Assembly (NCBI RefSeq): GCF_003336875.1
Contig: NZ_QGNJ01000003.1
Span: 62,001-126,000, forward strand
Direction of reading: 5' to 3'
DNA length: 64,000 nucleotides
Source of the DNA: Oleisolibacter albus
Lineage (GTDB): Bacteria > Pseudomonadota > Alphaproteobacteria > Azospirillales > Azospirillaceae
Each line of letters opens with the position of its first letter. Position 1 is the stretch's first letter. The notes below the pieces were generated by a model. It was not told where the DNA came from. It did not search any database and was given only the letters and a program-made list of their open reading frames with translations. The position numbers and the translations under genes were made by a program. Positions 1 through 64,000 of this stretch are shown here, piece after piece.

Positions 1-2
1 GG

Positions 3-431
3 GGGCGGCATAAGGTGTTGCTGATCGGCTATTCCTTCGGCGCGGACACGCTGCCCTTCGCCGTCAGCCGGCTGTCTGACGAGGACAAGGCCGCGCTGCG
101 GCTGCTGGGCCTGCTGTCGCCCTCGCGCGGTGCCGACTTCCAGATCAATGTGGCCGCCTATCTCGGCAACAGCGACGAAGGGGCCTTCCCGCTGATGCCG
201 GAGATGGCGAAGCTGTCGGGCCTGCCCATCGCCTGTATCTATGGCGAGGAGGATGCCGATGACAGCCTGTGTACGGTCCCGGACTTCAAGGCCGACCATA
301 TCCTGAAGCTGGCCGGCGGCCACCATTTCGATGGCGACTATGACGGGCTTCTGGACCGGCTGCTGGCCGCGGCCGGGATTGCCCCTTCCGCCGCCAGCGG
401 AGAGAAGCAGAGCAACGCCGGCGCGCGATGA
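3..431 (+). CDS. AcvB/VirJ-family hydrolase, C-terminal part (5'-truncated by window edge)
   Basis: The reading frame is open back to base 3 with no start, so the N-terminal part lies outside the window. About 142 residues remain. They look like the end of an alpha/beta hydrolase of the AcvB/VirJ virulence-protein family. The nucleophile elbow G-Y-S-F-G near the beginning gives the serine, and the HH of GGHHFDGD near the end fits the catalytic histidine. In Agrobacterium, AcvB is a periplasmic hydrolase of lysyl-phosphatidylglycerol and is usually encoded beside the synthase. Whether a synthase gene lies upstream cannot be seen here. The end of the protein (AASGEKQSNAGAR) is low-complexity. 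Confidence 0.75.
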   Translation, partial: GRHKVLLIGYSFGADTLPFAVSRLSDEDKAALRLLGLLSPSRGADFQINVAAYLGNSDEGAFPLMPEMAKLSGLPIACIYGEEDADDSLCTVPDFKADHILKLAGGHHFDGDYDGLLDRLLAAAGIAPSAASGEKQSNAGAR

Positions 432-494
432 TGCGGCTTGGGGCGGCTCCAGGCCGTGGAGTAGGCTCGCCCGAGCGGAAGGGGAAGCCATCGC

Positions 495-1613
495 ATGTCC
501 GATCGGAAAAGCATCGCGCGCTATCGCAGCAATCTCCAGGGTGAGGTGGACGGGGCCGCGCTCTATCGGGCGCTGGCGGCTGCCGAAGGCGATCCCCGGC
601 TGGCGGACGTCTTCAACCGGCTGGCCGCGGTGGAGGAAGCACATGCCGATTTCTGGCGGCGGCGGCTGGCCGCGGCCGGGGCGGCGGTGACGCTGCGCCC
701 GTCGCCACGGGTCCGCATCCTGGCCTGGCTGGCCCGGCGCTTCGGCACGGCCTTCGTGCTGCCGGCGATCACGGCGACGGAGGTGCAGAGCAGCGCCGTC
801 TATGATGACCAGCCCGAGGCGCGCACGGCCGGCATGGCCGAGGACGAACGCTCCCATGCCCGGCTGATGCAGGCAGCGGCCGGGCGTGACGGGCTGGCCG
901 GTCCGACCCTGGCCATGCTGGAGGGCCGGCACCGCGGCGGTGGCGGCAATGCCCTGCGCGCCGCCGTGCTGGGCGCCAATGACGGGCTGGTGTCGAACCT
1001 CAGCCTAGTCATGGGCATGGCCGGGCTGGCCGCCGACGAGCGCACGGTGCTGCTGGCCGGACTTGCCGGTCTGGTCGCCGGGGCCGGCTCCATGGCCATG
1101 GGCGAGTGGCTCTCGGTCACCAGCGCCCGCGAGCTGTACCAGAGCCAGATTGCCACTGAGGCGGCGGAGCTGAAGGCCGTGCCGGAAGAGGAGAAGCAGG
1201 AGCTGGTGCTGATCTATCAGGCCAAGGGGCTGGGCGAGGCCCAGGCCCGGGCCCTGGCCGACCGGCTGATGGCCGATGAGAAGACGGCGCTGGACACGCT
1301 GGCGCGCGAGGAGCTGGGCGTGGACCCGGATGAGCTGGGCGGGTCGGCCGGTGCGGCGGCGCTGTCGTCGTTCCTGCTGTTCGCCCTGGGCGCCATCTTC
1401 CCCGTCGCCCCCTACATGCTGTTGCAGGGGCAGGCGGCCTTCATCGGAGCGCTGGCCAGCAGCGGGCTGGCGCTGGTGCTGGTCGGGGCCGGCACCAGCC
1501 TGTTCACCGGCCGGCCGGTGACTCTGTCGGCCCTGCGCCAGCTGCTGATCGGCTTGGCTGCCGCCGGCCTGACCTATGGGCTGGGCCGCGCCGCCGGGGT
1601 GCTGGTGGGGTGA
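495..1613 (+). CDS. mbfA: MbfA-like ferritin-domain/VIT1 iron transporter
   Basis: This 372-residue protein has two parts. Residues about 1-140 form a ferritin/rubrerythrin-like helical domain with candidate metal ligands E17, E47, E48 and H50 and a second EDERSHARL segment. Residues about 150-372 form a VIT1/CCC1 membrane domain opening with the family signature VLGANDGLVSNLSLVMG and containing several hydrophobic helices. This architecture matches MbfA of Bradyrhizobium and Agrobacterium, a membrane ferritin that exports iron and protects against iron and peroxide stress. In relatives it is repressed by Irr, but I could not identify an Irr box in the 60-base upstream gap. GGAAGGGGAAG before the ATG serves as the ribosome-binding site. 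Confidence 0.85.
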   Translation: MSDRKSIARYRSNLQGEVDGAALYRALAAAEGDPRLADVFNRLAAVEEAHADFWRRRLAAAGAAVTLRPSPRVRILAWLARRFGTAFVLPAITATEVQSSAVYDDQPEARTAGMAEDERSHARLMQAAAGRDGLAGPTLAMLEGRHRGGGGNALRAAVLGANDGLVSNLSLVMGMAGLAADERTVLLAGLAGLVAGAGSMAMGEWLSVTSARELYQSQIATEAAELKAVPEEEKQELVLIYQAKGLGEAQARALADRLMADEKTALDTLAREELGVDPDELGGSAGAAALSSFLLFALGAIFPVAPYMLLQGQAAFIGALASSGLALVLVGAGTSLFTGRPVTLSALRQLLIGLAAAGLTYGLGRAAGVLVG

Positions 1614-1649
1614 GGCAGGCGGCCGGGAGACATCATCGATCGCGCGCGC

Positions 1650-2756
1650 TCACCGTCCCAGCGCGGCCACGGCCTGTCGTGGATTGTCGGTGAAGATCCC
1701 GTCCACGCCCAGACCGCGCAGCGCCCTGATTTCGCCGGCCAGATCACCGGCCAGGGCGGGGAAGCGCGGGTCCGCGGCATCGCCGCGGCGCAGGGGCACC
1801 GGCAGAAAGTAGTTTTCGACGCGCAGGGTCCAGACATGCACCCGCAGCCCGGCCTTGTGCGCCCGCGCCACCAGATCGGTGGGCGTGCTCCAGTGATTGT
1901 CATCGTCGCGCGGCAACAACAGTCCCTTTTCGGCGCCCAGCCCGTCGGCATAGCTGGCGATCTCCGCCAGCCCGGCATCGGTCAGCAGGTCGGGGCTGCC
2001 GCGCCGGTCGCCGGCCGCCACCAGATCATAGGGCGGGGTGGCGGCCTCGATCAGCTGCACCAGCGGCAGATCGGTCATTTTCCGCAGTGCCTTGAGATTG
2101 GCCGTCTCGAAGGACTGGATAAAGACCGGGGCATCGTGGCCGCGATAGCCGGCCTTGTGCAGCGTCTCCACCAGCCGTGGTTCCAGCGCCAGTCCGATGG
2201 ACTGGAAATAGCCGGGGTGCTTGGTCTCGGGATAGAGGCCGATGCGGCGGCCGGTCTCCGCCTCCTTGCGCCGGATCAGGGCGATGATCTCGTCCAGGGT
2301 GGGAATGGATTCGTGCCCGTCATAGGCGGTGTTCTGCGGCCGCAGCTGGGGCAGGCGCTCGCGTGCCCGCAGCGTCTTCAGCTCGTCCAGGGTGAAATCC
2401 TCGGTGAACCAGCCGGTGACGCTGCGCCCGTCGATGATCTTGGTGGTGCGCCGGTCGGTGAATTCCGCATGGTCGGCCACGTCGGTGGTGCCGGAGATCT
2501 CATTCTCGTGCCGGGCCACCAGCATACCGTCGCGGGTCGCCACCAGATCCGGCTCGATGAAGTCGGCGCCCAGGTCGATGGCCAGGCTGTAGCTCATCAG
2601 GGTATGTTCCGGCCGCTCGCCGCTGGCGCCGCGATGGGCGATGACCAGCATGTCGGCCGCGGCCGGGCCGCACAGCCCCAGCAGGGCGGGGATCAGACCG
2701 GCCAGCAGCGGCAGAAGCCGGCGCAGCGGGCGAAGACGGGCGTGGTGGTTGCGCAT
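1650..2756 (-). CDS. glpQ: Periplasmic glycerophosphodiester phosphodiesterase
   Basis: The start at 2756 gives 368 residues and is preceded by a GGGAGG ribosome-binding site; longer versions of the frame lack one. Residues 1-33 are a signal peptide ending in CGPAAA. The GDPD fold follows, with the catalytic HRG at VIAHRGASGERPEHT, then the metal-binding E and D of IEPD and the later catalytic His in ARHEN. The length and periplasmic form match GlpQ, which cleaves glycerophosphodiesters to glycerol-3-phosphate and an alcohol. A strong terminator-like hairpin lies only about 30 bases upstream of the start, so expression may be attenuated or driven from a very short promoter region. Confidence 0.9.
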   Translation of the reverse strand: MRNHHARLRPLRRLLPLLAGLIPALLGLCGPAAADMLVIAHRGASGERPEHTLMSYSLAIDLGADFIEPDLVATRDGMLVARHENEISGTTDVADHAEFTDRRTTKIIDGRSVTGWFTEDFTLDELKTLRARERLPQLRPQNTAYDGHESIPTLDEIIALIRRKEAETGRRIGLYPETKHPGYFQSIGLALEPRLVETLHKAGYRGHDAPVFIQSFETANLKALRKMTDLPLVQLIEAATPPYDLVAAGDRRGSPDLLTDAGLAEIASYADGLGAEKGLLLPRDDDNHWSTPTDLVARAHKAGLRVHVWTLRVENYFLPVPLRRGDAADPRFPALAGDLAGEIRALRGLGVDGIFTDNPRQAVAALGR

Positions 2757-2790
2757 GGAGCCTCCCCTGGGCAGGCCCGGTGCCCGACCC

Positions 2791-2826
2791 TTAAAAAAAA
2801 TCGACCCCGCCGGTTGGACGGGGTCG
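2791..2826 (-). terminator. Rho-independent terminator ahead of glpQ
   Basis: An 8-bp perfect stem CGACCCCG / CGGGGTCG with a 9-nt loop is followed, reading the minus strand, by eight consecutive T (A tract at 2793-2800). It is the strongest terminator in the window. It points toward glpQ and ends about 35 bases before its start codon, so it either ends transcripts from upstream or acts as a leader attenuator of glpQ. Confidence 0.8.
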
Positions 2827-2963
2827 TTCAAGGTTGAACAGGGCGAACGGTTCCGGGTGGAACCGGCTTCGGGGGGCTTCATACGCGGACTTGGTGACGT
2901 GCGTATTACAGCCGCCGCCGCCCGGCGGATGGCTGCCCTCCGTCCTGGACAGGGCTTGGACAT

Positions 2964-2995
2964 GGAAACACCGGCCGCGAGGGGCCGGTGTTCCA
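2964..2995 (-). terminator. Hairpin downstream of the RND pump operon
   Basis: A 10-bp stem AACACCGGCC / GGCCGGTGTT with a 6-nt loop lies 35 bases beyond the stop codon of the efflux permease. It is followed on the minus strand by only a short T run. It probably ends the efflux operon, with the much stronger hairpin at 2791-2826 as a second stop. Confidence 0.6.
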
Positions 2996-3029
2996 AACAG
3001 ACGCAGCGGACGTTGCCATAGGCCCCGCA

Positions 3030-6000
3030 TCAATGCGCCGGACCGGGCGCCGTGGCGGCCACCTCCGCCATTTCGGCCTCGCGCGCCCGGGTGCGGGCGG
3101 CGCCATGGTCCTGGGCCAGGAAGGTATAGACCATGGGCAGCACGAACAGGGTGAACAGCGTGCCGATCATCAGGCCGCAGACGATGACCACGCCGATGCT
3201 GAAGCGGCTGGCCGCACCGGCGCCGCTGGCCATCAGCATGGGCACGAGACCCATGACCATGGCGGCAGTGGTCATGAGGATCGGCCGCAACCGCACCTGG
3301 GCCGCCCGCTCGATGGCGGCCCGCCGGTCCAGCCCCTGCTCATGCTGGAGCTGGTTGGCGAAGGACACCATCAGGATGCCGTGCTTGCTGATGAGGCCGA
3401 TCAGCGTGACCAGACCGACCTGGGAGTAGATGTTCAGCGTCGCCATGCCGAGGAACAGCGGCAGCAGCGCGCCGCAGACCGACAGCGGCACCGTCACCAG
3501 CACCACCAGCGGATCGCGCCAGCTTTCATACTGGGCGGCCAGCACCAGGAAGATCACCAGCAGCGCGAAGGCGAAGGTGACGGTGAGCTGGCTGCCTTCC
3601 TGCACGTACTGGCGGGAATCGCCCAGCCAGTCCAGCCGCAGCCCTTCCGGCAGCAGGGCCGGGGCCTCCTGCTGCAGGAACTTCACGGCGTCGCCCACGG
3701 TGACGCCCGGCATCGGCATGGCCTGGAAGGTGGCGGAGTTCAGCTGGTTGAACTGGGTCAGGGCGTTGGGGTCGGTGCGCGTCTCCGCCGTGACCACGGC
3801 CGACAGCGGCACGTTCTCGCCGCTGGCGCTCCGGACATAGTAGCGGGTCAGATCCTCCGGCGTCAGGCGCAGGGCACGCGGCACCTGCGGGATGACCTCG
3901 TAGGAGCGGCCGAACAGGTCGAAGCGGTTGACATAATTGCCGCCCAGCAGCGTGGACAGGGTGCCCGCGATCTCCTGCAGGGTGATGCCCAGCTCGTTGG
4001 CCTTCAGACTGTCCACCGACAGGCGGATGCCGGGCAGGTCGAAGCGCAGGTCGCTGTCGGTGACGATGAACAGGCCGCTGGCCTGGGCCTTGTGTTTGAT
4101 CTCCTCCATGGCCAGGAACAGGGTGCTGTAATCCGCCGTGCCATAGACCACCATCTGCACCGGCAGGCCGCCGGCGCTGCCCGGCAGGGCCGCGGGCGCG
4201 AACAGGAAGATCTGCACGCCCGGTACGGCGCCGAGCTTCCCCTGCACCTCCTGCATCAGGGCCTTGGCCGACTTGTCCCGCTCACCCCAGGGCTTCAGGA
4301 TGGCGCCGACGAAACCCTGGTTGGAGGTGGGCTCACCGAAGATGGCGAATCGCGTCGTCACCTCCGGCACATCGGTGAAGACCTTGTCGATGGTCTTGGC
4401 ATAGGCCGTCATGTAGTCGATGTTGGCGTATTGCGGGCCTTTGGCCACGCCCAGCAGCACGCCCTGGTCCTCCTCCGGCGCCAGCTCGGTCTGGGTGTTC
4501 TGGAACAGGAACACCACGGTGCCCAGAATGGCGGCGGCGAACAGCAGGGTGACCGGACGCCAGTTCAAGGTGGCGTGCAGCCGGCGGCCATAGGCGGCCT
4601 CGAGCCGGCCGAAGGTGTGGTCCACGCGCTGGGTGAAGGGGCCGTGCAGCATCTGCCGGTTCAGCAGCAGAGACGACATCATCGGCGACAGCGTCAGCGC
4701 CACAATACCGGAGATCAGCACCGACCCGGCCAGGGTGAAGGCGAACTCCCTGAACAGCGAGCCGGTGACACCGCCCAGGAAGCCGATGGGGGCGTACACG
4801 GCCGCCAGGGTGATGGTCATGGCGACGACGGGGCCGGCGATTTCCCGTGCGCCGACCAGGGCCGCCTGCAGCGGCGTCAGCCCCTCCTCGATATGGCGGT
4901 AGACGTTCTCCACCACGACGATGGCATCGTCCACCACCAGACCGATGGCCAGGACGAAGGCCAGCAGTGTCAGCAGGTTGAGGCTGAAGCCCAGGGCCAG
5001 CATCAGCGCCGCCGCCCCCACCAGCGACAGCGGGATCGTCACCAGCGGGATCAGCACCGAGCGGAAGGAGCCCAGGAACAGGAAGATCACCACCACGACG
5101 ATGGCAACGGCTTCACCCAGCGTGTGGATCACGTCGTCGATGGAGGCCTGGATGAACTGGGTGCTGTCATAGGCCACGTCCATCTTCACGCCCGGCGGCA
5201 GGGTGCCGGCGATCTGGGGCATGATGCGCCGGATCTCGGCCACCACGTTCAGCGGGTTGCCGGTCGGCGTCACCTCGATGCCGATGAACACGGCGTTCTC
5301 GCCGCTGAAGGCCACATACTGGTCGGCGGATTTCGGTCCCAGCTCCACCTCGGCCACGTCGGACAGGCGGACGACGCTGCCGTCGGCGGCCTTGATGACG
5401 AGGTTGCGGAACTCGGCCTCCGAGCGCAGGCCGGTGTTGGTGGTGATGTCGGCGGCGGTGAAATAGCCTTTCTGCTGGCCCGGAGCCGCCTGCACATTGT
5501 TGGCCTGCAGCGCCGTGGAGACATCCGCCGCGGTGATGCCGCGGCCCGCCATGCGCGCCGGGTCGAGCCAGATGCGCATGGCGAAGGTCTGTCCGCCCAG
5601 CGCACTGGCGCTGGCCACGCCCGGCACGGTGGCCAGGACCGGCTGCACCTCACGGCTGAGATAGTCGGCGATGGCCGCCAGCGACAGGCTGGAACTGGAG
5701 AAGCTGAGATAGAGGGCGGACACCGTCTCGCCGGTGGATTTGGTGATGACGGGGTCGTTGGCGCCCTGGGGCAGCAGATAGCGCACCTGCTGCACCTTCG
5801 ACATCACGTCGGTCATGGCGACGTTGGGATCGAAGTTCAGACGGATATGCGCCTGCACCGTGCTGACGCCCAGGGTCGAGGTGGAGGTGATGTAATCCAC
5901 GCCCTCGGCCCCGGCCACGGCCTGCTGCATGGGCGTGGTGATGAAGCCCTGCATCAGCTCGGCGGTGGCGCCGGAATAGGCGGTGGTGACGGTGATGACG

Positions 6001-6128
6001 GTGGAGGAAACCTCGGGGTACTGCCGCACGGGCAGGGCGAAGATGGCGCGCAGACCGACCAGCAGGATCAGGATACTGACCACTGCCGCCAGGACCGGGC
6101 GCCGGACGAAGATATCGGTGAAGCGCAT
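3030..6128 (-). CDS. RND efflux permease, HAE1 family (MexI/AcrB type)
   Basis: At 1032 residues this is full length for a hydrophobe/amphiphile RND exporter. It begins with the family's amphipathic start and TM1 (FTDIFVRRPVLAAVVSILIL). It has the two large periplasmic loops of the family and the TM4 proton-relay pair in GLVVDDAIVVVEN. The C-terminal half holds the second six-helix repeat and ends with an acidic/alanine tail. It would take substrates from the periplasm or outer leaflet and pass them, through the adaptor encoded just upstream, to a TolC-like channel. No channel gene lies nearby, so the channel must be encoded elsewhere. The substrate is not predictable. Confidence 0.93.
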   Translation of the reverse strand: MRFTDIFVRRPVLAAVVSILILLVGLRAIFALPVRQYPEVSSTVITVTTAYSGATAELMQGFITTPMQQAVAGAEGVDYITSTSTLGVSTVQAHIRLNFDPNVAMTDVMSKVQQVRYLLPQGANDPVITKSTGETVSALYLSFSSSSLSLAAIADYLSREVQPVLATVPGVASASALGGQTFAMRIWLDPARMAGRGITAADVSTALQANNVQAAPGQQKGYFTAADITTNTGLRSEAEFRNLVIKAADGSVVRLSDVAEVELGPKSADQYVAFSGENAVFIGIEVTPTGNPLNVVAEIRRIMPQIAGTLPPGVKMDVAYDSTQFIQASIDDVIHTLGEAVAIVVVVIFLFLGSFRSVLIPLVTIPLSLVGAAALMLALGFSLNLLTLLAFVLAIGLVVDDAIVVVENVYRHIEEGLTPLQAALVGAREIAGPVVAMTITLAAVYAPIGFLGGVTGSLFREFAFTLAGSVLISGIVALTLSPMMSSLLLNRQMLHGPFTQRVDHTFGRLEAAYGRRLHATLNWRPVTLLFAAAILGTVVFLFQNTQTELAPEEDQGVLLGVAKGPQYANIDYMTAYAKTIDKVFTDVPEVTTRFAIFGEPTSNQGFVGAILKPWGERDKSAKALMQEVQGKLGAVPGVQIFLFAPAALPGSAGGLPVQMVVYGTADYSTLFLAMEEIKHKAQASGLFIVTDSDLRFDLPGIRLSVDSLKANELGITLQEIAGTLSTLLGGNYVNRFDLFGRSYEVIPQVPRALRLTPEDLTRYYVRSASGENVPLSAVVTAETRTDPNALTQFNQLNSATFQAMPMPGVTVGDAVKFLQQEAPALLPEGLRLDWLGDSRQYVQEGSQLTVTFAFALLVIFLVLAAQYESWRDPLVVLVTVPLSVCGALLPLFLGMATLNIYSQVGLVTLIGLISKHGILMVSFANQLQHEQGLDRRAAIERAAQVRLRPILMTTAAMVMGLVPMLMASGAGAASRFSIGVVIVCGLMIGTLFTLFVLPMVYTFLAQDHGAARTRAREAEMAEVAATAPGPAH

Positions 6129-6138
6129 GGCGCTGTCC

Positions 6139-7272
6139 TCACTGCCGGGGCGGCGTGGCGGGCGGGGTCAGGATGGTGCCCTGTTGCGGGATCACCGCGG
6201 CCCCCTGCATCAGCTTGTTCTGGCCGGAGACGATGACCTGCTCGCCACCCTTCAGCCCCTCGGTGATGGCGACGCGGTTGCCGAAGCGGGCGCCGGCCTT
6301 GACCGGCTCGCGCGAGACGGTGAAGACGGGCTTGCCCTGGGCGTCCTTCTCCCCGGGGCGCACGACAAAGACGCTGTCGCCGTACAGGGTGTTGACCAGC
6401 GCCGTGGCGGCCACGGTGACCTGGTTCGGCAGTTCCGGCAGCGCCACGGCGGCACGGATGAACATGCCCGGCTTCAGCACCTGGCCGGGATTGTCCATGG
6501 TGGCCTGGAGCGAGATGGTCCGGGTGTCCGGGCTGATCCGCGGCTCGATGGCCGTCAGCACGGCTTCGAAGCGGCGGCCGGGCAGGGCGTCCACCGTGAC
6601 CTGCACCTTCTGGCCGATGACCAGCACCGGCCGGTCCTGCTCGGGCAGGGTGAAGTTGACATAGAGCTGGCTGAGATCGGTAAGGGTGACGATCTGGTCG
6701 CCGGGGTTGAGGTATTGGCCCAGATTGACGTTGCGGATGCCGAGAACGCCGGTGAAGGGCGCGCGCACCAGCTTCTGGTTGATGATGGCCTGGGCCCGGG
6801 CGGCCTGGGCTTCGGCCTGCGACAGCTCGCTACGGGCCTGATCCAGCGTCTGCTGGGTGGTGAAGCCCGGCTGCGCCAGTTTCGAGGCACGCTCCAGCGT
6901 GACCTTGGCCAGCGAAGCCTGGGCGCGGGCACTGGCCAGGTCGGCGCGCTCCGGCTCGTCGTTCATCTGCAGCAGGGGGGCGTCGGCTTCGATCTTGTTG
7001 CCCGATTCGAAGAACAGCTTGATGATACGGCCGGACACTTCCGGCTGGATCGTCACCTGCCGGGCCGCGACCAGGGAGCCGATTCCGGTCAGCGTCTGCG
7101 GTACCGCACCCAGATCGGCGATTTCGGTCTCCACCGGCACCGGTGGTGGCTTGTTGCCAGCCAGGAACTCGGCGATCATCTTCTGGCGGAACAGGTTGAA
7201 TCCCACCAGGCCGCCGATCACCAGGATCAGCAGCAGGCCCATTATCGTCAGCCGTTTGGCCATGTCGTCCAT
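6139..7272 (-). CDS. RND periplasmic adaptor (membrane fusion protein)
   Basis: Read from the ATG at 7272 this is 377 residues; an in-frame ATG at 7263 is nearly as likely. The protein has an N-terminal anchor (LTIMGLLLILVIGGLVGFNLF), a lipoyl/barrel-sandwich segment around VTIQPEVSGRIIKLF, a helical hairpin of about 80 residues rich in A, Q and E, and the second half-lipoyl region VRAPFTGVLGIRNVNLGQYLNPGD. These are the parts of a MexH/AcrA-type adaptor that links the inner-membrane permease to the outer-membrane channel. The gene lies 10 bases ahead of the permease gene and is transcribed with it. Neither start candidate has a strong ribosome-binding site. Confidence 0.88.
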   Translation of the reverse strand: MDDMAKRLTIMGLLLILVIGGLVGFNLFRQKMIAEFLAGNKPPPVPVETEIADLGAVPQTLTGIGSLVAARQVTIQPEVSGRIIKLFFESGNKIEADAPLLQMNDEPERADLASARAQASLAKVTLERASKLAQPGFTTQQTLDQARSELSQAEAQAARAQAIINQKLVRAPFTGVLGIRNVNLGQYLNPGDQIVTLTDLSQLYVNFTLPEQDRPVLVIGQKVQVTVDALPGRRFEAVLTAIEPRISPDTRTISLQATMDNPGQVLKPGMFIRAAVALPELPNQVTVAATALVNTLYGDSVFVVRPGEKDAQGKPVFTVSREPVKAGARFGNRVAITEGLKGGEQVIVSGQNKLMQGAAVIPQQGTILTPPATPPRQ

Positions 7273-7282
7273 CCCATGCGTG

Positions 7283-7313
7283 TGCCACCGGACTTCAGCC
7301 CCTTCCGGTGGCA
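7283..7313. promoter_or_regulatory. Inverted repeat in the leader of the efflux operon
   Basis: TGCCACCGGA (7283-7292) and TCCGGTGGCA (7304-7313) form a perfect 10-bp inverted repeat with an 11-nt centre, directly ahead of the adaptor gene. It could be the operator of an unlinked repressor or a stem-loop in the leader RNA. No regulator gene adjoins the operon. Confidence 0.4.
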
Positions 7314-7673
7314 CCAGCGGCGGCTACCGCCATCAATTTGCCATGCACCGGACGGCGTCGCCCCTGCGGCCGCCCCGGCGCCGCAAGGGGTATCCAACCG
7401 ACACTCTTATGCCTGTGAGGCTGGTCACAGCGCCAGAAATTCCGCAGTCGCCCCTGTCCGCGACCGACAACCGATCCCCTGCGGCACGCCGCCGCAGTCT
7501 GCGTCGCAACCCTGCGCGGGCGTCGGCCTCCGGCCGGTGATGACGCAGCTTTGATAATCGTCATGGGAACAATTCTGTCGGCAATCGACCCTGCTCCCGA
7601 AGCATGACGCGGGTGACCTGGCGGAGCGGCCGGCGCCCGGAACGGCGTCTGCGCTCCGAGGAGTAGCCAAGCG
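7314..7673. other. Divergent intergenic region, efflux operon / cyd operon
   Basis: This stretch holds no credible gene. It must contain the promoters of the leftward efflux operon and the rightward cyd operon. At 7551-7564, TTGATAATCGTCAT resembles an FNR/FixK box (TTGAT-N4-ATCAA): the left half is perfect but the right half matches only three of five. Given the oxygen-limited role of cytochrome bd it is the best candidate site, but it is weak. Confidence 0.35.
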
Positions 7674-9242
7674 ATGGAAATCGACCTCGCCGGCCTGTCA
7701 CGGCTGCAATTCGCCATGACAGCCATGTACCACTTTCTGTTCGTGCCCTTGACCCTGGGCCTGTCCTTCCTGCTGGCCGTGATGGAGACGGTCTATGTGC
7801 TGACCGGGCGTCAGATCTGGCGCGACATGACGAAGTTCTGGGGCAAGCTGTTCGGTATCAACTTCGCCATGGGTGTCGCCACCGGCATCACCATGGAATT
7901 CCAGTTCGGCACCAACTGGGCCTATTACAGCCATTACGTCGGCGACATTTTCGGTGTGCCGCTGGCTGTGGAAGGGCTGATGGCCTTCTTCCTGGAGTCG
8001 ACCTTCGTCGGCCTGTTCTTCTTCGGCTGGGACCGGATGAGCCGGGTCGGGCACCTGACGGTGACCTGGCTGGTGGCCATCGGCTCCAACCTGTCGGCCC
8101 TGTGGATCCTGGTGGCCAATGGCTGGATGCAGAATCCGGCCGGCGCCGTCTTCAACCCGGAGACGATGCGCATGGAACTGGTCAGCTTTTACGAGATCCT
8201 GTTCAACCCGGTGGCCCAGGCCAAGTTCGTGCACACGGTCAGCGCCGGCTATGTCACCGGCGCCATGTTCATGCTGTCGGTCAGCGCCTGGTATCTGCTG
8301 CACGGCCGGCATCGGGAATTCGCCCGCCGGTCGATGACGGTGGCCGCCAGTTTCGGCCTTGCCGCGTCGCTGTCGGTGGTCGTGCTGGGCGACGAGAGCG
8401 GCTATGCCCTGACCGAGCATCAGAAGATGAAGCTGGCCGCCATCGAGGCCATGTGGGAGACCGAGCCGGCGCCGGCCGACTTCACCCTGTTCGGCCTGCC
8501 GGACATGCAGGCGCAGCAGACCCGCGACGCCGTGAAGATCCCCTATGCGCTGGGCCTGATCGCCACGCGCTCCTTGGACCAGACGGTGCCGGGCATCAAG
8601 GATCTGGTGGCGCGGGCGGAGGAGCGTATCCGCAGCGGCCTGCTGGCCTATGACGCCCTGCAGGCGGTGCGCGCCGACCGGGCCGACACCGCCGCCCGGG
8701 AGCGGCTGACGGCCCATGCCGCCGATCTGGGCTATGCCCTGCTGCTGAAGGCCTATGTGGAGGATCCGCGCACGGCCACGCCGGCCCAGATCGCCCAGGC
8801 GGCGCAGGACACCGTTCCGCATGTGCCCTCGCTGTTCTGGACCTTCCGCCTGATGGTGGGGCTGGGCTTCTATTTCATCCTGCTGTTCGCCGCGGCCTTC
8901 TGGTTCGCCAGCCGCCGGCAGTTCACCCGCGTCACCTTCCTGAAACTGGCGGCCTGGAGCCTGCCGCTGCCCTGGCTGGCAGCCGAGCTGGGCTGGTTCG
9001 TGGCCGAGCACGGGCGCCAGCCCTGGTCGATCGAAGGGGTGCTGCCGACCTTCCTGTCGACCTCCACCCTGACCGTGCCGGACCTGCTGGTCACCGTCAG
9101 CGGCTTCATCCTGTTCTACAGCACCCTGGCGGTGGTCGAGGTCTTCCTGCTGGTGAAGACCGTGCGGCTGGGGCCGGTGCAGGCCCTGGGGCTGGGCGAC
9201 CCGGCCCGTATCGACGACGCGCATCCCCAGGCGGCCGAGTAA
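7674..9242 (+). CDS. cydA: Cytochrome bd quinol oxidase subunit I
   Basis: The protein has 522 residues, the same size class as Escherichia coli CydA. H20 in MYHFLFVPLTLG is the expected high-spin heme b595 ligand, and the His in KFVHTVSAGYVTGAMF is the expected low-spin b558 ligand. The quinol-binding loop is long, and the signature GWFVAEHGRQPW is intact, so this is the E. coli-like long-Q-loop form. The enzyme oxidises quinol and reduces oxygen to water with high affinity, without pumping protons. GAGGAG before the ATG is the ribosome-binding site. The gene leads a five-gene operon that also supplies the accessory subunit and the assembly exporter. Confidence 0.97.
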   Translation: MEIDLAGLSRLQFAMTAMYHFLFVPLTLGLSFLLAVMETVYVLTGRQIWRDMTKFWGKLFGINFAMGVATGITMEFQFGTNWAYYSHYVGDIFGVPLAVEGLMAFFLESTFVGLFFFGWDRMSRVGHLTVTWLVAIGSNLSALWILVANGWMQNPAGAVFNPETMRMELVSFYEILFNPVAQAKFVHTVSAGYVTGAMFMLSVSAWYLLHGRHREFARRSMTVAASFGLAASLSVVVLGDESGYALTEHQKMKLAAIEAMWETEPAPADFTLFGLPDMQAQQTRDAVKIPYALGLIATRSLDQTVPGIKDLVARAEERIRSGLLAYDALQAVRADRADTAARERLTAHAADLGYALLLKAYVEDPRTATPAQIAQAAQDTVPHVPSLFWTFRLMVGLGFYFILLFAAAFWFASRRQFTRVTFLKLAAWSLPLPWLAAELGWFVAEHGRQPWSIEGVLPTFLSTSTLTVPDLLVTVSGFILFYSTLAVVEVFLLVKTVRLGPVQALGLGDPARIDDAHPQAAE

Positions 9243-9254
9243 GGAGCGACGAGC

Positions 9255-10400
9255 ATGCTTCCCGTACCATTCGATTATGAAACCCTGCGCCTGATCTGGT
9301 GGGTGCTGCTGGGCGTGCTGCTGATCGGCTTCGCCGTCACCGACGGTTTCGATCTGGGTGTCGGCCTGCTGCTGCCGCTGGTGGCGCGTACGGATACCGA
9401 GCGGCGCATCGCCATCAACAGCATCGGCCCGGTCTGGGAAGGGAATCAGGTCTGGTTCATCCTGGGCGGTGGCGCCATCTTCGCCGCCTATCCCCCCATC
9501 TATGCCGCCGCCTTCTCCGGCTTCTACCTCGCCATGTTCCTGGTGCTGGTGGCGCTGATCCTGCGGCCGGTGGGGTTCGATTTCCGCAACAAGGTGGCCG
9601 ACCGGCGCTGGCGCGCCGTCTGGGACGCCGGCCTGTTCATCGGCGGCTTCGTGCCGGCGCTGGTGTTCGGCGTGGCCTTCGGCAACCTGCTGCAGGGTGT
9701 GCCCTTCCATTACGACGCCGATCTGCGCCTGACCTATGAGGGCGGGCTGTTGGGGCTGCTGAATCCCTTCGCCCTGCTGTGCGGGCTGGTTTCGGTGGCC
9801 ATGCTGGGGCTGCACGGGGCCATCTGGCTGCTGTTGAAGACCGACGGGCCGGTGGCGGCGCGCAGCCGCAGCGCCGTCACCGTGCTGGCGCCGGCGCTGC
9901 TGGTGCTGTTCGCCCTGGCCGGGCTGTGGGCCGCGGGGCTGGAGGGGTATGTGGCCCAGGGGCTGGACCCCAACGGCGCCTCCAACCCGCTGGCCAAGTC
10001 GGTGGTGCGGGAAGGCGGGGCGCTGATGCGCAACTACGGCCTGCATCCCTGGATGCGGCTGGCCCCGGTGCTGGCGGTGGCCGGCACGCTGGCGGCCTGG
10101 GGGCTGGTGCGGCTGCGGCGTGAGGGGCTGGCCCTGCTGGCCAGCGGCATCGGCATCACCGGCGTCGTCGCCACGGCCGGCGTCAGCCTGTTCCCGTTCC
10201 TGATGCCGTCCAGCCTGGACCCGGTGGCGGGCCTGACGGTGTTCGACGCCACCTCGTCCCACCAGACCCTGTTCGTCATGCTGCTGGCCGCACTGGTGTT
10301 CGTGCCGCTGATCCTGGCCTACACGGGCTTCGTCTATTCCGTCCTGCGCGGCAAGGTCACCGCCGAACAGGTAGAACGCAACAGTCACTCCCTGTACTGA
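9255..10400 (+). CDS. cydB: Cytochrome bd quinol oxidase subunit II
   Basis: This 381-residue membrane protein contains the CydB signatures VTDGFDLGVGLLLP, GPVWEGNQVWFI and ILRPVGFDFRNK, and ends with a hydrophobic helix and a short polar tail. It pairs with CydA as the second core subunit of the bd oxidase. It follows cydA by 12 bases, with AAGGAGCGA as the ribosome-binding site. The cydX gene starts 11 bases beyond its stop. Confidence 0.97.
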   Translation: MLPVPFDYETLRLIWWVLLGVLLIGFAVTDGFDLGVGLLLPLVARTDTERRIAINSIGPVWEGNQVWFILGGGAIFAAYPPIYAAAFSGFYLAMFLVLVALILRPVGFDFRNKVADRRWRAVWDAGLFIGGFVPALVFGVAFGNLLQGVPFHYDADLRLTYEGGLLGLLNPFALLCGLVSVAMLGLHGAIWLLLKTDGPVAARSRSAVTVLAPALLVLFALAGLWAAGLEGYVAQGLDPNGASNPLAKSVVREGGALMRNYGLHPWMRLAPVLAVAGTLAAWGLVRLRREGLALLASGIGITGVVATAGVSLFPFLMPSSLDPVAGLTVFDATSSHQTLFVMLLAALVFVPLILAYTGFVYSVLRGKVTAEQVERNSHSLY

Positions 10401-10411
10401 AGGAGACCGCT

Positions 10412-10522
10412 ATGTGGTATTTCACGTGGTTCCTGGGCGTCGGTCTGGCCTGCGGCTTTGCAGTCCTGAACGCCCTGTGGCATGAGGTCCATCTGCAGGA
10501 TCCGGGTCCGGTTCAGGAGTGA
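10412..10522 (+). CDS. cydX: Cytochrome bd accessory subunit CydX
   Basis: This is a 36-residue protein beginning MWYFTWFLGVGLACGF, with one transmembrane helix and a short C-terminal tail. The start MWYF, the conserved W in the first ten residues and the following ALWHE are typical of CydX/YbgT, the small subunit that stabilises the bd oxidase hemes. It sits 11 bases after cydB with AAGGAGA as the ribosome-binding site. It is short enough to be missed by automatic annotation. Confidence 0.95.
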   Translation: MWYFTWFLGVGLACGFAVLNALWHEVHLQDPGPVQE

Positions 10523-10564
10523 TCATCTGTTGAGTCCGGTTGCGAAACGCCGTGGGTCGGCGGC

Positions 10565-12346
10565 ATGAGCGGGCGCCAGAACGAGCCCGCGCCGCCCACG
10601 GCGGTTGAGAAGGAAGACAGGGGGAGCGAACGTCAGCGCAGCCGGGCCGCCGCGGCCTGGTTGCGGCGGCAGGTGCGGCCGGTGCGCGCCTGGCACGGGC
10701 TGGCTGTGCTCTGCGGCCTCGGTGCCGGCATCGCCACCATCGTCGAGGCCGCCGCCCTGGCCCGTGCCATCGGCCGGGCCGCCGACGGGCTGTGGGTCGA
10801 GGCGGGCCGTGTGCTGCCCTGGCTGCTGCTGGCCATCCTGGCCCGTGCCCTGCTGGTCTGGGGCCAGGAGCGGGCCGGGACGGAAGCGTCGGCCCGCGTG
10901 CGCCACCGGCTGCGCCTGGACCTCTACCGCAGCATGGCCCGGCTGGACCGGCGCGAGGAGGAGGGGGGCACCGCCACCCTGACCGTGCGCCTGATCGACC
11001 AGGTGGAGGCGCTGGACGGATTCCTGTCGCGCTATCTGATCCTGTCGCCCCTGGCGGGGCTGGTGCCGCTGCTGATCCTGATCGTGTCCTTCAGCCAGAA
11101 CTGGGTGGTGGGGGCGCTGCTGTTGCTGACCGGGCCGCTGATCCCGCTGTTCATGATCCTGATCGGGCTGGGGGCGGAGCAGGCCAGCCGTCGCCAGTCC
11201 GTAGCCCTGGCCCAGCTCGGCCGCCGTTTCCTGGACCGGCTGGGCGGGTTGACCACCCTGCAGCTGTTCGGCCGTGTGGAGCCGGAGGCCGCGGCGCTGA
11301 CGGCGGTCGCCGACGATTTCCGCCGGCGCACCATGGCGGTGCTGCGCATCGCCTTCCTGTCCTCCACCGTGCTGGAGTTCTTCGCCTCCGTCTCTATCGC
11401 CCTGGTGGCGATCTATCTGGGTTCGGTCTATCTCGGCTATTTCCACATGGGCGCGGCGGCCGATGGTATCTCGCTGGAGACCGGCCTGTTCCTGCTGCTG
11501 CTGGCGCCCGAGTATTTCCAGCCGCTGCGGGCCTATGCCGCCGCCTATCACGACCGGGCCGCGGCGGTGGCCGCCGCCGGCGACCTGATGCCGTTGGCTC
11601 CGGCGGAAGCGGCCGGGCCTGGCGATGCGGTGCCGACCGATAGGGCACGGATTGACGCGGCCCCTTCACTTCGGGCGGAGGGGGCGCTGGCCGTCAGCCT
11701 GCGCGGGGTCACGGCGGGCCACGACGGAGCGCCGCTGCTGGACGGCGTCGATCTGGACATCCCGCCGGGCGGCTTCGTCGCCATCGTCGGCCCCAGCGGC
11801 ATCGGCAAATCCACCCTGATCGACCTGCTGCTGGGGTTCGTGCCGCCGCGGTCGGGCCGGATTGCCATCGGTGGTCAGGCGCCGCTGGCGGCGCGCGGCC
11901 GGGTCAGCTGGCTGCCGCAACGCCCCGCCCTGGTGTCCGGCAGCATCCGCGCCGTCATCGCCCGCGGCGATCCGGACGCTCCGGCCGCGGCGCTGGTCCA
12001 GGCGGGGGAGGCAGCGGATGTGACCGGCTTCGCCGCGGCCCTGCCGCGGGGGCTGGATACGCCGGTGGGCGAGCGTGGTTTCGGCCTGTCCGGCGGGCAG
12101 CTGCGCCGCGTGGCCCTGGCCCGCGCCCTGCTGAAACCGGCCGGGCTGCTGCTGCTGGACGAGCCGACCTCCGACCTGGACCCGGTGGCGGAGCGGCGGG
12201 TGCTGGAGACCCTGCGCCGCCGCGCCGGGGCCCAGACCATCGTGATGGTGACCCATAGCGCCGCGGCGGCGGCCCATGCCGACCGGGTCTACCGGCTGGA
12301 GCAAGGCCGGCTGTCCCCGCTGGCCGGACCGGAGGCCACGCCATGA
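10565..12346 (+). CDS. cydD: CydD subunit of the CydDC ABC exporter
   Basis: This 593-residue half-transporter has about six transmembrane helices (residues ~45-320) and a C-terminal ATPase. The ATPase has Walker A GPSGIGKSTL, the signature LSGGQLRRVALARAL and Walker B LLLLDEPTSDLD. With CydC it forms the inner-membrane exporter of cysteine/glutathione-type reductants that is needed to assemble cytochrome bd. About 45 residues of charged sequence precede the first helix. The gene follows cydX by 42 bases and overlaps cydC by four bases (ATGA), which supports one operon. Confidence 0.94.
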   Translation: MSGRQNEPAPPTAVEKEDRGSERQRSRAAAAWLRRQVRPVRAWHGLAVLCGLGAGIATIVEAAALARAIGRAADGLWVEAGRVLPWLLLAILARALLVWGQERAGTEASARVRHRLRLDLYRSMARLDRREEEGGTATLTVRLIDQVEALDGFLSRYLILSPLAGLVPLLILIVSFSQNWVVGALLLLTGPLIPLFMILIGLGAEQASRRQSVALAQLGRRFLDRLGGLTTLQLFGRVEPEAAALTAVADDFRRRTMAVLRIAFLSSTVLEFFASVSIALVAIYLGSVYLGYFHMGAAADGISLETGLFLLLLAPEYFQPLRAYAAAYHDRAAAVAAAGDLMPLAPAEAAGPGDAVPTDRARIDAAPSLRAEGALAVSLRGVTAGHDGAPLLDGVDLDIPPGGFVAIVGPSGIGKSTLIDLLLGFVPPRSGRIAIGGQAPLAARGRVSWLPQRPALVSGSIRAVIARGDPDAPAAALVQAGEAADVTGFAAALPRGLDTPVGERGFGLSGGQLRRVALARALLKPAGLLLLDEPTSDLDPVAERRVLETLRRRAGAQTIVMVTHSAAAAAHADRVYRLEQGRLSPLAGPEATP

Positions 12347-14052
12347 GCCATCCTTTGATACGGTTTCTGGGCCGGACCGGCGAGGGTCGCCGTGGCCTGA
12401 TCCTGGCGGTGCTGATCGGAACGGTGGGCGTGCTGGCCGGAGCGGCCCTGCTGGGCCTGTCCGGCTGGTTCATCGTGGCCACGGCGCTGGCCGGCAGTCT
12501 GGCCAGCTTCAATGTCTTCACCCCGTCGGCGGGCATCCGCACCTTCACCCTGCTGCGCACGCTGGCCCGCTACGGCGAGCGGCTGACCGGCCATGACGGG
12601 ACGCTGCGCATCCTGGCCGGGCTGCGCCTGTGGTTCTTCCGCCGCATGGCGGCGCTGCAGCCGGCCCAGCGCGGATTCGAGCGCAGCGGCGATCTGTTGA
12701 ACCGGGTGACGGCCGACATCAACGCGCTGGACACGGTCTATCTCCGCTCCTATGCGCCGGCGGTGCAGGTCCTGGTGTCGCTGCTCTGTCTGGCCCTGCT
12801 GGGCTGGACCGTGGGGTTCCTGCCGCCCTGGCTGCCGCTGCTGGCGGCCGCCCTGGCCCTTGGGCTGCCGCTGCTGGTGTTCCGCGCCAGTGCCGCCGGC
12901 GGGCGTGTCCAGGCCGATGCCACGGCGGCGCTGCGCAGCGCCCTGGTCGAAGGTGTGCAGGGCGCGCGCGAACTGGCGGTGTTCGGCGGCGAGGCCGCGG
13001 CGGCGGCGCGGGTGGCGGCGCAGTCGGCCCGGCTGGTGGGCGGCAGCCGCGATACGGCCCGGGCGGCGGCCCTGGGTGCTGGCGTGGTGCTGCTGGGCAC
13101 GCGGCTGCTGGCCGTGCTGGTGCTGGTCCACGGCCTTGCGGCGGGACAGGCCGGCATGGCGGGGGTCGGGTCCGGGCTGCTGGCCCTGGCGGTGCTGGCC
13201 ACGCTGGGCCTGCTGGAACCGCTGGGCACCCTGCCCCAGATGGGGCAGAGCTTCGCCCGCGCGGCGCGGGCGGCGGAGAATCTGGAGGCGGTGGCGGCCC
13301 AGACGCCGCTGCTGCCCGAACCGGCCCGGCCGCTGCCGCTGCCGCCACGCCCCGACATCGGCATCCATGGACTGACGCTGCGCCACGGGCCGGACCTGCC
13401 GACGGTGCTGGACGGGCTGGACCTGCACCTGCCCTATGGTGTCCATGCCGGCCTCTACGGTCCCAGCGGCGAGGGCAAGTCCAGCCTGAGTCAGGCCCTG
13501 CTGCGCCAGATCCCGCTGACGGCGGGGCGCATCACCCTGGGCGGTGTCGATCTGGCCGACCTGTCCGAGGCCGATCTGCGGCGGGGACTGTCCTACCTGC
13601 CGCAGACGCCGACCCTGTTCGACGGCAGTGTGGCGGACAATCTGCGTCTGGCGGCGCCGGATGCCGATGACGCGGCGGTGTGGGCGGCCCTGGATCAGGT
13701 GGAGCTGGGTGACCTGTTCCGCGCCCGGCGCGACGGGCTGGACAGCTGGGTGGGCGAGGGCGGGCTGCGCCTGTCCGGCGGCGAGGCCAAGCGCCTGGGC
13801 CTGGCGCAGATGCTGTTGCGGGCGGCCGCGGTCACCCTGCTGGATGAGCCCACGGGCGGGCTGGACCGGGATCTGGCGGAGCGGCTGATGCCGCGCCTGC
13901 ATGCGGCCTTCGCCGGGCGCACGCTGGTCGTCATCTCGCACCAGCCGGAGGATCTGGCGGGCTGTGGCTGGGTCGGGCGGTTGCAGGCGGGCCGGCTGGT
14001 GGTCGAACGCACGGAAGCCTGCTCAGGCCGGGGGGCGGACCTTCCCAGCTAA
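12343..14052 (+). CDS. cydC: CydC subunit of the CydDC ABC exporter
   Basis: The protein has 569 residues. Its membrane domain opens with the CydC-typical LLGLSGWFIVATALAG. The ATPase has Walker A GPSGEGKSSL, signature LSGGEAKRLGLAQ and Walker B VTLLDEPTGGLD. It is the partner of CydD, translationally coupled through the ATGA overlap. It is the last gene of the cyd operon and converges on a receiver-domain gene with an 11-base gap. I saw no obvious terminator between them. Confidence 0.94.
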   Translation: MSHPLIRFLGRTGEGRRGLILAVLIGTVGVLAGAALLGLSGWFIVATALAGSLASFNVFTPSAGIRTFTLLRTLARYGERLTGHDGTLRILAGLRLWFFRRMAALQPAQRGFERSGDLLNRVTADINALDTVYLRSYAPAVQVLVSLLCLALLGWTVGFLPPWLPLLAAALALGLPLLVFRASAAGGRVQADATAALRSALVEGVQGARELAVFGGEAAAAARVAAQSARLVGGSRDTARAAALGAGVVLLGTRLLAVLVLVHGLAAGQAGMAGVGSGLLALAVLATLGLLEPLGTLPQMGQSFARAARAAENLEAVAAQTPLLPEPARPLPLPPRPDIGIHGLTLRHGPDLPTVLDGLDLHLPYGVHAGLYGPSGEGKSSLSQALLRQIPLTAGRITLGGVDLADLSEADLRRGLSYLPQTPTLFDGSVADNLRLAAPDADDAAVWAALDQVELGDLFRARRDGLDSWVGEGGLRLSGGEAKRLGLAQMLLRAAAVTLLDEPTGGLDRDLAERLMPRLHAAFAGRTLVVISHQPEDLAGCGWVGRLQAGRLVVERTEACSGRGADLPS

Positions 14053-14063
14053 CCCGGCCCGCC

Positions 14064-14426
14064 TCAGCCCAGCCCCATGCGGTGCAGCATATCGATCAGG
14101 CTGGCGGCCTCGGCCGTGGGCGGGATCCGGCCCACGGGGCCGGGGATCGTCTCAAACGCGGCCGGCGTCTCAGCGGGACAGCGCAGGATCAGCGGCAGGG
14201 CGGGGTGGGTCAGACGGATGCGGTGGCACAGTTCAGCCCCCGCCATCCGCGGCATGTGGCAGGCCGTGATCAGCACATCGGTGGTGCTGGGATAGAATTT
14301 CTCCAGCGCCTCGTGCCCGTTGCGGGCCGTCGTGACCTTGAAATTGGCGGCGGTCAGGCTGGCCGACAGGTGCTCCAGGGCCGTCCGGTCGGAATCGACA
14401 AGAAGAACACAGCGTCCACAACTCAT
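14064..14426 (-). CDS. Stand-alone receiver domain with lost phospho-acceptor
   Basis: This 120-residue protein has the shape of a CheY-like receiver: acidic pair region VLLVDSD (D11, D13), a helix ending ARNGHEALEKF, and DVLITACHMPRMAGAEL, which aligns with the usual D-x-x-x-x-D-x-x-M-P loop. In that loop the aspartate that is normally phosphorylated is Ala55. The conserved Lys-Pro near the end is replaced by Arg-Ile-Pro-Pro. It therefore cannot be phosphorylated in the standard way and may act as a protein-binding module. It lies between the cyd operon and the flagellar island and reads toward cydC. Confidence 0.75.
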   Translation of the reverse strand: MSCGRCVLLVDSDRTALEHLSASLTAANFKVTTARNGHEALEKFYPSTTDVLITACHMPRMAGAELCHRIRLTHPALPLILRCPAETPAAFETIPGPVGRIPPTAEAASLIDMLHRMGLG

Positions 14427-14693
14427 GATGGGTAGAACGTCCTCGGAAATCGGCGCGGAATTGAACGGTTTCGACCGGTGTGCTGCAATCGGTGTGGCGG
14501 ATCCCGCGATCCAGGACGTTGATCCGCTGTGCCGGATGCCGATGCACCGGTCCAGACCAGGCCATTCGGACTAGCCTAAAGTAGTATATTGATCGTACAG
14601 AGTTGTGGGCAGGGGCGAAAGGCATCCTTCGGGATGGCCCCTATCGCGCGATGATTTCGGCAGATCTTCGCGCACATCATGTGTGCGCGCAGA

Positions 14694-14927
14694 TCAGGCC
14701 TGTCCCAGCGGTGGGTCCAGCAGTGCCAGCAAATTGACCGCCATGCTCGGCAACTGGGCCTGTCCATCCGTAGCGATCAGATAGCCCTGCAACGAACCGC
14801 CTTCGGCCAGGGCCAGCAGCATTTGCTCCAGCCGGCGCAGCGTGACATCGTCACAGCGCTCCACCGTGTCCCGGCACATATCCAAGATCCGGGTCTTGCG
14901 CGGGGCTATGGGCGTCTGCTCGGGCAT
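14694..14927 (-). CDS. Small hypothetical protein with flagellar-type promoter
   Basis: I do not recognise this 77-residue protein. The ATG at 14927 has AAGGA upstream at good spacing; longer versions do not. It is mostly helical (RRLEQMLLALAEGGSLQGYLI) with no signal peptide or membrane helix. Its interest is its position: it is divergent from fliK, and the minus strand carries the same promoter element as the flagellar genes (TGAA-N7-TTAA, then 10 nt, then TTAGG). By inference it belongs to the flagellar regulon. Confidence 0.65.
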   Translation of the reverse strand: MPEQTPIAPRKTRILDMCRDTVERCDDVTLRRLEQMLLALAEGGSLQGYLIATDGQAQLPSMAVNLLALLDPPLGQA

Positions 14928-14951
14928 GCAGGATTCCTTGTCACGACCGGG

Positions 14952-14985
14952 CCATCCTAAGCGGGACCGGTTAAAGCAGGTTTCA
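14952..14985 (-). promoter_or_regulatory. CtrA-like box and -10 element of the 77-residue gene
   Basis: On the minus strand TGAA-N7-TTAA (14985-14971) is followed after 10 nt by TTAGGATGG (14960-14952). The layout is the same as at the flagellar promoters in this window. The -10-like element ends 25 bases before the ATG at 14927. Confidence 0.6.
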
Positions 14986-15006
14986 GACGGCATAGGTCCT
15001 CGCAGC

Positions 15007-15040
15007 TTAAAACCGGACTTAAACAGCGCGTCCTAGGATG
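15007..15040 (+). promoter_or_regulatory. CtrA-like box and -10 element of fliK-flgD
   Basis: TTAA (15007-15010) and TTAA (15019-15022) are separated by 8 nt, one more than the ideal CtrA spacing. Ten nt later comes CTAGGATG (15033-15040). The fliK ATG follows 30 bases on. Confidence 0.6.
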
Positions 15041-15069
15041 ACGGCAGCTTCGACATCCGGACCGGTGCC

Positions 15070-16431
15070 ATGCAGCCCATCCTTGCCTCCCTGACGACCG
15101 CGCCATCCGACGGCGGCAGCACCGCGTCCGCCAGCCGGTCCGGCAACACCAGCACGGCCGCAGGGACAGGGGGCTATGCCTCGGACTTCGATGCGCTGGT
15201 CGCCGAGAAGGCCCGGGCAAACCAGGATCCCGCGGGATCGCCCCCGGCAGATGCGGCGACCGACAGCGCCGGCGAGACTTCGCGGACCGACCCGCCATCC
15301 GACGGCGGGACGCTGATGGCCGGCCTGATGCAGGCCATGGGCCTGACCATGGTGCAACCGCAACCGATCCCGGCGGCGGCGACCGGTACGGCCATGGTGT
15401 CCGGCGTGCAGACCGGCACGGGGCAGCCCGTGCGCATCAAGCCGCAACTGGCCCAGGGGGCGCCGCAGCCCGTGACCGGGACCGATGCCGCCCTGGACGG
15501 GGCGGGCAGCCAAGCCGCCGACGGTGCCGCACTGCCGACGGCCCAGGCGGGGACCCCGGCCGGAACCGCGGTCGGACCGGCCCAGACCGATGCGACTGCA
15601 ATGGCCGGACAGACCGCCACCGATGGCGGTGCGGTGACGGCGGCACAGCAGGGTGCCCAGCAGGTGGCGGGTCAGGGGACGGCTGTGGCGGCGACCGTCA
15701 CGCCCGTTCCCGCTGCTGTGGCGCCCCGGGCGCAACCGGAAGCCTCGCCGGCCACCAATCCTGCGGGCCGGGGTGACGCCATCGAGGCGCCGGCCGCTGC
15801 GGGGCGTGCCGCGACCGCCAAGCCGGCGGCCCGCGCTGCCGCTCTGCTGGCCGGTGCCGAGGAGAAGGCGGCCGGTCCCGTGGCGGACCCGGCCAAGACT
15901 GCGCCGGCCGACGGTTTGCCCCCGGCGCCGGATGCCGGGCTTCTGCCCCTGACCCCCGGTCAGACGGCGGCGCGGGAGGCTGGCCATGTGCCGGCCGCGA
16001 CCCGCGCCGGTGCCCTGGCGCACAGCAGCCCCGCCAATCAGGTCATGGCCCGGATCGAGCAGGCCGTGTCCGACGGCCAGACCACGCTGACGGTCCGCCT
16101 CGATCCGGAATCGCTGGGCCGCGTCGAGGTGCGCCTCGATGTGCAGGACGGCCGGGTGACGGCCCTGATCTCGGCCGACCGGCAGTCGACCCTGGACCTG
16201 CTGCAGCGGGACCAGCGGCTGCTGGAGCGGGCGGTATCGCAGAGCGGCCTGCAACTGCAGTCCGACGGGCTGCAGTTCTCCTTGCGCGACGGTGGCGGCC
16301 AGTGGGCCGGGACCCCGTCCGGCGGCAGGGCGGCCCGTGTCTACGGTGTGGCGGTGGAGGCCGATGCGGCGCCGGACCTGCTGACGCCGGCCCCGGTGCG
16401 TTCCGACAGCCTCGTCGATATCCAGATCTGA
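15070..16431 (+). CDS. fliK: Flagellar hook-length control protein
   Basis: The 453-residue protein has a long Ala/Thr/Gly/Pro-rich, probably disordered N-terminal part (residues 1-320). The conserved FliK C-terminal domain follows, recognisable in MARIEQAVSDGQTTLTVRLDPESLGRVEVRLD and in the Gln/Leu-rich helix that follows. FliK is an exported ruler that switches secretion from hook to filament proteins. A 14-base GC-rich direct repeat (15104-15117 and 15295-15308) encodes two PSDGG copies in the linker. The gene is followed after 15 bases by flgD, its usual partner in hook assembly. The start is set by the promoter element just upstream. Confidence 0.88.
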   Translation: MQPILASLTTAPSDGGSTASASRSGNTSTAAGTGGYASDFDALVAEKARANQDPAGSPPADAATDSAGETSRTDPPSDGGTLMAGLMQAMGLTMVQPQPIPAAATGTAMVSGVQTGTGQPVRIKPQLAQGAPQPVTGTDAALDGAGSQAADGAALPTAQAGTPAGTAVGPAQTDATAMAGQTATDGGAVTAAQQGAQQVAGQGTAVAATVTPVPAAVAPRAQPEASPATNPAGRGDAIEAPAAAGRAATAKPAARAAALLAGAEEKAAGPVADPAKTAPADGLPPAPDAGLLPLTPGQTAAREAGHVPAATRAGALAHSSPANQVMARIEQAVSDGQTTLTVRLDPESLGRVEVRLDVQDGRVTALISADRQSTLDLLQRDQRLLERAVSQSGLQLQSDGLQFSLRDGGGQWAGTPSGGRAARVYGVAVEADAAPDLLTPAPVRSDSLVDIQI

Positions 16432-16446
16432 AGAAGGACCTCAGCC

Positions 16447-17100
16447 ATGTCCACCGTTGACGGCGTCGCCGGTACGACCCAGACCAAAGATCAGCTGGCC
16501 CAGACCCGGCTGACCACCGATACACAGTCCTTCCTGCGCCTGCTGACGGCACAGCTGAAGAACCAGGACCCGATGCAGCCGGTGGACTCGACCCAATGGG
16601 TCAGCCAGCTGGCCCAGTTTTCCTCAGTCGAACAGGCCGTGGCCGCCAATTCGAAGATCGCCGAGGTGCTGAGCGAGCTGAAATCCAGCAACGACCGCAT
16701 GGATCTCAGCTATATCGGCCGCCAGGTCGAGGTGGACAGCGGCACGGTCGGTCTGAAGGACGGCAAACTCAGCGCCTCCTACTCCATTCCGGAGGGGGCC
16801 AAGTCGGTCGATCTCTATATTCTCGACGGCGAGGGTCGCATCGTGGCCTCGGCCAAGGGTGATCCGCTGGCCGGTACGCACAGCTTCACCTGGGACGGCA
16901 CCACCAGCACCGGGACCAAGGCGCCGGAGGGAGCCTATACGGTGCTGGTCCAGGCCACCGACGAGAACAGCAAGTCGCTGACCACTGGCCTGACCCATTC
17001 GGCCAAGGTCACCGGCATCCGCCGTGAGGATGGCAGCACCGTCTTTGTCCTGGATGATGGCACCACCACGGGCCGCGACAGCATCATCGCCGCGGCCTGA
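16447..17100 (+). CDS. flgD: Flagellar hook assembly scaffold
   Basis: The protein has 217 residues. The N-terminal signature FLRLLTAQLKNQDPMQPVDS and the following WVSQLAQFSSVEQAV are diagnostic of FlgD. The C-terminal half contains the beta-rich segment FTWDGTTSTGTKAPEGAYTV of the FlgD tudor/Ig-like domain. FlgD caps the growing hook and is needed for FlgE polymerisation. It follows fliK by 15 bases with GAAGAAGGA upstream. Its stop codon directly abuts the stop of a convergent regulator gene. Confidence 0.94.
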   Translation: MSTVDGVAGTTQTKDQLAQTRLTTDTQSFLRLLTAQLKNQDPMQPVDSTQWVSQLAQFSSVEQAVAANSKIAEVLSELKSSNDRMDLSYIGRQVEVDSGTVGLKDGKLSASYSIPEGAKSVDLYILDGEGRIVASAKGDPLAGTHSFTWDGTTSTGTKAPEGAYTVLVQATDENSKSLTTGLTHSAKVTGIRREDGSTVFVLDDGTTTGRDSIIAAA

Positions 17101-17709
17101 TCAGCCCATGAACCAGACACCGGCGACCCGGTGCAGCTTCTCCACATCCTCGAGATCGAGGGTGACGCGACGGCGGGACAGCGTCAGGCCATAAAGCTGT
17201 CCGTCATCGTCCTGGCGCAGATAGAAGGCTAGCGGCGTCCAGCTGACCCGGTTGATGACCAGATCGCCGACCCGCGGCACCCCCGCCGGACTGACATGCA
17301 GGACAACCCCCGGCATCAGAGCCGGGGCATTGCTGAGGTCGTTGATGACGATGGCATAGGCATCCGGATCGCCGCGGAGCTGTTCCGGTGCCGGAACAAT
17401 GCCGATTGCCTCTGCCGCGCTGCCCGCCCGCGTCAGGTCACGGCCATCATAGAGGGGGAGTGACGTCCGTTCGGCCCGCTGCGGCAGCATCAGCGCCAGC
17501 AGCGGACTCCCCGGCGCCAGCAGCGCCTCCGGGTTCAGGCCCATGGCGCGGCCCAGCCGCAGCACATGGTCCGGACGCAGCGGGCGGACGCCGTTCTCCA
17601 GCTTCGACAGTTCGCCTTTCGACATGCCGGCGGCTGCCGCCAGCCGCGCCAGACTGAGCCCGCGTTCCTCACGCAACGCCCGCAGGCGCGGACCATCCTG
17701 TTCCTGCAT
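17101..17709 (-). CDS. XRE-family regulator with degenerate S24-like domain
   Basis: Read from the ATG at 17709 this is 202 residues. Residues ~5-65 form a Cro/CI helix-turn-helix (LRALREERGLSLARLAAAAGMSKGELSKLENG). The C-terminal half resembles the LexA/CI peptidase fold (AYAIVINDLSNAPALMPGVVLHVSP, then RVGDLVINRV). The catalytic Ser normally found at the S-M-x-P site is not evident, so self-cleavage is doubtful. Longer starts are open, but a 7-bp inverted repeat spans 17723-17741 and would then lie inside the coding sequence; this favours 17709. The gene is a lone minus-strand insertion between flgD and the flgF operon. Its targets are unknown. Confidence 0.75.
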   Translation of the reverse strand: MQEQDGPRLRALREERGLSLARLAAAAGMSKGELSKLENGVRPLRPDHVLRLGRAMGLNPEALLAPGSPLLALMLPQRAERTSLPLYDGRDLTRAGSAAEAIGIVPAPEQLRGDPDAYAIVINDLSNAPALMPGVVLHVSPAGVPRVGDLVINRVSWTPLAFYLRQDDDGQLYGLTLSRRRVTLDLEDVEKLHRVAGVWFMG

Positions 17710-17722
17710 CGCAGCCCCGTCC

Positions 17723-17741
17723 TGTTTCCAGCCGGGAAACA
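17723..17741. promoter_or_regulatory. Inverted repeat upstream of the XRE regulator
   Basis: TGTTTCC and GGAAACA form a perfect 7-bp inverted repeat around AGCCG, 14 bases before the regulator's start codon. The spacing and symmetry fit an autoregulatory operator for a dimeric XRE repressor. This is an inference. Confidence 0.45.
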
Positions 17742-17771
17742 TACACGAAGTGCCTGACAAGGAAAGAGGGA

Positions 17772-18221
17772 TCAGCTGCGCTGATTGATCTGGTGGATCA
17801 TCTTGTTGAGGGTGATGTCCTGGACATGGCCATCCACCGCTTCGTTGGCGATCCGCACCATCTCGGCCTTCAGCTGGGCAGGATCGACGCGGTCCGGTTG
17901 CAGCCCGCCCTCGGCGCCCCGGGCATAGAGGAAGCGCAGCAGCCGGTCATGCACCAGGGGAAGCGAGGCATTGACCGAGGTGCCGGGTGTGAAGTCCACC
18001 GTCATCTCCACGGCCACGAAGGCGGCGACGCGGCCCTGGCTCCAGACCGGGACGATGACGGATTCGCCGTTGGACTGGGAAGGCGGTGCCCCGGTCTCCG
18101 GACGGATGGTGGGCGGCGGGACGGTCGGCCGCTGACCCTGGCTGATCAGGCCGCCGAGATAGAGGCCGCCGGCAAACAGCACGATGCCGGCCAGGACCGG
18201 GGAGAGGGGGAGCTTGGCCAT
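17772..18221 (-). CDS. FliL-like single-pass flagellar protein
   Basis: This 149-residue protein has one N-terminal membrane helix (LAGIVLFAGGLYLGGLI), a Pro-rich linker and a periplasmic domain. The domain contains VAAFVAVEMTVDFTPG, the segment LPLVHDRLLRFLYARG and the C-terminal VDGHVQDITLNKMIHQIN. The order and chemistry resemble FliL, which associates with the stator and basal body, but the similarity is distant. It is the last gene of the flgF-flgG-flgA-flgH operon, five bases after flgH. A classical fliL could still exist elsewhere in the genome. Confidence 0.6.
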   Translation of the reverse strand: MAKLPLSPVLAGIVLFAGGLYLGGLISQGQRPTVPPPTIRPETGAPPSQSNGESVIVPVWSQGRVAAFVAVEMTVDFTPGTSVNASLPLVHDRLLRFLYARGAEGGLQPDRVDPAQLKAEMVRIANEAVDGHVQDITLNKMIHQINQRS

Positions 18222-18226
18222 GTCGG

Positions 18227-18964
18227 TCAGAACGGCAGGATGGCGTCCAGCACCTGCTGGCCGACGCGCGGCTGCTGCAGGTCGGTGATCTGGCCGCGGC
18301 CGCCATAGGCGATGCGGGCCTCGGCGATCTTCTCGTAGCTGACCGTGTTGCGCGTGGTGATGTCCTGGGGCCGGATGACGCCAGCGATGCGCAACTCGCG
18401 CAGTTCGTAGTTCACCCGCATCTCCTGCCGGCCGGCAATGACCAGATTGCCGTTGGGCAGGATCTCGGTCACCACGGCGGCGACCTTCAGCTGGATCTGC
18501 TCCTTGCGGTTGACGGCGCCATTCCCGCTGGAGCTGGAGCTGGAATTCATGTTGACCAGCTTGTCCTTGTCCACGCTGTTGGGGAACACGGCCCCGAGCT
18601 TGTTCTCGAACCCGAACAGGTTCGGCAGACCGGCCGCCTCGTTGGCGCCGCGGGACCGGGTCGTCTGGTTGCTGATCTGCGCCTGTTCCGACATCTCGAT
18701 GACGACGGTGACGATGTCGCCGACCTTGTTGGCGCGCAGGTCGCGCAGGAAGCCGCGCGCGTCGGATTCCCACAGGCTGGCCGGCTGGCGCAGCTGCATG
18801 GAGCGCTCGGGCATCGGCATGCTGACACCGGCCGCCTCCATCTGGCGGGCTGGATCGTCGATGGGGGTCATGCTGGGCGCCCGTCCCAGGTGATCCAGCC
18901 GGTCGGCGCAGGCGGCCAGCAGCAACGGGGCCAGCAGCAGCGCGGCGGGACGGTGGATGGACAT
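18227..18964 (-). CDS. flgH: Flagellar L-ring lipoprotein
   Basis: Starting at the ATG at 18964 gives 245 residues. A lipoprotein signal (LLLAPLLLAAC, lipid-attachment Cys) is followed by the FlgH body with SLWESDARGFLRDLRANKVGDIVTVVIEM and the C-terminal RIAYGGRGQITDLQQPRVGQQVLD. FlgH forms the outer-membrane bushing of the flagellar rod. A Ser run (NSSSSSSGNG) lies in the middle loop, as is common in this family. The gene lies in the minus-strand operon between flgA and the FliL-like gene. Confidence 0.95.
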   Translation of the reverse strand: MSIHRPAALLLAPLLLAACADRLDHLGRAPSMTPIDDPARQMEAAGVSMPMPERSMQLRQPASLWESDARGFLRDLRANKVGDIVTVVIEMSEQAQISNQTTRSRGANEAAGLPNLFGFENKLGAVFPNSVDKDKLVNMNSSSSSSGNGAVNRKEQIQLKVAAVVTEILPNGNLVIAGRQEMRVNYELRELRIAGVIRPQDITTRNTVSYEKIAEARIAYGGRGQITDLQQPRVGQQVLDAILPF

Positions 18965-19015
18965 GGGGCCGCTCCTTTTCTGGGGACGGGCGAGGCGGGA
19001 CATCGGCGGTGGACC

Positions 19016-19699
19016 TCAGTCGGAGGCGGAAACCAGCCCCGGTCCGATGGCCGTGGCCGTCAGCGTCCGGTTGCTGTCAACATTCTGGACGCGGACAAGA
19101 CTGCCCGTGGCGGCGTCCTCCAGGGCGCGGCCCTGGGCCGTCACCAGAAGGCTGCCCTGACGGTACTGCACCGTCACCGGCTTGTTGCGGTGGACGACGA
19201 TCGGCGTGCTGACGGAGTTGGACTGGATGGGGCGGCCGGGGGTCAGAACCCGCTTCACCTCCATCCCGACCAGGGACTCCTTGTCGGTGACGGAGCGGGC
19301 ACCGACCTGCGCGGTGCGCACCGGGATCAGCGTGATGTCCCCTTCGGCGATGACATCGCCCGGCGACAGGCGCCGGGTGGGGACCGGAAGCGGGATCTCG
19401 GTCCAGATCTCGCCATCGACGCGGACACGGTCGCCATTGCCGCGCAGGATGGCGGCGAAGCGGCCGGACTTGGGATCGAAGTTCAGGGCCTCGACCGCGT
19501 CCACGTCCGCCGTGACCTGGTTCTGCAGACGCAGATGCAGCTCCCCCTCGCCCAGCGCGGCGCCGTAACGGTTCTCGAATGCCGTGCGCAGCAGCGTGTC
19601 CGCATCCGCGCGGGCGGACAGCGTACCCATGTCCGCGTGAGCGGACAGCTGGGCGGCGACGAGCAGGGCACCGGCGAGGAAAGGGAGCAACACACGCAT
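19016..19699 (-). CDS. flgA: Flagellar P-ring assembly chaperone
   Basis: The 227-residue protein has a signal peptide (MRVLLPFLAGALLVAAQLSAHA), a variable N-terminal domain and a C-terminal SAF domain (RRLSPGDVIAEGDITL, then MEVKRVLTPGRPIQSNSV). FlgA is the periplasmic chaperone for FlgI polymerisation into the P ring. It starts 11 bases after flgG and precedes flgH by 51 bases; the order flgF-flgG-flgA-flgH is common in alphaproteobacteria. Confidence 0.93.
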   Translation of the reverse strand: MRVLLPFLAGALLVAAQLSAHADMGTLSARADADTLLRTAFENRYGAALGEGELHLRLQNQVTADVDAVEALNFDPKSGRFAAILRGNGDRVRVDGEIWTEIPLPVPTRRLSPGDVIAEGDITLIPVRTAQVGARSVTDKESLVGMEVKRVLTPGRPIQSNSVSTPIVVHRNKPVTVQYRQGSLLVTAQGRALEDAATGSLVRVQNVDSNRTLTATAIGPGLVSASD

Positions 19700-19709
19700 C
19701 GTCAGGGCC

Positions 19710-20495
19710 TCACCGCATCTGCACGAGGGTATTCAGCATCTGGTCGCCGGCTTCGACGGTCCGGCTGTTCATCTCGTAGGCGCGCTGCGCCGAGATCAGG
19801 CTGGTGATCTCCGACACGATGTTGACGTTGGAGGCTTCCACGTAACCCTGGCGGATGGTGCCGAAGCCCTGCTGGCCGGGGATGCCCAGCAGCGGCACGC
19901 CCGATGCCGGCGTCTCGCGGAACAGGTTGTCGCCCATGGCCTCCAGGCCGGCCTCGTTGACGAACATGGCCATGTCGAACTGGCCGACATTCTCCGGCTC
20001 CTGCTGGCCGTCCACATAGGCCAGCACCTCGCCATTGGCGTTGATGGTGACCTTGCGGGTGTTCTCCGGCACGGTGATGCCGGGGCTGACCTCGTAGCCA
20101 TCCACGGTGACGATGGTGCCTTCCGGCGAGAGCTGGAAGTTGCCGGCGCGGGTATAGGCGGTGTCGCCCGTGGGCATGGTGACCAGGAAATAACCGCGGC
20201 CCTGGATGGCGGTGTCGTAATCATTCTCGGTCTGGGTCAGCGGGCCCTGGCCGCTGACGCGGGCCACGGCGGCCGGCTTCACGCCGAGGCCGAGCTGGAT
20301 GCCGGCCGGCACGATGTCGCCCTGATCCGAGGAGGTGGCGCCCGGCCGCAGCTGCGACTGGTACATCAGATCCTGGAACTCGGCGCGGGAGCGCTTGTAG
20401 CCAACCGTGTTCATGTTGGCGATGTTGTTGGAGATGACCTCGACATTGAGCTGCTGGGCCATCATGCCGCTGGCGGCGATATTGAGCGTGCGCAT
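19710..20495 (-). CDS. flgG: Flagellar distal rod protein
   Basis: The protein has 261 residues, normal for FlgG. The N-terminal heptad region MRTLNIAASGMMAQQLNVEV with NNIANMNTVGYKRSRAEF and the C-terminal SAQRAYEMNSRTVEAGDQML are the paired coiled-coil signatures of rod/hook proteins. It forms the distal rod and lies between flgF and flgA in the operon. Confidence 0.96.
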   Translation of the reverse strand: MRTLNIAASGMMAQQLNVEVISNNIANMNTVGYKRSRAEFQDLMYQSQLRPGATSSDQGDIVPAGIQLGLGVKPAAVARVSGQGPLTQTENDYDTAIQGRGYFLVTMPTGDTAYTRAGNFQLSPEGTIVTVDGYEVSPGITVPENTRKVTINANGEVLAYVDGQQEPENVGQFDMAMFVNEAGLEAMGDNLFRETPASGVPLLGIPGQQGFGTIRQGYVEASNVNIVSEITSLISAQRAYEMNSRTVEAGDQMLNTLVQMR

Positions 20496-20534
20496 GGTGA
20501 TGCGTTTTCCTTGAACAGTCGCGGACGGCGTCGG

Positions 20535-21284
20535 TTACGAGGCCGGGCCGCCGAGCTTGTTGATGGCGTTGCGCTGGCGGTCGTTCTCCGTCTCGGTCAG
20601 GCGCGAGGCCAGACCGTAGGCGCGGGTGAGGTCGACCAGCCGGACCATTTCCACGATCGGCTGGACGTTGGAGCCTTCCACCGCCCCCTGGACGACGGTC
20701 ACGTCGGTGGCGGGCTGCGGCTGGCCGGTGGCAGCGACGAGGCCGGAGCCTTCACGCTGCAATCCTTCGGGATTGGGCAGCGTGAACAGGCCGATGCGGC
20801 CCAGTTCCACGGTCTGCACCTCCTCGCCGGCGGCTTCCACCGTGTAGGACAGGGTGCCGTCGGCGGCCACGGTGATCGGCCCCACATCCTCGGGCACGTC
20901 GATCATGTTGCCGTCCCCGTCCAGCACCGGATGCCCGTCCACGCTGACCAGCGCGCCATCGGGCGAGCGGTTCAGGCGGCCGTCGCGGGTGTAGCGCGGG
21001 CCATCGGGCGTCTGCACCTGCAGCCAGGCATCACCGCGGATGGCGATATCCAAGGGGTTGCCCGTGGTGGTGATGGTGCCTTCGCGCAGGTCGGTATAGG
21101 TGGCGCGGTCGACGACGAACGCCGTCTGGTCGCCTTTGCCGACGCGGCTGACAAAATCGTCGAACACCGGCCGTTCCGCCCGGTAGGCGGTGGTGTTCAT
21201 GTTGGCGACGTTGTTGGCCGTCACATCCAGCATGCGGCGCAGCGCCATCTGCTGGGACAGCGCGACATACAGCGCGTTTTCCAA
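20535..21284 (-). CDS. flgF: Flagellar proximal rod protein
   Basis: The 249-residue rod protein has N-terminal VALSQQMALRRMLDVTANNVANMNTTAYRAERPVF and C-terminal VEMVRLVDLTRAYGLASRLTETEND. Its divergence from FlgG and its first place in the flgF-flgG-flgA-flgH operon identify it as FlgF. It is transcribed from the bidirectional box at 21344-21358. Confidence 0.93.
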   Translation of the reverse strand: MENALYVALSQQMALRRMLDVTANNVANMNTTAYRAERPVFDDFVSRVGKGDQTAFVVDRATYTDLREGTITTTGNPLDIAIRGDAWLQVQTPDGPRYTRDGRLNRSPDGALVSVDGHPVLDGDGNMIDVPEDVGPITVAADGTLSYTVEAAGEEVQTVELGRIGLFTLPNPEGLQREGSGLVAATGQPQPATDVTVVQGAVEGSNVQPIVEMVRLVDLTRAYGLASRLTETENDRQRNAINKLGGPAS

Positions 21285-21328
21285 GGAACCAGCCTCCTGC
21301 TTGCAGGGCCAGCGGACCCGGTTCCAGT

Positions 21329-21373
21329 CCAGGGTCCCCAGTTTTGAACCGGCTTTAATGTGCCGGGGCTAGG
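21329..21373. promoter_or_regulatory. Shared divergent CtrA-like box, flgF operon / TPR-mot operon
   Basis: TTGA (21344-21347), 7 nt, TTAA (21355-21358). To the right, 10 nt then CTAGG (21369-21373), serving the TPR gene and motAB. To the left, on the minus strand, 10 nt then CCTGG (21333-21329), serving flgF. One box appears to serve two divergent promoters with identical spacing. Confidence 0.6.
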
Positions 21374-21408
21374 TTAAATCCACGTTCAAGATCCGCCGCG
21401 GGTTGCCG

Positions 21409-23715
21409 ATGAGAAACCACTCCTGCCTGCTCCTGGCCGTCGGCCTGTCTTTGGCGGTGCCGGCCCTGGCCGCGCCGGCACCGGTCGAGGTGCGGGTCAA
21501 TGGCAGCACCACGGAACTGGCCATCGAAACGGGGGCCACCGCACCCGAACTGTTCCAGCGCGACCAGTGCGGTGCGCTTCTGGTGCTGTCCATGCCGGAG
21601 GGGCTGGACGTCTCCGCGGCCCGGACCGGTGGCGGCCGCATCCGCGGGGTTGGTCTGGTGGATGCAAAGACCCTGACCATCGCCACCGATTGCGGCTCGC
21701 AGCTGGCGCTGCGGCGCGTGCGCGACCGGACGGTGCTGACGGTGTCGGCGCCGCCGCTGCCCGGGCGCAAACCGCTGTCGGCCGGAGCGCAGCTGTCCGG
21801 AGCGACGGTCTCCGGGGCGGCCGGGGCCACTGCGGCGTCGGCTGCTGCTGTTCCGCCCACTGCGGTTCACGCCCCCCTGCCCGTGACCGGCATGTCCGCA
21901 TCGGCCGCGGTTCCCGCCGGGGGGCCGGCGTCCCCCGCCCAGACGGCGGCCGACGCCGCCTTTGCCCGCTCGGCCATCGCCAAAGGACTGCACGATGCGG
22001 AGGAACCGCCCGCGCCGCCGCAGGCGTCGGCCGCTGATACGGCGGGACAGGCAGCCGCCCGCGCCCCGCGTCGGGATCTGCGCATTCCCGATCCCGGCTG
22101 GGGTACGGGGGCGCCGGTGCTCGATCTGGCCGGATGGCGCCGGGGACCATTCCTTGTCGAACGGGATCGGCTGCGACAGGCGGCGGCGGCCGATGCCGCC
22201 CAGGCAGCCGATGCGCGGCGAGACCTCATTCGCTTCCAGCTGGCCTGGGGCCTGGCCCCCGAAGCCCTTGCCGCGCTGGAGGCCGCCGGTGCCGTCGGTC
22301 TTGACCGGGCGGTGGCCGCGGTGGCGGCGACCCTGGCCGACCCGACCCATCCGGCTGCGGACTGGCTGTTGACCGACGAGAGTTTGCATGCCGGCGACGG
22401 TCCGCTGTGGGCGGCCGTGCTGTTGCAGCGGCGGGGGCGCGGCAGCGAGGCCCTGAAATATCTTCCCGCCGCTGGACGGGCGCTGCCGCAGCTGCCCCCC
22501 GAGGCCCGGCGTCTGGCCGGATTCGATCTGCTGGCCGTGGCGGCGGATGCCGGGCTTGATGGCATGGCCCGCGAGTTCGCGCGCCAGATCGAGGGGGCCG
22601 GCCCCACGGACGAGGATCTTGCCCGCCTGTTCTATGAGATCGGCCGCCTGCATGCGGTGGCCGGGCGCATGACTCTGGCCCTGGCCCAGTGGGACAAGGC
22701 GGCGGCCCGCCCGTTCCAGGCGGGGGCCAAGGCGCGTCTGGCCGCGGTGGATGCCCGGCTGGCCACCGCTGACCTGGACTCCAGGACGGGCGCGGAGATA
22801 CTGGAACTGCTGGTCCGCGACTGGCCGCAGTCTCCGGTGGAGGCCGGTGCCCTGTTCAGCCTGGCCCGGATCGACGCCGGGCAGGGGCGTCAGCTGGCCG
22901 CCCTGGACCGCCTGCGTCTGCTGCACCAGCGCTTCCCGGATCTGCCGCCGGCAGAGACGGCCGCCGCGACCGATCTGGCCGGGCGTCTGCTGGGGGAGAT
23001 GGCTGGTCCCGCCGGCGAATCCCTGGCCTTGGCTGATCGCATCCTGACCTTCGAGCGCTGCCGCGATCTGCTGCCCGACGGGAAGGCCGGGTGGGATGTG
23101 CGCCGGCGCTATGCCGCCCTGCTGCGTGAGGCCGGCGCCTTCAAGGCCGCGGAGGCGGAGCTGCAAGGTCTGATGACCCTGGTGCCGGCCGCCGACAAGC
23201 CGTCGCTGATTGTCGATCTCGCCCGTCTGCAACTGGCGGCCGGCGATCCGGCGGCGGCCCTGGCGGCGCTTGACGGGATCGACAAGCCCACCGGCACGGC
23301 GGCGGCCCTGAAGGCTCAGGCCTTGACGCGGGCCGGCGATCTGAAGGGGGCGCTGGCGCTGGTATCGTCGGCCGAGGACGCCGACGGGTTGCAGGCCCGG
23401 GCAGCCATTCTGTGGCGGCAGGAACGCTGGGCTGATGCCGCGGGCGTGCTGACCAGACTCGAGGCCAAACAGCCGTTGAGCGCGGAGGATGCGGCACGGC
23501 TTGCCCTGGCCAGCCTGCTGACCGGCGACGGTGCCACGGCTGCGCGCGTGTTGACGCAGCATGAGGGCGCGCTGGGCGGCGAGACCCTGGCGCAAGGGCT
23601 GCAGGCCCTGGCCCGTCCCGTTCCGGTCTCCGCCGCAGGCGAGCGCGATCTGCGGCAGCTGCTGGATGACAGCCGCGCCCTTGGCCGGCTTGTCCGCGGA
23701 GGCGTCTCCAATTGA
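21409..23715 (+). CDS. Periplasmic TPR-like protein upstream of motAB
   Basis: I do not recognise the family with certainty. From the ATG at 21409 the protein has 768 residues. It has a signal peptide (CLLLAVGLSLAVPALAAPAP), an N-terminal beta-rich segment (residues ~25-115, VEVRVNGSTTELAIETG), a Pro/Ala linker (~115-220), then about 500 residues of helical TPR-like repeats (for example GGRLHAVAGRMTLALAQW-type pairs and AALAALDGIDKPTGTAAALKAQAL). It has a flagellar-type promoter and leads into motA, with 70 bases between. In rhizobia a periplasmic protein, MotC, is encoded with motB and helps the stator. A comparable role is plausible, but no homology is shown here. Confidence 0.7.
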   Translation: MRNHSCLLLAVGLSLAVPALAAPAPVEVRVNGSTTELAIETGATAPELFQRDQCGALLVLSMPEGLDVSAARTGGGRIRGVGLVDAKTLTIATDCGSQLALRRVRDRTVLTVSAPPLPGRKPLSAGAQLSGATVSGAAGATAASAAAVPPTAVHAPLPVTGMSASAAVPAGGPASPAQTAADAAFARSAIAKGLHDAEEPPAPPQASAADTAGQAAARAPRRDLRIPDPGWGTGAPVLDLAGWRRGPFLVERDRLRQAAAADAAQAADARRDLIRFQLAWGLAPEALAALEAAGAVGLDRAVAAVAATLADPTHPAADWLLTDESLHAGDGPLWAAVLLQRRGRGSEALKYLPAAGRALPQLPPEARRLAGFDLLAVAADAGLDGMAREFARQIEGAGPTDEDLARLFYEIGRLHAVAGRMTLALAQWDKAAARPFQAGAKARLAAVDARLATADLDSRTGAEILELLVRDWPQSPVEAGALFSLARIDAGQGRQLAALDRLRLLHQRFPDLPPAETAAATDLAGRLLGEMAGPAGESLALADRILTFERCRDLLPDGKAGWDVRRRYAALLREAGAFKAAEAELQGLMTLVPAADKPSLIVDLARLQLAAGDPAAALAALDGIDKPTGTAAALKAQALTRAGDLKGALALVSSAEDADGLQARAAILWRQERWADAAGVLTRLEAKQPLSAEDAARLALASLLTGDGATAARVLTQHEGALGGETLAQGLQALARPVPVSAAGERDLRQLLDDSRALGRLVRGGVSN

Positions 23716-23724
23716 AAACACAGT

Positions 23725-23746
23725 TTAACCGCGCCGGGGCAGGATG
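23725..23746 (+). promoter_or_regulatory. CtrA-like half box and -10 element of motA-motB
   Basis: TTTAACC with TTAA at 23725-23728, 10 nt, then GCAGGATG (23739-23746). The upstream half (TTGA at 23712-23715) is spaced 9 nt rather than 7. The motA ATG lies 39 bases downstream. Confidence 0.5.
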
Positions 23747-23785
23747 CCATGCCTGGCCCCGTGGCCGAAGCCCGGAGATATTCGG

Positions 23786-24670
23786 ATGAACCTTGTCATC
23801 GGCGCGATCATTGTATTCGGTTCCGTCCTCGGCGGCTTCTTCGCCCTCGGCGGTCATCTCGGCGTTTTGTGGCAGCCTTTCGAGCTGGTGATCGTGGGCG
23901 GCGCGGCATTCGGCGCCTTCGTCATCGCCAACCCCCGTGAGGTCATCCGCCAGACCGGTGCCAGCGTGGCCTCCCTGCTGCGGGGCGGGCAGCATCGGCG
24001 CTCCGACTATCTGGACCTGCTGGCCCTGCTCTACACCGTGCTGCGCACGGCGCGGACCAAGGGGCTTCTCGGCTTGGAGAAGGATATCGAGACCCCCGAG
24101 GACAGCGCCCTGTTCCAGCAGTTCCCCACCGTGGCCCAGCATACGCGGGCGCTGCGGTTCCTGACCGACTATCTGCGTCTGATGTCGCTGGGGGCCGACC
24201 GCGCCACCGAGATGGAGGCGTTGATGGACGAGGAGCTGGTGACGCTGAACAAGGAGTTCCAGCGCGTGCCCAAGAGCCTGCATACGGTGGCGGAAGCGCT
24301 GCCGGCGCTCGGTATCGTGGCCGCGGTGCTGGGCATGATCAAGGCCATGGGCGCCATCTCGGCCCCGCCGGAAACGCTGGGCAAGCTGATCGGCGGCGCC
24401 ATGGTCGGCACCTTCCTGGGCGTGCTGCTCTCCTACGGTGTGGTGGGGCCGCTGGCCAGTGCCATGATCCGCATGCGGGACGAGGAAATGCGCTATTTCC
24501 ACTGCATCAAGGCCGCCCTCATCGCGCATCTGCACGGATCGGCCCCGGCCATCGCCGTGGAGCATGCCCGCAAGATGCTCTACGCCGAGGTGCAGCCCAG
24601 CTTCTATGAGGTGGAGGAGGTGACCACCAACGCGTCCCAGCGCCTCAATGAACGTCAGAAGGCGGCCTGA
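23786..24670 (+). CDS. motA: Flagellar stator proton-channel subunit MotA
   Basis: The start at 23786 gives 294 residues with four transmembrane helices (MNLVIGAIIVFGSVLGGFFALGG first) and a cytoplasmic loop containing RLMSLGADRATEMEALMDEEL. The third and fourth helices are clear at LPALGIVAAVLGMIKAMGAI and GGAMVGTFLGVLLSYGVVGPLA. It pairs with MotB to couple proton flow to rotation. motB begins two bases after its stop. Confidence 0.96.
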   Translation: MNLVIGAIIVFGSVLGGFFALGGHLGVLWQPFELVIVGGAAFGAFVIANPREVIRQTGASVASLLRGGQHRRSDYLDLLALLYTVLRTARTKGLLGLEKDIETPEDSALFQQFPTVAQHTRALRFLTDYLRLMSLGADRATEMEALMDEELVTLNKEFQRVPKSLHTVAEALPALGIVAAVLGMIKAMGAISAPPETLGKLIGGAMVGTFLGVLLSYGVVGPLASAMIRMRDEEMRYFHCIKAALIAHLHGSAPAIAVEHARKMLYAEVQPSFYEVEEVTTNASQRLNERQKAA

Positions 24671-24672
24671 TC

Positions 24673-25692
24673 ATGGCGGCTCCCGGGCGCAGCAAGAAGG
24701 CCGAGCCCATCGTCGTCAAGCGGCGGGGGCACGAGGAGGAGTTCGAGGCGCACAATGGCGCCTGGAAGATCGCCTATGCCGACTTCACCACCATGGTCAT
24801 GGCCTTCTTCATGCTGCTCTGGCTGGTGAACATCACCACGCCGGAACAGCGGGAGGGCATTGCCGACTATTTCAGCCCCATCACCGTGTCCAGCAGCAAT
24901 TCCGGTGCGGACGGGCAGTTGGCCGGCAAGTCGGTGGCGGAAGGCGGCACTCTGACCTCATCCGCCAGCAGTGCCTGGGAGTCGATCCCCACGGCGCGCG
25001 TGCCGGCGCTGACGCAACCCGGCCCCGCCCCGGTGATGAACGATGCCGGCGAGGGGGATACTTTCGCGGAGAAGCCGGCCCGGGCGGGCAGCGGCAGCGA
25101 TCTGACGCTGGGCGAAGTGCCGGCGGGCACGGTCCCGGCCGGTCCGTCCATGGATCCGGCGCTGCGGGAGCAGTTGGCCCAGGTCGCCGCGGAGCAGTCC
25201 TCCTTCGAGCGCATCGAAGCCGAGGTCCGCGCCACGCTGGCGGCGGCCAGCGAATTGAAGGATCTCAACGAAAACCTGGTGTTCGATGTCACGGCCGACG
25301 GGCTGCGCATCCAGATCACCGACCGTCCCCATTTCTCCATGTTCGAGGTGGGGTCCATTGATCTCAATGCCCGGGCCGCGTCTTTGCTGCGGGTCGTGGC
25401 CGCGGCGCTGGTGCCGGTGCCCAACCGCATCGCCGTCGCCGGCCATACGGACGGGCGTGGCTTCCATCCTTTGGCCCGGTACAGCAACTGGGAACTGTCC
25501 GCCGACCGTGCCAACGCCGCCCGCCGCATCCTCACGGCCGGCGGCATTCCTCCGACCCGGATCGCCCGGGTCGAGGGGTTGGCCGACACGGTGCATCTGT
25601 TCGCAGAGGCCCCGGAAGATCCGCGTAACCGCCGCATCAGCATCACGGTGCTGCGCCGCGTGCCGCTGCCCACGGGCAACAAGGGACCCTGA
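24673..25692 (+). CDS. motB: Flagellar stator anchor MotB
   Basis: The 339-residue protein has one membrane helix, WKIAYADFTTMVMAFFMLLWLV; the Asp in YADF is the proton-binding residue. A long Ser/Ala/Pro linker follows (residues ~75-170). The C-terminal OmpA-like peptidoglycan-binding domain holds AVAGHTDGRGFHP and SADRANAARRIL. It anchors the stator to the cell wall. The linker is longer than in enteric MotB. A hairpin AGGGACC/GGTCCCT (25682-25701) overlaps the stop codon but has no T tract. Confidence 0.95.
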   Translation: MAAPGRSKKAEPIVVKRRGHEEEFEAHNGAWKIAYADFTTMVMAFFMLLWLVNITTPEQREGIADYFSPITVSSSNSGADGQLAGKSVAEGGTLTSSASSAWESIPTARVPALTQPGPAPVMNDAGEGDTFAEKPARAGSGSDLTLGEVPAGTVPAGPSMDPALREQLAQVAAEQSSFERIEAEVRATLAAASELKDLNENLVFDVTADGLRIQITDRPHFSMFEVGSIDLNARAASLLRVVAAALVPVPNRIAVAGHTDGRGFHPLARYSNWELSADRANAARRILTAGGIPPTRIARVEGLADTVHLFAEAPEDPRNRRISITVLRRVPLPTGNKGP

Positions 25693-25720
25693 CCGGTCCC
25701 TGTCACCGGGATTGCCGGAT

Positions 25721-25753
25721 TTCATGCGGTTTTAAAACCGTCCGGCTATCCTG
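25721..25753 (+). promoter_or_regulatory. CtrA-like box and -10 element of flgE-flgK-flgL
   Basis: TTCA (25721-25724), 7 nt, TTAA (25732-25735), 10 nt, CTATCCTG (25746-25753). The flgE ATG follows at 25811. Confidence 0.6.
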
Positions 25754-25810
25754 CCCCACAATTGTTTCCTTTTAGAAACGCACACCCCTGTCCTGCGACC
25801 GGAGCGAGCC

Positions 25811-27100
25811 ATGAGCATCTACAGTGCAATGAATTCTGGTGTCAGCGGCCTGGCCGCGCAGAGCGCGAAGTTTGCGGCGATCTCGGACAACATCTCGAAC
25901 TCGTCCACGGTCGGCTACAAGCGGACGGGTGTGCAGTTTGCCACCCTGGTCACCACCGCCTCGGCGCCCAACTCCTATTCCGCCGGCGGTGTCCAGGCCG
26001 ATCTGCGCACCGAGGTGTCGAAGGGCGGTCTGGTGCAGTCCACCACGCAGGCCACCGATCTGGCCATCTCCGGCAACGGCTTCTTCGTCGTCAGCGACAA
26101 TGCCACGGCGGGGACCACCGGTTCCAAGACCCTGCTGACCCGCGCCGGTTCCTTCCACAAGGATGAGAATGGCAATCTGGTCAACACCGCCGGCTATTAC
26201 CTGCAGGGGTGGCGCCTGGACGCCAGCGGCAAGGTGCTGGGCGGCGAGCCGTCGCGCACCAGCTTCGACTCCATGCAGACTGTGAACCTGTCGGAGATCA
26301 CCGGCCTGGCGCAGGCGACCAGCACCATCAGCTTTGCCGGCAACCTGCCGGCCAGCCAGACCGGCAAGACCCCGGCGGCGGCACCGTTCTCCACCTCGCT
26401 GGACTATTTCACGCCGCTGGGTTTCACCAGCAAGTTGACCCTGCAGTGGCAGCCGTCCAGCACGGCCAATGCCTGGACGCTGAACATCCTCGATGCCAAC
26501 AATGCCAGCGTCGGCACGGTCAACCTGACCTTCTCCGACGGCGTGACCGGTACGGTTCCCGGCGGTGCGCTGACCGCGATGACCGGCAGCGGCGGCGCCA
26601 CGGTCAGTGGCGGCACCATCTCCATCGATGTCGGCGGTCAGCCCATCGACATCAATATGGGGTCGATCGGTGCGGCCGGTGGACTGACCCAGTTCGGCGA
26701 TGAATATTCGCCCAGCAAGATCAGCAAGGACGGCGCGGCCTATGGCCAGCTGGACCGGGTCGAGGTCGGCGACAACGGCATCGTCACCGCCATCTACAGC
26801 AACGGTCTGCGTCAGGCCGTCTATCAGCTGCCGCTGGCCACCGTCATCAATCCCGACGGGCTGAGCCGTGCCGATGGCAACGCCTATCAGATCAGCCGCA
26901 ATTCCGGTGATGTCTATCTCTGGGATGCGGGCACGGGGTCGGCCGGAACCGTCAATGGCAGTGCCCTGGAAGCCTCCAATGTGGATATCGCCGAGGAGCT
27001 GACCAGCATCATCGAAACCCAGCGCGCCTATTCGTCCAACGCCAAGATCATCCAGACCGCGGATGAGATGATGGACGAGATCACGCGGCTGATGCGCTGA
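25811..27100 (+). CDS. flgE: Flagellar hook protein
   Basis: This 429-residue protein has the hook-protein ends: N-terminal MSIYSAMNSGVSGLAAQSAKFAAISDNISNSSTVGYKRTGVQF and C-terminal ELTSIIETQRAYSSNAKIIQTADEMMDEI. The middle holds the Ser/Thr/Gly-rich outer hook domain. FlgE polymerises into the universal joint between rod and filament. It is followed by flgK after 35 bases. Its cap FlgD and length ruler FliK are encoded about 10 kb away in the same island. Confidence 0.95.
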   Translation: MSIYSAMNSGVSGLAAQSAKFAAISDNISNSSTVGYKRTGVQFATLVTTASAPNSYSAGGVQADLRTEVSKGGLVQSTTQATDLAISGNGFFVVSDNATAGTTGSKTLLTRAGSFHKDENGNLVNTAGYYLQGWRLDASGKVLGGEPSRTSFDSMQTVNLSEITGLAQATSTISFAGNLPASQTGKTPAAAPFSTSLDYFTPLGFTSKLTLQWQPSSTANAWTLNILDANNASVGTVNLTFSDGVTGTVPGGALTAMTGSGGATVSGGTISIDVGGQPIDINMGSIGAAGGLTQFGDEYSPSKISKDGAAYGQLDRVEVGDNGIVTAIYSNGLRQAVYQLPLATVINPDGLSRADGNAYQISRNSGDVYLWDAGTGSAGTVNGSALEASNVDIAEELTSIIETQRAYSSNAKIIQTADEMMDEITRLMR

Positions 27101-27135
27101 CGGCGCCATCGTCCCGGGCTTGGGAGGTTCAGACC

Positions 27136-28560
27136 ATGACCATCGGTCTTGCACTGCAGACGGCCTTGACCGGTCTGCAGGCGAATCAAACGCGGTCCGC
27201 GATCCTGGCCCGCAATATCGCCAACGCCACCACGGCCGGCTACACCCGCAAGGATGCGGTGATGACGTCGCTGACCGTGGGGGGCGAGGGGCGGGGGGTG
27301 ACGACCGCCAATGTGTCGCGGCGGATCGATGCCTCCCTGGCCCGGGAGACGCGGTCGCAGTCCGCCGCCTATCAGGCGGAGGCGGCCAAGGCCGACCTGC
27401 TGGTGCAGTTCACCGACTTCGTCGGCCAGTCGAACGAGGAGCGCAGCCTCAGCACCGCGGTCGCCGGCCTGGAGCAGGCCTTCGTCGGGCTGGAGGAACT
27501 GCCCGACAGCGCCACCCAGCAGCGCACGGTGGTGGATGCGGCCGTGACCCTGGCCGGCCGGCTCAACGATACCAGCAAGAAGGTCGCCGACATCCGCCAG
27601 CAGGCCGACGGCAGCATCGCCCAATCGGTCGGCACGGTGAACACGGCGCTGAAGCGGATGGAGGAGTTGAACCGTCAGGTCGCCATCCGCACCGGTACCG
27701 GCCAGGACACCACCGAACTGGAGGATGAGCGCGACCGCCTGCTGGACCAGATCGCCGACGAGATGGGCATCCAGTACTTCACCCGTGGCGACAATGAGAT
27801 CGTCATCATGACCACGGGCGGTGTGACCTTGCTGGACAGCACGGCCCGCAGCCTGGAGTTCAACCAGACCATGGTGATCGGGCCGACGGCGGCCTATCCC
27901 GGCAGCCTCAGCGGCATCACCGTGGACGGCATCGACATCGCGCCGGGGGGCGGCTATCCCAACCCGCTGCGCGGCGGGCGGCTGGAAGGGCTGTTCGCCG
28001 TCCGTGACCAGGTCATGCCCGAGGTCCAGACCCAGATCGACGAGGTTGCCAAGGCGCTGATCACCGGTTTCCAGGCGGCGGACACCACCGGCGGCAGCCT
28101 GTTTACCGGTACCACCGCCGGCCCCGGCGTCGCGGCCGGCATCCAGGTCAACAGTGCCGTCCTGCTGTCGGCAGGCGGTAATCCGGCCCTGGTCGGCAAG
28201 GGGCTGAACTATACCGGCGGCAGCGCCGTGGGTGACACCACCCAGATCCGTGCCTTCATCGGTGTCTTCTCCAAGGCGTTCAGCTTCAGCCCGGCCGCCG
28301 GTCTGATGACCAGCGGCACCATCAAGAATTTCACCAATGCCGCCATCAGCCAGCAGCAGATGACGCGCTCGACGGCCGGCAGCAATGCCAAATCCCTGAA
28401 CATCCAGCTGGAAACGGTGAAGGCCAGCCGCGAGGCGGCGGAAGGCGTGAACATCGACGAGGAACTGCAGGATCTGATGCTGCTGGAGCGCAGCTACGCC
28501 GCCAACGCCCAGATCATGCAGGCCGCCGGCAAGATGCTCGACAAGCTTCTGGAGATCTGA
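27136..28560 (+). CDS. flgK: Hook-filament junction protein 1
   Basis: The protein has 474 residues. Its N-terminus LALQTALTGLQANQTRSAILARNIANATTAGYTRKDAV and C-terminus NIDEELQDLMLLERSYAANAQIMQAAGKMLDKLLEI are the FlgK/HAP1 coiled-coil ends. The central region has helical and beta segments consistent with HAP1. It forms the first junction layer between hook and filament. flgL follows three bases after its stop. Confidence 0.94.
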   Translation: MTIGLALQTALTGLQANQTRSAILARNIANATTAGYTRKDAVMTSLTVGGEGRGVTTANVSRRIDASLARETRSQSAAYQAEAAKADLLVQFTDFVGQSNEERSLSTAVAGLEQAFVGLEELPDSATQQRTVVDAAVTLAGRLNDTSKKVADIRQQADGSIAQSVGTVNTALKRMEELNRQVAIRTGTGQDTTELEDERDRLLDQIADEMGIQYFTRGDNEIVIMTTGGVTLLDSTARSLEFNQTMVIGPTAAYPGSLSGITVDGIDIAPGGGYPNPLRGGRLEGLFAVRDQVMPEVQTQIDEVAKALITGFQAADTTGGSLFTGTTAGPGVAAGIQVNSAVLLSAGGNPALVGKGLNYTGGSAVGDTTQIRAFIGVFSKAFSFSPAAGLMTSGTIKNFTNAAISQQQMTRSTAGSNAKSLNIQLETVKASREAAEGVNIDEELQDLMLLERSYAANAQIMQAAGKMLDKLLEI

Positions 28561-28563
28561 TCC

Positions 28564-29613
28564 ATGTCCATCGCCACTGTTTCCGCCCTGTCCATGGCGC
28601 GGTACACCCGCAATAACGTCCGGCTGATGCAGTCCGAGATGCAGACACTGCAGCTGGAAATGTCGAACGGCCTCAAGGTCGATATCGCCGGCAGCAACGG
28701 CAGCCGCACGGCATCGCTGCTGGAGCTGCGCAACGTGCGCAACGAAGTCGCCCAGTTCAAGGACAATCTGGTGGGCCAGTCCACCCGGCTGTCGCTGATG
28801 CAGGATGCCCTGGACGAGGTGCGCAAATCCACCGAAGAGGTGCGCAACCTGGCGCTGACGGCATCGGGAACCTCCTCCGACATCGCCAACGCCACCATCG
28901 CCGAGGCGGCGCAGAATGCGATGAAGACCGTCGTCAATATGCTGAACAGCAGCCAGTCCGGCCGCTTCCTGTTCGCGGGCACCAAGTTCGATCAGCAGCC
29001 CCTGGTGCAGCCCGATGCGGTGGGCCCGTCCGGTGTGACGCCGACCCAGGCGGTCAGCGATGTCATCACCAGCGCCGGCGGCCTTGCCAGCCTGACCACG
29101 GCCGCGGATGTGGACGCCTTGATCGACGGCCCCGGCGGTCTGGCCACGCTGTTCAGCGCCGCCAACTACGGCGACAATTTCTTCAACGGCGCCACCACCC
29201 CGGTGGTCGGCCGGGTCGAGGGCGACATCACCATCGCCTATGAGGCGACGGCCGGTGATCAACCGGTCCGCGACATCATGCAGGGGCTGTACATGCTGGC
29301 CGCTGTCCCCAGCGACAGTGTTACCCCGGCCGCCTATCAGCAGCTGGCGAAGCGCAGCTGGGAACTGCTGGAGCGCGGGTTGGGCGGCGTCGTCAACACC
29401 CAGGGCATCCTCGGTCAGAGCGAACAGACGGTGAAGGCGGCCCAGGACCGGCTGGCGGTGCAGGATACGCTGGTTTCCAAGCAGATCGTGAAGATGGAGG
29501 AGGCGGACATCTACACCACCTCGCTGCGTCTGGACACGCTGAAGACCCAGCTCGAAGCCACCTTCAAGGTCACCGCGAGCCTGCAGGGGCTGTCGCTGAT
29601 CAACTATCTGTAA
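28564..29613 (+). CDS. flgL: Hook-filament junction protein 3
   Basis: The 349-residue flagellin-like protein has N-terminal SALSMARYTRNNVRLMQSEMQTLQLEMSNGLKV and C-terminal DIYTTSLRLDTLKTQLEATFKVTASLQGLSLINYL. The position directly after flgK and the size identify FlgL/HAP3, the second junction layer. It is last in the flgE-flgK-flgL operon, which ends at the terminator at 29702-29733. Confidence 0.93.
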   Translation: MSIATVSALSMARYTRNNVRLMQSEMQTLQLEMSNGLKVDIAGSNGSRTASLLELRNVRNEVAQFKDNLVGQSTRLSLMQDALDEVRKSTEEVRNLALTASGTSSDIANATIAEAAQNAMKTVVNMLNSSQSGRFLFAGTKFDQQPLVQPDAVGPSGVTPTQAVSDVITSAGGLASLTTAADVDALIDGPGGLATLFSAANYGDNFFNGATTPVVGRVEGDITIAYEATAGDQPVRDIMQGLYMLAAVPSDSVTPAAYQQLAKRSWELLERGLGGVVNTQGILGQSEQTVKAAQDRLAVQDTLVSKQIVKMEEADIYTTSLRLDTLKTQLEATFKVTASLQGLSLINYL

Positions 29614-29663
29614 CGGGACCTGTCCCCCTCGATCGGCGCGTCGGATTGACCGTCTGCCGTGCC

Positions 29664-29693
29664 GGTCCCGGGGATGATGGTCCCGGGGATGAT
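29664..29693. repeat. Perfect 15-bp tandem duplication
   Basis: GGTCCCGGGGATGAT occurs twice in immediate succession (29664-29678 and 29679-29693), between the flgL stop and its terminator. It has no evident coding or regulatory role. Confidence 0.85.
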
Positions 29694-29701
29694 GCCATTG
29701 C

Positions 29702-29733
29702 AAAAGGGGCCGGACGACAGTCCAGCCCCTTTT
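29702..29733. terminator. Bidirectional terminator between flgL and the OmpR-type regulator
   Basis: AAAAGGGGC and GCCCCTTTT form a 9-bp stem around a 14-nt loop. The flanking A and T runs let it end both the rightward flgL transcript and the leftward regulator transcript. Confidence 0.8.
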
Positions 29734-29766
29734 CGTGCAGGCAGAGTCGAGAGAGGGGGGCGCCGT

Positions 29767-30528
29767 TCAGGCGACAGCCCCCGCCAGGGCCGGCATGTGA
29801 AAGCTGGGCTGCAGGAACGCCGCCGGCGTCACATCCCGCTCGTCCTCCGTCGGTGCCTCGAACTTGTAACCGCGGCCGTAGACCGTCTCGATGTACTTGT
29901 CGCCGCCGGTCGCCTCGGCGATCTTCTTGCGCAGCTTGCAGATATAGACATCGATGACCTTGTCCAGCGGATCGGACCCGGACAGGGTGTAGACGGATTC
30001 GTAGATCTTTTCCTTGGAAACGACCCGGCCCACATTCAGCGCCAGGACGCTGAAGATCGCGTGTTCGCGATGGCTGAGGCGCAGGCGCCGCCCGTCGACG
30101 CTGGGATCGCGCCCGTCCAGATAGACGGTCAGACGACCCACGCTCAGTTCCGGCGAGCTGTGGCCATGGGTCCGCCGGCGGACCGCATGCAGCCTTGCCT
30201 CGATTTCCTGCGGATTGATGGGCTTCACCAGCACATCATCGGCACCGGCCCGCAGATGCTGGACCGTGGACGCCACGCACCGGTGGTCCAGGAGGCTGAC
30301 GATGATGGTCTGCCCGACAGTGGCACGGAGACGTGCGACGAACACATCGGCGGTGGAAACTCCCCCGACGAGAATGGCGTCATAATTCTCCAGGTTTCCA
30401 TCCTTGTCGGCGATCAGAGACTCAATTTCCGGCTGTGACTGAAGTTCACAGCGGACACCGACGCGCGCAACGGCCCGAGAAATTGCCCCGGCGATGGTAC
30501 GATCGTTCTCGATCAACAGGACACGCAT
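29767..30528 (-). CDS. OmpR/CtrA-type orphan regulator with non-phosphorylatable receiver (FtcR/Rem-like)
   Basis: The 253-residue protein has a receiver (1-115) and a winged-helix DNA-binding domain (~130-230). The recognition region IDVYICKLRKKIAEATGGD with YIETVYGRGYKF is very close to that of CtrA. In the receiver, the acidic residues E7 and D9 and the Lys of LVKPIN are kept, but the phospho-acceptor position in YDAILVGG is Gly55. It cannot be activated by ordinary phosphotransfer. Flagellar regulators Rem and FtcR of rhizobia and Brucella are OmpR-type proteins encoded inside flagellar clusters, so this may be their counterpart. It is divergent from flgI and a candidate reader of the TTAA-N7-TTAA boxes. 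Confidence 0.85.
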   Translation of the reverse strand: MRVLLIENDRTIAGAISRAVARVGVRCELQSQPEIESLIADKDGNLENYDAILVGGVSTADVFVARLRATVGQTIIVSLLDHRCVASTVQHLRAGADDVLVKPINPQEIEARLHAVRRRTHGHSSPELSVGRLTVYLDGRDPSVDGRRLRLSHREHAIFSVLALNVGRVVSKEKIYESVYTLSGSDPLDKVIDVYICKLRKKIAEATGGDKYIETVYGRGYKFEAPTEDERDVTPAAFLQPSFHMPALAGAVA

Positions 30529-30701
30529 GCCCCAACTCCTGTTTCAAGACGCAAGGCTACGGGACGGCCCGAGGAAGATTGGCTAAAATTTGAGGAAACT
30601 ACTTTTTTATTTGTATTTTGCCCTTCTTAACCTTTTTGAACTGCCCCGAAAGAGGAATGACTACACGGAAGGGAGTCGTCAAGCGGACTCTTCGGCCAAT
30701 C

Positions 30702-30716
30702 TTAATTGTCTGTTAA
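30702..30716. promoter_or_regulatory. Perfect TTAA-N7-TTAA box between the regulator and flgI
   Basis: TTAA (30702-30705), TTGTCTG, TTAA (30713-30716): an exact CtrA-consensus spacing, 33 bp upstream of the flgI promoter box and 174 bp upstream of the divergent regulator gene. It lacks the CTAGG-like element at 10 nt on either side, so it may act as a distal binding or autoregulatory site. Confidence 0.55.
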
Positions 30717-30746
30717 GGATAGGGCGGCCGCCGTTGAAAACCGCCT

Positions 30747-30767
30747 TTAACCCTCCGCGTCTATGGT
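30747..30767 (+). promoter_or_regulatory. CtrA-like half box and -10 element of flgI-flgJ-flgN
   Basis: TTTAACC with TTAA at 30747-30750, 10 nt, CTATGG (30761-30766). A TTGA lies upstream at 9-nt spacing, as at motA. The flgI ATG is at 30801. Confidence 0.5.
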
Positions 30768-30800
30768 GCCAGCACGATCTGTCACACACCGGGGTAGGAA

Positions 30801-31928
30801 ATGGCTGATTGCTGCCGCGCCCGCCGCATTCTGGCCCTGGCTGTGGCCGGCCTTTTGGTGGCCTTTCCGCTGGCTGCGCAGGCCCAGATGCGCATCAAGG
30901 ATCTCGTCGAGGTCGAGGGGGTCCGTGGAAACCAGTTGCTGGGGTACGGCCTGGTCGTGGGCCTGAACGGCACCGGCGACCGCATCCAGAATTCGCCTTT
31001 CACCCAGCAGAGCCTGGAAGGTGTGCTGGAGCGCTTGGGCGTCAATATCACCGGCCTTAACCTGAAGACGCGCAACATTGCCGCAGTCATGGTGACGGCC
31101 GAGCTGCCGCCCTTCCCGCGGCAAGGCATGCGGCTGGATGTGTCGATCTCGACCATGGGTGACGCCAAGAGCCTGTCCGGCGGCAATCTCATCGCCACGC
31201 CGCTGCTGGGCGCGGATGGCCAGATCTATGCCGTGGCCCAGGGGCCGGTAGCCACGTCGGGCTATTCCGTCGAAGGCGCGGCCGCCAGCGTGACCAAGGG
31301 GGTGCCCACCTCCGGCCGCATCGCCAATGGCGCCATTGTCGAGCGGGAGGTTGATTTCAGCCTCGACTCGCTCGATCGCGTGCGTCTGACCCTGCGCAAT
31401 CCCGATTTCTCCACGGCCAACCGCATCGCCGCGGCCGTCAACCAGACGCTGGGTCCGGCCGTGGCGCGGGCCAGCGACTCCCGCACGGTTGATCTGGCCG
31501 TGCCGACCACGTACCGCGGCAATGTCAGCGCCATGATGACCAGGATCGAGAACATCCCGGTCCGGCCCGACCAGGTGGCCCGCGTCGTCATCAGCGAACA
31601 GACCGGCACCATCGTCATGGGCGAGAATGTCCGGATCAGCACCGTCGCCATCGCCCAGGGCAATCTGACGGTCCGCGTGGAGGAAACGCCGCAGGTGTCC
31701 CAGCCCAACCCGCTGTCGACCCAGGGCCAGACCGTGGTGGTGCCGCGGACCCAGATCAACGTCGATGAAGGCGCAGGCAACCGCATGGCCATCCTGGAGG
31801 GGGGGGTGTCGCTGCGGGAGCTGGTCAATGCCCTCAACAAGCTGGGGGCGTCGCCCCGCGACATCATCGTGATCCTGCAGGCCATCAAGGCGGCCGGGGC
31901 GCTGCATGCCGAACTGGAGGTGATGTGA
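30801..31928 (+). CDS. flgI: Flagellar P-ring protein
   Basis: The 375-residue protein has a signal peptide (ILALAVAGLLVAFPLAAQAQ). The highly conserved FlgI body includes RIKDLVEVEGVRGNQLLGYGLVVGLNGTGD and ends with VSLRELVNALNKLGASPRDIIVILQAIKAAGALHAELEVM. It forms the periplasmic ring around the rod, with FlgA (encoded in this island) as chaperone. GGTAGGA before the ATG is the ribosome-binding site. Its stop overlaps the next start as TGATG. Confidence 0.97.
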   Translation: MADCCRARRILALAVAGLLVAFPLAAQAQMRIKDLVEVEGVRGNQLLGYGLVVGLNGTGDRIQNSPFTQQSLEGVLERLGVNITGLNLKTRNIAAVMVTAELPPFPRQGMRLDVSISTMGDAKSLSGGNLIATPLLGADGQIYAVAQGPVATSGYSVEGAAASVTKGVPTSGRIANGAIVEREVDFSLDSLDRVRLTLRNPDFSTANRIAAAVNQTLGPAVARASDSRTVDLAVPTTYRGNVSAMMTRIENIPVRPDQVARVVISEQTGTIVMGENVRISTVAIAQGNLTVRVEETPQVSQPNPLSTQGQTVVVPRTQINVDEGAGNRMAILEGGVSLRELVNALNKLGASPRDIIVILQAIKAAGALHAELEVM

Positions 31929-32245
31929 TGACCGACCCTGTCGCTCCCAGCCTGTCCGCGTTGAAGGCCGCCGACGAGGCGGCGGCCAGCCACCGTCCGG
32001 TGGCGGGCAAGGATGCCGCCAAGGCTGCCAAGTCGTTCGAGGCCATGATGCTGGGCCAGGCGCTGGAGGCCATGTTCGAGGGGGTTCCCACCGACGGGGC
32101 CTTCGGGGGCGGCTTCGCCGAAGAGGTCTACCGCGGCATGATGCTGGAGGCCGTCGCCACCTCCATCGCCGACAGCGGCCGCTTTGGCATCGCCACCAAT
32201 GTGCGGGCGCAGATCGACTCCTATCTCCGGGCCAAGGAGGGTTGA
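31928..32245 (+). CDS. flgJ: Rod-binding protein, FlgJ N-terminal domain only
   Basis: This 105-residue protein corresponds to the N-terminal rod-capping half of FlgJ (KAAKSFEAMMLGQALEAMFEG, then GGGFAEEVYRGMMLEAVATSIADSGRFGI). The muramidase half found in enteric FlgJ is absent, which is normal in alphaproteobacteria, where a separate enzyme opens the cell wall. The ATG at 31928 overlaps the flgI stop (TGATG), indicating translational coupling. Confidence 0.88.
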   Translation: MTDPVAPSLSALKAADEAAASHRPVAGKDAAKAAKSFEAMMLGQALEAMFEGVPTDGAFGGGFAEEVYRGMMLEAVATSIADSGRFGIATNVRAQIDSYLRAKEG

Positions 32246-32249
32246 GACC

Positions 32250-32750
32250 ATGCTGATTCCCGAGGAACTGGCGCCCGATCTGCGTCAGGCGCTGATCGAT
32301 TCGCTGGAAACCCTGTCCGACCTGCTGGACGAGGAAACGGACTGCCTGTCCCGGGCCCAGACCGATAGTCTGGACCTCTATCTGTCCACCAAGCGCCGCT
32401 TGTTCGAGCAGCTGGGCGTCCTGCTGCGGGAAGCCCACCGCCGCCCCGCGACGGCCGCCATCACGATCGAGGCCGGCACGGATGCGGCTGTGGCCGATGA
32501 TGTGGCGCCGCCGATGGCCGAAGATGAGCCGGCCTCGCCCGACCTGCTCCGCGCGGCGGCGGCCCGTCTGCGCCGGTCGGTTGACGAGAATGCCAGTGCC
32601 GTGCGGTCGGTCCAGGATGCGCTGGGGGCGGTCATGCAGCATATGGCGCGCGTGGCCGAGCGTGCCCAGGCCGATGGGGTCTATGGCCGCTCCGGCGCCG
32701 CCAGCCGCGGCACTCTGCCCGGCTATGGCCGCGTCGAACATCAGCTCTGA
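32250..32750 (+). CDS. FlgN-like export chaperone
   Basis: This is a 166-residue acidic, helical protein: LIPEELAPDLRQALIDSLETLSDLLDEETDCL at the start and a second long helix DLLRAAAARLRRSVDENASAVRSV. Size, helical hairpin layout, and position after flgI-flgJ match FlgN-type chaperones of FlgK and FlgL. Sequence identity in this family is low, so the call rests mainly on context. AAGGAGG precedes the ATG. Confidence 0.7.
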   Translation: MLIPEELAPDLRQALIDSLETLSDLLDEETDCLSRAQTDSLDLYLSTKRRLFEQLGVLLREAHRRPATAAITIEAGTDAAVADDVAPPMAEDEPASPDLLRAAAARLRRSVDENASAVRSVQDALGAVMQHMARVAERAQADGVYGRSGAASRGTLPGYGRVEHQL

Positions 32751-32820
32751 CGGCACAGGATCCGGCGGTCAAAGCGCCCGGCACGATTTCTGTTGCCAGG
32801 GTTTCCTATTGGAGACAGAT

Positions 32821-32850
32821 TTAACCCCGACTTAATCGCCCTGTGCGATG
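32821..32850 (+). promoter_or_regulatory. Perfect CtrA-like box and -10 element of the flagellin gene
   Basis: TTAA (32821-32824), CCCCGAC, TTAA (32832-32835), 10 nt, CGATG (32846-32850). The box matches the CtrA consensus in both halves and spacing. The flagellin ATG is about 100 bases downstream, leaving a long leader on which FlbT could act. Confidence 0.65.
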
Positions 32851-32947
32851 GTCAAGACAGCCGCGGTGGCGGGCGAGGCCCCATCAGACCGCGTGCGGCA
32901 GCGTCAGAAGGCGCTCAGATGCAACCCATCCATGAAGGACTTTTGAA

Positions 32948-33811
32948 ATGGCTGCTTCTTCCATTCTGACGAACACCGGCGCCATGGTGGCGCTGCAGAC
33001 CCTGAACCGCACCAGCAAGGATCTGCAGACGGTTCAGGATCGCATCTCCACCGGCATGAAGGTCGCCACCGCCAAGGACAACTCGTCCTACTGGGGTATC
33101 GCGACGACCATGAAGGCCGACGTGTCCGCCCTGAAGGCGCTGAACGAGAACATCGCCATCAACTCGGCCACCGTGCAGACCGCGCGCGTCGGTACGGAAA
33201 ACGTCATGGACCTGCTGTCCCAGGTCAAGTCGCAGCTGGCCCTCGCCACCACCGCCTCGGTCGATCACTCCAAGATCACCGCCGAGCTGACCAGCCTGCA
33301 GAGCCAGATCACCAACACGATCAACGCCTCCAGCTACAACGGCGAGAACCTGCTGAACAACACCGACACCCGCACGCTGGTGGTGTCGATCAACCGCAGC
33401 GGCACCGGCATCGCCGGCGTGACCGACAGCGTCACCGGTGTTGATCTGACGGCCGTTGCCACCGCCGTCGGTGGTTTCGTCACCGCCATCACCGGCGGCG
33501 CCGACGCTGCCGCCAAGGCCGCCGCCGCCAACACCGCGCTGACCGGTGCCGCCGGCGTCGAGTCCCTGATCACCACCGTGGTCAATGCGGCGTCCAGCTT
33601 CGGTAACATCGGCAAGCGCCTGGAGCTGCAGGCCGACTTCACCAGCAAGCTGGTGGACAGCCTGAACCAGGGCATCGGTACGCTGGTGGACGCCAACCTG
33701 AACGAAGAGTCCGCTCGCCTGCAGGCCCTGCAGGTGCAGCAGCAGCTCGGCATTCAGGCTCTGTCGATCGCCAACGGCGCGCCGCAGAACATCCTGTCGC
33801 TGTTCCGCTGA
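32948..33811 (+). CDS. Flagellin
   Basis: The 287-residue protein has conserved flagellin ends. The N-terminus is SSILTNTGAMVALQTLNRTSKDLQTVQDRISTGMKVATAKDNSSYW; the C-terminus runs from LEARLQALQVQQQLG-like sequence to SIANGAPQNILSLFR. The central part is short (about 80 residues, Ala/Thr/Gly-rich), so this is a small filament protein typical of alphaproteobacteria. It is the only flagellin gene in the window, transcribed alone between its own promoter box and a strong terminator, with GAAGGAC upstream of the ATG. FlaF and FlbT, which tune flagellin synthesis, are encoded next. Confidence 0.95.
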   Translation: MAASSILTNTGAMVALQTLNRTSKDLQTVQDRISTGMKVATAKDNSSYWGIATTMKADVSALKALNENIAINSATVQTARVGTENVMDLLSQVKSQLALATTASVDHSKITAELTSLQSQITNTINASSYNGENLLNNTDTRTLVVSINRSGTGIAGVTDSVTGVDLTAVATAVGGFVTAITGGADAAAKAAAANTALTGAAGVESLITTVVNAASSFGNIGKRLELQADFTSKLVDSLNQGIGTLVDANLNEESARLQALQVQQQLGIQALSIANGAPQNILSLFR

Positions 33812-33836
33812 TCCCAGCGGTTTCCGCGCCGAGATC

Positions 33837-33865
33837 GGGGCCGTCCGCAAGGGCGGCCCCTTTTT
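33837..33865 (+). terminator. Terminator after flagellin
   Basis: GGGGCCGTCC and GGGCGGCCCC pair over 10 bp (one G-T) around a GCAA tetraloop and are followed by five T. It isolates the flagellin transcript from flaF-flbT. Confidence 0.88.
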
Positions 33866-33906
33866 CGATGCGTGTTTCTCCACATGGAAACAAGCCGCCC
33901 TTCCAT

Positions 33907-33939
33907 TTCACCGGCATTTAATCCCGCCTTGCTAGACTG
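33907..33939 (+). promoter_or_regulatory. CtrA-like box and -10 element of flaF-flbT
   Basis: TTCA (33907-33910), 7 nt, TTAA (33918-33921), 10 nt, CTAGACTG (33932-33939). The flaF ATG is at 33976. Confidence 0.6.
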
Positions 33940-33975
33940 ACCAGGTTCGTGATCGACAGGAGGACGGGACGTCCA

Positions 33976-34329
33976 ATGAGCGTCGCAGCCTATAAGCAGT
34001 CCATGCGGGACACAGCCAGTCCGCGCCAGCTGGAGCGCAAGGTGTTCCAGCAGGTGACGGCGGAGCTTGAAGCCTCGTCGAAGCAGGTCGATGCCATCGC
34101 CCGAATTCGTGCGGTCGACCGGAACCGGCGGCTTTGGGGGGTCCTGGTGTCGGATCTGGCCGACACCGAGAACCTGATGCCGGAAACGCTGAAAGCCGGC
34201 CTGATCTCGCTGGGGATCTGGGTCGACCGTTATAGCGGGCAGGTGCTGACCGAGAACCGGTCGGTGGCGCCGCTGATCGATGTCAACCGGGCCGTGATCC
34301 AGGGCCTCGGCACCGAACGTCCGACCTGA
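33976..34329 (+). CDS. flaF: Flagellin synthesis regulator FlaF
   Basis: Starting at the ATG at 33976 gives 117 residues, the usual FlaF length. YKQSMRDTASPRQLERKVFQQVTAEL at the start, RNRRLWGVLVSDLADTENLMPETLKAGLISLGIWVD and the closing LIDVNRAVIQGL are family features. In Caulobacter, FlaF supports flagellin translation and secretion and opposes FlbT. It lies 17 bases ahead of flbT. Confidence 0.93.
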   Translation: MSVAAYKQSMRDTASPRQLERKVFQQVTAELEASSKQVDAIARIRAVDRNRRLWGVLVSDLADTENLMPETLKAGLISLGIWVDRYSGQVLTENRSVAPLIDVNRAVIQGLGTERPT

Positions 34330-34345
34330 CCGGAAAGGTACACCC

Positions 34346-34786
34346 ATGGGGCTGAAGCTGAAGCTGAAACCCTTCGAGAAGTTCATCGTCAACGGCGTGG
34401 TGATCGAGAACGGCCGCCATCGCAACACCGTGACGGTGGCGAACCATGCGCAGGTGATGACCGGGCGCAGCATCCTGCAGCCCGACGAGGCGACGACGCC
34501 GGTCAAACGCACCTACTATGCCATTCAGGCCATGCTGGTTGACCCGGCCAATGCGCCGTCGCACCGCCCGGCCTATGCCCAGCTGATGAACCAGCTGCAC
34601 AACGCCATCCGGGACCCGGACATGACCTTGCACCTGTCCGAAGCCGATCGGCATGTGGAGACTGGCGACATGTACAAGGCGCTCGCTGCGCTGCGCCCGG
34701 TGATCGCCTATGAAGCGATGCTGCTGTCGGTGCAGGCCGTGCCGCTTGAGCCTGTGGACCGGGGGCGAGCGCTGGCCGGGGCCTGA
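34346..34786 (+). CDS. flbT: Flagellin mRNA translation repressor FlbT
   Basis: The 146-residue protein has the FlbT opening LKLKPFEKFIVNGVVIENG and the central TPVKRTYYAIQAMLVDP. In Caulobacter, FlbT binds the 5' leader of flagellin mRNA and triggers its decay until the hook is complete. The long flagellin leader in this window would be its expected target. FlaF and FlbT together are a hallmark of alphaproteobacteria. Confidence 0.95.
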   Translation: MGLKLKLKPFEKFIVNGVVIENGRHRNTVTVANHAQVMTGRSILQPDEATTPVKRTYYAIQAMLVDPANAPSHRPAYAQLMNQLHNAIRDPDMTLHLSEADRHVETGDMYKALAALRPVIAYEAMLLSVQAVPLEPVDRGRALAGA

Positions 34787-34911
34787 TCGTCCGCCGCCCA
34801 ATGGATCGCCGATCGCCTGTGAACAATGCCTGCGGCGTGGCCCATGTCGTCGACCGGTCCCGATGGGCAAGCGCTGGAGCAAGATGGGCCGCACAGCGAG
34901 AGGAGGGGATG

Positions 34912-35238
34912 ATGGCAGAACAGAAGCCGGTTGACGGCATCTCGGCAACGGACGCCGCCACGAAAATGCGGATCGCCGAGCGTGTGATGACGGAATCGCG
35001 CACCCGCGAGGCGCGGGAGGAGGATCCGCCCGAGCCGCCGCCGCCGCCCATCGAGCCATCGCCAGCCTATCGTCCTTACCGGGTCGAGCTTGACCCGGAA
35101 ACCAGCCGGCTGTTCACGGAGGTCATCGATCCGCGGACGGGCAATGTGCTGCTGCGCATTCCGCCGACCTATGTGCCTTCGGACGAAGCGACCCGGGACG
35201 ACAGGCCGGCTCCGGCCCAGACGGAGATCAAGCTATGA
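34912..35238 (+). CDS. FlaG-like flagellar protein
   Basis: With the ATG at 34912 (AGGAGG five bases upstream; an ATG at 34909 is too close to it) the protein has 108 residues. The N-terminal half is charged and Pro-rich (EDPPEPPPPPIEPSP). The C-terminal half, YRVELDPETSRLFTEVIDPRTGNVLLRIPP, matches the FlaG domain pattern of beta strands ending in IPP. FlaG proteins affect filament length. It overlaps the DUF1217 gene by four bases (ATGA). Confidence 0.75.
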   Translation: MAEQKPVDGISATDAATKMRIAERVMTESRTREAREEDPPEPPPPPIEPSPAYRPYRVELDPETSRLFTEVIDPRTGNVLLRIPPTYVPSDEATRDDRPAPAQTEIKL

Positions 35239-36755
35239 CGGTGGCGCTGACGGGATTCGGTGCGGGAACGGTCAGCGGCGGCACCGGCTCCAGCCTGGCC
35301 CAGTGGCAGCTGCTGGGACGGACGGCAGAGCGCCAGAAGTCGATCATGATGAATGATGCGACCAACAAGGCCGACACCGCCTATGCCCGTTCCAAGCTGC
35401 CGAACGTGGGCACGGTCGATGAGCTGATGTCCGACCGGCGGCTCTACACCTACGTCATGCGCGCCTTCGGCCTGGAGGAGCAGATCAACTCCCAGGCGCT
35501 GGTGCGCAAGGTCCTGGAAAGCGACCTGTCGGATTCCTCTTCCTACGCCAACCGCATCTCCGACCAGCGGTTCCGCGAGCTGGCCGCCGCCTTCAATTTC
35601 GGCGCCAGCAGCAGCAGCAAGACCAGCCCCTCCTTCATCAACCAGGTGGGCGACCTCTATGTGCGCGAGGTCTATGAGGAGGAGCTGGGCAAGAAGAATG
35701 AATCGCTGTCGCTGATGCTGAACTTCACGCGCAGCCTGTCCAGCAAGACCAGCTGGTCCGATGTCATGGCCGATCCCGAGATGGCCAAGGTCGTGCGCCT
35801 CATCTACGACCTGCCCGTCCCCGGCGGAAAGGCGGAGGCCGCTCAGCAGGCGAAGGACCTGGAAGGAACCATTCCGTTCAAGCAGATGAAACTGCCGAAC
35901 GTGCTGTCGAATTTCCAGGATACCTTTTTCGACGTCTGGGACGGCAAGGGCCTTCCGCGCGGCAGTGTCGTTGAAAGCAAGGTCCAATGGGATATGCTGG
36001 CCCGCACCTACGATCGCGACAAGGCCGCCGTGGCCACGCGCTTTGATGTGAAGCGGAACCTGGATGCGCTGGCCAAGACCCTGCCGACCATCGATTCCGT
36101 CGATGATCTGCTGAAGGACAAGACCGTGCTGCCGGTGGTGTTGAAGGCCTTCGACCTGGAGGAGAAGGTCAAGGACACCACCTATCTGCGCAAGGTGCTG
36201 GAAAGCGATCCCAACGTCGCCACCTCCTTCGCCGCCAAGGCCGGCCCCAAGGAGAAGGTGCTGGCCCAGGCATTCAGCCTGACCAACAGCGGGGCCAAGC
36301 GCCGCGGCAGCCCGGCCTTCGTCGAGGATGTGGTCAACCGCTACATGACCCAGAGCTTCGAGGTGTCGGCCGGCAATGCCAACGAGGCGCTGCGTCTGGG
36401 TCTGTATTTCCAGCGCAAGGCCGGCAGCCTGACCAGCTGGTATCAGGTGCTGGCCGACAAGGCGCTGTCGCAGGTGGTGCGTCTGGCGTTGAACATTCCC
36501 GAGGCCTCGGCCCAGATGGATCTGGACCGGCAGGCGGACATGCTGTCCAGCAAGCTCGACATCAAGAAGCTGAAGGACCCGGCCGAGGTCAGCAAGCTCA
36601 TCGACCGCTTCATGCTGATGTGGGACGTCAACGGAAACAACAGCAGCGGTGCCGCCGCATCCTCGCCCGTCCTGCAACTCCTGTCCGGCGGCAGCGGCCG
36701 CACCAGCATCGACTCCTCGACCCTACTGGCCGCGGCAACATTGCGGCGGTATTGA
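35235..36755 (+). CDS. DUF1217 flagellum-associated repeat protein
   Basis: The 506-residue protein is made of repeated helical units. Two copies start near KLPNVGTVDELMSDRRLYTYVMRAF and TLPTIDSVDDLLKDKTVLPVVLKAF, each running into a RKVLESD motif. Related FNFG/FSLTNSG-type segments and a partial third unit with LADKALSQVVRLAL follow. There is no signal peptide or membrane helix. DUF1217 genes occur in flagellar clusters of alphaproteobacteria, but I know of no assigned molecular role. It is coupled to the FlaG-like gene and ends the flagellar island. Confidence 0.82.
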   Translation: MTVALTGFGAGTVSGGTGSSLAQWQLLGRTAERQKSIMMNDATNKADTAYARSKLPNVGTVDELMSDRRLYTYVMRAFGLEEQINSQALVRKVLESDLSDSSSYANRISDQRFRELAAAFNFGASSSSKTSPSFINQVGDLYVREVYEEELGKKNESLSLMLNFTRSLSSKTSWSDVMADPEMAKVVRLIYDLPVPGGKAEAAQQAKDLEGTIPFKQMKLPNVLSNFQDTFFDVWDGKGLPRGSVVESKVQWDMLARTYDRDKAAVATRFDVKRNLDALAKTLPTIDSVDDLLKDKTVLPVVLKAFDLEEKVKDTTYLRKVLESDPNVATSFAAKAGPKEKVLAQAFSLTNSGAKRRGSPAFVEDVVNRYMTQSFEVSAGNANEALRLGLYFQRKAGSLTSWYQVLADKALSQVVRLALNIPEASAQMDLDRQADMLSSKLDIKKLKDPAEVSKLIDRFMLMWDVNGNNSSGAAASSPVLQLLSGGSGRTSIDSSTLLAAATLRRY

Positions 36756-36916
36756 TGGCGGCAGAACCGATCAAGGCCGCGGCCGTCGTTTCTGACCACC
36801 GGCCCAGCATTCACTTGGCGGAGTCATCGGGCAACGGGGGCGCGTTCCTGACCGAAGCTGGCGGCGGGCTGGTGGTATCACGGTTGATTCAGGTCTTGTC
36901 ATTTGGATGACAGTGG

Positions 36917-37624
36917 TCATTCCTCTACGAGGACAAGCGCGCTGTGATCGGAGAAGCCCAGGGAGCGGGGTGTGTGATCATAGGTGCATGACAGTGTTCG
37001 ACCGTGCAGGTAGGCCGTGTTGGCGAAAGCATGGTCTATCCGGATTCCGTTGCCGGTCCTGGAGAGCCATGTCCATTCCCGCGCGTCTGCGCCCTGCGTC
37101 TGGCGCCATACATCGATCAGTCCGCCCGGGGTGCTGAGCGCATCGAACATGGGTGCGCAGGAGTATTGACCGCCAGCGGGGCTTCTGTCCGCGATCTGAT
37201 TTCCGGTATTGAGATCGCCGACAAGGAGGAACGGTATCGACCGATTCTCGGAGGCCACTCGCAGCACGGCATCGAAGAACGGGACTTTCGCGTCCCGTTG
37301 CGGGAAGTAGCAGGCCAGCATCGTTCGACCGGTGAATCTGATCTGTAGGAGTGCGCCCGCGCAGGTCTTCCCAGGCGGCGTGCGGCTCTCCGCTGCAAAA
37401 GGCTCTCTCGCGGCGACGAAGATTCCATTTGCCGTTGAACCATCGTTCAAGGTGGCGCAGTGCATGCCGTGGCTGGTCGCCCGCGCCTGCAAGGACCGCC
37501 CTCCATCGGTGTTTCTCCATTCAGTCAGGATTATTACGTCGGGATCATGGCCTTCAATGAAGTCCCGGATTGCACCGATACGTTGCCCGCCACCGGCCCT
37601 AATATTGAATGAAACGGTCTTCAT
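36917..37624 (-). CDS. Endonuclease/exonuclease/phosphatase (EEP) family protein
   Basis: This 235-residue protein has all the metal and catalytic motifs of the EEP fold: SFNIRAGG (Asn7), ILTEW (Glu), LLVGDLNTG (Asp-x-Asn), GIRIDHAFAN and the C-terminal FSDHSALV. There is no signal peptide. The substrate could be DNA, a phosphoinositide-like compound or another phosphodiester; nothing nearby narrows it. The sequence is visibly less GC-rich than the flagellar genes and lies next to transposon remnants, which suggests acquired DNA. Confidence 0.8.
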   Translation of the reverse strand: MKTVSFNIRAGGGQRIGAIRDFIEGHDPDVIILTEWRNTDGGRSLQARATSHGMHCATLNDGSTANGIFVAAREPFAAESRTPPGKTCAGALLQIRFTGRTMLACYFPQRDAKVPFFDAVLRVASENRSIPFLLVGDLNTGNQIADRSPAGGQYSCAPMFDALSTPGGLIDVWRQTQGADAREWTWLSRTGNGIRIDHAFANTAYLHGRTLSCTYDHTPRSLGFSDHSALVLVEE

Positions 37625-37861
37625 ACAGTTGCGTCCCAGATCATGGTGTGGCTCGCCTGATTTGGTGGGCGTTCCATCGATCCTGGTCCGTTGTCTAAGC
37701 CGGTTTTTCCATTCCGAACGTGTAGATCGGGATCGAGATCACGTCCCCCTGCGTGGTGTAGCAGGCACTGGCGGCCGGAAGGGCTTCCCCGGCGGCCGGT
37801 CATCGTGGGTCTTCGGTAACGTCTGGTCACCACAACAAAACCCCAGCCGAGGGTGACCACG

Positions 37862-38178
37862 ATGACCGACGAGATGATGGCACTGCGCAGCATGCTGGAA
37901 AAGGGCGCTGCCGCCGATGTGCTGAGACAGATGATCAGCTTTGCCGCTGAGCGGCTGATGGAATTGGAGGTCCATGCCCTGACCGGGGCGGCGCCTGGGG
38001 AACGGTCGCCCGACCGCTTGGTCCAGCGCAACGGCTACCGTGACCGCGACTGGGAAACCAGGGCCGGCACGGTGGAACTGCGCATCCCAAACTGCGCAAG
38101 GGCAGCGACTTCCCGGGCTTCCTGGAGCCCCGGCGCATGGCGGAAAAGGCGCTGACCGCCGTTATCCAGGAGGGCTAT
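37862..38178 (+). pseudogene. IS256-family transposase fragment, frameshifted and truncated
   Basis: The first ~75 residues (LEKGAAADVLRQMISFAAERLMELEVHAL, then [25 protein letters not shown]) are the N-terminus of an IS256/mutator transposase. Near 38088 the frame is lost by one base, consistent with a missing C in the CCCAAA run. The expected continuation ([26 protein letters not shown]) lies in another frame up to about 38175. The rest of the gene, about 300 codons, is missing and an IS6-like end begins directly after. Confidence 0.85.
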
Positions 38179-38179
38179 A

Positions 38180-38197
38180 GGCTCTGTTGCAAAGTTT
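38180..38197 (+). mobile_element. IS6-family terminal inverted repeat remnant
   Basis: GGCTCTGTTGCAAAGTTT matches the terminal repeat of the IS6/IS26/IS257 group. It abuts the broken IS256 gene. No IS6 transposase gene and no matching opposite end were found nearby, so this is a scar. Confidence 0.7.
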
Positions 38198-38278
38198 GCC
38201 GGCATACGGCAGGAATAGACCTGCCCCGGTTTTGTTCCGGTCTTTAGAGAGCGATACGCGCCATCATGGAGATCGGAT

Positions 38279-38330
38279 ATGGCAGCGGTACATAGCGACG
38301 AGTTCAAGCGGGATGCGATACGCTCGCCCT
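38279..38330 (+). pseudogene. IS3-family orfA N-terminal remnant
   Basis: The ATG at 38279 opens MAAVHSDEFKRDAIR, the typical first residues of an IS3-group OrfA. Similarity stops after about 15 codons, and the following sequence is not a transposase. Together with the IS256 and IS6 remnants this makes a stack of at least three decayed elements. Confidence 0.6.
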
Positions 38331-38486
38331 TTGCCAGTGTCCTGCCGACGCCGGGTCCGGTCTGTCTGGCCCATTCCGGCAGGACCAGACCAAGCGCGGA
38401 CCGACATGGGCCGTGGGATCCGCCAACATGCTCTCACTGCCGTAGAAAATACCGAAAATGACCGGCATGCCCCCGCCAAAGTGGCG

Positions 38487-38711
38487 CTAGACACCGTCTG
38501 AGGGCTGCAGCAGCCGCCGCACCGCCTTCAGCACCAGCGGGTCCAGCCCTTCGCCGCCGGTTTCCACATGCGCCAGCAGGGCGCTGCGCATGCGCGGGTC
38601 CCAGAAGCTGCGGATATGGCTGGCGATCTCGGGTACCGCTTCGGCCTCGGGATAGGCGCCGAAATAGCTGGCGATCTGGTTCGCCATGCGCACAAGTTCA
38701 CCGGACTGCAT
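38487..38711 (-). CDS. fdsD: NAD-dependent formate dehydrogenase delta subunit
   Basis: This 74-residue protein (LVRMANQIASYFGAYPEAEAVPEIASHIRSFWDPRMRSALLAHV) is FdsD, the small subunit or assembly factor specific to soluble NAD-dependent molybdenum formate dehydrogenases. It is the last gene of the fds operon, 27 bases beyond fdhD, and ends next to the transposon debris. Confidence 0.93.
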   Translation of the reverse strand: MQSGELVRMANQIASYFGAYPEAEAVPEIASHIRSFWDPRMRSALLAHVETGGEGLDPLVLKAVRRLLQPSDGV

Positions 38712-38738
38712 CGGGAACGCCGCCTCCTCGGGGCCATC

Positions 38739-39542
38739 TCAGGAAAACAGGATGATATCATCGCCGCCGGCGCGGGCGGCCAGGGTGATGCCGGCCACCT
38801 GCGCCAGCTCATGGGCCAGGGCGGTGGGGGCCGACAGGGTGGCCAGCAGCGGCATGCCCAGCACGGCCGCCTTCTGCACCAGCTCGAAGCTGCAGCGGCT
38901 GGTCAGCACGGCAAAGCCCTCCGACACGGGCAGACCGGCCCGCATCAGGGCGCCGGCCAGCTTGTCCAGGGCATTGTGCCGGCCCACATCCTCGCGTGCC
39001 AGCAGGATGCGGCCCTGCGGGTCGCACCAGGCGGCGGCATGCAGCGAGCGGCTGTCCCGGTTCATCGGCTGATGCAGGGGCAGGGCGGCAAAGGCCGCCT
39101 TGATGGCCCGGGCCGACGGGGTGAAGCCGGCAGTGACCGGCCGCGGTGTGCGCACGGCATTGGCCAGACTCTCCACCCCGCACAGGCCACAACCGCTGCG
39201 GCCCTCCATGGAGCGGCGGCGCAGTGATCCCGACAGCAGGTTCAGCGGGTCGGCCTCCATGGCCAGGACCAGACCGCGGCCGGCCGGCCGCACCTCCAGC
39301 CGCTCGATCTGGCCGGCATCGCCCAGGATCTCCTCCGCCAGGGTGAAGCCGACGGCGAAATCCTCCAGATCGGCCGGGGTCGCCATCATCACGGCGTGGG
39401 AGCGGCTGTTGTACTCGAAGGCGACGGTCACCTCCTCGGCCAGCAGCCATACGGCCTCCTCCGTCACGGCGGCGGCCACACGGCCACGGGCGGGGCGGGA
39501 ATGGGTGTGCTCGACCGGCGGCACGGCCGCGTCCGGGGGCAT
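38739..39542 (-). CDS. fdhD: Formate dehydrogenase sulfurtransferase FdhD
   Basis: The 267-residue protein has the sulfur-carrying Cys pair in GRSGCGLCGVES. Flanking conserved blocks are AVGFTLAEEIL, AREDVGRHNALDKLAGAL and LTSRCSFELVQKAA. FdhD moves sulfur from IscS to the molybdenum cofactor, which formate dehydrogenases need for activity. In many relatives it is named fdsC in the same position of the operon. It follows fdsA by 9 bases. Confidence 0.95.
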   Translation of the reverse strand: MPPDAAVPPVEHTHSRPARGRVAAAVTEEAVWLLAEEVTVAFEYNSRSHAVMMATPADLEDFAVGFTLAEEILGDAGQIERLEVRPAGRGLVLAMEADPLNLLSGSLRRRSMEGRSGCGLCGVESLANAVRTPRPVTAGFTPSARAIKAAFAALPLHQPMNRDSRSLHAAAWCDPQGRILLAREDVGRHNALDKLAGALMRAGLPVSEGFAVLTSRCSFELVQKAAVLGMPLLATLSAPTALAHELAQVAGITLAARAGGDDIILFS

Positions 39543-39551
39543 GGGCTGCTC

Positions 39552-42371
39552 CTATTCCGCCGCCACCTCGGCCAGCCGGACGGGCGTGTCCTCCAGCGCC
39601 GACGGCTGGTTGCTGCGGGCGACCTGCACGGCGGTGACCTTGTATTCCGGACAATTGGTGGCCCAGTCGGAATTGTCGGTGGTCACCACATTGGCCCCGG
39701 TCACGGGATGGTGGAAGGTGGTGTAGACCACGCCCTGGGGCACGCGGTCGGTGATGCGGGCCCGCAGCGTGGTGGCGCCGATGCGGCTGGCCAGCGATAC
39801 CCGGTCGCCATCGCGGATGCCGCGCTGCTCGGCGTCATGGGCATGGATCTCCAGCACATCCTCGGGATGCCAGGCCACATTCGCCGTGCGCCGCGTCTGC
39901 GCGCCCACATTGTAATGGGTCAGGATACGGCCGGTGGTCAGGATCAGCGGATAGAAGCGCGAGGCGCGTTCCGGTGTCGGCACATACTCCGTCAGCATGA
40001 AGCGGCCCTTGCCGCGCACGAAGCCGTCGGCATGCATGATCGGGGTGCCCTCCGGCGCCGCCTCGGTGCAGGGCCACTGCACGCTGCCCAACCTGTCCAG
40101 GCGCTGGAAGCTGACGCCGCGGAAGGTCGGGGTCAGGGCGGCGATCTCGTCCATGATGGCGGCGGAATCGGCATAGCGCATGGGATAGCCCATGGCCGTG
40201 GCCAACGCGCACACCACCTCCCATTCCTGCTTGCCGGTCTTCGACGGCATCACCGGCCGCACCCGGTTGATGCGGCGCTCGGCATTGGTGAAGGTGCCAT
40301 CCTTCTCCAGGAAGGAGGTGCCGGGCAGGAACACATGGGCGAAGGCCGCGGTCTCGTTCAGGAACAGGTCCTGGACGATGACGCAGTCCATGGCGCGCAG
40401 GGCCGCCGTCACATGCTGCGTATTGGGGTCGGACTGGGCGATATCCTCGCCCTGCACGAACAGGCCCTTGAAGCTGCCGCCCACGGCGGCGTCGAACATG
40501 TTGGGAATGCGCAGGCCCGGTTCCGGGTCGAGCGCGGCGCCCCATGCCGCCTCGAACTGCTGGCGCACGGCGGTGTCGGAGATGTGGCGATAGCCTGTCA
40601 GCTCATGGGGGAATGACCCCATGTCGCAGGAGCCCTGGACATTGTTCTGACCACGGAGGGGATTCACGCCGACACCGTCGCGGCCGATATTGCCGGTCGC
40701 CATGGCCAGGTTGGCCATGGCCATGACGGCAGTGGAGCCCTGGCTGTGCTCGGTCACGCCCAGCCCGTAATAAATGGCGGCATTGCCGCCACGGGCATAG
40801 AGCCGGGCGGCGGCGCGCACCTCGTCCGCCGGCACGCCGGTATAATCCTCCACCGCTTCCGGGGCGTGCCGCGGATCGGCGATGAAGCTTTCCCAGCGGG
40901 CGAAGTCCGCGGCCTCGCAACGTTCGGCCACAAAAGCGCGGTCCACCAGCCCCTCGGTCACCACCACATGGGCCAGGGCGTTCAGCATGGCCACATTGCT
41001 GCCCGGCCGCAGCTGCAGATGATGGGCGGCCTGCACATGCGGGCTGCGCACCATATCGATGCGGCGCGGATCGATGACGACCAACCGGGCGCCCTTGCGC
41101 AGCCGCTTCTTCATGCGCGAGCCGAAGACGGGATGTCCGTCGGTGGGGTTGGCGCCGATGACCAGGATGACGTCGGCCGCATCGACGCTGCGGAAATCCT
41201 GGGTTCCGGCCGAGGTGCCGAAGGTCTGTTTCAGCCCGTAGCCGGTGGGCGAGTGGCAGACGCGGGCACAGGTGTCCACATTGTTGTTGCCGAAGGCGGC
41301 CCGGATCATCTTCTGGACCAGATAGACTTCCTCGTTGGTGCAGCGCGACGAGGTGATGCCGCCGATGGACCCGCGGCCATGGGCCCGCTGCACCGCCTGC
41401 AGCCGGGTGGCGGCATAGGCGATGGCCTCGTCCCAGCCGACCACGCGCCAGGGTTCGTCGATGCTGTCGCGGATCATCGGCTGCAACTGGCGGTCGGCAT
41501 GGGTGGCATAGCCCCAGGCGAAGCGGCCCTTGACGCAGGAATGGCCCTCATTGGCGCCGCCATCCTTGTGCGGGACCATGCGCACCAGCGTGTTGCCCTT
41601 CATCTCCGCCTTGAACGAGCAGCCCACGCCGCAATAGGCGCAGGTGGTGATGATGGCGTGCTCGGGCTGACCCAGGGCGATGACCGACTTCTCCGTCAGC
41701 GTGGCCGTGGGGCAGGCCTGGACGCAGGCGCCGCAGGAGACGCATTCCGACCCCATGAAGCTTTCCAGCGCCCCGGGGGAGACCTTGGAGTCGAAGCCGC
41801 GCCCGTCGATGGTCAGGGCGAAGGTGCCCTGCACCTCGCCGCAGGCCCGCACGCAGCGGGAGCAGACGATGCATTTCGACGGGTCGAAGCTGAAATAGGG
41901 GTTGCTTTCGTCCTTGGCGGCATCGCGGTGGTTCCCGCCGTCGAAGCCGTAGCGCACCTGCCGCAGCCCCACGGCGCCGGCCATATCCTGCAGCTCGCAA
42001 TCGCCGTTGGCCGCACAGGTCAGGCAATCCAGCGGATGATCAGAGATGTACAGCTCCATGACACCGCGGCGCAGCCGCGCCAGCCGGTCGGTCTGGGTGG
42101 ACACCTTCATGCCCGGTGCCACCGGCGTGGTGCAGGAGGCCGGCGTGCCACGCCGCCCCTCGATCTCCACGGCGCACAACCGGCAGGAGCCGAAGGCCTC
42201 CAGATGGTCGGTGGCGCACAGCTTGGGGACACGGATGCCCAGCTCCGCCGCCGCCCGCATGACCGAGGTGCCATCCGGCACCGTCACGCTGAACCCGTCG
42301 ATCTCCAGCGTCACCATCGTGTCGGACCGGCGGGCCGGGGTACCGTAATCGATGTCCTGGATCGTCGCCAT
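39552..42371 (-). CDS. fdsA: NAD-dependent formate dehydrogenase alpha subunit (Mo-bis-MGD)
   Basis: The ATG at 42371, with GAGGAG upstream, gives 939 residues. The N-terminus is a [2Fe-2S] domain (FGSCRLCAVEIEG), then a His-Cys cluster region (CLTCAANGDCELQ) and two [4Fe-4S] motifs (CIVCSRCVRAC and CVSCGACVQACP). The catalytic molybdopterin domain opens with CAYCGVGCSF; the active-site Cys is in DTCARVCHSP followed by the conserved His. The C-terminal domain binds the cofactor. It oxidises formate to CO2 and passes electrons to FdsB/FdsG for NAD+ reduction in the cytoplasm. The Cys ligand, not selenocysteine, is encoded. Confidence 0.96.
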   Translation of the reverse strand: MATIQDIDYGTPARRSDTMVTLEIDGFSVTVPDGTSVMRAAAELGIRVPKLCATDHLEAFGSCRLCAVEIEGRRGTPASCTTPVAPGMKVSTQTDRLARLRRGVMELYISDHPLDCLTCAANGDCELQDMAGAVGLRQVRYGFDGGNHRDAAKDESNPYFSFDPSKCIVCSRCVRACGEVQGTFALTIDGRGFDSKVSPGALESFMGSECVSCGACVQACPTATLTEKSVIALGQPEHAIITTCAYCGVGCSFKAEMKGNTLVRMVPHKDGGANEGHSCVKGRFAWGYATHADRQLQPMIRDSIDEPWRVVGWDEAIAYAATRLQAVQRAHGRGSIGGITSSRCTNEEVYLVQKMIRAAFGNNNVDTCARVCHSPTGYGLKQTFGTSAGTQDFRSVDAADVILVIGANPTDGHPVFGSRMKKRLRKGARLVVIDPRRIDMVRSPHVQAAHHLQLRPGSNVAMLNALAHVVVTEGLVDRAFVAERCEAADFARWESFIADPRHAPEAVEDYTGVPADEVRAAARLYARGGNAAIYYGLGVTEHSQGSTAVMAMANLAMATGNIGRDGVGVNPLRGQNNVQGSCDMGSFPHELTGYRHISDTAVRQQFEAAWGAALDPEPGLRIPNMFDAAVGGSFKGLFVQGEDIAQSDPNTQHVTAALRAMDCVIVQDLFLNETAAFAHVFLPGTSFLEKDGTFTNAERRINRVRPVMPSKTGKQEWEVVCALATAMGYPMRYADSAAIMDEIAALTPTFRGVSFQRLDRLGSVQWPCTEAAPEGTPIMHADGFVRGKGRFMLTEYVPTPERASRFYPLILTTGRILTHYNVGAQTRRTANVAWHPEDVLEIHAHDAEQRGIRDGDRVSLASRIGATTLRARITDRVPQGVVYTTFHHPVTGANVVTTDNSDWATNCPEYKVTAVQVARSNQPSALEDTPVRLAEVAAE

Positions 42372-42395
42372 GGTCTGGCTCCTCATCGCACGCCG

Positions 42396-43961
42396 TCACT
42401 CCGCCGCCAGGGGGGCGGGGGTGCGGGTGAAATCCTCGGGAAAGTGTTTCAGCGCGCTGCGCACGGGGATGGGGGTCATGCCGCCCATGGCGCAGAGCGA
42501 CCCGTCGGTCATGACCTCGCACAGATCCTGCAACAGGGTCAGGTTGGCCTCCACCTCGCGGCCGGCGATGATGCGGTCGATGACCTCCACCCCGCGCACG
42601 GCGCCGATACGGCAGGGCGTACACTTGCCGCAGGATTCGATGGCGCAGAACTCCATGGCGAAGCGGGCCTGCCGTGCCATGTCCACGCTGTCATCGAAAA
42701 CGACGATGCCGCCATGGCCGACCATGGCTTCCTGGGCGGCGAATGCCTCGTAATCCTTCGGCAGGTTGAACAGCGATGGCGGCAGATAGGCGCCCAGCGG
42801 CCCGCCGGCCTGCACCGCCCGGATCGGCCGGCCGGACAGAGTTCCACCGCCGAAATCATAGAGAAGCTCGCGCAGGGTGACGCCGAACGCCTTCTCGACG
42901 ATGCCACCGCGGCGGATATTGCCGGCCAGCTGGAAGGCCAGTGTCCCGCGCGAGCGGCCGACACCGAAATCCCGGTAATAACCGGCCCCCTTGTCCAGGA
43001 TGATCGGCACGCTGGTCAGCGACAGCACATTGTTGACCACGGTGGGCTTGCCGAACAGCCCCTCCAGGGCCGGCACCGGCGGCTTGGCCCGGACCACGCC
43101 GCGCTTGCCCTCCAGGCTTTCCAGCATGGAGGTCTCCTCGCCGCAGATATAGGCACCGGCCCCCACCCGGACCTCCAGATGGAAGCGGTGGGCCGTGCCG
43201 TGAATGCCGTCGCCCAGCCAGGCCTCGGCATAGGCCAGCTTGATGGCGGCGCGCATGGTGGCGATGGCGTGGGGATATTCCGAGCGGATGTAGATATAGC
43301 CCTGCGCGGCACCCACGGCGACGGCGGCGATGGTCATGCCTTCGATCAGGCAGAACGGGTCGCCTTCCATGATCATGCGATCGGCGAAGGTGCCGCTGTC
43401 ACCCTCGTCGGCGTTGCAGCAGACGAATTTCTCCGGGCCGGCCGCATCCAGCACGGTCTTCCATTTGATGCCGGTGGGAAAGCCCGCCCCGCCGCGGCCA
43501 CGCAGGCCGGATTCGGTCACCGCGGCCACAATCTCGGCCGGGCGCATGGCCAGCGCCCGTTCCAGTCCCCGGAAGCCGCCATGGCGGCGGTAATCCTCGA
43601 CCGACAGCGGATCGACGATGCCGCAGCGGGCGAAGGTCAGCCGCTCCTGCTTGGCCAGATAGGGGATGGCCTCGGTCAGCCCGTGGCCCAGCGGATGGGC
43701 GCCGCCCTCCAGGAAGCCGGCGGCGAACAGTCCCGGCACGGCTTCCGGCGTCACCGGACCGTAGGCGACGCGCCCGGTCTGGGTCTGCACCTCCACCAGC
43801 GGTTCCAGCCACAGCATGCCGCGTGATCCGTTGCGCACGATCCGCAGCGGCAGGTTCCGTGCCTTGGCTTCCGCGCGGATGGCGGCGGCCACCGCGTCAG
43901 CTCCCACCGACAGGGCGGCCGCATCGCGCGGCACATAGACGGTCACCAGCTGTCCGTTCAT
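42396..43961 (-). CDS. fdsB: NAD-dependent formate dehydrogenase beta subunit (FMN, NAD site)
   Basis: This 521-residue NuoF-like protein has a thioredoxin-like N-terminal part (1-110). The FMN/NAD-binding region includes GLRGRGGAGFPTGIKWK and CNADEGDSGTFADR, with GAGAYICGEETSML after it. The [4Fe-4S] motif is ESCGKCTPCRIG with the fourth Cys in SLCAMGG. It reduces NAD+ with electrons delivered from FdsA. Its start overlaps the fdsG stop by four bases and fdsA follows 24 bases downstream. Confidence 0.96.
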   Translation of the reverse strand: MNGQLVTVYVPRDAAALSVGADAVAAAIRAEAKARNLPLRIVRNGSRGMLWLEPLVEVQTQTGRVAYGPVTPEAVPGLFAAGFLEGGAHPLGHGLTEAIPYLAKQERLTFARCGIVDPLSVEDYRRHGGFRGLERALAMRPAEIVAAVTESGLRGRGGAGFPTGIKWKTVLDAAGPEKFVCCNADEGDSGTFADRMIMEGDPFCLIEGMTIAAVAVGAAQGYIYIRSEYPHAIATMRAAIKLAYAEAWLGDGIHGTAHRFHLEVRVGAGAYICGEETSMLESLEGKRGVVRAKPPVPALEGLFGKPTVVNNVLSLTSVPIILDKGAGYYRDFGVGRSRGTLAFQLAGNIRRGGIVEKAFGVTLRELLYDFGGGTLSGRPIRAVQAGGPLGAYLPPSLFNLPKDYEAFAAQEAMVGHGGIVVFDDSVDMARQARFAMEFCAIESCGKCTPCRIGAVRGVEVIDRIIAGREVEANLTLLQDLCEVMTDGSLCAMGGMTPIPVRSALKHFPEDFTRTPAPLAAE

Positions 43962-44446
43962 CGTGCGCGCTCCTGCGCCAGGGTGGCAGCGGCGATGGCG
44001 TCGAAGCGGGCGGCGTCCACCCGCCCGTGCAGGGTGTCATCCACCATGATGGCGGGTCCCAGGGCGCAGTTGCCCAGGCAGAACACCGGCTCCAGGGTGA
44101 AGGCGTCGTCGGCGGTGGTTCCGCCCAGATCGACACCCAGATGCCGGCGGATATGGTCGATCAGATCCTCCGCCCGCAGCGACTGGCAGGCTTCGGCACG
44201 GCAAACCCGGATGGTGTGGCGGCCGGGCCGGGTCCGGCGGAATTCATGGTAGAAGGAGACGACACCATGCACATCGGCCCGCGACAGGTTCATCTCCTGG
44301 GCCAGCAAGGGGATCGCCGGTTCGTCGATGCAGCCGAACTCTTCTTGCAGGGCATGCAGGATGGGCAGCAGGGCCCCGCGCAGATGCCGGTGTCCGGCAA
44401 TAATGGCCTTGGCGCGCTCGGCGCTCCAAGGAGTGCGGGCGTTCAT
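43958..44446 (-). CDS. fdsG: NAD-dependent formate dehydrogenase gamma subunit (NuoE-like)
   Basis: Starting at the ATG at 44446 gives 162 residues. The NuoE-type [2Fe-2S] ligands are in VCRAEACQSL and CLGNCALGP; the N-terminal helical bundle contains LLPILHALQEEFGCI and VHGVVSFYHEFR. It forms the NADH-reducing module with FdsB. It is the first gene of the operon (fdsG-fdsB-fdsA-fdhD-fdsD), preceded by a 164-base leader that contains the palindrome at 44537-44549. Confidence 0.95.
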   Translation of the reverse strand: MNARTPWSAERAKAIIAGHRHLRGALLPILHALQEEFGCIDEPAIPLLAQEMNLSRADVHGVVSFYHEFRRTRPGRHTIRVCRAEACQSLRAEDLIDHIRRHLGVDLGGTTADDAFTLEPVFCLGNCALGPAIMVDDTLHGRVDAARFDAIAAATLAQERAR

Positions 44447-44536
44447 GGTCTCGACCTCTCCCCCCACGGCATTGTTCCTGCCGCGTAACGACCCAGTGCC
44501 GGCCTCATTCCGGGACGGATTCCGAAGAATGACACC

Positions 44537-44549
44537 GGTCATTATGACC
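44537..44549. promoter_or_regulatory. Palindrome in the fds promoter region
   Basis: GGTCAT-T-ATGACC is a perfect 13-bp palindrome about 90 bases before the fdsG start and about 60 bases after the LysR gene's stop. It is a good candidate operator for the adjacent LysR regulator, although LysR sites usually have a T-N11-A core. Confidence 0.45.
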
Positions 44550-44610
44550 AGGGTGGGCGAGGGCCGTCGCTGCGGCAAATTCAAAGATCGAATAAGGTAG
44601 TAGGCTTCGC

Positions 44611-45543
44611 CTATCGCAGCCACGGTGCCAGAGCCGCATCCGTGGCGCTGCGGATACTGGCGGCCAGCCCCTCCTCCACCACCAGCCCGGCCAGGGCTTT
44701 GGCCAGGGGCGATGCCGGATCGCGGTCGGTGGTGACCAGACCCACGGTGTAGGACAGTTCCGGTTCCACCAGCGGCAGCGCCACCAGATCGGGTTGTGGC
44801 GACACCACGGTCAGCAGCTGTCCCGGCACCACGGCGGCGCCCAGGCCGCTGCGCACCAGCGTGTACAGGGTCAGGATGGAATTGGTTTCGGTCACCGGGG
44901 TGACGCTGCGGTCGGCCATACGGAAGGCGCTGTCGGCGATGCGCCGGTTCTGCATGTCCCCGGTCAGCAGGCACAGCGGCAGGTCCGCCGCATCGGCCCA
45001 GCGGATGCTGCGGGCCGGGCCGCCTCCGTCCGTCCGTCGGGTCAGCAGGAAATAGCGCTCGGTGTAAAGTGGAACGGTGCGCACATGGGACAGGGGCTCA
45101 TTGTCCAGATAGGTCACGGCCGCATCCAGGTCGAAGCTCTCTAGCTGTCGCTGGATTTCGCGCGAACTCAGCGACGTGATGCAGCTGCGGATTTTGGGAT
45201 AGCGACGGTTGAACGGGGCCAGCAGCCGGGCCACCGCCGGCAGGGCGGTGGGAATGGCGCCCAGGCGCAGATGGCCGGACAGGCCCTGGGCCATGGCCGT
45301 CAGTTCCTGGCGCAGCCCATCACATTCGGCCACCACCCGCCGCGCATAGTCGAGCACCTTCAGCCCTTCCGGCGTGAATCCGGAGAATTTCTGCCCGCGT
45401 TCGACGATGGGGACCTGCAACTCCTCCTCAAGCTGGCGGATGGCGTTGGACAGGGTCGGCTGTGATACGTGGCAGGCGGCGGCGGCCCGGCCGAAATGCT
45501 GCTCCCTGGCCAGCGCCAGCAGATAGATGAACTTGCGGAACAC
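44611..45543 (-). CDS. LysR-type regulator of the fds operon (inferred)
   Basis: The 310-residue protein has the LysR helix-turn-helix at residues ~3-60 (HFGRAAAACHVSQPTLSNAIRQLEEEL) and a periplasmic-binding-protein-like effector domain (LRLGAIPTALPAVARLLAPF onward). The start is GTG at 45543 with GGGAGGG upstream. It lies directly upstream of fdsG in the same direction. In Cupriavidus a LysR regulator, FdsR, sits beside fds genes and responds to formate; the same role is likely here by position. Confidence 0.85.
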   Translation of the reverse strand: MFRKFIYLLALAREQHFGRAAAACHVSQPTLSNAIRQLEEELQVPIVERGQKFSGFTPEGLKVLDYARRVVAECDGLRQELTAMAQGLSGHLRLGAIPTALPAVARLLAPFNRRYPKIRSCITSLSSREIQRQLESFDLDAAVTYLDNEPLSHVRTVPLYTERYFLLTRRTDGGGPARSIRWADAADLPLCLLTGDMQNRRIADSAFRMADRSVTPVTETNSILTLYTLVRSGLGAAVVPGQLLTVVSPQPDLVALPLVEPELSYTVGLVTTDRDPASPLAKALAGLVVEEGLAASIRSATDAALAPWLR

Positions 45544-45670
45544 GGAGACCCTCCCGGTCGGGTGGCCTGCCCGCAGTGGCGGGGGCTCTCCCGTTCGTTC
45601 GACTATGCCGGTCCGCGCCGATGCGGGGCAATCGTTTCGCGGTATGCCTCTGGTCGGTTGCCGCTCCCTC

Positions 45671-46639
45671 TCACGGCGCCGATGGGCGGCGTACCGTGCG
45701 GAAGCCGATATGGTTGGTGGTGAATTCAGCCTCCTGACCTTGCCGTGCGGCTGGCCGGAAACGGGCGCAGAAATCTGGCGAGCACAGGAAAGATCCCCCC
45801 TTTATGGTGATGGCAGGCCCAGGCTGATGCATCGGAACATCGGCGCGTCTCTGATCGACGTAGGTATCGGCTGTCCATTCCCAGACATTGCCGATCATAT
45901 CGTAAAGTCCATACCCGTTCGGCTCGAAGCAGCCCACCGGAGCACGTCCGCTGAACCCGTCCGCAGCGGTATTCTGGAAGGGAAAGAAGCCCTGCCAGGT
46001 GTTGGCCCGGACCTGTTCGCGTGTCTGGTCCCCCCAGGCGTAGCGCTGGCCGACGAGACCGCCGCGGGCCGCATATTCCCATTCTGCTTCGGTCGGCAGA
46101 TCGTTGCCGCGCCAGCGGGCATAGGCCAATGCGTCCGCATAGGCGATCTGCACCACGGGATCATCTTCGCGTCCTGCGATGGAACTGCCCGGTCCCTCGG
46201 GGTGGCGCCAGTCCGCTCCTGCCACCAGCTGCCACCAGCCTGTCGCCGCCAGCCGCTCGGCATCCAGATGGGGGATCGTGAACACAGCCCCGCCGTCCCG
46301 GCTGCGTTCAGCCACAGTGACATGGCCGGTTGCAGCGACGAAGGCGGCGAACTGCCGGTTCGTCACCTCTGTCCGGTCGATGGCAAACGGCGCCACCGCG
46401 ACCTCGACTTCCGGCGTCTCTTCCGGGTAGAGCGCTCCGGCTCCCAGCCTTACTCGTCCGCCGGGCAGGACCAGCATTTCCGGGCCGCCAGGGTGAGGGG
46501 CAAGGCAGGATGAGCGTAACCCCGTTTCCGCCGATCTCCCGACGGAGATTCGGGCCAGCCAGACCAGCACGGCCGCTGCCAGGGTTCCGGCCAACACCAG
46601 GGCGACAAGGATTGATCGGCGGAGAGCGGCCAGGCGCAT
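45671..46639 (-). CDS. Formylglycine-generating enzyme, membrane-anchored
   Basis: The ATG at 46639 gives 322 residues. The N-terminus RRSILVALVLAGTLAAAVLVWLA is a membrane anchor or uncleaved signal. The FGE fold follows (MLVLPGGRVRLGAG, IDRTEVTNRQFAAFVAATG, LPTEAEWEYAARGG, GLYDMIGNVWEW). GGSFLCSPDFCARFRPAAR keeps the catalytic C-x4-C cysteine pair, so oxidation of a sulfatase Cys to formylglycine is expected. The likely client is the CAPSR sulfatase at 55298-56953. An anchored FGE is unusual, since type I sulfatases are normally modified in the cytoplasm before export. Confidence 0.85.
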   Translation of the reverse strand: MRLAALRRSILVALVLAGTLAAAVLVWLARISVGRSAETGLRSSCLAPHPGGPEMLVLPGGRVRLGAGALYPEETPEVEVAVAPFAIDRTEVTNRQFAAFVAATGHVTVAERSRDGGAVFTIPHLDAERLAATGWWQLVAGADWRHPEGPGSSIAGREDDPVVQIAYADALAYARWRGNDLPTEAEWEYAARGGLVGQRYAWGDQTREQVRANTWQGFFPFQNTAADGFSGRAPVGCFEPNGYGLYDMIGNVWEWTADTYVDQRRADVPMHQPGPAITIKGGSFLCSPDFCARFRPAARQGQEAEFTTNHIGFRTVRRPSAP

Positions 46640-46675
46640 GATCGGCGGGTGCCCGCATTCTATTGACAGATCGAA

Positions 46676-46736
46676 TGCCAAAACATTGCACGTCAACCGC
46701 CGTTGGTCTAGGTTCAATGAAACAATCAGCATTGAA
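46676..46736. promoter_or_regulatory. TGCCAA site and inverted repeat between FGE and the anchored protein gene
   Basis: TGCCAA at 46676-46681 lies in GAATGCCAAAACATT. Further on, TTCAATG (46713-46719) and CATTGAA (46730-46736) form a 7-bp inverted repeat with a 10-nt centre. Both lie in the divergent gap of the FGE gene and the 209-residue protein gene and are candidate operator elements. Confidence 0.4.
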
Positions 46737-46757
46737 ACTGCCATTTCCGGGGGGCGT

Positions 46758-47387
46758 ATGGTGGGGATTGCGATCTGGGGTGTCGCGGCGCTGCTCTACG
46801 CCGCCTTCTGGTTTTGGTATGATGCTGCCGGCCGCCGTCTGACAGAGGCGGAGATCGACGCGGCCCTTGCCAAACTCGCCGCGTCCCGGACAGCAGGCTC
46901 CGGTGACCTTGCCACACTCAGGACCTTCCTGGAGGCGGACGACGGACGAGAGTTCCTGATGCTGAATCTGGTCAAGGTCAATCCCGACCTGTCGGAGCAT
47001 CCGGAAACCAGGGAACTGATGTCTGGAGCCGAAATGTCCCGGGCATACTTCAATCGGTTCCGCCGCATCCTGCTGGGCCGCGCCTGTCACCCCTATTATG
47101 CCGGGCGCAAGATCGGCCCCTATGTCGATTCCTGGGCTGCGCCTCCTGATCCCGGCTGGTCGATGGTCGGGCTGATCCGCTATCGCAGCCGCCGCGACCT
47201 GTTGTCGGTCGTCACGCATCCGGATTTCACCAAAGCGCACGCACTGAAGCATCTCGGGGTGACCCAGACCTTCTCTTTCCCGACCCAGCCGATCGTCATG
47301 CTGGGCATGAGTCCGCGCCATTATGTGGGCTTGGTTCTGGCCTTTGCGGCGGCGCTGGCCCACCTCGCCGTCCTGATGATCCGGTGA
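46758..47387 (+). CDS. Membrane-anchored hypothetical protein, DUF1330-like centre
   Basis: I do not recognise this 209-residue protein firmly. It has membrane helices at both ends (IAIWGVAALLYAAFWFWY near the start, HYVGLVLAFAAALAHLAVLMI at the end). The soluble middle contains FLMLNLVKVNPD, RAYFNRFRRILLGRACHP and VGLIRYRSRRDLLSVVTHPDFTKAHALKH, which is reminiscent of DUF1330/EthD-like dimeric alpha-beta barrels. That fold occurs in small enzymes acting on aromatic or polyketide substrates. It is divergent from the FGE gene. Confidence 0.6.
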   Translation: MVGIAIWGVAALLYAAFWFWYDAAGRRLTEAEIDAALAKLAASRTAGSGDLATLRTFLEADDGREFLMLNLVKVNPDLSEHPETRELMSGAEMSRAYFNRFRRILLGRACHPYYAGRKIGPYVDSWAAPPDPGWSMVGLIRYRSRRDLLSVVTHPDFTKAHALKHLGVTQTFSFPTQPIVMLGMSPRHYVGLVLAFAAALAHLAVLMIR

Positions 47388-47407
47388 GCCCGTCGCTGGG
47401 CGGGGAC

Positions 47408-48133
47408 TCAGCCCGGCTTGCTTGTTTCCCCCTCTGCGGCCCGTCGGTCGACAGTGGCCAACAGGGTTCGGGCCCCTTTGGCGAAATCGTCTTCCTGCCT
47501 GGTGCCGCCCATGGTCAGTTCGAAGGGAACCTTTAGCCCACGCTCGACGGCCGGTCGTCCCCGGATCGCCCGCAGCCAGCGGTGCAGGTTGGGGAAGGGC
47601 TCGATCTCCACGCCCGACCATTTATAGGTGCGGACCCAGCAGAAATTGGCGATGTCCGCGATGGAGTAATCCCCGGCCAGATACTCATGCTCTGCCAGGT
47701 GCCCGTCCAGCACGCCGAACAGCCGGGTCGCCTCGGTCTGGAAACGGGTGATGACGGCGGGGATCTTTTCCGGCCAGTAGCGGAAGAAGACGTTGCACTG
47801 GCCCATCATCGGACCGACGCCGCCCATCTGGAACATCAGCCACTGCAGCACCTGCGACCGCCCTTTGGCGTCCGTCGGCAGCAGCTGGCCGGTCTTCTCC
47901 GCCAGATGGATCATGATGGCGCCGGATTCGAAGATGGGGAAATCCCCCGCCTCCCGGTCCACCAGGGCGGGGATACGGCCGTTCGGGTTGATCTTCAGGA
48001 AGTCCGCTGCTTTCTGCTCTCCCTTCATCAGATCAAGTGCCACGACGTCATAGCCCAGCTCCAGCTCCTCCAGCGTGACGGAGGCCTTCCATCCGTTCGG
48101 CGTCGGCGCGGTATAGAGCAGGTATGGCGCCAT
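47408..48133 (-). CDS. Glutathione S-transferase (YfcG/GstB-like)
   Basis: The 241-residue protein is a canonical GST. The thioredoxin-fold N-terminal domain has [18 protein letters not shown] and the cis-Pro glutathione site [11 protein letters not shown] followed by [13 protein letters not shown]. The helical C-terminal domain has [17 protein letters not shown]. The layout matches the YfcG/Ure2-like group. It is one of five GST-related proteins in this 15-kb cluster and is divergent from the next GST gene across an 83-bp gap. Confidence 0.9.
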
Positions 48134-48164
48134 GGTCGTTCACTCCCGTCGATTTCTGATTGTT

Positions 48165-48193
48165 TTGGCACAGTACGCGCCATAAATTTGGCA
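48165..48193. promoter_or_regulatory. TTGGCA direct repeat in the divergent GST promoter
   Basis: TTGGCA occurs at 48165-48170 and 48188-48193 with 17 nt between. Read on the minus strand the first copy is TACTGTGCCAA, an 11-mer that recurs exactly upstream of the SCP2 gene (50714-50724). Confidence 0.45.
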
Positions 48194-48216
48194 TTCAACC
48201 AGGAAGCGGGAGTCCG

Positions 48217-48861
48217 ATGGTCATGAGCCTCGTCTTTTATGATTTCCCGATGGCCCCGAGTCCTCGACGTGCCCGTATTGCGCTGTTGGAAAAAGGGGTG
48301 TCGTTCCAGACGGTGATTGTCGACCTGATGGCAAACGAGCATCTCAGCGAGAGTTTCCGCCAGATCTCGCCAACGTGTACGGTGCCCGCCCTGCGTCTGC
48401 CCGACGGTGCCGTGTTGACGGAGAACAACGGGATTGCGGCCTATCTCGAAGCGGCCTACCCGGAACCGCCTCTGCTGGGGACAACGCCGCGGGAGAAGGG
48501 GGAGGTCGCCATGTGGACCGCCCGCGTCGAGTTCTGCGGGCTGATGGCGGTAGCCGAGGCACTGCGCAATGGCAATCCGGCCATGAAGGACCGTGCCATC
48601 ACGGGGCCGACCAACTATCCGCAGATCCCCGAGCTTTCTGCGCGCGGCCTTGCCCGGTTCCGAGAGTTCCTCGACATGTTGGAAGCCCACCTGCCCGGCC
48701 GCGATTTCATCGTCGGGGACCGGTTGAGTGTGGCCGATATCGCCGGGGTGGTCGCTGTCGACTTCGCCCGTGTCATTCAGATCAAGCCGGACCCGGAGCA
48801 GCATGCCAATCTGATCCGTTGGCGTAAGGGGTTGCATGCCCGCCCCAGTTTCAGCCGATAG
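48217..48861 (+). CDS. Glutathione S-transferase family protein
   Basis: From the ATG at 48217 the protein has 214 residues. The N-terminal domain begins MSLVFYDFPMAPSPRRARIALLEKGV, with SPTCTVPALRLPDGAVLTENNGIAAYLE as the glutathione site. The C-terminal helical domain has LPGRDFIVGDRLSVADIAGVVAVDFA. It is divergent from the neighbouring GST and the two are not close copies. The substrate is unknown. Confidence 0.88.
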   Translation: MVMSLVFYDFPMAPSPRRARIALLEKGVSFQTVIVDLMANEHLSESFRQISPTCTVPALRLPDGAVLTENNGIAAYLEAAYPEPPLLGTTPREKGEVAMWTARVEFCGLMAVAEALRNGNPAMKDRAITGPTNYPQIPELSARGLARFREFLDMLEAHLPGRDFIVGDRLSVADIAGVVAVDFARVIQIKPDPEQHANLIRWRKGLHARPSFSR

Positions 48862-49078
48862 GTCGGTGGGTCTCTTCCGTCGGTATGGCCTTCCGCTCAT
48901 CAAGGCAAGGGTCAACACCGACGGATCACGCCGCCCGCGATCAACTGCACGCGGTCGCCCCCGTATCGACCGGTTCTTCTCTTCGGGGGCAATATTCTAG
49001 CATTGTGAGTGTCGATTTATGATCCCCGATCCGGCGGTGTGTCGGCCAGGGACATGAAAGGGCGGGAGGACCAGCGTC

Positions 49079-49459
49079 ATGATGAAGGTTCTGGTACGGG
49101 TCGTGGTCGGCCTGAATGGCGCGGTCTTTCTGGGGCTTGGCCTGGGGTTTCTTCTTGCTCCGGATCTGCTGGCCCCGGCTTTCCACCTGCAGCCGGTCGG
49201 TGCGGCGGGCCTGAATACAGTACGCGGTGATTTCGGTGCCCTGTTCCTCGGCATGGCTGCGGTCGGGCTGCACGCCGCGGTGAAGGCGGATGGGCGCTTT
49301 CTTCCCCTGGCCGTGGCCGGCCTGTGCCTTGTGCTACTGGGACGCACCATCGGTCTGGTGTTTGATGGTTCGACGACGTCCGGACTCACCGCCATGGCGG
49401 TGGAACTGACCATTGTCGTCAGCTTTGTTGTCGGGCATCGCCTTTTGCGCCCTGCCTGA
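49079..49459 (+). CDS. DUF4345-like small membrane protein
   Basis: The 126-residue protein has four hydrophobic segments (VRVVVGLNGAVFLGLGLGFLL, GDFGALFLGMAAVGLHAAV, PLAVAGLCLVLLGRTIGLVF and LTAMAVELTIVVSFVVG). The pattern GLNTVRGDFGALFLGMA resembles the DUF4345 family. It has no known function. GGGAGG lies 9 bases before the ATG. The 217 bases between it and the preceding GST gene contain no gene I can support. Confidence 0.7.
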   Translation: MMKVLVRVVVGLNGAVFLGLGLGFLLAPDLLAPAFHLQPVGAAGLNTVRGDFGALFLGMAAVGLHAAVKADGRFLPLAVAGLCLVLLGRTIGLVFDGSTTSGLTAMAVELTIVVSFVVGHRLLRPA

Positions 49460-49538
49460 GGCGGGCCAGATCCCACTGGATCAGCCATGGATGGCCCCCC
49501 TGCTGGTCTTCGCCGCCAGGGCCTGATGCCGGACTGAC

Positions 49539-50651
49539 TCAGCGCCACCAGCGGCCCGTCGGTCGTCGGGCGGGCGACGACCGGATCGGCAGGGGCGGCA
49601 GCAGATCGGGTACGCCCTGCCGCCGAGGGGCGCTCAGGCTGCGTTCGACGAGTTCCCGGCCCAGGATGGCGTCGATCTTTGCCCGCCCACCCGGCCCCAG
49701 CCCGCTGAACGCGGCTTTGAGCTGGTCCAGGCAATGGGCACGATAGGGATTGCTCTGCAACGACCAGTCAATTCCAGCGGCGTCACGATAGGTGAATCGG
49801 TTGGCACCGGCCGCGACGGCTGCGTCATTCGCCAGCAGATACGGCAGATAGTCCTGCCTGATCGTAGCGAACAGGGGGTCCAACCCGTCGGGGATTCCTT
49901 CCGGCAGCGGCGCGTTCCGCCAGTCCTGTGGTCGCAGATTCCACAGCCGAGCCACCCATTCCAGCACGGCGGGTGCCTGATCGCGCATCAACCGGGCTGG
50001 GGTCGGGTCGCAGAAAAAATGGCGGAAGAATGGGCCGAAGACGCCGAAATCGGCAACGGTCGGGCGTGCGCCCAGCAGATATGGGCGCTGGCGGAACACG
50101 GTTTCCAGCGCGGCCAGCGTATGCAGATACAGGGCTTCCACTGCGGGTCTCGTTTCCCGTGTCACGCCTTCACCGTTCAGATAGACATGCCGCTGCCGGA
50201 CCCTGAAAGCGAAGGCGCTGAACGGCAACAGCCAGGGTGGGCCGCCCACCAGACTTTCGGCAATCCGTCGCGACAGGAGCCGGGCATCGGTCGCAAAGGC
50301 CCAGCGATAGTACAGTGCCGGTCGCCACAGCCATTCGTCGGCATAATCCTCCAGAAGCAGAGCCAGGAACCGGGCGGTTTCCTCCACCGGCAGGACCGTG
50401 GGAGTGGCATAGTGGCTTTCCAAATAGCGGATCGTCGGTGTCGTGTCGGTCAGCCAGGAACCGTCCGGCATCTCCACCGCGGGCATCTGCAGGATGCCGG
50501 TCACGGTTCCGCATCGCCGCAAATCGGCCAGATCCATCTCACGATGGACCCAGGGGATGCCTGTCGCCCGCAAATAGGCCTGTAGCTTGCCCGTGAAGTA
50601 AGAAAGGTCCAAGCCGTGGACAACAAGGGGCACCGCCTCTGTTCCCGACAC
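49539..50651 (-). CDS. Large GST-like protein with C-terminal extension (paralogue 1)
   Basis: The start is GTG at 50651 behind AGGAGGAAC, giving 370 residues. The N-terminal GST domain reads LVVHGLDLSYFTGKLQAYLRATGIPWVHR, with LQMPAVEMPDGSWLTDTTPTIRYLE as the glutathione-site region. A GST helical domain follows (RPYLLGARPTVADFGVFGPF). About 110 further residues end with FTYRDAAGIDWSLQSNPYRAHCLDQLKAAF, which normal GSTs lack. The protein at 52631-53788 has the same architecture. No catalytic Ser/Cys/Tyr can be assigned with confidence. Confidence 0.75.
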   Translation of the reverse strand: MSGTEAVPLVVHGLDLSYFTGKLQAYLRATGIPWVHREMDLADLRRCGTVTGILQMPAVEMPDGSWLTDTTPTIRYLESHYATPTVLPVEETARFLALLLEDYADEWLWRPALYYRWAFATDARLLSRRIAESLVGGPPWLLPFSAFAFRVRQRHVYLNGEGVTRETRPAVEALYLHTLAALETVFRQRPYLLGARPTVADFGVFGPFFRHFFCDPTPARLMRDQAPAVLEWVARLWNLRPQDWRNAPLPEGIPDGLDPLFATIRQDYLPYLLANDAAVAAGANRFTYRDAAGIDWSLQSNPYRAHCLDQLKAAFSGLGPGGRAKIDAILGRELVERSLSAPRRQGVPDLLPPLPIRSSPARRPTGRWWR

Positions 50652-50713
50652 CCGTTCCTCCTGCCCGGCCCATCATTGCGATAGGGTCTTGACCCGGGCG
50701 ATAAAATGACACT

Positions 50714-50727
50714 TACTGTGCCAATAG
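50714..50727. promoter_or_regulatory. TACTGTGCCAATAG site upstream of the SCP2 gene
   Basis: TACTGTGCCAA repeats the 11-mer of the divergent GST promoter. CCAATAGT also recurs upstream of the TonB receptor gene. It lies 72 bases ahead of the SCP2 start and 63 bases from the divergent GST-like gene, and may be the operator of the TetR regulator encoded 1.2 kb downstream. Confidence 0.4.
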
Positions 50728-50798
50728 TCCAGCGGGTCGCCCGTGGGCCGAAAGATGCAAACAGAATCAAACGGTATGAGCAGAGGGGGACGGGGACG

Positions 50799-51101
50799 AT
50801 GAGCCTCGCTGAGGTCACCGCGACCATGACGGAACGGGTCGCTGCCAAGGGCGCCATCCGTGGCAAGATCGTGAAGTTTGATTTCGGCAGCGATGGGCTG
50901 GTTCGGATCGATGGTGTGGCCACGCCGCCGGTCGTCACCACCGAAGACGGCCCGGCCGACTGCACGGTTGCCGTGTCCCTGGCCGATTTCATCGCGATCG
51001 CAGAGGGGCGGCTGAATTCCCAGATGGCGTTCATGACCGGAAAGCTGAGCGTCTCCGGTGACATGGGCATCGCTTTGCAGCTTGGTCCAATTCTTGGCTG
51101 A
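50799..51101 (+). CDS. SCP2 sterol-binding-domain protein
   Basis: The 100-residue protein consists of a single SCP2 domain: MTERVAAKGAIRGKIVKFDFG, then DGPADCTVAVSLADFIAIAEGRLNSQMAFMTGKLSVSGDMGIALQL, the typical closing motif. Such domains bind lipids, sterols or acyl-CoAs in a hydrophobic tunnel. The start at 50799 follows AGAGGGGGACGGGG. It heads a likely operon SCP2, DJ-1, TetR, GST-like, DUF2855. Its presence hints that the cluster handles a hydrophobic compound. Confidence 0.85.
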   Translation: MSLAEVTATMTERVAAKGAIRGKIVKFDFGSDGLVRIDGVATPPVVTTEDGPADCTVAVSLADFIAIAEGRLNSQMAFMTGKLSVSGDMGIALQLGPILG

Positions 51102-51178
51102 TCACCCGACGGGTGCGACCGGTCGGGGCGTCTATCCGCCCCGCCACGGCTTGCCCTGTCGCCGGGCGGGAGAGATGC

Positions 51179-52015
51179 ATGGAGGTCGTGCTTTTCCTGG
51201 GCGTTGGTCTTGTCCTGTTGGTGGCGGTGGTTCGGTTGGGACTACCGGCGCTGCTCCGGCGCTTTGGCCTTCATCGGCCTTATCGGGGCGAAGCCTATGC
51301 GCTGCCGGGCAAACGGGCCTTGATCATCACCACCAGCCATGACCGGCTGGGGGATACCGGCAAGCCGACAGGGGTGTTCGCGTCAGAGATGACGGTTCCC
51401 TACTATGAATTTCTTGATGCGGGGATGGAGGTCGACATCGCCAGCGTGAAGGGCGGGCACGTGCCTATTGAGGCCGACAGCCTGCGCTGGCCGCTGGCGA
51501 CGGATGCTGACCGGCGGTATCTCGCTGACCCGGCATTCCGTGCCAAGACCGACGCTTCGCATCCCATCACCGAGGTCGATATCGCTGCCTACGATATCGT
51601 GTTCCTGGCTGGGGGATGGGGGGCCGCCTATGATTTGGGCACATCGGAGGTGCTTGGCACCCAGATCTCACGTGCATGGGCCGCGGGCAAGGTGGTGGGC
51701 GGCGTCTGCCACGGGCCGCTCGGTTTGCTGAAGGCGGTCGACACAGACGGCCAGCCGTTGGTCAAGGGCCGCACGCTGACCGCCGTGACGGACCGGCAGA
51801 TCAGCCAACTCGGCATCGTCCATACGCCGATGCACCCGGAGCGCGACCTGCGCGCAGCCGGTTCGGATTTCCGCTCTCGCCGGGCTGTCTTCGACATCTT
51901 CGCCGACCTGACCGTGGAGGATGGCCGGCTGGTCACCGGACAAAATCAGAATGCCGGCGCCGAAACAGCCCATAAGATGATGCGGGCGGCCGGAGGGCGG
52001 CCGCGGCAGTCATGA
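51179..52015 (+). CDS. Membrane-anchored DJ-1/PfpI (Hsp31-like) protein
   Basis: From the ATG at 51179 the protein has 278 residues. An N-terminal helix (VVLFLGVGLVLLVAVVRLGLPALL) is followed by a DJ-1/PfpI domain. LIITTSHDRLGDTGKPTGVFASEM holds the conserved Glu, and GGVCHGPLGLL holds the nucleophilic Cys with the following His. The pattern is that of the Hsp31/glyoxalase III branch, which handles methylglyoxal-like aldehydes or repairs glycation. A membrane anchor is uncommon in this family. It overlaps the TetR gene start by four bases. Confidence 0.82.
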   Translation: MEVVLFLGVGLVLLVAVVRLGLPALLRRFGLHRPYRGEAYALPGKRALIITTSHDRLGDTGKPTGVFASEMTVPYYEFLDAGMEVDIASVKGGHVPIEADSLRWPLATDADRRYLADPAFRAKTDASHPITEVDIAAYDIVFLAGGWGAAYDLGTSEVLGTQISRAWAAGKVVGGVCHGPLGLLKAVDTDGQPLVKGRTLTAVTDRQISQLGIVHTPMHPERDLRAAGSDFRSRRAVFDIFADLTVEDGRLVTGQNQNAGAETAHKMMRAAGGRPRQS

Positions 52016-52641
52016 TGGACAAGAGAATGCAAGTGGGCGCGATCAAGGAGACAGATGGACGCCGGCTCCGCCGGGAGAGCAGCCGGCGGCAGGTGATTGC
52101 GGCCATGCTCGACCTGGTGCGGGAGGGAACCATTCAGCCGCGGGCCGAGGATGTGGCGCTCCGCTCGGGTGTCGGCCTTCGCACCGTGTTCCGTCTCTTC
52201 AACGATATGGAGAGTCTGTACCGCGAGATGATGATCGCACTCCGGGGGCAGATCGAGACGCCGCGTACCGCGCCTCTGACCGAGACTGATCCCCTGCGAC
52301 GGCTGGAGGAACTGGTGCGTCGTCGCGCCGAAATCTTCCAGATCATTGAGCCGTTCCAGCGCTCGGCTCTGGCTCTGCGGCACGGATCGGTCTTCCTCAA
52401 GGAAGACCATGCGCGGCTGTTCGGCATGCTGCGCAAATCCCTGGTGCTCAACATAGCCGGGCCGGACACGTTGGCACCGCCGCTGTTTGAGAGCCTCGAC
52501 GCCATCATGGGGATCGAGTTCTGGCTGCGGCTGCGCGATGACCAGGGCTTGTCCCCGGAGCAGACAACCACAGCCATCCTGGCGGCTGCCCGCGCGATCC
52601 TGGCGGCCGGTGGTTGGCCGAGGGGGCAAGATGACCGATGA
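52012..52641 (+). CDS. TetR-family regulator of the catabolic cluster (inferred)
   Basis: The 209-residue protein has a TetR N-terminal helix-turn-helix (RRQVIAAMLDLVREGTIQPRAEDVALRSGVGLRTVFRLFNDMESLYREM) and a helical ligand-binding domain. It overlaps the DJ-1 gene before it and the GST-like gene after it (52631), so it is co-transcribed with genes it may control. Candidate operators are the TGCCAA-containing sites at 46676, 48165, 50714 and 57019. Confidence 0.85.
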   Translation: MMDKRMQVGAIKETDGRRLRRESSRRQVIAAMLDLVREGTIQPRAEDVALRSGVGLRTVFRLFNDMESLYREMMIALRGQIETPRTAPLTETDPLRRLEELVRRRAEIFQIIEPFQRSALALRHGSVFLKEDHARLFGMLRKSLVLNIAGPDTLAPPLFESLDAIMGIEFWLRLRDDQGLSPEQTTTAILAAARAILAAGGWPRGQDDR

Positions 52642-53788
52642 GATCATCCTCTATGGAATGTCCGTATCGCTGTACACCGGCAAGGCGCGGAGCTATCTGC
52701 GCAAGCAGCGTCTGCCCTATATTGAGCGGCCGCCGATCGATCCGGGTTTCCAGACCCGTGTGCTGCCCAAGCTGAAGCGCGTCATCGTGCCTGTGGTCGA
52801 GCTGCCGGACGGCAGCCTGTTGCAGGATAGCACGGACATTATTGACGGGCTTGAAGCCCGGCTGCCGATCGCTCTGCCCTGCTATCCGCAGGGGTCGAAG
52901 CAGCGCGTGGCCGCGCTGGCCCTGGAGCTTTTCGGGGATGAAGGGCTTCTTCGGCTCGCCATGCATTACCGGTGGTCGTATCTGGCCGAACAGGAACGGT
53001 TCATCCGGCGGGAATTCGCCGCCTTCATGGCGCCGACCGCCCCCATCGATGAACAGGACCGGCTGGCCGCCCTGCCGATGGGGCAGATGCAGACCTATGT
53101 GCCAAAGCTGGGGATTACGCCGCAGTCGGCGCCGGTCATCGAAGATGCCTTTTTTGAGCTGCTGGACAGGCTGGAGGCACATTTCCTGCGGCATCCCTTT
53201 CTGTTCGGCGGTCGTCCCAGCATTGGCGACTATGGGCTGATCGGGCCGCTCTACGCTCATCTCGGGCGCGATCCCTATCCGGCCGGCATCCTGCGTCGGC
53301 AGGCGCCGCGCACGGCCCGCTGGATCGAGCGCATGAATGCCCCGAATGCTGATATGGCAGAGTATCCCGATGCCACGCCGGATGCCTTTCTGACCGGGGA
53401 TGCCGTACCGGACACCATCCTGCCCCTGATGAACCTCATGGCCCGCGATCATCTGCCGGAGCTGCGGGCGTTGGTCGACTTCGTCGACCGGTGGGTGGTC
53501 GAGACAGGGGTCGTCGAGGGCGATCCGATCTCTCCAAAGCCAGCCCGCCGGGCCATCGGCTCGATCCGCTTCACCTATCGCGGTATCGAGATCGAATCCT
53601 GGGCCGTTCCCTACACGCTGTGGATGCTGCAAAGGGTGACGGATGCGTATTCCGCCCTCACCGTGTCCGACCGAACTGCCGTGCATGCGCTGTTCGAAGC
53701 GGCCGGTCTTGCCGATCTGCTGACGCTGAAGGCCGCCCGCCGGGTCGAACGGCGTGGCCACATCGAAGTCTGGGGCGCTGTCACCTGA
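52631..53788 (+). CDS. Large GST-like protein with C-terminal extension (paralogue 2)
   Basis: The ATG at 52631 lies inside the end of the TetR gene and gives 385 residues. It resembles the protein at 49539-50651: LYGMSVSLYTGKARSYLRKQRLPYIER against LDLSYFTGKLQAYLRATGIPWVHR; shared PDGSxLxDxTxxIxxLE; a shared YRW segment; and a C-terminal FTYRxxxIxxW extension followed by PY. The GST helical domain contains HPFLFGGRPSIGDYGLIGPLYAHLG. The two paralogues stand about 2 kb apart on opposite strands. The function is unknown. Confidence 0.75.
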   Translation: MTDEIILYGMSVSLYTGKARSYLRKQRLPYIERPPIDPGFQTRVLPKLKRVIVPVVELPDGSLLQDSTDIIDGLEARLPIALPCYPQGSKQRVAALALELFGDEGLLRLAMHYRWSYLAEQERFIRREFAAFMAPTAPIDEQDRLAALPMGQMQTYVPKLGITPQSAPVIEDAFFELLDRLEAHFLRHPFLFGGRPSIGDYGLIGPLYAHLGRDPYPAGILRRQAPRTARWIERMNAPNADMAEYPDATPDAFLTGDAVPDTILPLMNLMARDHLPELRALVDFVDRWVVETGVVEGDPISPKPARRAIGSIRFTYRGIEIESWAVPYTLWMLQRVTDAYSALTVSDRTAVHALFEAAGLADLLTLKAARRVERRGHIEVWGAVT

Positions 53789-53812
53789 AAACAAAAACGG
53801 AGGACGCCTGCG

Positions 53813-54886
53813 ATGAGTTTGGATTTCCTGGTCCACCGGACCGAGCCGGCCTTGACCCGTATCATCGAGCGTCCCGCCCTGGAACCCGCCGACGGACAGG
53901 TTGTCGCGCGTGTTGAGAAGTTCGCCTTCACCGCCAACAATATCAGCTACCGGGTGACAGGAGACAGCATCGGCTATTGGAAATTCTTCCCCGTGCCGGA
54001 GGAGGGGTGGGGCCGTATACCGGCCTTCGGCTTCGCGACAGTGGAACGCTCGCGCTCCGCTGCGCTGAAGGAGGGTACGCGGTTCTTCGGCTATTTCACC
54101 ACCTCAAGCCATCTGGTGATGGAACCGGAACACGTCTCCGAGGCGAATTTCATCGACCATATGCCGCACCGGCGCGATCTGCACGCGGTCTACAACAGTT
54201 ACAGCTTCCTGGGTGCTGATCCTGCCTATCACCCTGATTTCGAGGACATGCAGGCACTGCTTCGGCCGCAATACACGACGTCCTTCCTGATCGACCATTT
54301 TGTCGTTTCCAGCCTGTTTTTTGGTGCCCGCCAGGTTCTGGTCCTCAGCGCATCGTCCAAGACCGCGATCGGCTTCGCCTACGCGCAGTGGCTGCGCGGT
54401 GAAGGCAGGCCGGACCTGATCGGTGTGACATCACCCGGCAATCTCGACTTCGTCCGCCGGCTCGGCTGTTATGACCGCTCGGTTTCCTATGATGCCCTGA
54501 CCGAACTCGATCCAGGCGTGCCGACCCTGATCGTGGATTTTGCCGGCGACGGCCAGGTGGTGGCGACGCTGCATCGTCATTTCGCCGACAACATCCGGTA
54601 CAATTGTGCCGTCGGGAAATCGCATTGGGCGGCCGCGCCGGTGGATCTGCCGGGCCGCAAGCCGAAATTCTTCTTTGCCCCGAACCATGCCATGCAGCTG
54701 ATCGGCGAAATCGGTGCCAATGAATTCTGGCGCCGGCTTAACGCAGGTTGGTCTCGTCTCCGCGTCGATGCCGCCAGATGGATCATGGTGGAGACGGGCC
54801 GTGGGCCAGGGGACTTGTCCGAACTCTATGCCCGCCTGCTGGCTGGCACGGTGCCCCCGGATCGCGGCCACATGATCAGACTGTAA
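53813..54886 (+). CDS. DUF2855 family protein
   Basis: This 357-residue protein has a start resembling an MDR-type barrel (VVARVEKFAFTANNISYRVTGD, GWGRIPAFGFATVERS). A central Rossmann-like motif ARQVLVLSASSKTAIGFAYAQWL and TLIVDFAGDGQVVATLHRHF follow. It matches DUF2855, a group distantly related to medium-chain dehydrogenases with no assigned reaction that I know of. The absence of the catalytic zinc Cys/His pattern suggests a zinc-independent oxidoreductase or a non-enzyme. It lies 24 bases after the GST-like gene. Confidence 0.8.
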   Translation: MSLDFLVHRTEPALTRIIERPALEPADGQVVARVEKFAFTANNISYRVTGDSIGYWKFFPVPEEGWGRIPAFGFATVERSRSAALKEGTRFFGYFTTSSHLVMEPEHVSEANFIDHMPHRRDLHAVYNSYSFLGADPAYHPDFEDMQALLRPQYTTSFLIDHFVVSSLFFGARQVLVLSASSKTAIGFAYAQWLRGEGRPDLIGVTSPGNLDFVRRLGCYDRSVSYDALTELDPGVPTLIVDFAGDGQVVATLHRHFADNIRYNCAVGKSHWAAAPVDLPGRKPKFFFAPNHAMQLIGEIGANEFWRRLNAGWSRLRVDAARWIMVETGRGPGDLSELYARLLAGTVPPDRGHMIRL

Positions 54887-55297
54887 CGAGCACAACAAAG
54901 GACCCCGTCCGGCATAGGAGACAGTGGCTGGGCGGCAATGGGCGGCGCGGCGGCACCGGGAGGAACCTGGGCCTGTGACAGCGCCGCTCCCGGGGGGGAG
55001 GCGACGAATGGGCGACATGGCACTGCCGCTGCCGGCATGGCTGGCACGGAGCCAAGCCGCGGTCACGCCGTTGGAAACGGCGTCCGGCGCTAAGTTCAAA
55101 CTGAACCGAGGGGCCGTCGGCCTCGGCCAGCGGCACGGCCCTGCGCGGGCTGATGGCGCCACCGCGGCCTCTTGCGCTTTCACGCAGCCATCCCTGCTCC
55201 GCCACCACTGTCCACTGCCGTGCAATGGCGCCGTCACGACGCCAAAGCCCGACCTTCGTCCGCGTTTTGCCATCGTCCTCAGCATCGGAGCGTCCGC
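54887..55297. other. Gene-free region ahead of the sulfatase
   Basis: About 410 bases with no supported gene on either strand. Short open frames here lack ribosome-binding sites and recognisable sequence. It should contain the sulfatase promoter, but I could not place one. No terminator hairpin with a T tract is visible after the DUF2855 gene. Confidence 0.5.
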
Positions 55298-56953
55298 ATG
55301 AGACTGTTGCGCACCATCGTGATCACCGTTGCCGGCCTGGTGATTTTCCTCGGAGGCGGGATCTGGCTGGCCCAGGATTACATCATCCTGCATATCGTCG
55401 GCTGGCTGGCTCCCGCTGTTGCACCAAACCGTGAAGTCGCCTTCGCGGCAGGTCCCGCAGCACCGGACCTGCCGCCGCAGCAGCGCAAGCCCAACATCAT
55501 CGTCATTCTGGCCGACGATCTGGGCTTCAACGACCTGACCCTGAACGGCGGTGTTGCCGGTGGAACGGTACCGACGCCGAATATCGACAGCCTTGCCCGG
55601 GACGGTGCCCGATTTGCCAATGGATATGCGGGCAGTGCCACCTGCGCACCATCGCGGGCATCGTTGATGACCGGTCGCTATCCCAGCCGGTTCGGCTTCG
55701 AGTTCACCCCGACCGCGCCCGAATTCATGAAGGTGATTGCCCGCTTCAAGCAGCAACCCGGCATGCCGCCGGTGCGCTTCCATAACGAGAATCTGGCCGA
55801 CATGCCGTCGCGTGAGGTGCTTGGCTTGCCGCGCAGCGAGACAACACTGGCCGAACTGCTGAAGCCGGCCGGGTATCGCACGATTCATATCGGCAAGTGG
55901 CACCTTGGCGAGGCGGACGGCCTGCGGCCGGAGGACCGGGGTTTCGATGAAAGTCTCGGCTTTCTGTTCGGTGCGGCCATGTTTCTGCCCGAGGAGGACC
56001 CCAGCGCTGTCAACGCCAAGCAGGCGTTTGACCCCATCGACAAATTCCTCTGGGCCAATCTGCCTTACGCGGTGCGATACAACGGGTCGAAGCCGTTTGC
56101 GCCGAAGGGCTACATGACGGATTACCTGACCGAAGCGGCGGTCAAGGCCATCGATGCCAACACAAACCGGCCCTTTGCCCTGTATCTGGCCTATAACGCG
56201 CCGCATACGCCGTTGCAGGCGTTGAAGTCCGACTACGATGCCCTGGCGCATATCGAGGATCATCGGTTGCGGGTGTATGCCGCCATGATCCGGGCGCTCG
56301 ATCGCGGTGTCGGCCAGATATTGCAGGCTCTGAAGGAACGGGGGCTCGATGACAATACGCTGGTCTTCTTCAGCAGTGACAATGGGGGAGCCCATTACAT
56401 CGGCCTGCCCGACATCAATCTGCCCTATCGCGGCTGGAAGGCGACGCTGTACGAAGGGGGCACGCATGTCCCGTTTCTGCTCAAGTGGCCCCGGGCGATC
56501 CCGGCAGGGACGGTCATCGATCGGCCGGTCTCCCATACCGATATTTTCAGCACTGCGGCGGCAGCGGCCGGGGTGACATTGCCGACGGGGCGGGTCTTTG
56601 ACGGGCTTGACCTCGTCAGTCTCATCAATGCCCCCGGCCTTATCCCGGAACGGCCGATCTTCTGGCAGACGGCGGGATACCGCGCCGTCCGGACGGAGGT
56701 CTGGAAACTGCAGGTGATGACCGATCCATCACGCAGCCTGCTGTTCAACATGAAGGCGGACCCAACGGAACGGGCCGATGTGGCGGCAACCAATCCCGAT
56801 GTTGTGCGGGAGTTGACGTCTCTGCTCGATGCCTTCAAGCGTGCTCAGGCAAAGCCCCTCTGGCCGATGCTGCTGGAAGCGCCTGTCGCCATCGACCGGC
56901 CGCTCAACACGCCAGCCAAGCCCGGCGAGGAGATCATCTACTACGCCAACTGA
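55298..56953 (+). CDS. Type I (formylglycine) sulfatase, membrane-anchored
   Basis: The ATG at 55298 (CGGAG upstream) gives 551 residues. An N-terminal helix (TIVITVAGLVIFLGGGIWLA) is a signal anchor. The alkaline-phosphatase-superfamily core follows: metal site NIIVILADDLGFND, then the sulfatase signature CAPSRASLMTGRYPSR whose Cys becomes formylglycine. Further motifs are GKWHLG, YNAPHTP and the metal-binding FSSDNGG. It should hydrolyse an organic sulfate ester in the periplasm. The maturase is probably the FGE at 45671-46639. The TonB receptor gene follows after about 150 bases, a usual pairing for import of large substrates. Confidence 0.92.
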   Translation: MRLLRTIVITVAGLVIFLGGGIWLAQDYIILHIVGWLAPAVAPNREVAFAAGPAAPDLPPQQRKPNIIVILADDLGFNDLTLNGGVAGGTVPTPNIDSLARDGARFANGYAGSATCAPSRASLMTGRYPSRFGFEFTPTAPEFMKVIARFKQQPGMPPVRFHNENLADMPSREVLGLPRSETTLAELLKPAGYRTIHIGKWHLGEADGLRPEDRGFDESLGFLFGAAMFLPEEDPSAVNAKQAFDPIDKFLWANLPYAVRYNGSKPFAPKGYMTDYLTEAAVKAIDANTNRPFALYLAYNAPHTPLQALKSDYDALAHIEDHRLRVYAAMIRALDRGVGQILQALKERGLDDNTLVFFSSDNGGAHYIGLPDINLPYRGWKATLYEGGTHVPFLLKWPRAIPAGTVIDRPVSHTDIFSTAAAAAGVTLPTGRVFDGLDLVSLINAPGLIPERPIFWQTAGYRAVRTEVWKLQVMTDPSRSLLFNMKADPTERADVAATNPDVVRELTSLLDAFKRAQAKPLWPMLLEAPVAIDRPLNTPAKPGEEIIYYAN

Positions 56954-57018
56954 CGGCGGTAGCGGCAGCCTGCTGTCGGCTCGGGAAGCCGGTCGGGTGC
57001 AGTTTCCGTCATTGCCCA

Positions 57019-57053
57019 TGCCAATAGTTCTGGTACCATCGAAAAAATTGGCA
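57019..57053. promoter_or_regulatory. Inverted TGCCAA...TTGGCA pair upstream of the TonB receptor
   Basis: TGCCAA (57019-57024) and TTGGCA (57048-57053) face each other across 23 nt, 55 bases before the receptor ATG. The first copy continues TAGT, as at 50719. Confidence 0.4.
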
Positions 57054-57107
57054 GAACAACTGCCACAAGCCAGACCGATAGAGATCTGGCAGATCAGGGG
57101 GGAAACA

Positions 57108-59567
57108 ATGCCGTCACGCTACAGCCGAAGTCTGTCCGGAGCGTCCCTGTTCACCGTCATGTCCGCTGGCAGTCTTGTGGGCATTCCGGCTCTGGCCCAG
57201 CAGCAGGAAACCAGTCACGAGTTGGAAGAGATCATCGTCACCGCGACGAAGCGGCGACAATCCTTGATCGACGTGCCCGTAGCCGTCTCTGCCCTTCAGG
57301 GGGAGACGATATCCGAAGCGGGCGTGCGTGACATCAAGGAGATGGAAATCCTTGCCCCCGCTCTGGTGGTCAATTCCAGCCTGGGGCCGACGCAGACGGT
57401 CTTCACCATCCGCGGCATCGGCACCCAGGGCATCAATACGGGCCTGGAGCAATCCGTTGGCGTGTTCGTCGACGGCGTTTACCGGGGGCGGGCCGGTGCG
57501 GCAACGACCGACTTCATTGATTTGTCCCGCGTGGAGGTTCTGCGCGGGCCGCAGGGCACGCTGTTCGGCCGCAACACCTCGGCCGGCGTGATTTCAGTCA
57601 GCACGGTGGAGCCCGGGGATCAGGCCTCAGCAAACGCCGATCTTTCCGTTGGCGACTATGGGTATCGCCAACTGCGCGGGGTCGTGTCCGGCCCGCTCAG
57701 CACCGGTGTCCTCGCCGCGAGCCTTGCTGTCACCAGACAGGTGCGCGACGGCTTTCTGGAAGATGTGCGCACGGGTGAGGAGTTCGATGACCGTGATCGG
57801 ACAACGGTACGGGGACAGCTGCTCTGGACCCCCAGCGACGGAGTCCGTATCCGCACCATTGCCGACTACACTGAAACCGACGAGAAATGCTGCATTGCCG
57901 TGCCGATCTTCTATGGCCCGACGGCGGCCGCCATCAGCGGGCTGGGTGGGACCGTGTTTCCCGGCAGACCTGGCCAGGCTGACGGATTCACCGGCAGCTT
58001 CCCCGACGCCTTCACCGGCAAGGTTGCGGTGACCGATGCGGCGCGCCAGCCGACGGACTCAAGCTACACCGATAGCGGTGTGTCGACGGAACTCACCTGG
58101 GAATTCGGCGATGCCACGCTGACCGCCATCGGCGCATACCGCTACTTTGACACCGATCCTGTCCAGGACAGTGATTTCTCTCCACTTGCCCTCTTCTCCA
58201 CCGCAAACGGGCAGGAGATTGACGAATACACCTTTGAGGTCCGCCTGGCCTCATCCGGACGGCAGACGGTGGATTGGACGGTCGGCCTGTTCTATTTCGA
58301 CCAGGAGATCCTGGCCGATCAATACATCGACTATGGTGCCGATCTGCGACGGTTCTTCGATGCGACCCTGCCGCGTGTCGCCAATCCCTTCGCACCTGGC
58401 ACCACGACACCGATCCTGGGCCTGCTGGAACGGGTCACCGGTCGCCCCGCCGGGACCTTTGCCCAGCCCGGCCGCGCGGTGACCGATACGTATGATTATT
58501 CGTCCGCCAGCTATGCCGCCTATGGGCAGGCAACGTGGAACGTGACGGATCGGCTGAGCGTCACCGGTGGACTACGCTACAGCTATGAGAAGAAGGACGC
58601 CGACTATGACATCCTGTCGGCCGATCCACTGTCGCAGATCCCGCTTACAGGCCCATTGGCGTCGTTCGCACCGCTGCGCCCCTTGCAGCAGTTTCCGCAG
58701 GCGAACCCTTTCACGGGGACCTACGATGACGGCAACGTCACCGGTACTCTCAGCGCGGCCTACAGGTTCTCCGATTCCGCGTCCGTCTATGCCCGCTATG
58801 CCACCGGCTACAAATCGGGCGGCCTGAATCTCAGCCGGACGGCGCCGCAGACCACGCCGGGTAATCCAGTGGTCGATCCCGACCGGGTCAAGTTCGATGC
58901 GGAAACCGTCGAAAGCTATGAACTGGGCACAAAACTGCGGCTGTTCGGGCGCCGCGTCATGATAAATTCAGATATATTTTATCAGAAGCTCGATAACTTC
59001 CAGAACAACATCTTCACTGGAACCGGATTTACCATTGTTGCCGACGGCACGGTCGAAGGGTATGGCTGGGAAACCGACGTTTCTGTCGCCGCCACCGACT
59101 ATCTGACCTTCGATGGCGGCCTTGTTGTTCAGGACATCCATTTCGACGAGTACCGCAATGCGCCGCCGACTTCGGCTCAGCAGGCGGCTGGGAGGACCAC
59201 ACAGGATCTGTCGGGTCGGCCGGTGCCGCGGACGTCCGATGTGACGGCCACCCTGGCGGCCACCCTGAAGGTTCCGGTGACCAGCACATGGGGAGCCATG
59301 GTCAGGGTCGATGCCCGTTACCGGTCCGACTACTACACCAATTCCACGCTGGAGGAGGTTTCGAAGCAGGATGATTACGTCACGCTGAACCTGTCGGTGG
59401 GCGTCGGTTCGCCGGACGGCGGCTGGGCCGTGGAGTTCTGGGCGCGCAACCTGACCGACACCGAAATCTACAACCAGACCCTGGCGCTGCCGTTCCAGAC
59501 CGGCACCTTTGGCGCCTTCATCGAACCCCCACGGACTGTCGGGCTCACTCTGCGCGCCAGATTTTAA
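57108..59567 (+). CDS. TonB-dependent outer-membrane receptor
   Basis: The ATG at 57108 behind GGGGGGAAA gives 819 residues. A signal peptide (LFTVMSAGSLVGIPALAQQ) is followed by the TonB box EEIIVTATKR and the plug (VPVAVSALQGETI, TIRGIGTQGINTG, VFVDGVYRGRAGA, RVEVLRGPQGTLFGRNTSAGVI). A 22-strand barrel follows, ending in aromatic F (GLTLRARF). This is the sphingomonad/Caulobacter style of receptor often used for non-iron substrates such as aromatic or glycan compounds. It lies between the sulfatase and the DsbA-like isomerase gene, suggesting import of the same substrate. Confidence 0.93.
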   Translation: MPSRYSRSLSGASLFTVMSAGSLVGIPALAQQQETSHELEEIIVTATKRRQSLIDVPVAVSALQGETISEAGVRDIKEMEILAPALVVNSSLGPTQTVFTIRGIGTQGINTGLEQSVGVFVDGVYRGRAGAATTDFIDLSRVEVLRGPQGTLFGRNTSAGVISVSTVEPGDQASANADLSVGDYGYRQLRGVVSGPLSTGVLAASLAVTRQVRDGFLEDVRTGEEFDDRDRTTVRGQLLWTPSDGVRIRTIADYTETDEKCCIAVPIFYGPTAAAISGLGGTVFPGRPGQADGFTGSFPDAFTGKVAVTDAARQPTDSSYTDSGVSTELTWEFGDATLTAIGAYRYFDTDPVQDSDFSPLALFSTANGQEIDEYTFEVRLASSGRQTVDWTVGLFYFDQEILADQYIDYGADLRRFFDATLPRVANPFAPGTTTPILGLLERVTGRPAGTFAQPGRAVTDTYDYSSASYAAYGQATWNVTDRLSVTGGLRYSYEKKDADYDILSADPLSQIPLTGPLASFAPLRPLQQFPQANPFTGTYDDGNVTGTLSAAYRFSDSASVYARYATGYKSGGLNLSRTAPQTTPGNPVVDPDRVKFDAETVESYELGTKLRLFGRRVMINSDIFYQKLDNFQNNIFTGTGFTIVADGTVEGYGWETDVSVAATDYLTFDGGLVVQDIHFDEYRNAPPTSAQQAAGRTTQDLSGRPVPRTSDVTATLAATLKVPVTSTWGAMVRVDARYRSDYYTNSTLEEVSKQDDYVTLNLSVGVGSPDGGWAVEFWARNLTDTEIYNQTLALPFQTGTFGAFIEPPRTVGLTLRARF

Positions 59568-59581
59568 CCGGAGGGCGGTCC

Positions 59582-60925
59582 GTGCCGATCCAGCGCCTGC
59601 GCCGGCTTCTGATGCCGTATCTGACCTCCGCCCTGGTCTCCGACGCCCGTCGGGATGTGGTGCGGCGACACGCGGAAAAGCGACGGGCCGTCGCGGCGCG
59701 ACCGCATCTGGTCCGTGCCTTCGTGCAGGCCGATGACCCGCATTCGGCGCTTCTGGTCCGGGCCTTGCCGGCGCTCGCCCGCCGGGCGGGTGTGGTGGTG
59801 GTGGTCGTGCCCGTGCCGCCACCCCCCGCCTGGGCTGCTCCCGAGCGGGAACGGTTGCAGTCCTGGGCACGGACCGATGCGGCGTTCCTTGCCCGCCGGC
59901 ACGGTCTTGGGTTGGCCTTTTCCCCGCTGGAGCCGACCGCCATCGAGCGTGCCACGGCGCTGCTCGTCTCAATGGCCGGGGAAGCCCGCGATGAAAGGCT
60001 GGGCGACATTGACGCCGTGCTGACGGCCCTCCACGCCGGGGATGCGGTCAGGCTGGCGGCGATTGCCCGTCGGCATCGGCCGGCGCCGGCACAGGCGGTC
60101 ACCGACACCCTGGCCAGGGGTGATGCGCTCCGGGCTGAGCTTGGTCATTATCTGGGCGGCATGTTGCAGTATGAGGGGGAGTGGTACTGGGGTATCGACC
60201 GGCTGCACTATCTGGAGACCAGGCTGGACGCGTTGGGCGCCACAGGGCTCGCCCCGGGGCCGTCCTTGCCGCCGCCGGACATCCGGCTGCCTGGCCTGCC
60301 GGCCCGGTCCCTCCGGGCCGGGCCGGCACCCCTGGAGTTCTTCCTGTCCTTTCGCAGTCCATACAGCTGGCTTGCCATGGACCGGACAGTGGCCCTGGCC
60401 AGCCATTACGGCGTGCCGCTGAAGCTGCGCTTCGTGCTGCCCATGGTCATGCGGGGGCTGCCGGTGCCGCCGCGCAAGAGCCGCTACATCGTTCTCGACT
60501 GCAAGAGGGAAGCCTCGCGGCTGGGCCTCCCCTTCGGCCGCATCTGCGACCCTGTCGGGCATCCTGTGGAACGCGCACTGGCCCTCATCCCCTTCGCCGT
60601 CGCCCAGGGACGTGGTCCGGCCTATGTCCGTGCTGTTCTGTCCGGCATCTTCGCCCGCGGCATCGATGTCGGCAGGGATGCGGGGCTGGCGCAACTCGTG
60701 GCCGAAGCCGGACTCGACTGGACGGAAGCGCGGGCCGGCCTCACGCGCGATGACTGGCGCACCGAGGCGGAGGCAAACCGGAATGAGTTGCTGACCGCGG
60801 GTCTGTGGGGTGTGCCCAGCTTCCGGATCGGCGGCAATGTGGCCTGGGGTCAGGATCGTCTATGGCTGGTCGAGGAATGGATCGCCGGGGCAGCCTGTGC
60901 AACGGGGGAGGGGACGGTTCCATGA
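59582..60925 (+). CDS. Tandem DsbA/GST-kappa-fold protein (HCCA isomerase-like)
   Basis: The start is GTG at 59582 with GGAGGG upstream; 447 residues. The C-terminal half (residues ~235-440) is a 2-hydroxychromene-2-carboxylate isomerase/GST-kappa domain: EFFLSFRSPYSWLAMDRTVAL with the SPYSW active-site Ser, MVMRGLPVPPRKSRYIVLDCKREASRLGLPFG, and LWGVPSFRIGG with the cis-Pro. The N-terminal half (LVRAFVQADDPHSALLVRALPAL and on) looks like a second, degraded copy of the same fold. Such enzymes use glutathione to isomerise ring-opened aromatics. It is coupled to the MBL gene by an ATGA overlap. Confidence 0.8.
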   Translation: MPIQRLRRLLMPYLTSALVSDARRDVVRRHAEKRRAVAARPHLVRAFVQADDPHSALLVRALPALARRAGVVVVVVPVPPPPAWAAPERERLQSWARTDAAFLARRHGLGLAFSPLEPTAIERATALLVSMAGEARDERLGDIDAVLTALHAGDAVRLAAIARRHRPAPAQAVTDTLARGDALRAELGHYLGGMLQYEGEWYWGIDRLHYLETRLDALGATGLAPGPSLPPPDIRLPGLPARSLRAGPAPLEFFLSFRSPYSWLAMDRTVALASHYGVPLKLRFVLPMVMRGLPVPPRKSRYIVLDCKREASRLGLPFGRICDPVGHPVERALALIPFAVAQGRGPAYVRAVLSGIFARGIDVGRDAGLAQLVAEAGLDWTEARAGLTRDDWRTEAEANRNELLTAGLWGVPSFRIGGNVAWGQDRLWLVEEWIAGAACATGEGTVP

Positions 60926-62016
60926 CGCGGGCCAGCAGAGTCCTTGGTGCAGCCATCCTTGTGCTGGCGATCGGCGCCGGGGGGCTGTTCGCCGCCCGTG
61001 CCCTGATCGGTGCGGCCCTGTTCGAGCGCGTCACACGCAGCACCCTGGCGCGTGATGTCATGGCCGGCCTGCCCGATGGGTTGCACCTGGCGCTTTGCGG
61101 GACCGGCTCGCCGATGCCGGATCGGACCCGGGCCGGGCCGTGCGCCGCGGTGATCGCCGGCAATCGCCTGTTTCTGGTCGATGCCGGCGAAGGGGGCATC
61201 AGGAATGTCATGCTGATGGGACTGCCGCCCGGCCGGATCGAGGCTGTCTTCATCACCCACTTCCATTCGGACCACATTGCCGGGTTGGGCGAAGTCGCCT
61301 TGCAGCGGTGGGTCGGCGGCGCCCATCGCACACCCTTGCCGGTGATCGGGCCGATCGGTGTCAACCGGGTGGTTGACGGATTCAACGCGGCCTATGCGCT
61401 CGATAGTGCCTATCGTGTCGCCCACCATGGCGCGGCCACCGTGCCCCCGGGCGGTGCTGGATCAGTCGCGCAGCCCTTCACCATCCCTCTGGGCGGGCTT
61501 GGCCGAGCGGCGGACCACGTGGTGCTGGAGGAGGGCGGCCTCACCGTCACTGCCTTCCGGGTCAATCATTCGCCGGTTGAGCCGGCCGTTGGGTACCGCT
61601 TCGATTACAAGGGCCGATCCCTGGTCATTTCCGGTGACACTGCGGCCTCACCGAGCGTGACCGTGCAGGCCATGGGAGCGGACCTCCTGGTTCATGAAGC
61701 CTTGCAGCCCAGGCTGGTCAATTATATCGGGGCCGCAGCCGCGGAGCACGGCAATGCCGGCCTGGCCAAAATCGCCGCTGACATTCTGACCTATCACACC
61801 ACACCGGAGCAGGCCGCCCAGATCGCGACCGAGGCGAAGGTCCGTCATCTCGTTCTGACCCATGTGGTGCCGCCTCTGCCACTGCGTCTGCTTTACCCCG
61901 CCTTCCTGGGTGAAGCGCCGGGTCTTTTTCCGGGCGCCATCGCCATTGGCGAGGATGGCATGCTGTTCAGCCTGCCAGCGGACTCGCAGGCGCTTCTCCT
62001 CGATCGCCTGCTCTAA
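60922..62016 (+). CDS. Exported metallo-beta-lactamase-fold hydrolase (RNase Z/AtsA-like)
   Basis: The ATG at 60922 overlaps the previous stop; 364 residues. A signal peptide or anchor (VLGAAILVLAIGAGGLFAARALIG) is followed by an MBL domain with LALCGTGSPMPDRTRAGPCAAVIA, the zinc motif THFHSDHIAGLGE, ISGDTAAS with the bridging Asp, and the late LTHVVPP His. The order is that of the RNase Z/arylsulfatase (AtsA) branch. Since it is exported, an RNA substrate is unlikely; an ester or a second sulfatase activity is possible but unproven. Confidence 0.85.
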   Translation: MTRASRVLGAAILVLAIGAGGLFAARALIGAALFERVTRSTLARDVMAGLPDGLHLALCGTGSPMPDRTRAGPCAAVIAGNRLFLVDAGEGGIRNVMLMGLPPGRIEAVFITHFHSDHIAGLGEVALQRWVGGAHRTPLPVIGPIGVNRVVDGFNAAYALDSAYRVAHHGAATVPPGGAGSVAQPFTIPLGGLGRAADHVVLEEGGLTVTAFRVNHSPVEPAVGYRFDYKGRSLVISGDTAASPSVTVQAMGADLLVHEALQPRLVNYIGAAAAEHGNAGLAKIAADILTYHTTPEQAAQIATEAKVRHLVLTHVVPPLPLRLLYPAFLGEAPGLFPGAIAIGEDGMLFSLPADSQALLLDRLL

Positions 62017-62049
62017 CCTGTCTCATACAGCCAATCCGAGGCACGAACC

Positions 62050-62339
62050 ATGCGCAGCCACCTCGCCCGCCGCCGGGTGCTCGGTCTTGTCCTGCTGGGC
62101 GGCCTGCTTACCGGCGGCTCCGCCTGGGCCGATGACCTGGCGGATGCCTTCAAGCGGGCCGATGCCGATGCTGACGGCACACTGACGCCGGCCGAATTCC
62201 GCATCTTCATCGACCTCAGGGCGGAGGCCGGGGGGACCGGGCGAAGACCGTCAAGGCCCGTGCTCTCTATGACCGTGCCTTTGCCCGTATCGATGCCAAC
62301 AAGGATGGGAAACTGACCCTGACGGAGATTTCCACATGA
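62050..62339 (+). pseudogene. EF-hand protein broken by a one-base frameshift
   Basis: The gene starts with a signal peptide (RRRVLGLVLLGGLLTGGSAWA) and one EF hand (RADADADGTLTPAEF). In a G-rich run near 62229-62241 the frame is lost by one base. The expected continuation RAFARIDANKDGKLTLTEIST, a second EF hand, is in another frame and stops at 62339. Restoring one base gives an intact ~96-residue periplasmic calcium-binding protein. Left as it is, the first frame ends at 62316 with a wrong tail. It could be a real mutation or a sequencing error in the G run. Confidence 0.75.
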
Positions 62340-62349
62340 GCGGGAGCAC

Positions 62350-63975
62350 ATGGTGAATTCGGACACATCCCTCTTTAGCCACATCATCGTTGGCGCCGGC
62401 TCGGCCGGCTGTGTCATGGCGGCCCGCTTGTCGGAGGACCCGCGCCGACGGGTGCTCCTGCTTGAGGCGGGTGGGAGGGACGACAGCGTCCTGATCCGTG
62501 CCCCCCTGCTCATGGGCGAGGCGATCCAATCCTCCCGCTTCAACTGGCACTATGAGACGGTGCCCCAACCGGCGCTTGCCGGCCGCCGCCTCTACTGGCC
62601 GCGCGGCAAGACGCTGGGCGGCTCCAGCGCCATCAACGCCATGCATTATGTCCGGGGAGCCCCGGCGAACTATGACGAATGGCGCGATGCGTTCGGATGT
62701 GAGGGATGGGGCTGGGACGATGTGCTGCCGGCCTTCATGGCGGTCGAGCATCGGGTGAAAGGCGCCGACGTTCTGCATGGAACCGGCGGCCCGCTGTGGG
62801 TGCAGGACATCGACGGGCTGAACCCGCTGACCGAGGCATTCTTTACCGCTGGCGCCCTGTTCCAGTATCCGCGCAACCATGATTTCAACGGTCCCACTCA
62901 GGTGGGGTTCGGCCCCTATCAGGTGACGCAGAGGGGGCTACGCCGGTGCAGCGCCGGCGATGCCTTTCTGCGGCCGGCCCTTGCCCGACCGAATCTGACG
63001 GTTCTGACCGGTGCCCTCGCCACACGGGTGTTGCTTCAGGGGAGGCCCGGCGGCAAGCGACGGGCAGTCGGGGTCGAGGTCCTGTGCGACGGTGCCCTGC
63101 AGACGTTCGCGGCAACGGGTGAGGTTCTGCTCTGTGGTGGGGCGATCAACTCGCCTCAGCTGTTGCAGCTGTCCGGCATTGGCGATTCCACCTGGCTGCG
63201 GGATGCCGGGATCTCGCCGGAACTGGACCTGGCGGGCGTCGGTCGCAACCTCCAGGATCATCTCGATGTCATCGGGCAGATCAGGACCCGCTCGTCCCTG
63301 TCGATCGGCCTGTCCCTGCGTGCCCTGCCGGCTCTGGCCAAAGGCGTTGCTGATGCGCTGCGGGGGCGTGCAGGCCTGTTCTCGACCAATCCGGTACAGG
63401 GCGGCGCCTTCATCCGCTCCAGCCGGGCTGGGGATCTTCCAGACCTGCAACTGGTGTTCACACCGGCTCTGGCGGCTCCGCATGGCCGGGAGAGGCCGGT
63501 TGGGCACGGTGCCACCCTGCATGTCTGCCAGCTTTATCCGAGGAGCCGCGGTACGATCCGCATCGCCTGCGCGGACCCGACGGTGCCCCCCCTGATCGAT
63601 CCGAATTATGGTGGTGATCCATGGGATCTGGAGGTTCTGACCGACGGACTGGATCTGGTCCGTGATCTGCTGGCCTCATCACCCTTCGACTTCGATCGGG
63701 TCTGCGAGGTGCTGCCCGGGCCGCAGGTGCGGACCCGGTCCGATCTTCTGGACGATGTGCGTGCCCGGGCGGAGACGCTTTACCATCCGGTCGGCACCTG
63801 TGCCATGGGACGGGGTGAACTCGCCGTTGTCGACAGCCGCTTGCGCGTGCGCGGGGTCGAGCGGCTTCGCGTTGTCGACGCGTCGGTCATGCCACGGCTG
63901 ATCGGGGGCAACACCAACGCACCGACAATCATGATCGCCACACGTGCCGCCGACTTCATGCGCGATGACGCCTGA
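62350..63975 (+). CDS. GMC-family FAD oxidoreductase
   Basis: The 541-residue protein has the FAD-binding start FSHIIVGAGSAGCVMAARLSEDP and the GMC signature 1 region RLYWPRGKTLGGSSAINAMHYVRG. Signature 2 is near EVLLCGGAINSPQLLQLSGIG; the C-terminal block has LYHPVGTCAMG (catalytic His) and VVDASVMPRLIGGNTNAPTIMIA. GMC enzymes oxidise alcohols to aldehydes or ketones. There is no signal peptide, so it acts in the cytoplasm. GGGAG precedes the ATG. It is the last complete gene of the cluster in the window. Confidence 0.92.
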   Translation: MVNSDTSLFSHIIVGAGSAGCVMAARLSEDPRRRVLLLEAGGRDDSVLIRAPLLMGEAIQSSRFNWHYETVPQPALAGRRLYWPRGKTLGGSSAINAMHYVRGAPANYDEWRDAFGCEGWGWDDVLPAFMAVEHRVKGADVLHGTGGPLWVQDIDGLNPLTEAFFTAGALFQYPRNHDFNGPTQVGFGPYQVTQRGLRRCSAGDAFLRPALARPNLTVLTGALATRVLLQGRPGGKRRAVGVEVLCDGALQTFAATGEVLLCGGAINSPQLLQLSGIGDSTWLRDAGISPELDLAGVGRNLQDHLDVIGQIRTRSSLSIGLSLRALPALAKGVADALRGRAGLFSTNPVQGGAFIRSSRAGDLPDLQLVFTPALAAPHGRERPVGHGATLHVCQLYPRSRGTIRIACADPTVPPLIDPNYGGDPWDLEVLTDGLDLVRDLLASSPFDFDRVCEVLPGPQVRTRSDLLDDVRARAETLYHPVGTCAMGRGELAVVDSRLRVRGVERLRVVDASVMPRLIGGNTNAPTIMIATRAADFMRDDA

Positions 63976-64000
63976 TGTCTCCCGTCCATATCGGCGATTG

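Follow-up and report, generated by a model that had tools for sequence, protein, structure and literature searches.

Oleisolibacter albus carries a cluster of about 20 genes that very probably serves the catabolism of sulfate esters, and the sulfatase clade to which it belongs is repeatedly linked in other genomes to genes for haloalkane dehalogenases (HLDs). This link is new, as is the extension of the cluster beyond the stretch of DNA analysed. That stretch, called here the window, comprises 64,000 nucleotides (GCF_003336875.1, NZ_QGNJ01000003.1:62,001-126,000), and the part of the cluster inside it occupies positions 45671-63975. Taken as a whole, we read the cluster as a conserved module for hydrophobic sulfate esters, with GST and HLD chemistry and with sulfated organohalogens as the most likely natural substrates. 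We give this reading almost even chances, slightly below our former estimate because of a precedent in Zobellia galactanivorans discussed below. A sulfatase clade tied to dehalogenases joins the question of HLD substrates with that of chlorosulfolipid removal and names enzymes to test.

Composition of the Cluster

Open reading frames and Pfam matches confirmed the presence of every gene listed in a preliminary description of the window (sulfatase, FGE, TonB receptor, GST-type proteins, SCP2, DUF2855, MBL and GMC). Their clustering is far beyond chance, and the conserved system is almost certainly real. The proposed span of 45671-63975 denotes a genuine cluster, but its right edge is the end of the window and not of the cluster, which runs about 4.4 kb further. 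Sixteen genes lie inside the window and three beyond it (G000:C23:126109-130389), the latter coding for another long GST, the third, and for a further sulfatase and FGE. Two genes omitted earlier also belong to the cluster, namely those of an alpha/beta-barrel protein (46758-47387) and a DUF4345 protein (49079-49459).

The formylglycine-generating enzyme (FGE; 45671-46744, minus strand; PF03781, 258.5 bits) is likely exported, judging by its sequence, and contains a presumably catalytic C-x4-C pair in GGSFLCSPDFCARFR. Sulfatase 1 (55298-56953, plus strand; PF00884, 192.9 bits) is of the Cys type (CAPSR), with an N-terminal hydrophobic anchor and the C-x-P-S/T-x-R formylglycine site in CAPSRASLMTGR. 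It matches profile A5, which has the window among its 12 rows, at E 1.1e-267. The cysteine of the site is invariant in 12/12 aligned sequences (window included), with CATSR in locus L125. Sulfatase 2, beyond the window, has the site CSPTR and adjoins the second FGE. These are the only two sulfatases found in the whole genome (Pfam, E 1e-10), both inside the cluster.

Import and oxidation are represented by a TonB-dependent outer-membrane receptor (57108-59567, plus strand; PF00593, 129 bits, and PF07715) and a GMC-family alcohol oxidase/dehydrogenase (62350-63975, plus strand; PF00732/PF05199). The latter resembles choline dehydrogenase and alcohol oxidase in the PDB and scores 24.7 bits against a cholesterol oxidase model with a cut-off of 850.

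Five proteins of the GST type are encoded in the window. GSTa (47408-48133, minus strand; PF02798) is a classical GST close to PDB entries 6tum/4eci (about 295 bits) and YfcG-like below the cut-off; GSTb (48223-48861, plus strand; PF13409/PF00043), also classical, is FzlA/MaiA-like below the cut-offs. Long GST-like protein 1 (49539-50651, minus strand; PF13410) and long GST-like protein 2 (52631-53788, plus strand; PF13410/PF13417) are the two long ones inside the window, the third lying outside it. Protein 2 consists of a GST domain and a C-terminal extension of about 120 residues; its AlphaFold model (pLDDT 94.8) was matched by Foldseek to the GST 4kf9, the StyI GST 9qd3 (E 2.8e-6) and LigF 4xt0 (E 4.2e-5). 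Its GST domain shares the fold of IsoI, StyI and LigF. The long GSTs stay below every curated cut-off, the extension of protein 2 is additional, and no monooxygenase family was found in the window cluster. Against the IsoI model NF049950 (cut-off 300 bits), the three long GSTs score 44.3 (protein 1), 16.2 and 33.7 bits. The lignin beta-etherase model NF042997 gives 18.7 bits for protein 1 against a cut-off of 440; a Lig identity was rejected, and lignin aryl ethers, proposed earlier as substrates, have no specific support. The fifth protein, a tandem DsbA/GST-kappa-like one (59582-60925, plus strand; PF01323, 72.8 bits), resembles in its C-terminal half 2-hydroxychromene-2-carboxylate isomerase (PDB 2imd, E 2.4e-10).

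Occurrence in Other Genomes

Linkage of these genes in other genomes, which the preliminary description had made decisive, was looked for and found. In a distant genome, G1038, a stretch of about 30 kb holds, in changed order, all three genes from beyond the window and 13 of the 16 inside it. The homologues there are 70% identical for GSTa, 70% for the GMC protein, 53% for the SCP2 protein and 48% for the TonB receptor; no counterpart of GSTb was found there, and an aldehyde dehydrogenase gene adjoins the GMC gene. When the sulfatase is taken as the starting point, 13 of the 25 alphaproteobacterial loci, among them the window, have a long GST no more than about 10 kb away; the background is 72 places in 190 genomes. 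FGE relatives stand near the sulfatase in 12/25 loci of the class and in 12/40 loci of one family (f63); most of these 40 came from the high-ranking entries among 74 places ordered by score. In 8/25 and 7/40 loci, respectively, not one of seven partner families was seen, some of these stretches ending at contig ends. The proposed catabolic module is conserved but patchily distributed.

Link to Haloalkane Dehalogenases

An HLD gene lies near this sulfatase clade in 26 of the 40 f63 loci read (about 0.02 expected) and in 3 of the 25 loci across the class, window included (about 0.01 expected); loci within one family share descent, so these Poisson values cannot be read as if the events were independent, and G694 was picked with its adjacent HLD already known. 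The background is 29 HLD genes over the cut-off in 24 of 299 genomes. On the FastTree phylogeny of the sulfatases, the HLD-linked loci fall into six groups.

Of 19 HLDs scanned together, 15 match the model NF002043 at E 1e-79, a value close to its cut-off, and 4 fall short. The cut-off itself was passed by 8/10 and 9/10 HLDs scanned singly (the L113 and L150 entries in these counts being one gene), and by the HLD of L005. Residues D121, W122 and D247 of the active site are present in 48/48 sequences and H277 in 47/47 with a residue there; the second halide-binding tryptophan, W161, is kept in 44/48 and replaced by F in the other four (four loci). Exceptions to the model or the residues are L129, the second HLD of L163, the first of L230 and four of A7. 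In passing this model and retaining catalytic residues, the proteins of the relatives are like HLDs 5esr and 6f9o, which we take to be of the DhlA/DccA type. No such HLD was found in the window genome (no match at E 1e-50; best match 41 bits, 29% over part). To our knowledge, no HLD has been described as the partner of an FGE-dependent sulfatase, and the literature searched contained none.

The HLD is optional, because none was seen in the window genome or in the stretches read of G1038, the closest genome in content, and because L242 and L163 have nearly the same cluster, with an HLD in the latter only. Conversely, HLD-bearing loci without a sulfatase in the stretch read include L004, L150 and L151 (19-21 kb) and L008, L060 and L122 (short contigs). 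The window genome has a GST-rich version of the cluster. In our opinion, the link somewhat favours a halogenated substrate in the HLD-bearing relatives; for the window's own version, where no HLD accompanies the GSTs and the case is theirs to make, such a substrate is a tentative possibility, below even chances.

Proposed Pathway and Possible Substrates

The idea, put forward earlier, of a coherent system in which import and desulfation are combined with glutathione chemistry and the oxidation of an alcohol is supported by these data. The TonB receptor would bring the compound into the periplasm, where the anchored or exported sulfatases, matured by their own FGEs, would take off the sulfate, as their families and motifs suggest. 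SCP2 and GST-family proteins may handle the freed, poorly soluble alcohol, and the long and classical GSTs could attack an electrophilic carbon at a C-halogen bond or at an epoxide, which is readily formed from an alcohol with a neighbouring halogen. In many relatives, an NF002043-type HLD of the same cluster would cleave the C-X bond hydrolytically. The GMC enzyme, with the aldehyde dehydrogenase adjoining it in G1038, would oxidise the alcohol. An aliphatic acid ending in beta-oxidation is suggested by acyl-CoA enzymes that adjoin some relatives (FadD-like in L005, a thioesterase in L130, an acyl-CoA carboxylase subunit in L061).

Algal chlorosulfolipids are candidate substrates, although as the specific substrate they are rather unlikely. 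To a similar degree we doubt a bolder reading, that a genetic system for the bacterial breakdown of these natural sulfated organohalogens is seen here for the first time, in which sulfatase and FGE would act before HLD and long GSTs of a new class remove the halogens. If that reading is true, it offers a natural substrate for a large group of orphan HLDs. No chlorosulfolipid catabolic pathway is known to us for comparison, and the literature search found no paper on bacterial removal of chlorosulfolipids or danicalipin. The accessible part of one source places these lipids in freshwater chrysophytes, where they have long been known, and in Pacific coastal plankton, with up to 11 chlorines (PMC13413282). 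Natural 1-chloro-n-alkanes as likely HLD substrates, in the portion available of a review (PMC6299022), count against our reading.

Unhalogenated hydrophobic sulfates, such as sterol, terpenoid and polyether sulfates or sulfated fatty alcohols and phenolics, would also suit much of the gene set; in that case the GSTs would open epoxides or ethers, while the relatives' HLDs would mark a variant pathway or act as other hydrolases. The lack of an HLD in the window and G1038 versions, the likeness of the long GSTs to the epoxide GSTs IsoI and StyI and the beta-etherase LigF, and the lipid/sterol carrier fold of SCP2 fit this explanation, which we nevertheless consider unlikely, since HLD linkage is frequent, occurs on several sulfatase branches and comes with intact catalytic residues. 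Steroids, also suggested earlier, are disfavoured: no family specific to steroid ring degradation exceeded its cut-off among the 16 window proteins (Pfam; 15 of them, without SCP2, also NCBIfam). Sulfated phenolics, likewise suggested earlier, are a possible class.

It is improbable that the sulfatase serves sulfated algal polysaccharides or oligosaccharides while HLD and GSTs cope with halogenated algal defence compounds. The solved sulfatases nearest to sulfatase 1, the kappa-carrageenan sulfatase 6prm and the S1-19 sulfatase 9hh3, do act on carrageenan, and carrageenan utilisation loci share the Cys-type enzyme and the TonB receptor. However, Pfam found neither a glycoside hydrolase nor a SusD-like family among the 16 window proteins, and the GSTs, SCP2, GMC and relatives' HLDs point to a small hydrophobic molecule. 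Nor is there space for a glycoside hydrolase in the compact blocks L163, L183, L258, L259 and L262, whose outermost members leave no room for a gene of more than 110 codons from an unnamed family; the named families include an MDR oxidoreductase and no glycoside hydrolase. A carrageenan utilisation locus, with no carrageenase among the window proteins, was rejected. The literature searched describes no such cluster, the nearest case being Zobellia galactanivorans, where, in the part of the report available, an HLD-domain protein and a TetR regulator (ZGAL_234/235) are encoded beside the kappa-carrageenase CgkA, are induced by carrageenan and are suggested to help in coping with halogenated compounds (PMC5613140). 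This locus is alike in its HLD domain and TetR gene amid functions for sulfated algal matter; unlike ours, it belongs to a flavobacterium, adjoins a carrageenase and has an HLD likened to DbjA, and the same part does not name FGE, GST, SCP2 or DUF2855 for it (PMC5613140).

LLM monooxygenase genes (SfnG/RutA-like) and an aliphatic-sulfonate-type ABC ATPase near L259 and L276, all below curated cut-offs, would suit sulfur scavenging, with sulfate as the wanted product and GSTs and dehalogenase only detoxifying the remainder. Bacterial sulfatases often supply sulfur. Against this, the TetR-like gene, dedicated TonB receptor, GMC oxidase, aldehyde dehydrogenase and acyl-CoA enzymes of the window or its relatives leave the explanation little probability. 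A defence island against a sulfated electrophilic algal compound not used as food seems very improbable; many GSTs, DJ-1/PfpI, TetR-like control and the suspicion, in the accessible part of the source, that chlorosulfolipids cause shellfish poisoning (PMC13413282) agree with it, whereas pure protection would hardly call for a TonB receptor for import or for oxidative enzymes.

Other Proteins of the Cluster

TetR control, assumed in the preliminary description, gains from the recurrence of relatives of the TetR-like regulator (52012-52641, plus strand) in 27 of 40 f63 loci, but not from profiles: there is no Pfam match at E 0.001, and similarity to RutR/MftR is weak (E 0.004-0.08). Upstream lie the SCP2 domain protein (50799-51101, plus strand; PF02036, 57.8 bits) and a DJ-1/PfpI protein with an N-terminal hydrophobic segment (51179-52015, plus strand; PF01965, 48.6 bits), HchA-like below the cut-off and with a 56% homologue in L061. 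The DUF4345 membrane protein (plus strand; PF14248, 31.8 bits) has relatives in L155 and L251.

The metallo-beta-lactamase-fold (MBL) protein (60922-62016, plus strand; PF12706/PF00753) is arylsulfatase/RNase Z-like. It shares the HxHxDH motif (HFHSDH) with its best PDB match, 8gyg ('Arysulfatase', 102 bits), but also resembles PNGM-1 (79) and RNase Z (63), and it scores 165 bits against the NCBIfam RNase Z model with its cut-off of 363.

The cluster gives a context to the long GST family and to two further proteins. For DUF2855 (53813-54886, plus strand; PF11017, 309.7 bits), the literature search found no paper. The protein at 46758-47387 (hyp249, plus strand), without a match in Pfam or NCBIfam, is a membrane-anchored, dimeric alpha/beta-barrel-like protein; for its AlphaFold model (pLDDT 88.2), Foldseek gave RPA0582 as the best match, followed by 4-methylmuconolactone methylisomerase.

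Gene content of the cluster

The window cluster comprises 16 genes between 45671 and 63975, as judged from open reading frames and Pfam. All gene families named in the preliminary description, which proposed an undescribed system of sulfate-ester catabolism, are supported by Pfam except TetR, whose profile match is weak, and two genes omitted there are added, namely those of the protein hyp249 (46758-47387) and of a DUF4345 protein (49079-49459). In the AlphaFold model of hyp249 (pLDDT 88.2), an alpha/beta-barrel domain is flanked by long helices, which we read as putative membrane anchors; in Foldseek, RPA0582 was the best match and 4-methylmuconolactone methylisomerase the next. The window corresponds to G000:C23:62001-126000. 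The cluster runs past the window end to C23:130389 and includes there a third long GST-like protein (long GST 3, C23:126109-127149), a second sulfatase, located between long GST 3 and C23:130389 and bearing an apparent twin-arginine signal, as well as another formylglycine-generating enzyme (FGE2). A genome-wide Pfam search (E 1e-10) found two sulfatases in the window genome, both inside the cluster, with the sites CAPSR (sulfatase 1) and CSPTR (sulfatase 2), and the FGEs have a C-x4-C pair. The left neighbours (window 39552-45543), formate dehydrogenase-like genes recognized by reading and a LysR regulator, show no sign of cluster membership.

Each single family is already known. No description of the gene combination, or of the link between the sulfatase and haloalkane dehalogenase (HLD), was found in searches of open-licence papers, nor was any such paper on DUF2855.

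Counterparts in other genomes

The strongest single comparison is genome G1038, where about 30 kb (C1:2351075 to about 2381930) contain 13 of the 16 window genes (tblastn, E 1e-8) in a different order. The identities are 70% for GMC and the classical GSTa, 58% for the sulfatase, 56% for the metallo-beta-lactamase-fold protein (MBL), 53% for SCP2, 49% for the tandem DsbA/GST-kappa-like protein (DsbA), 48% for the TonB receptor and long GST 1, 44% for long GST 2 and FGE, 41% for hyp249, 40% for DUF4345 and 37% for DUF2855. All three genes beyond the window end have counterparts there as well (long GST 3, 354 bits; sulfatase 2, 1282 bits; FGE2, 314 bits), an aldehyde dehydrogenase adjoins the GMC gene, PfpI and GSTb are absent from this cluster, and TetR is weak (tblastn). 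Both long GSTs, DUF2855, SCP2 and the sulfatase, whose joint occurrence elsewhere the preliminary description had singled out for checking, are all found together in G1038. Without joint action of the genes, such a rearranged set is difficult to account for.

Linkage was also followed from four anchors. For long GST 2, 228 relatives were found among genome contigs and 80 were kept; the sulfatase occurs at five of these loci (L005, L006, L018, L026, L061), each of which has more window genes (hyp249, TetR, DUF2855, DsbA, MBL, GSTa, PfpI or FGE), while 61 of the 80, some on short contigs, have no window gene besides GST. The long GST family (GST domain and about 120 extra residues; L007-L083) is widespread, including Halopseudomonas, Salinisphaera, Sphingomonas and Alcanivorax.

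The second anchor, hyp249, was found in 24 of 385 alphaproteobacterial genomes (E 1e-6) and in 5 of 398 phylum genomes (E 1e-15). The sulfatase is present in five of the first 18 neighbourhoods (L125, L128, L129, L130, L131) and absent from the stretch in 13, two of them at contig ends; seven of these genomes have this sulfatase elsewhere (G091, G121, G123, G143, G225, G227, G323). It was found in one of nine neighbourhoods of weaker or other matches (L155) and in further loci (L163, L165, L178, and as a fragment at a contig end in L183). In six genomes of the genus g314 (L164, L179-L182, L184), hyp249 and a TetR-like gene stand together in a different conserved setting that has no sulfatase. 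With these six and the 13 of the first 18 loci lacking the enzyme, the use of hyp249 as a dependable indicator of the system was in part rejected.

Profile A5, built from 12 sulfatase sequences, found 27 places in 24 of 385 genomes, and 25 of these places have E-values no higher than 1e-240. These 25 class loci, window included, contain long GST (13), FGE (12), TetR (10), hyp249 (6), the DUF1330-like sm154 (5), DsbA (4), SULF2/3 (4), MBL (3), DUF2855 (3) and HLD (3), and eight have none of HLD, long GST, hyp249, sm154, DUF2855, MBL and DsbA. They overlap the hyp249 set (L125, L128-L131, L155), five of these and the window being rows of A5; the weaker place L230, with HLD, and G137:C61 stand outside the count. 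In f63, the family of G743, the sulfatase occurs in 59 of 179 genomes at 74 places, of which 40, mostly top-ranked, were counted: TetR 27, HLD 26, sm154 22, MBL 19, FGE 12, long GST 12, DsbA 9, and no partner in seven. G694 was chosen with its adjacent HLD already known; without it, HLD is found in 25 of 39. Among six f63 stretches outside the count, HLD occurs in L163, L286 and L287 and not in L285, L288 and L289.

Titled records with parts of the cluster include MAGs of Comamonadaceae and other betaproteobacteria, with isolate names that we take to refer to lakes, as well as Maricaulis and Hyphomonadaceae. Plasmid records contained no member of this sulfatase clade (best identities 38.7% and 35.3%). 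In two loci the sulfatase frame is split into two ORFs (L005:3971-5374, L183:11578-13430), by true decay or assembly error.

Link to haloalkane dehalogenase

A conserved protein of about 300 residues, adjoining hyp249 in betaproteobacterial MAGs (L004, L005, L006, L008), proved to be an HLD, with 351.8 bits to model NF002043 in L005 (cut-off 265) and 5esr, Haloalkane dehalogenase, as the best PDB match. HLDs above this cut-off were found in these four loci (two in L008) and in L060, L061, L122, L150, L151, L163, L183 (two), L215, L227, L228 and L230, the entries of L150 and L113 being one gene; three others fall below it, namely the HLD of L129, the second one in L163 and the first one in L230. 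Scanned together, 15 of 19 f63-type sequences reach E 1e-79, about the same cut-off. No sulfatase accompanies HLD in the 19-21 kb stretches of L004, L150 and L151 or on the short contigs of L008, L060 and L122.

In an alignment of 48 HLDs, no variation is seen at the nucleophile Asp, at the Trp next to it or at the acid Asp. All 47 sequences long enough to show the base His have it, the remaining one being truncated. At the second halide-binding position 44 sequences have Trp, and those of L060, L061, L227 and L228 have Phe; these are the roles we take the residues to have. The first HLD of L230, placed in a smaller alignment outside the 48, has no adjacent Trp.

As background, 299 genomes of the phylum contain 29 HLD genes that pass the cut-off; genome size was taken as 3.5-4 Mb, and HLD was counted in loci at 200 bits to known HLDs. 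Ignoring shared descent, about 0.01 would be expected in the 25 class loci against 3 seen, and about 0.02 in the 40 f63 loci against 26; if every genome had one HLD, the expected values, with the same simplification, would be 0.11 and 0.18. In a midpoint-rooted FastTree of the sulfatase, HLD-linked loci appear to fall into six groups, and the window sulfatase is placed with L155, L251 and a large, mostly HLD-linked f63 group. HLD is an optional part, because L242 nearly matches the gene set of L163 and lacks it.

In a 1.4 Mb alphaproteobacterial genome (L150, G270:C4:6000-25000), MBL, sm154, HLD, long GST and DUF2855 stand together at 7833-13223; with no sulfatase in 19 kb, this organism is perhaps a partner using the desulfated product.

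Origin of the window cluster

The window cluster looks acquired. Its G+C is 0.645 versus 0.679 in window 1-45600, and neither hyp249 nor the A5 sulfatase occurs in any of the four other same-family genomes drawn in class-wide searches. The tandem DsbA protein was tried as a lead to clusters in the own family and rejected: among 82 genomes of the family it is full-length only in G000, the window genome, and G407, where the other cluster genes were not found above weak similarity.

Possible substrate and mechanism

A candidate substrate that combines a sulfate ester with halogenated carbons on an aliphatic skeleton would be a chlorosulfolipid or a close cousin. Such lipids, discovered in the freshwater chrysophyte Ochromonas danica, are reported from Pacific coastal plankton with as many as 11 chlorines and, for one class, as many as two sulfates (PMC13413282). 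No HLD was found elsewhere in the window genome either (own-genome and profile searches), and none in the stretches of G1038 read, so these two versions may have other sulfates as substrates or depend on GSTs.

Other substrates were considered. Profile scores under cut-off led us to reject membership of the lignin-ether (beta-etherase) group and of IsoI for the long GSTs, and steroid degradation was set aside, as no steroid-specific family was above cut-off within the cluster. A locus for carrageenan or another polysaccharide is unlikely: the sulfatase does resemble carrageenan sulfatases, but there is no glycoside hydrolase among the window proteins (Pfam), and the compact blocks of L163, L183, L258, L259 and L262, as distinct from their flanks, are too tight for a carrageenase-like gene. 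We retain this explanation because of Zobellia galactanivorans, the nearest published precedent found, where a gene with an HLD domain and a TetR gene adjoin a carrageenase gene and halogenated algal defence compounds are suggested by the authors (PMC5613140).

In the likely mechanism, the TonB receptor would import a hydrophobic sulfate ester, and sulfatases 1 and 2, matured by FGE, would release the alcohol. Two sulfatases and the MBL protein, which is arylsulfatase-like (PDB 8gyg), would fit a multiply sulfated substrate. Epoxides form readily from an alcohol with a neighbouring C-Cl bond. The long GSTs, which share the fold of the epoxide GSTs StyI and IsoI and show weak profile similarity to them, could attack such an epoxide or else remove halide by direct displacement. 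Choline dehydrogenase and alcohol oxidases are the proteins that the GMC enzyme resembles. Near relatives of the cluster lie acyl-CoA ligases, FadD-like and other, that score under curated cut-offs (L005, L246); L130 adds a thioesterase and a P450, and L061 has a subunit of acyl-CoA carboxylase. These neighbours suit an aliphatic chain. The order of these steps is our proposal, built on the observed families, motifs and linkage. Near some HLD-type clusters, an LLM flavin monooxygenase (RutA/SfnG-like) and an aliphatic-sulfonate-type ABC ATPase were noticed (L259:6003-7067, L276:5710-6507), which may suggest a connection with sulfur supply.
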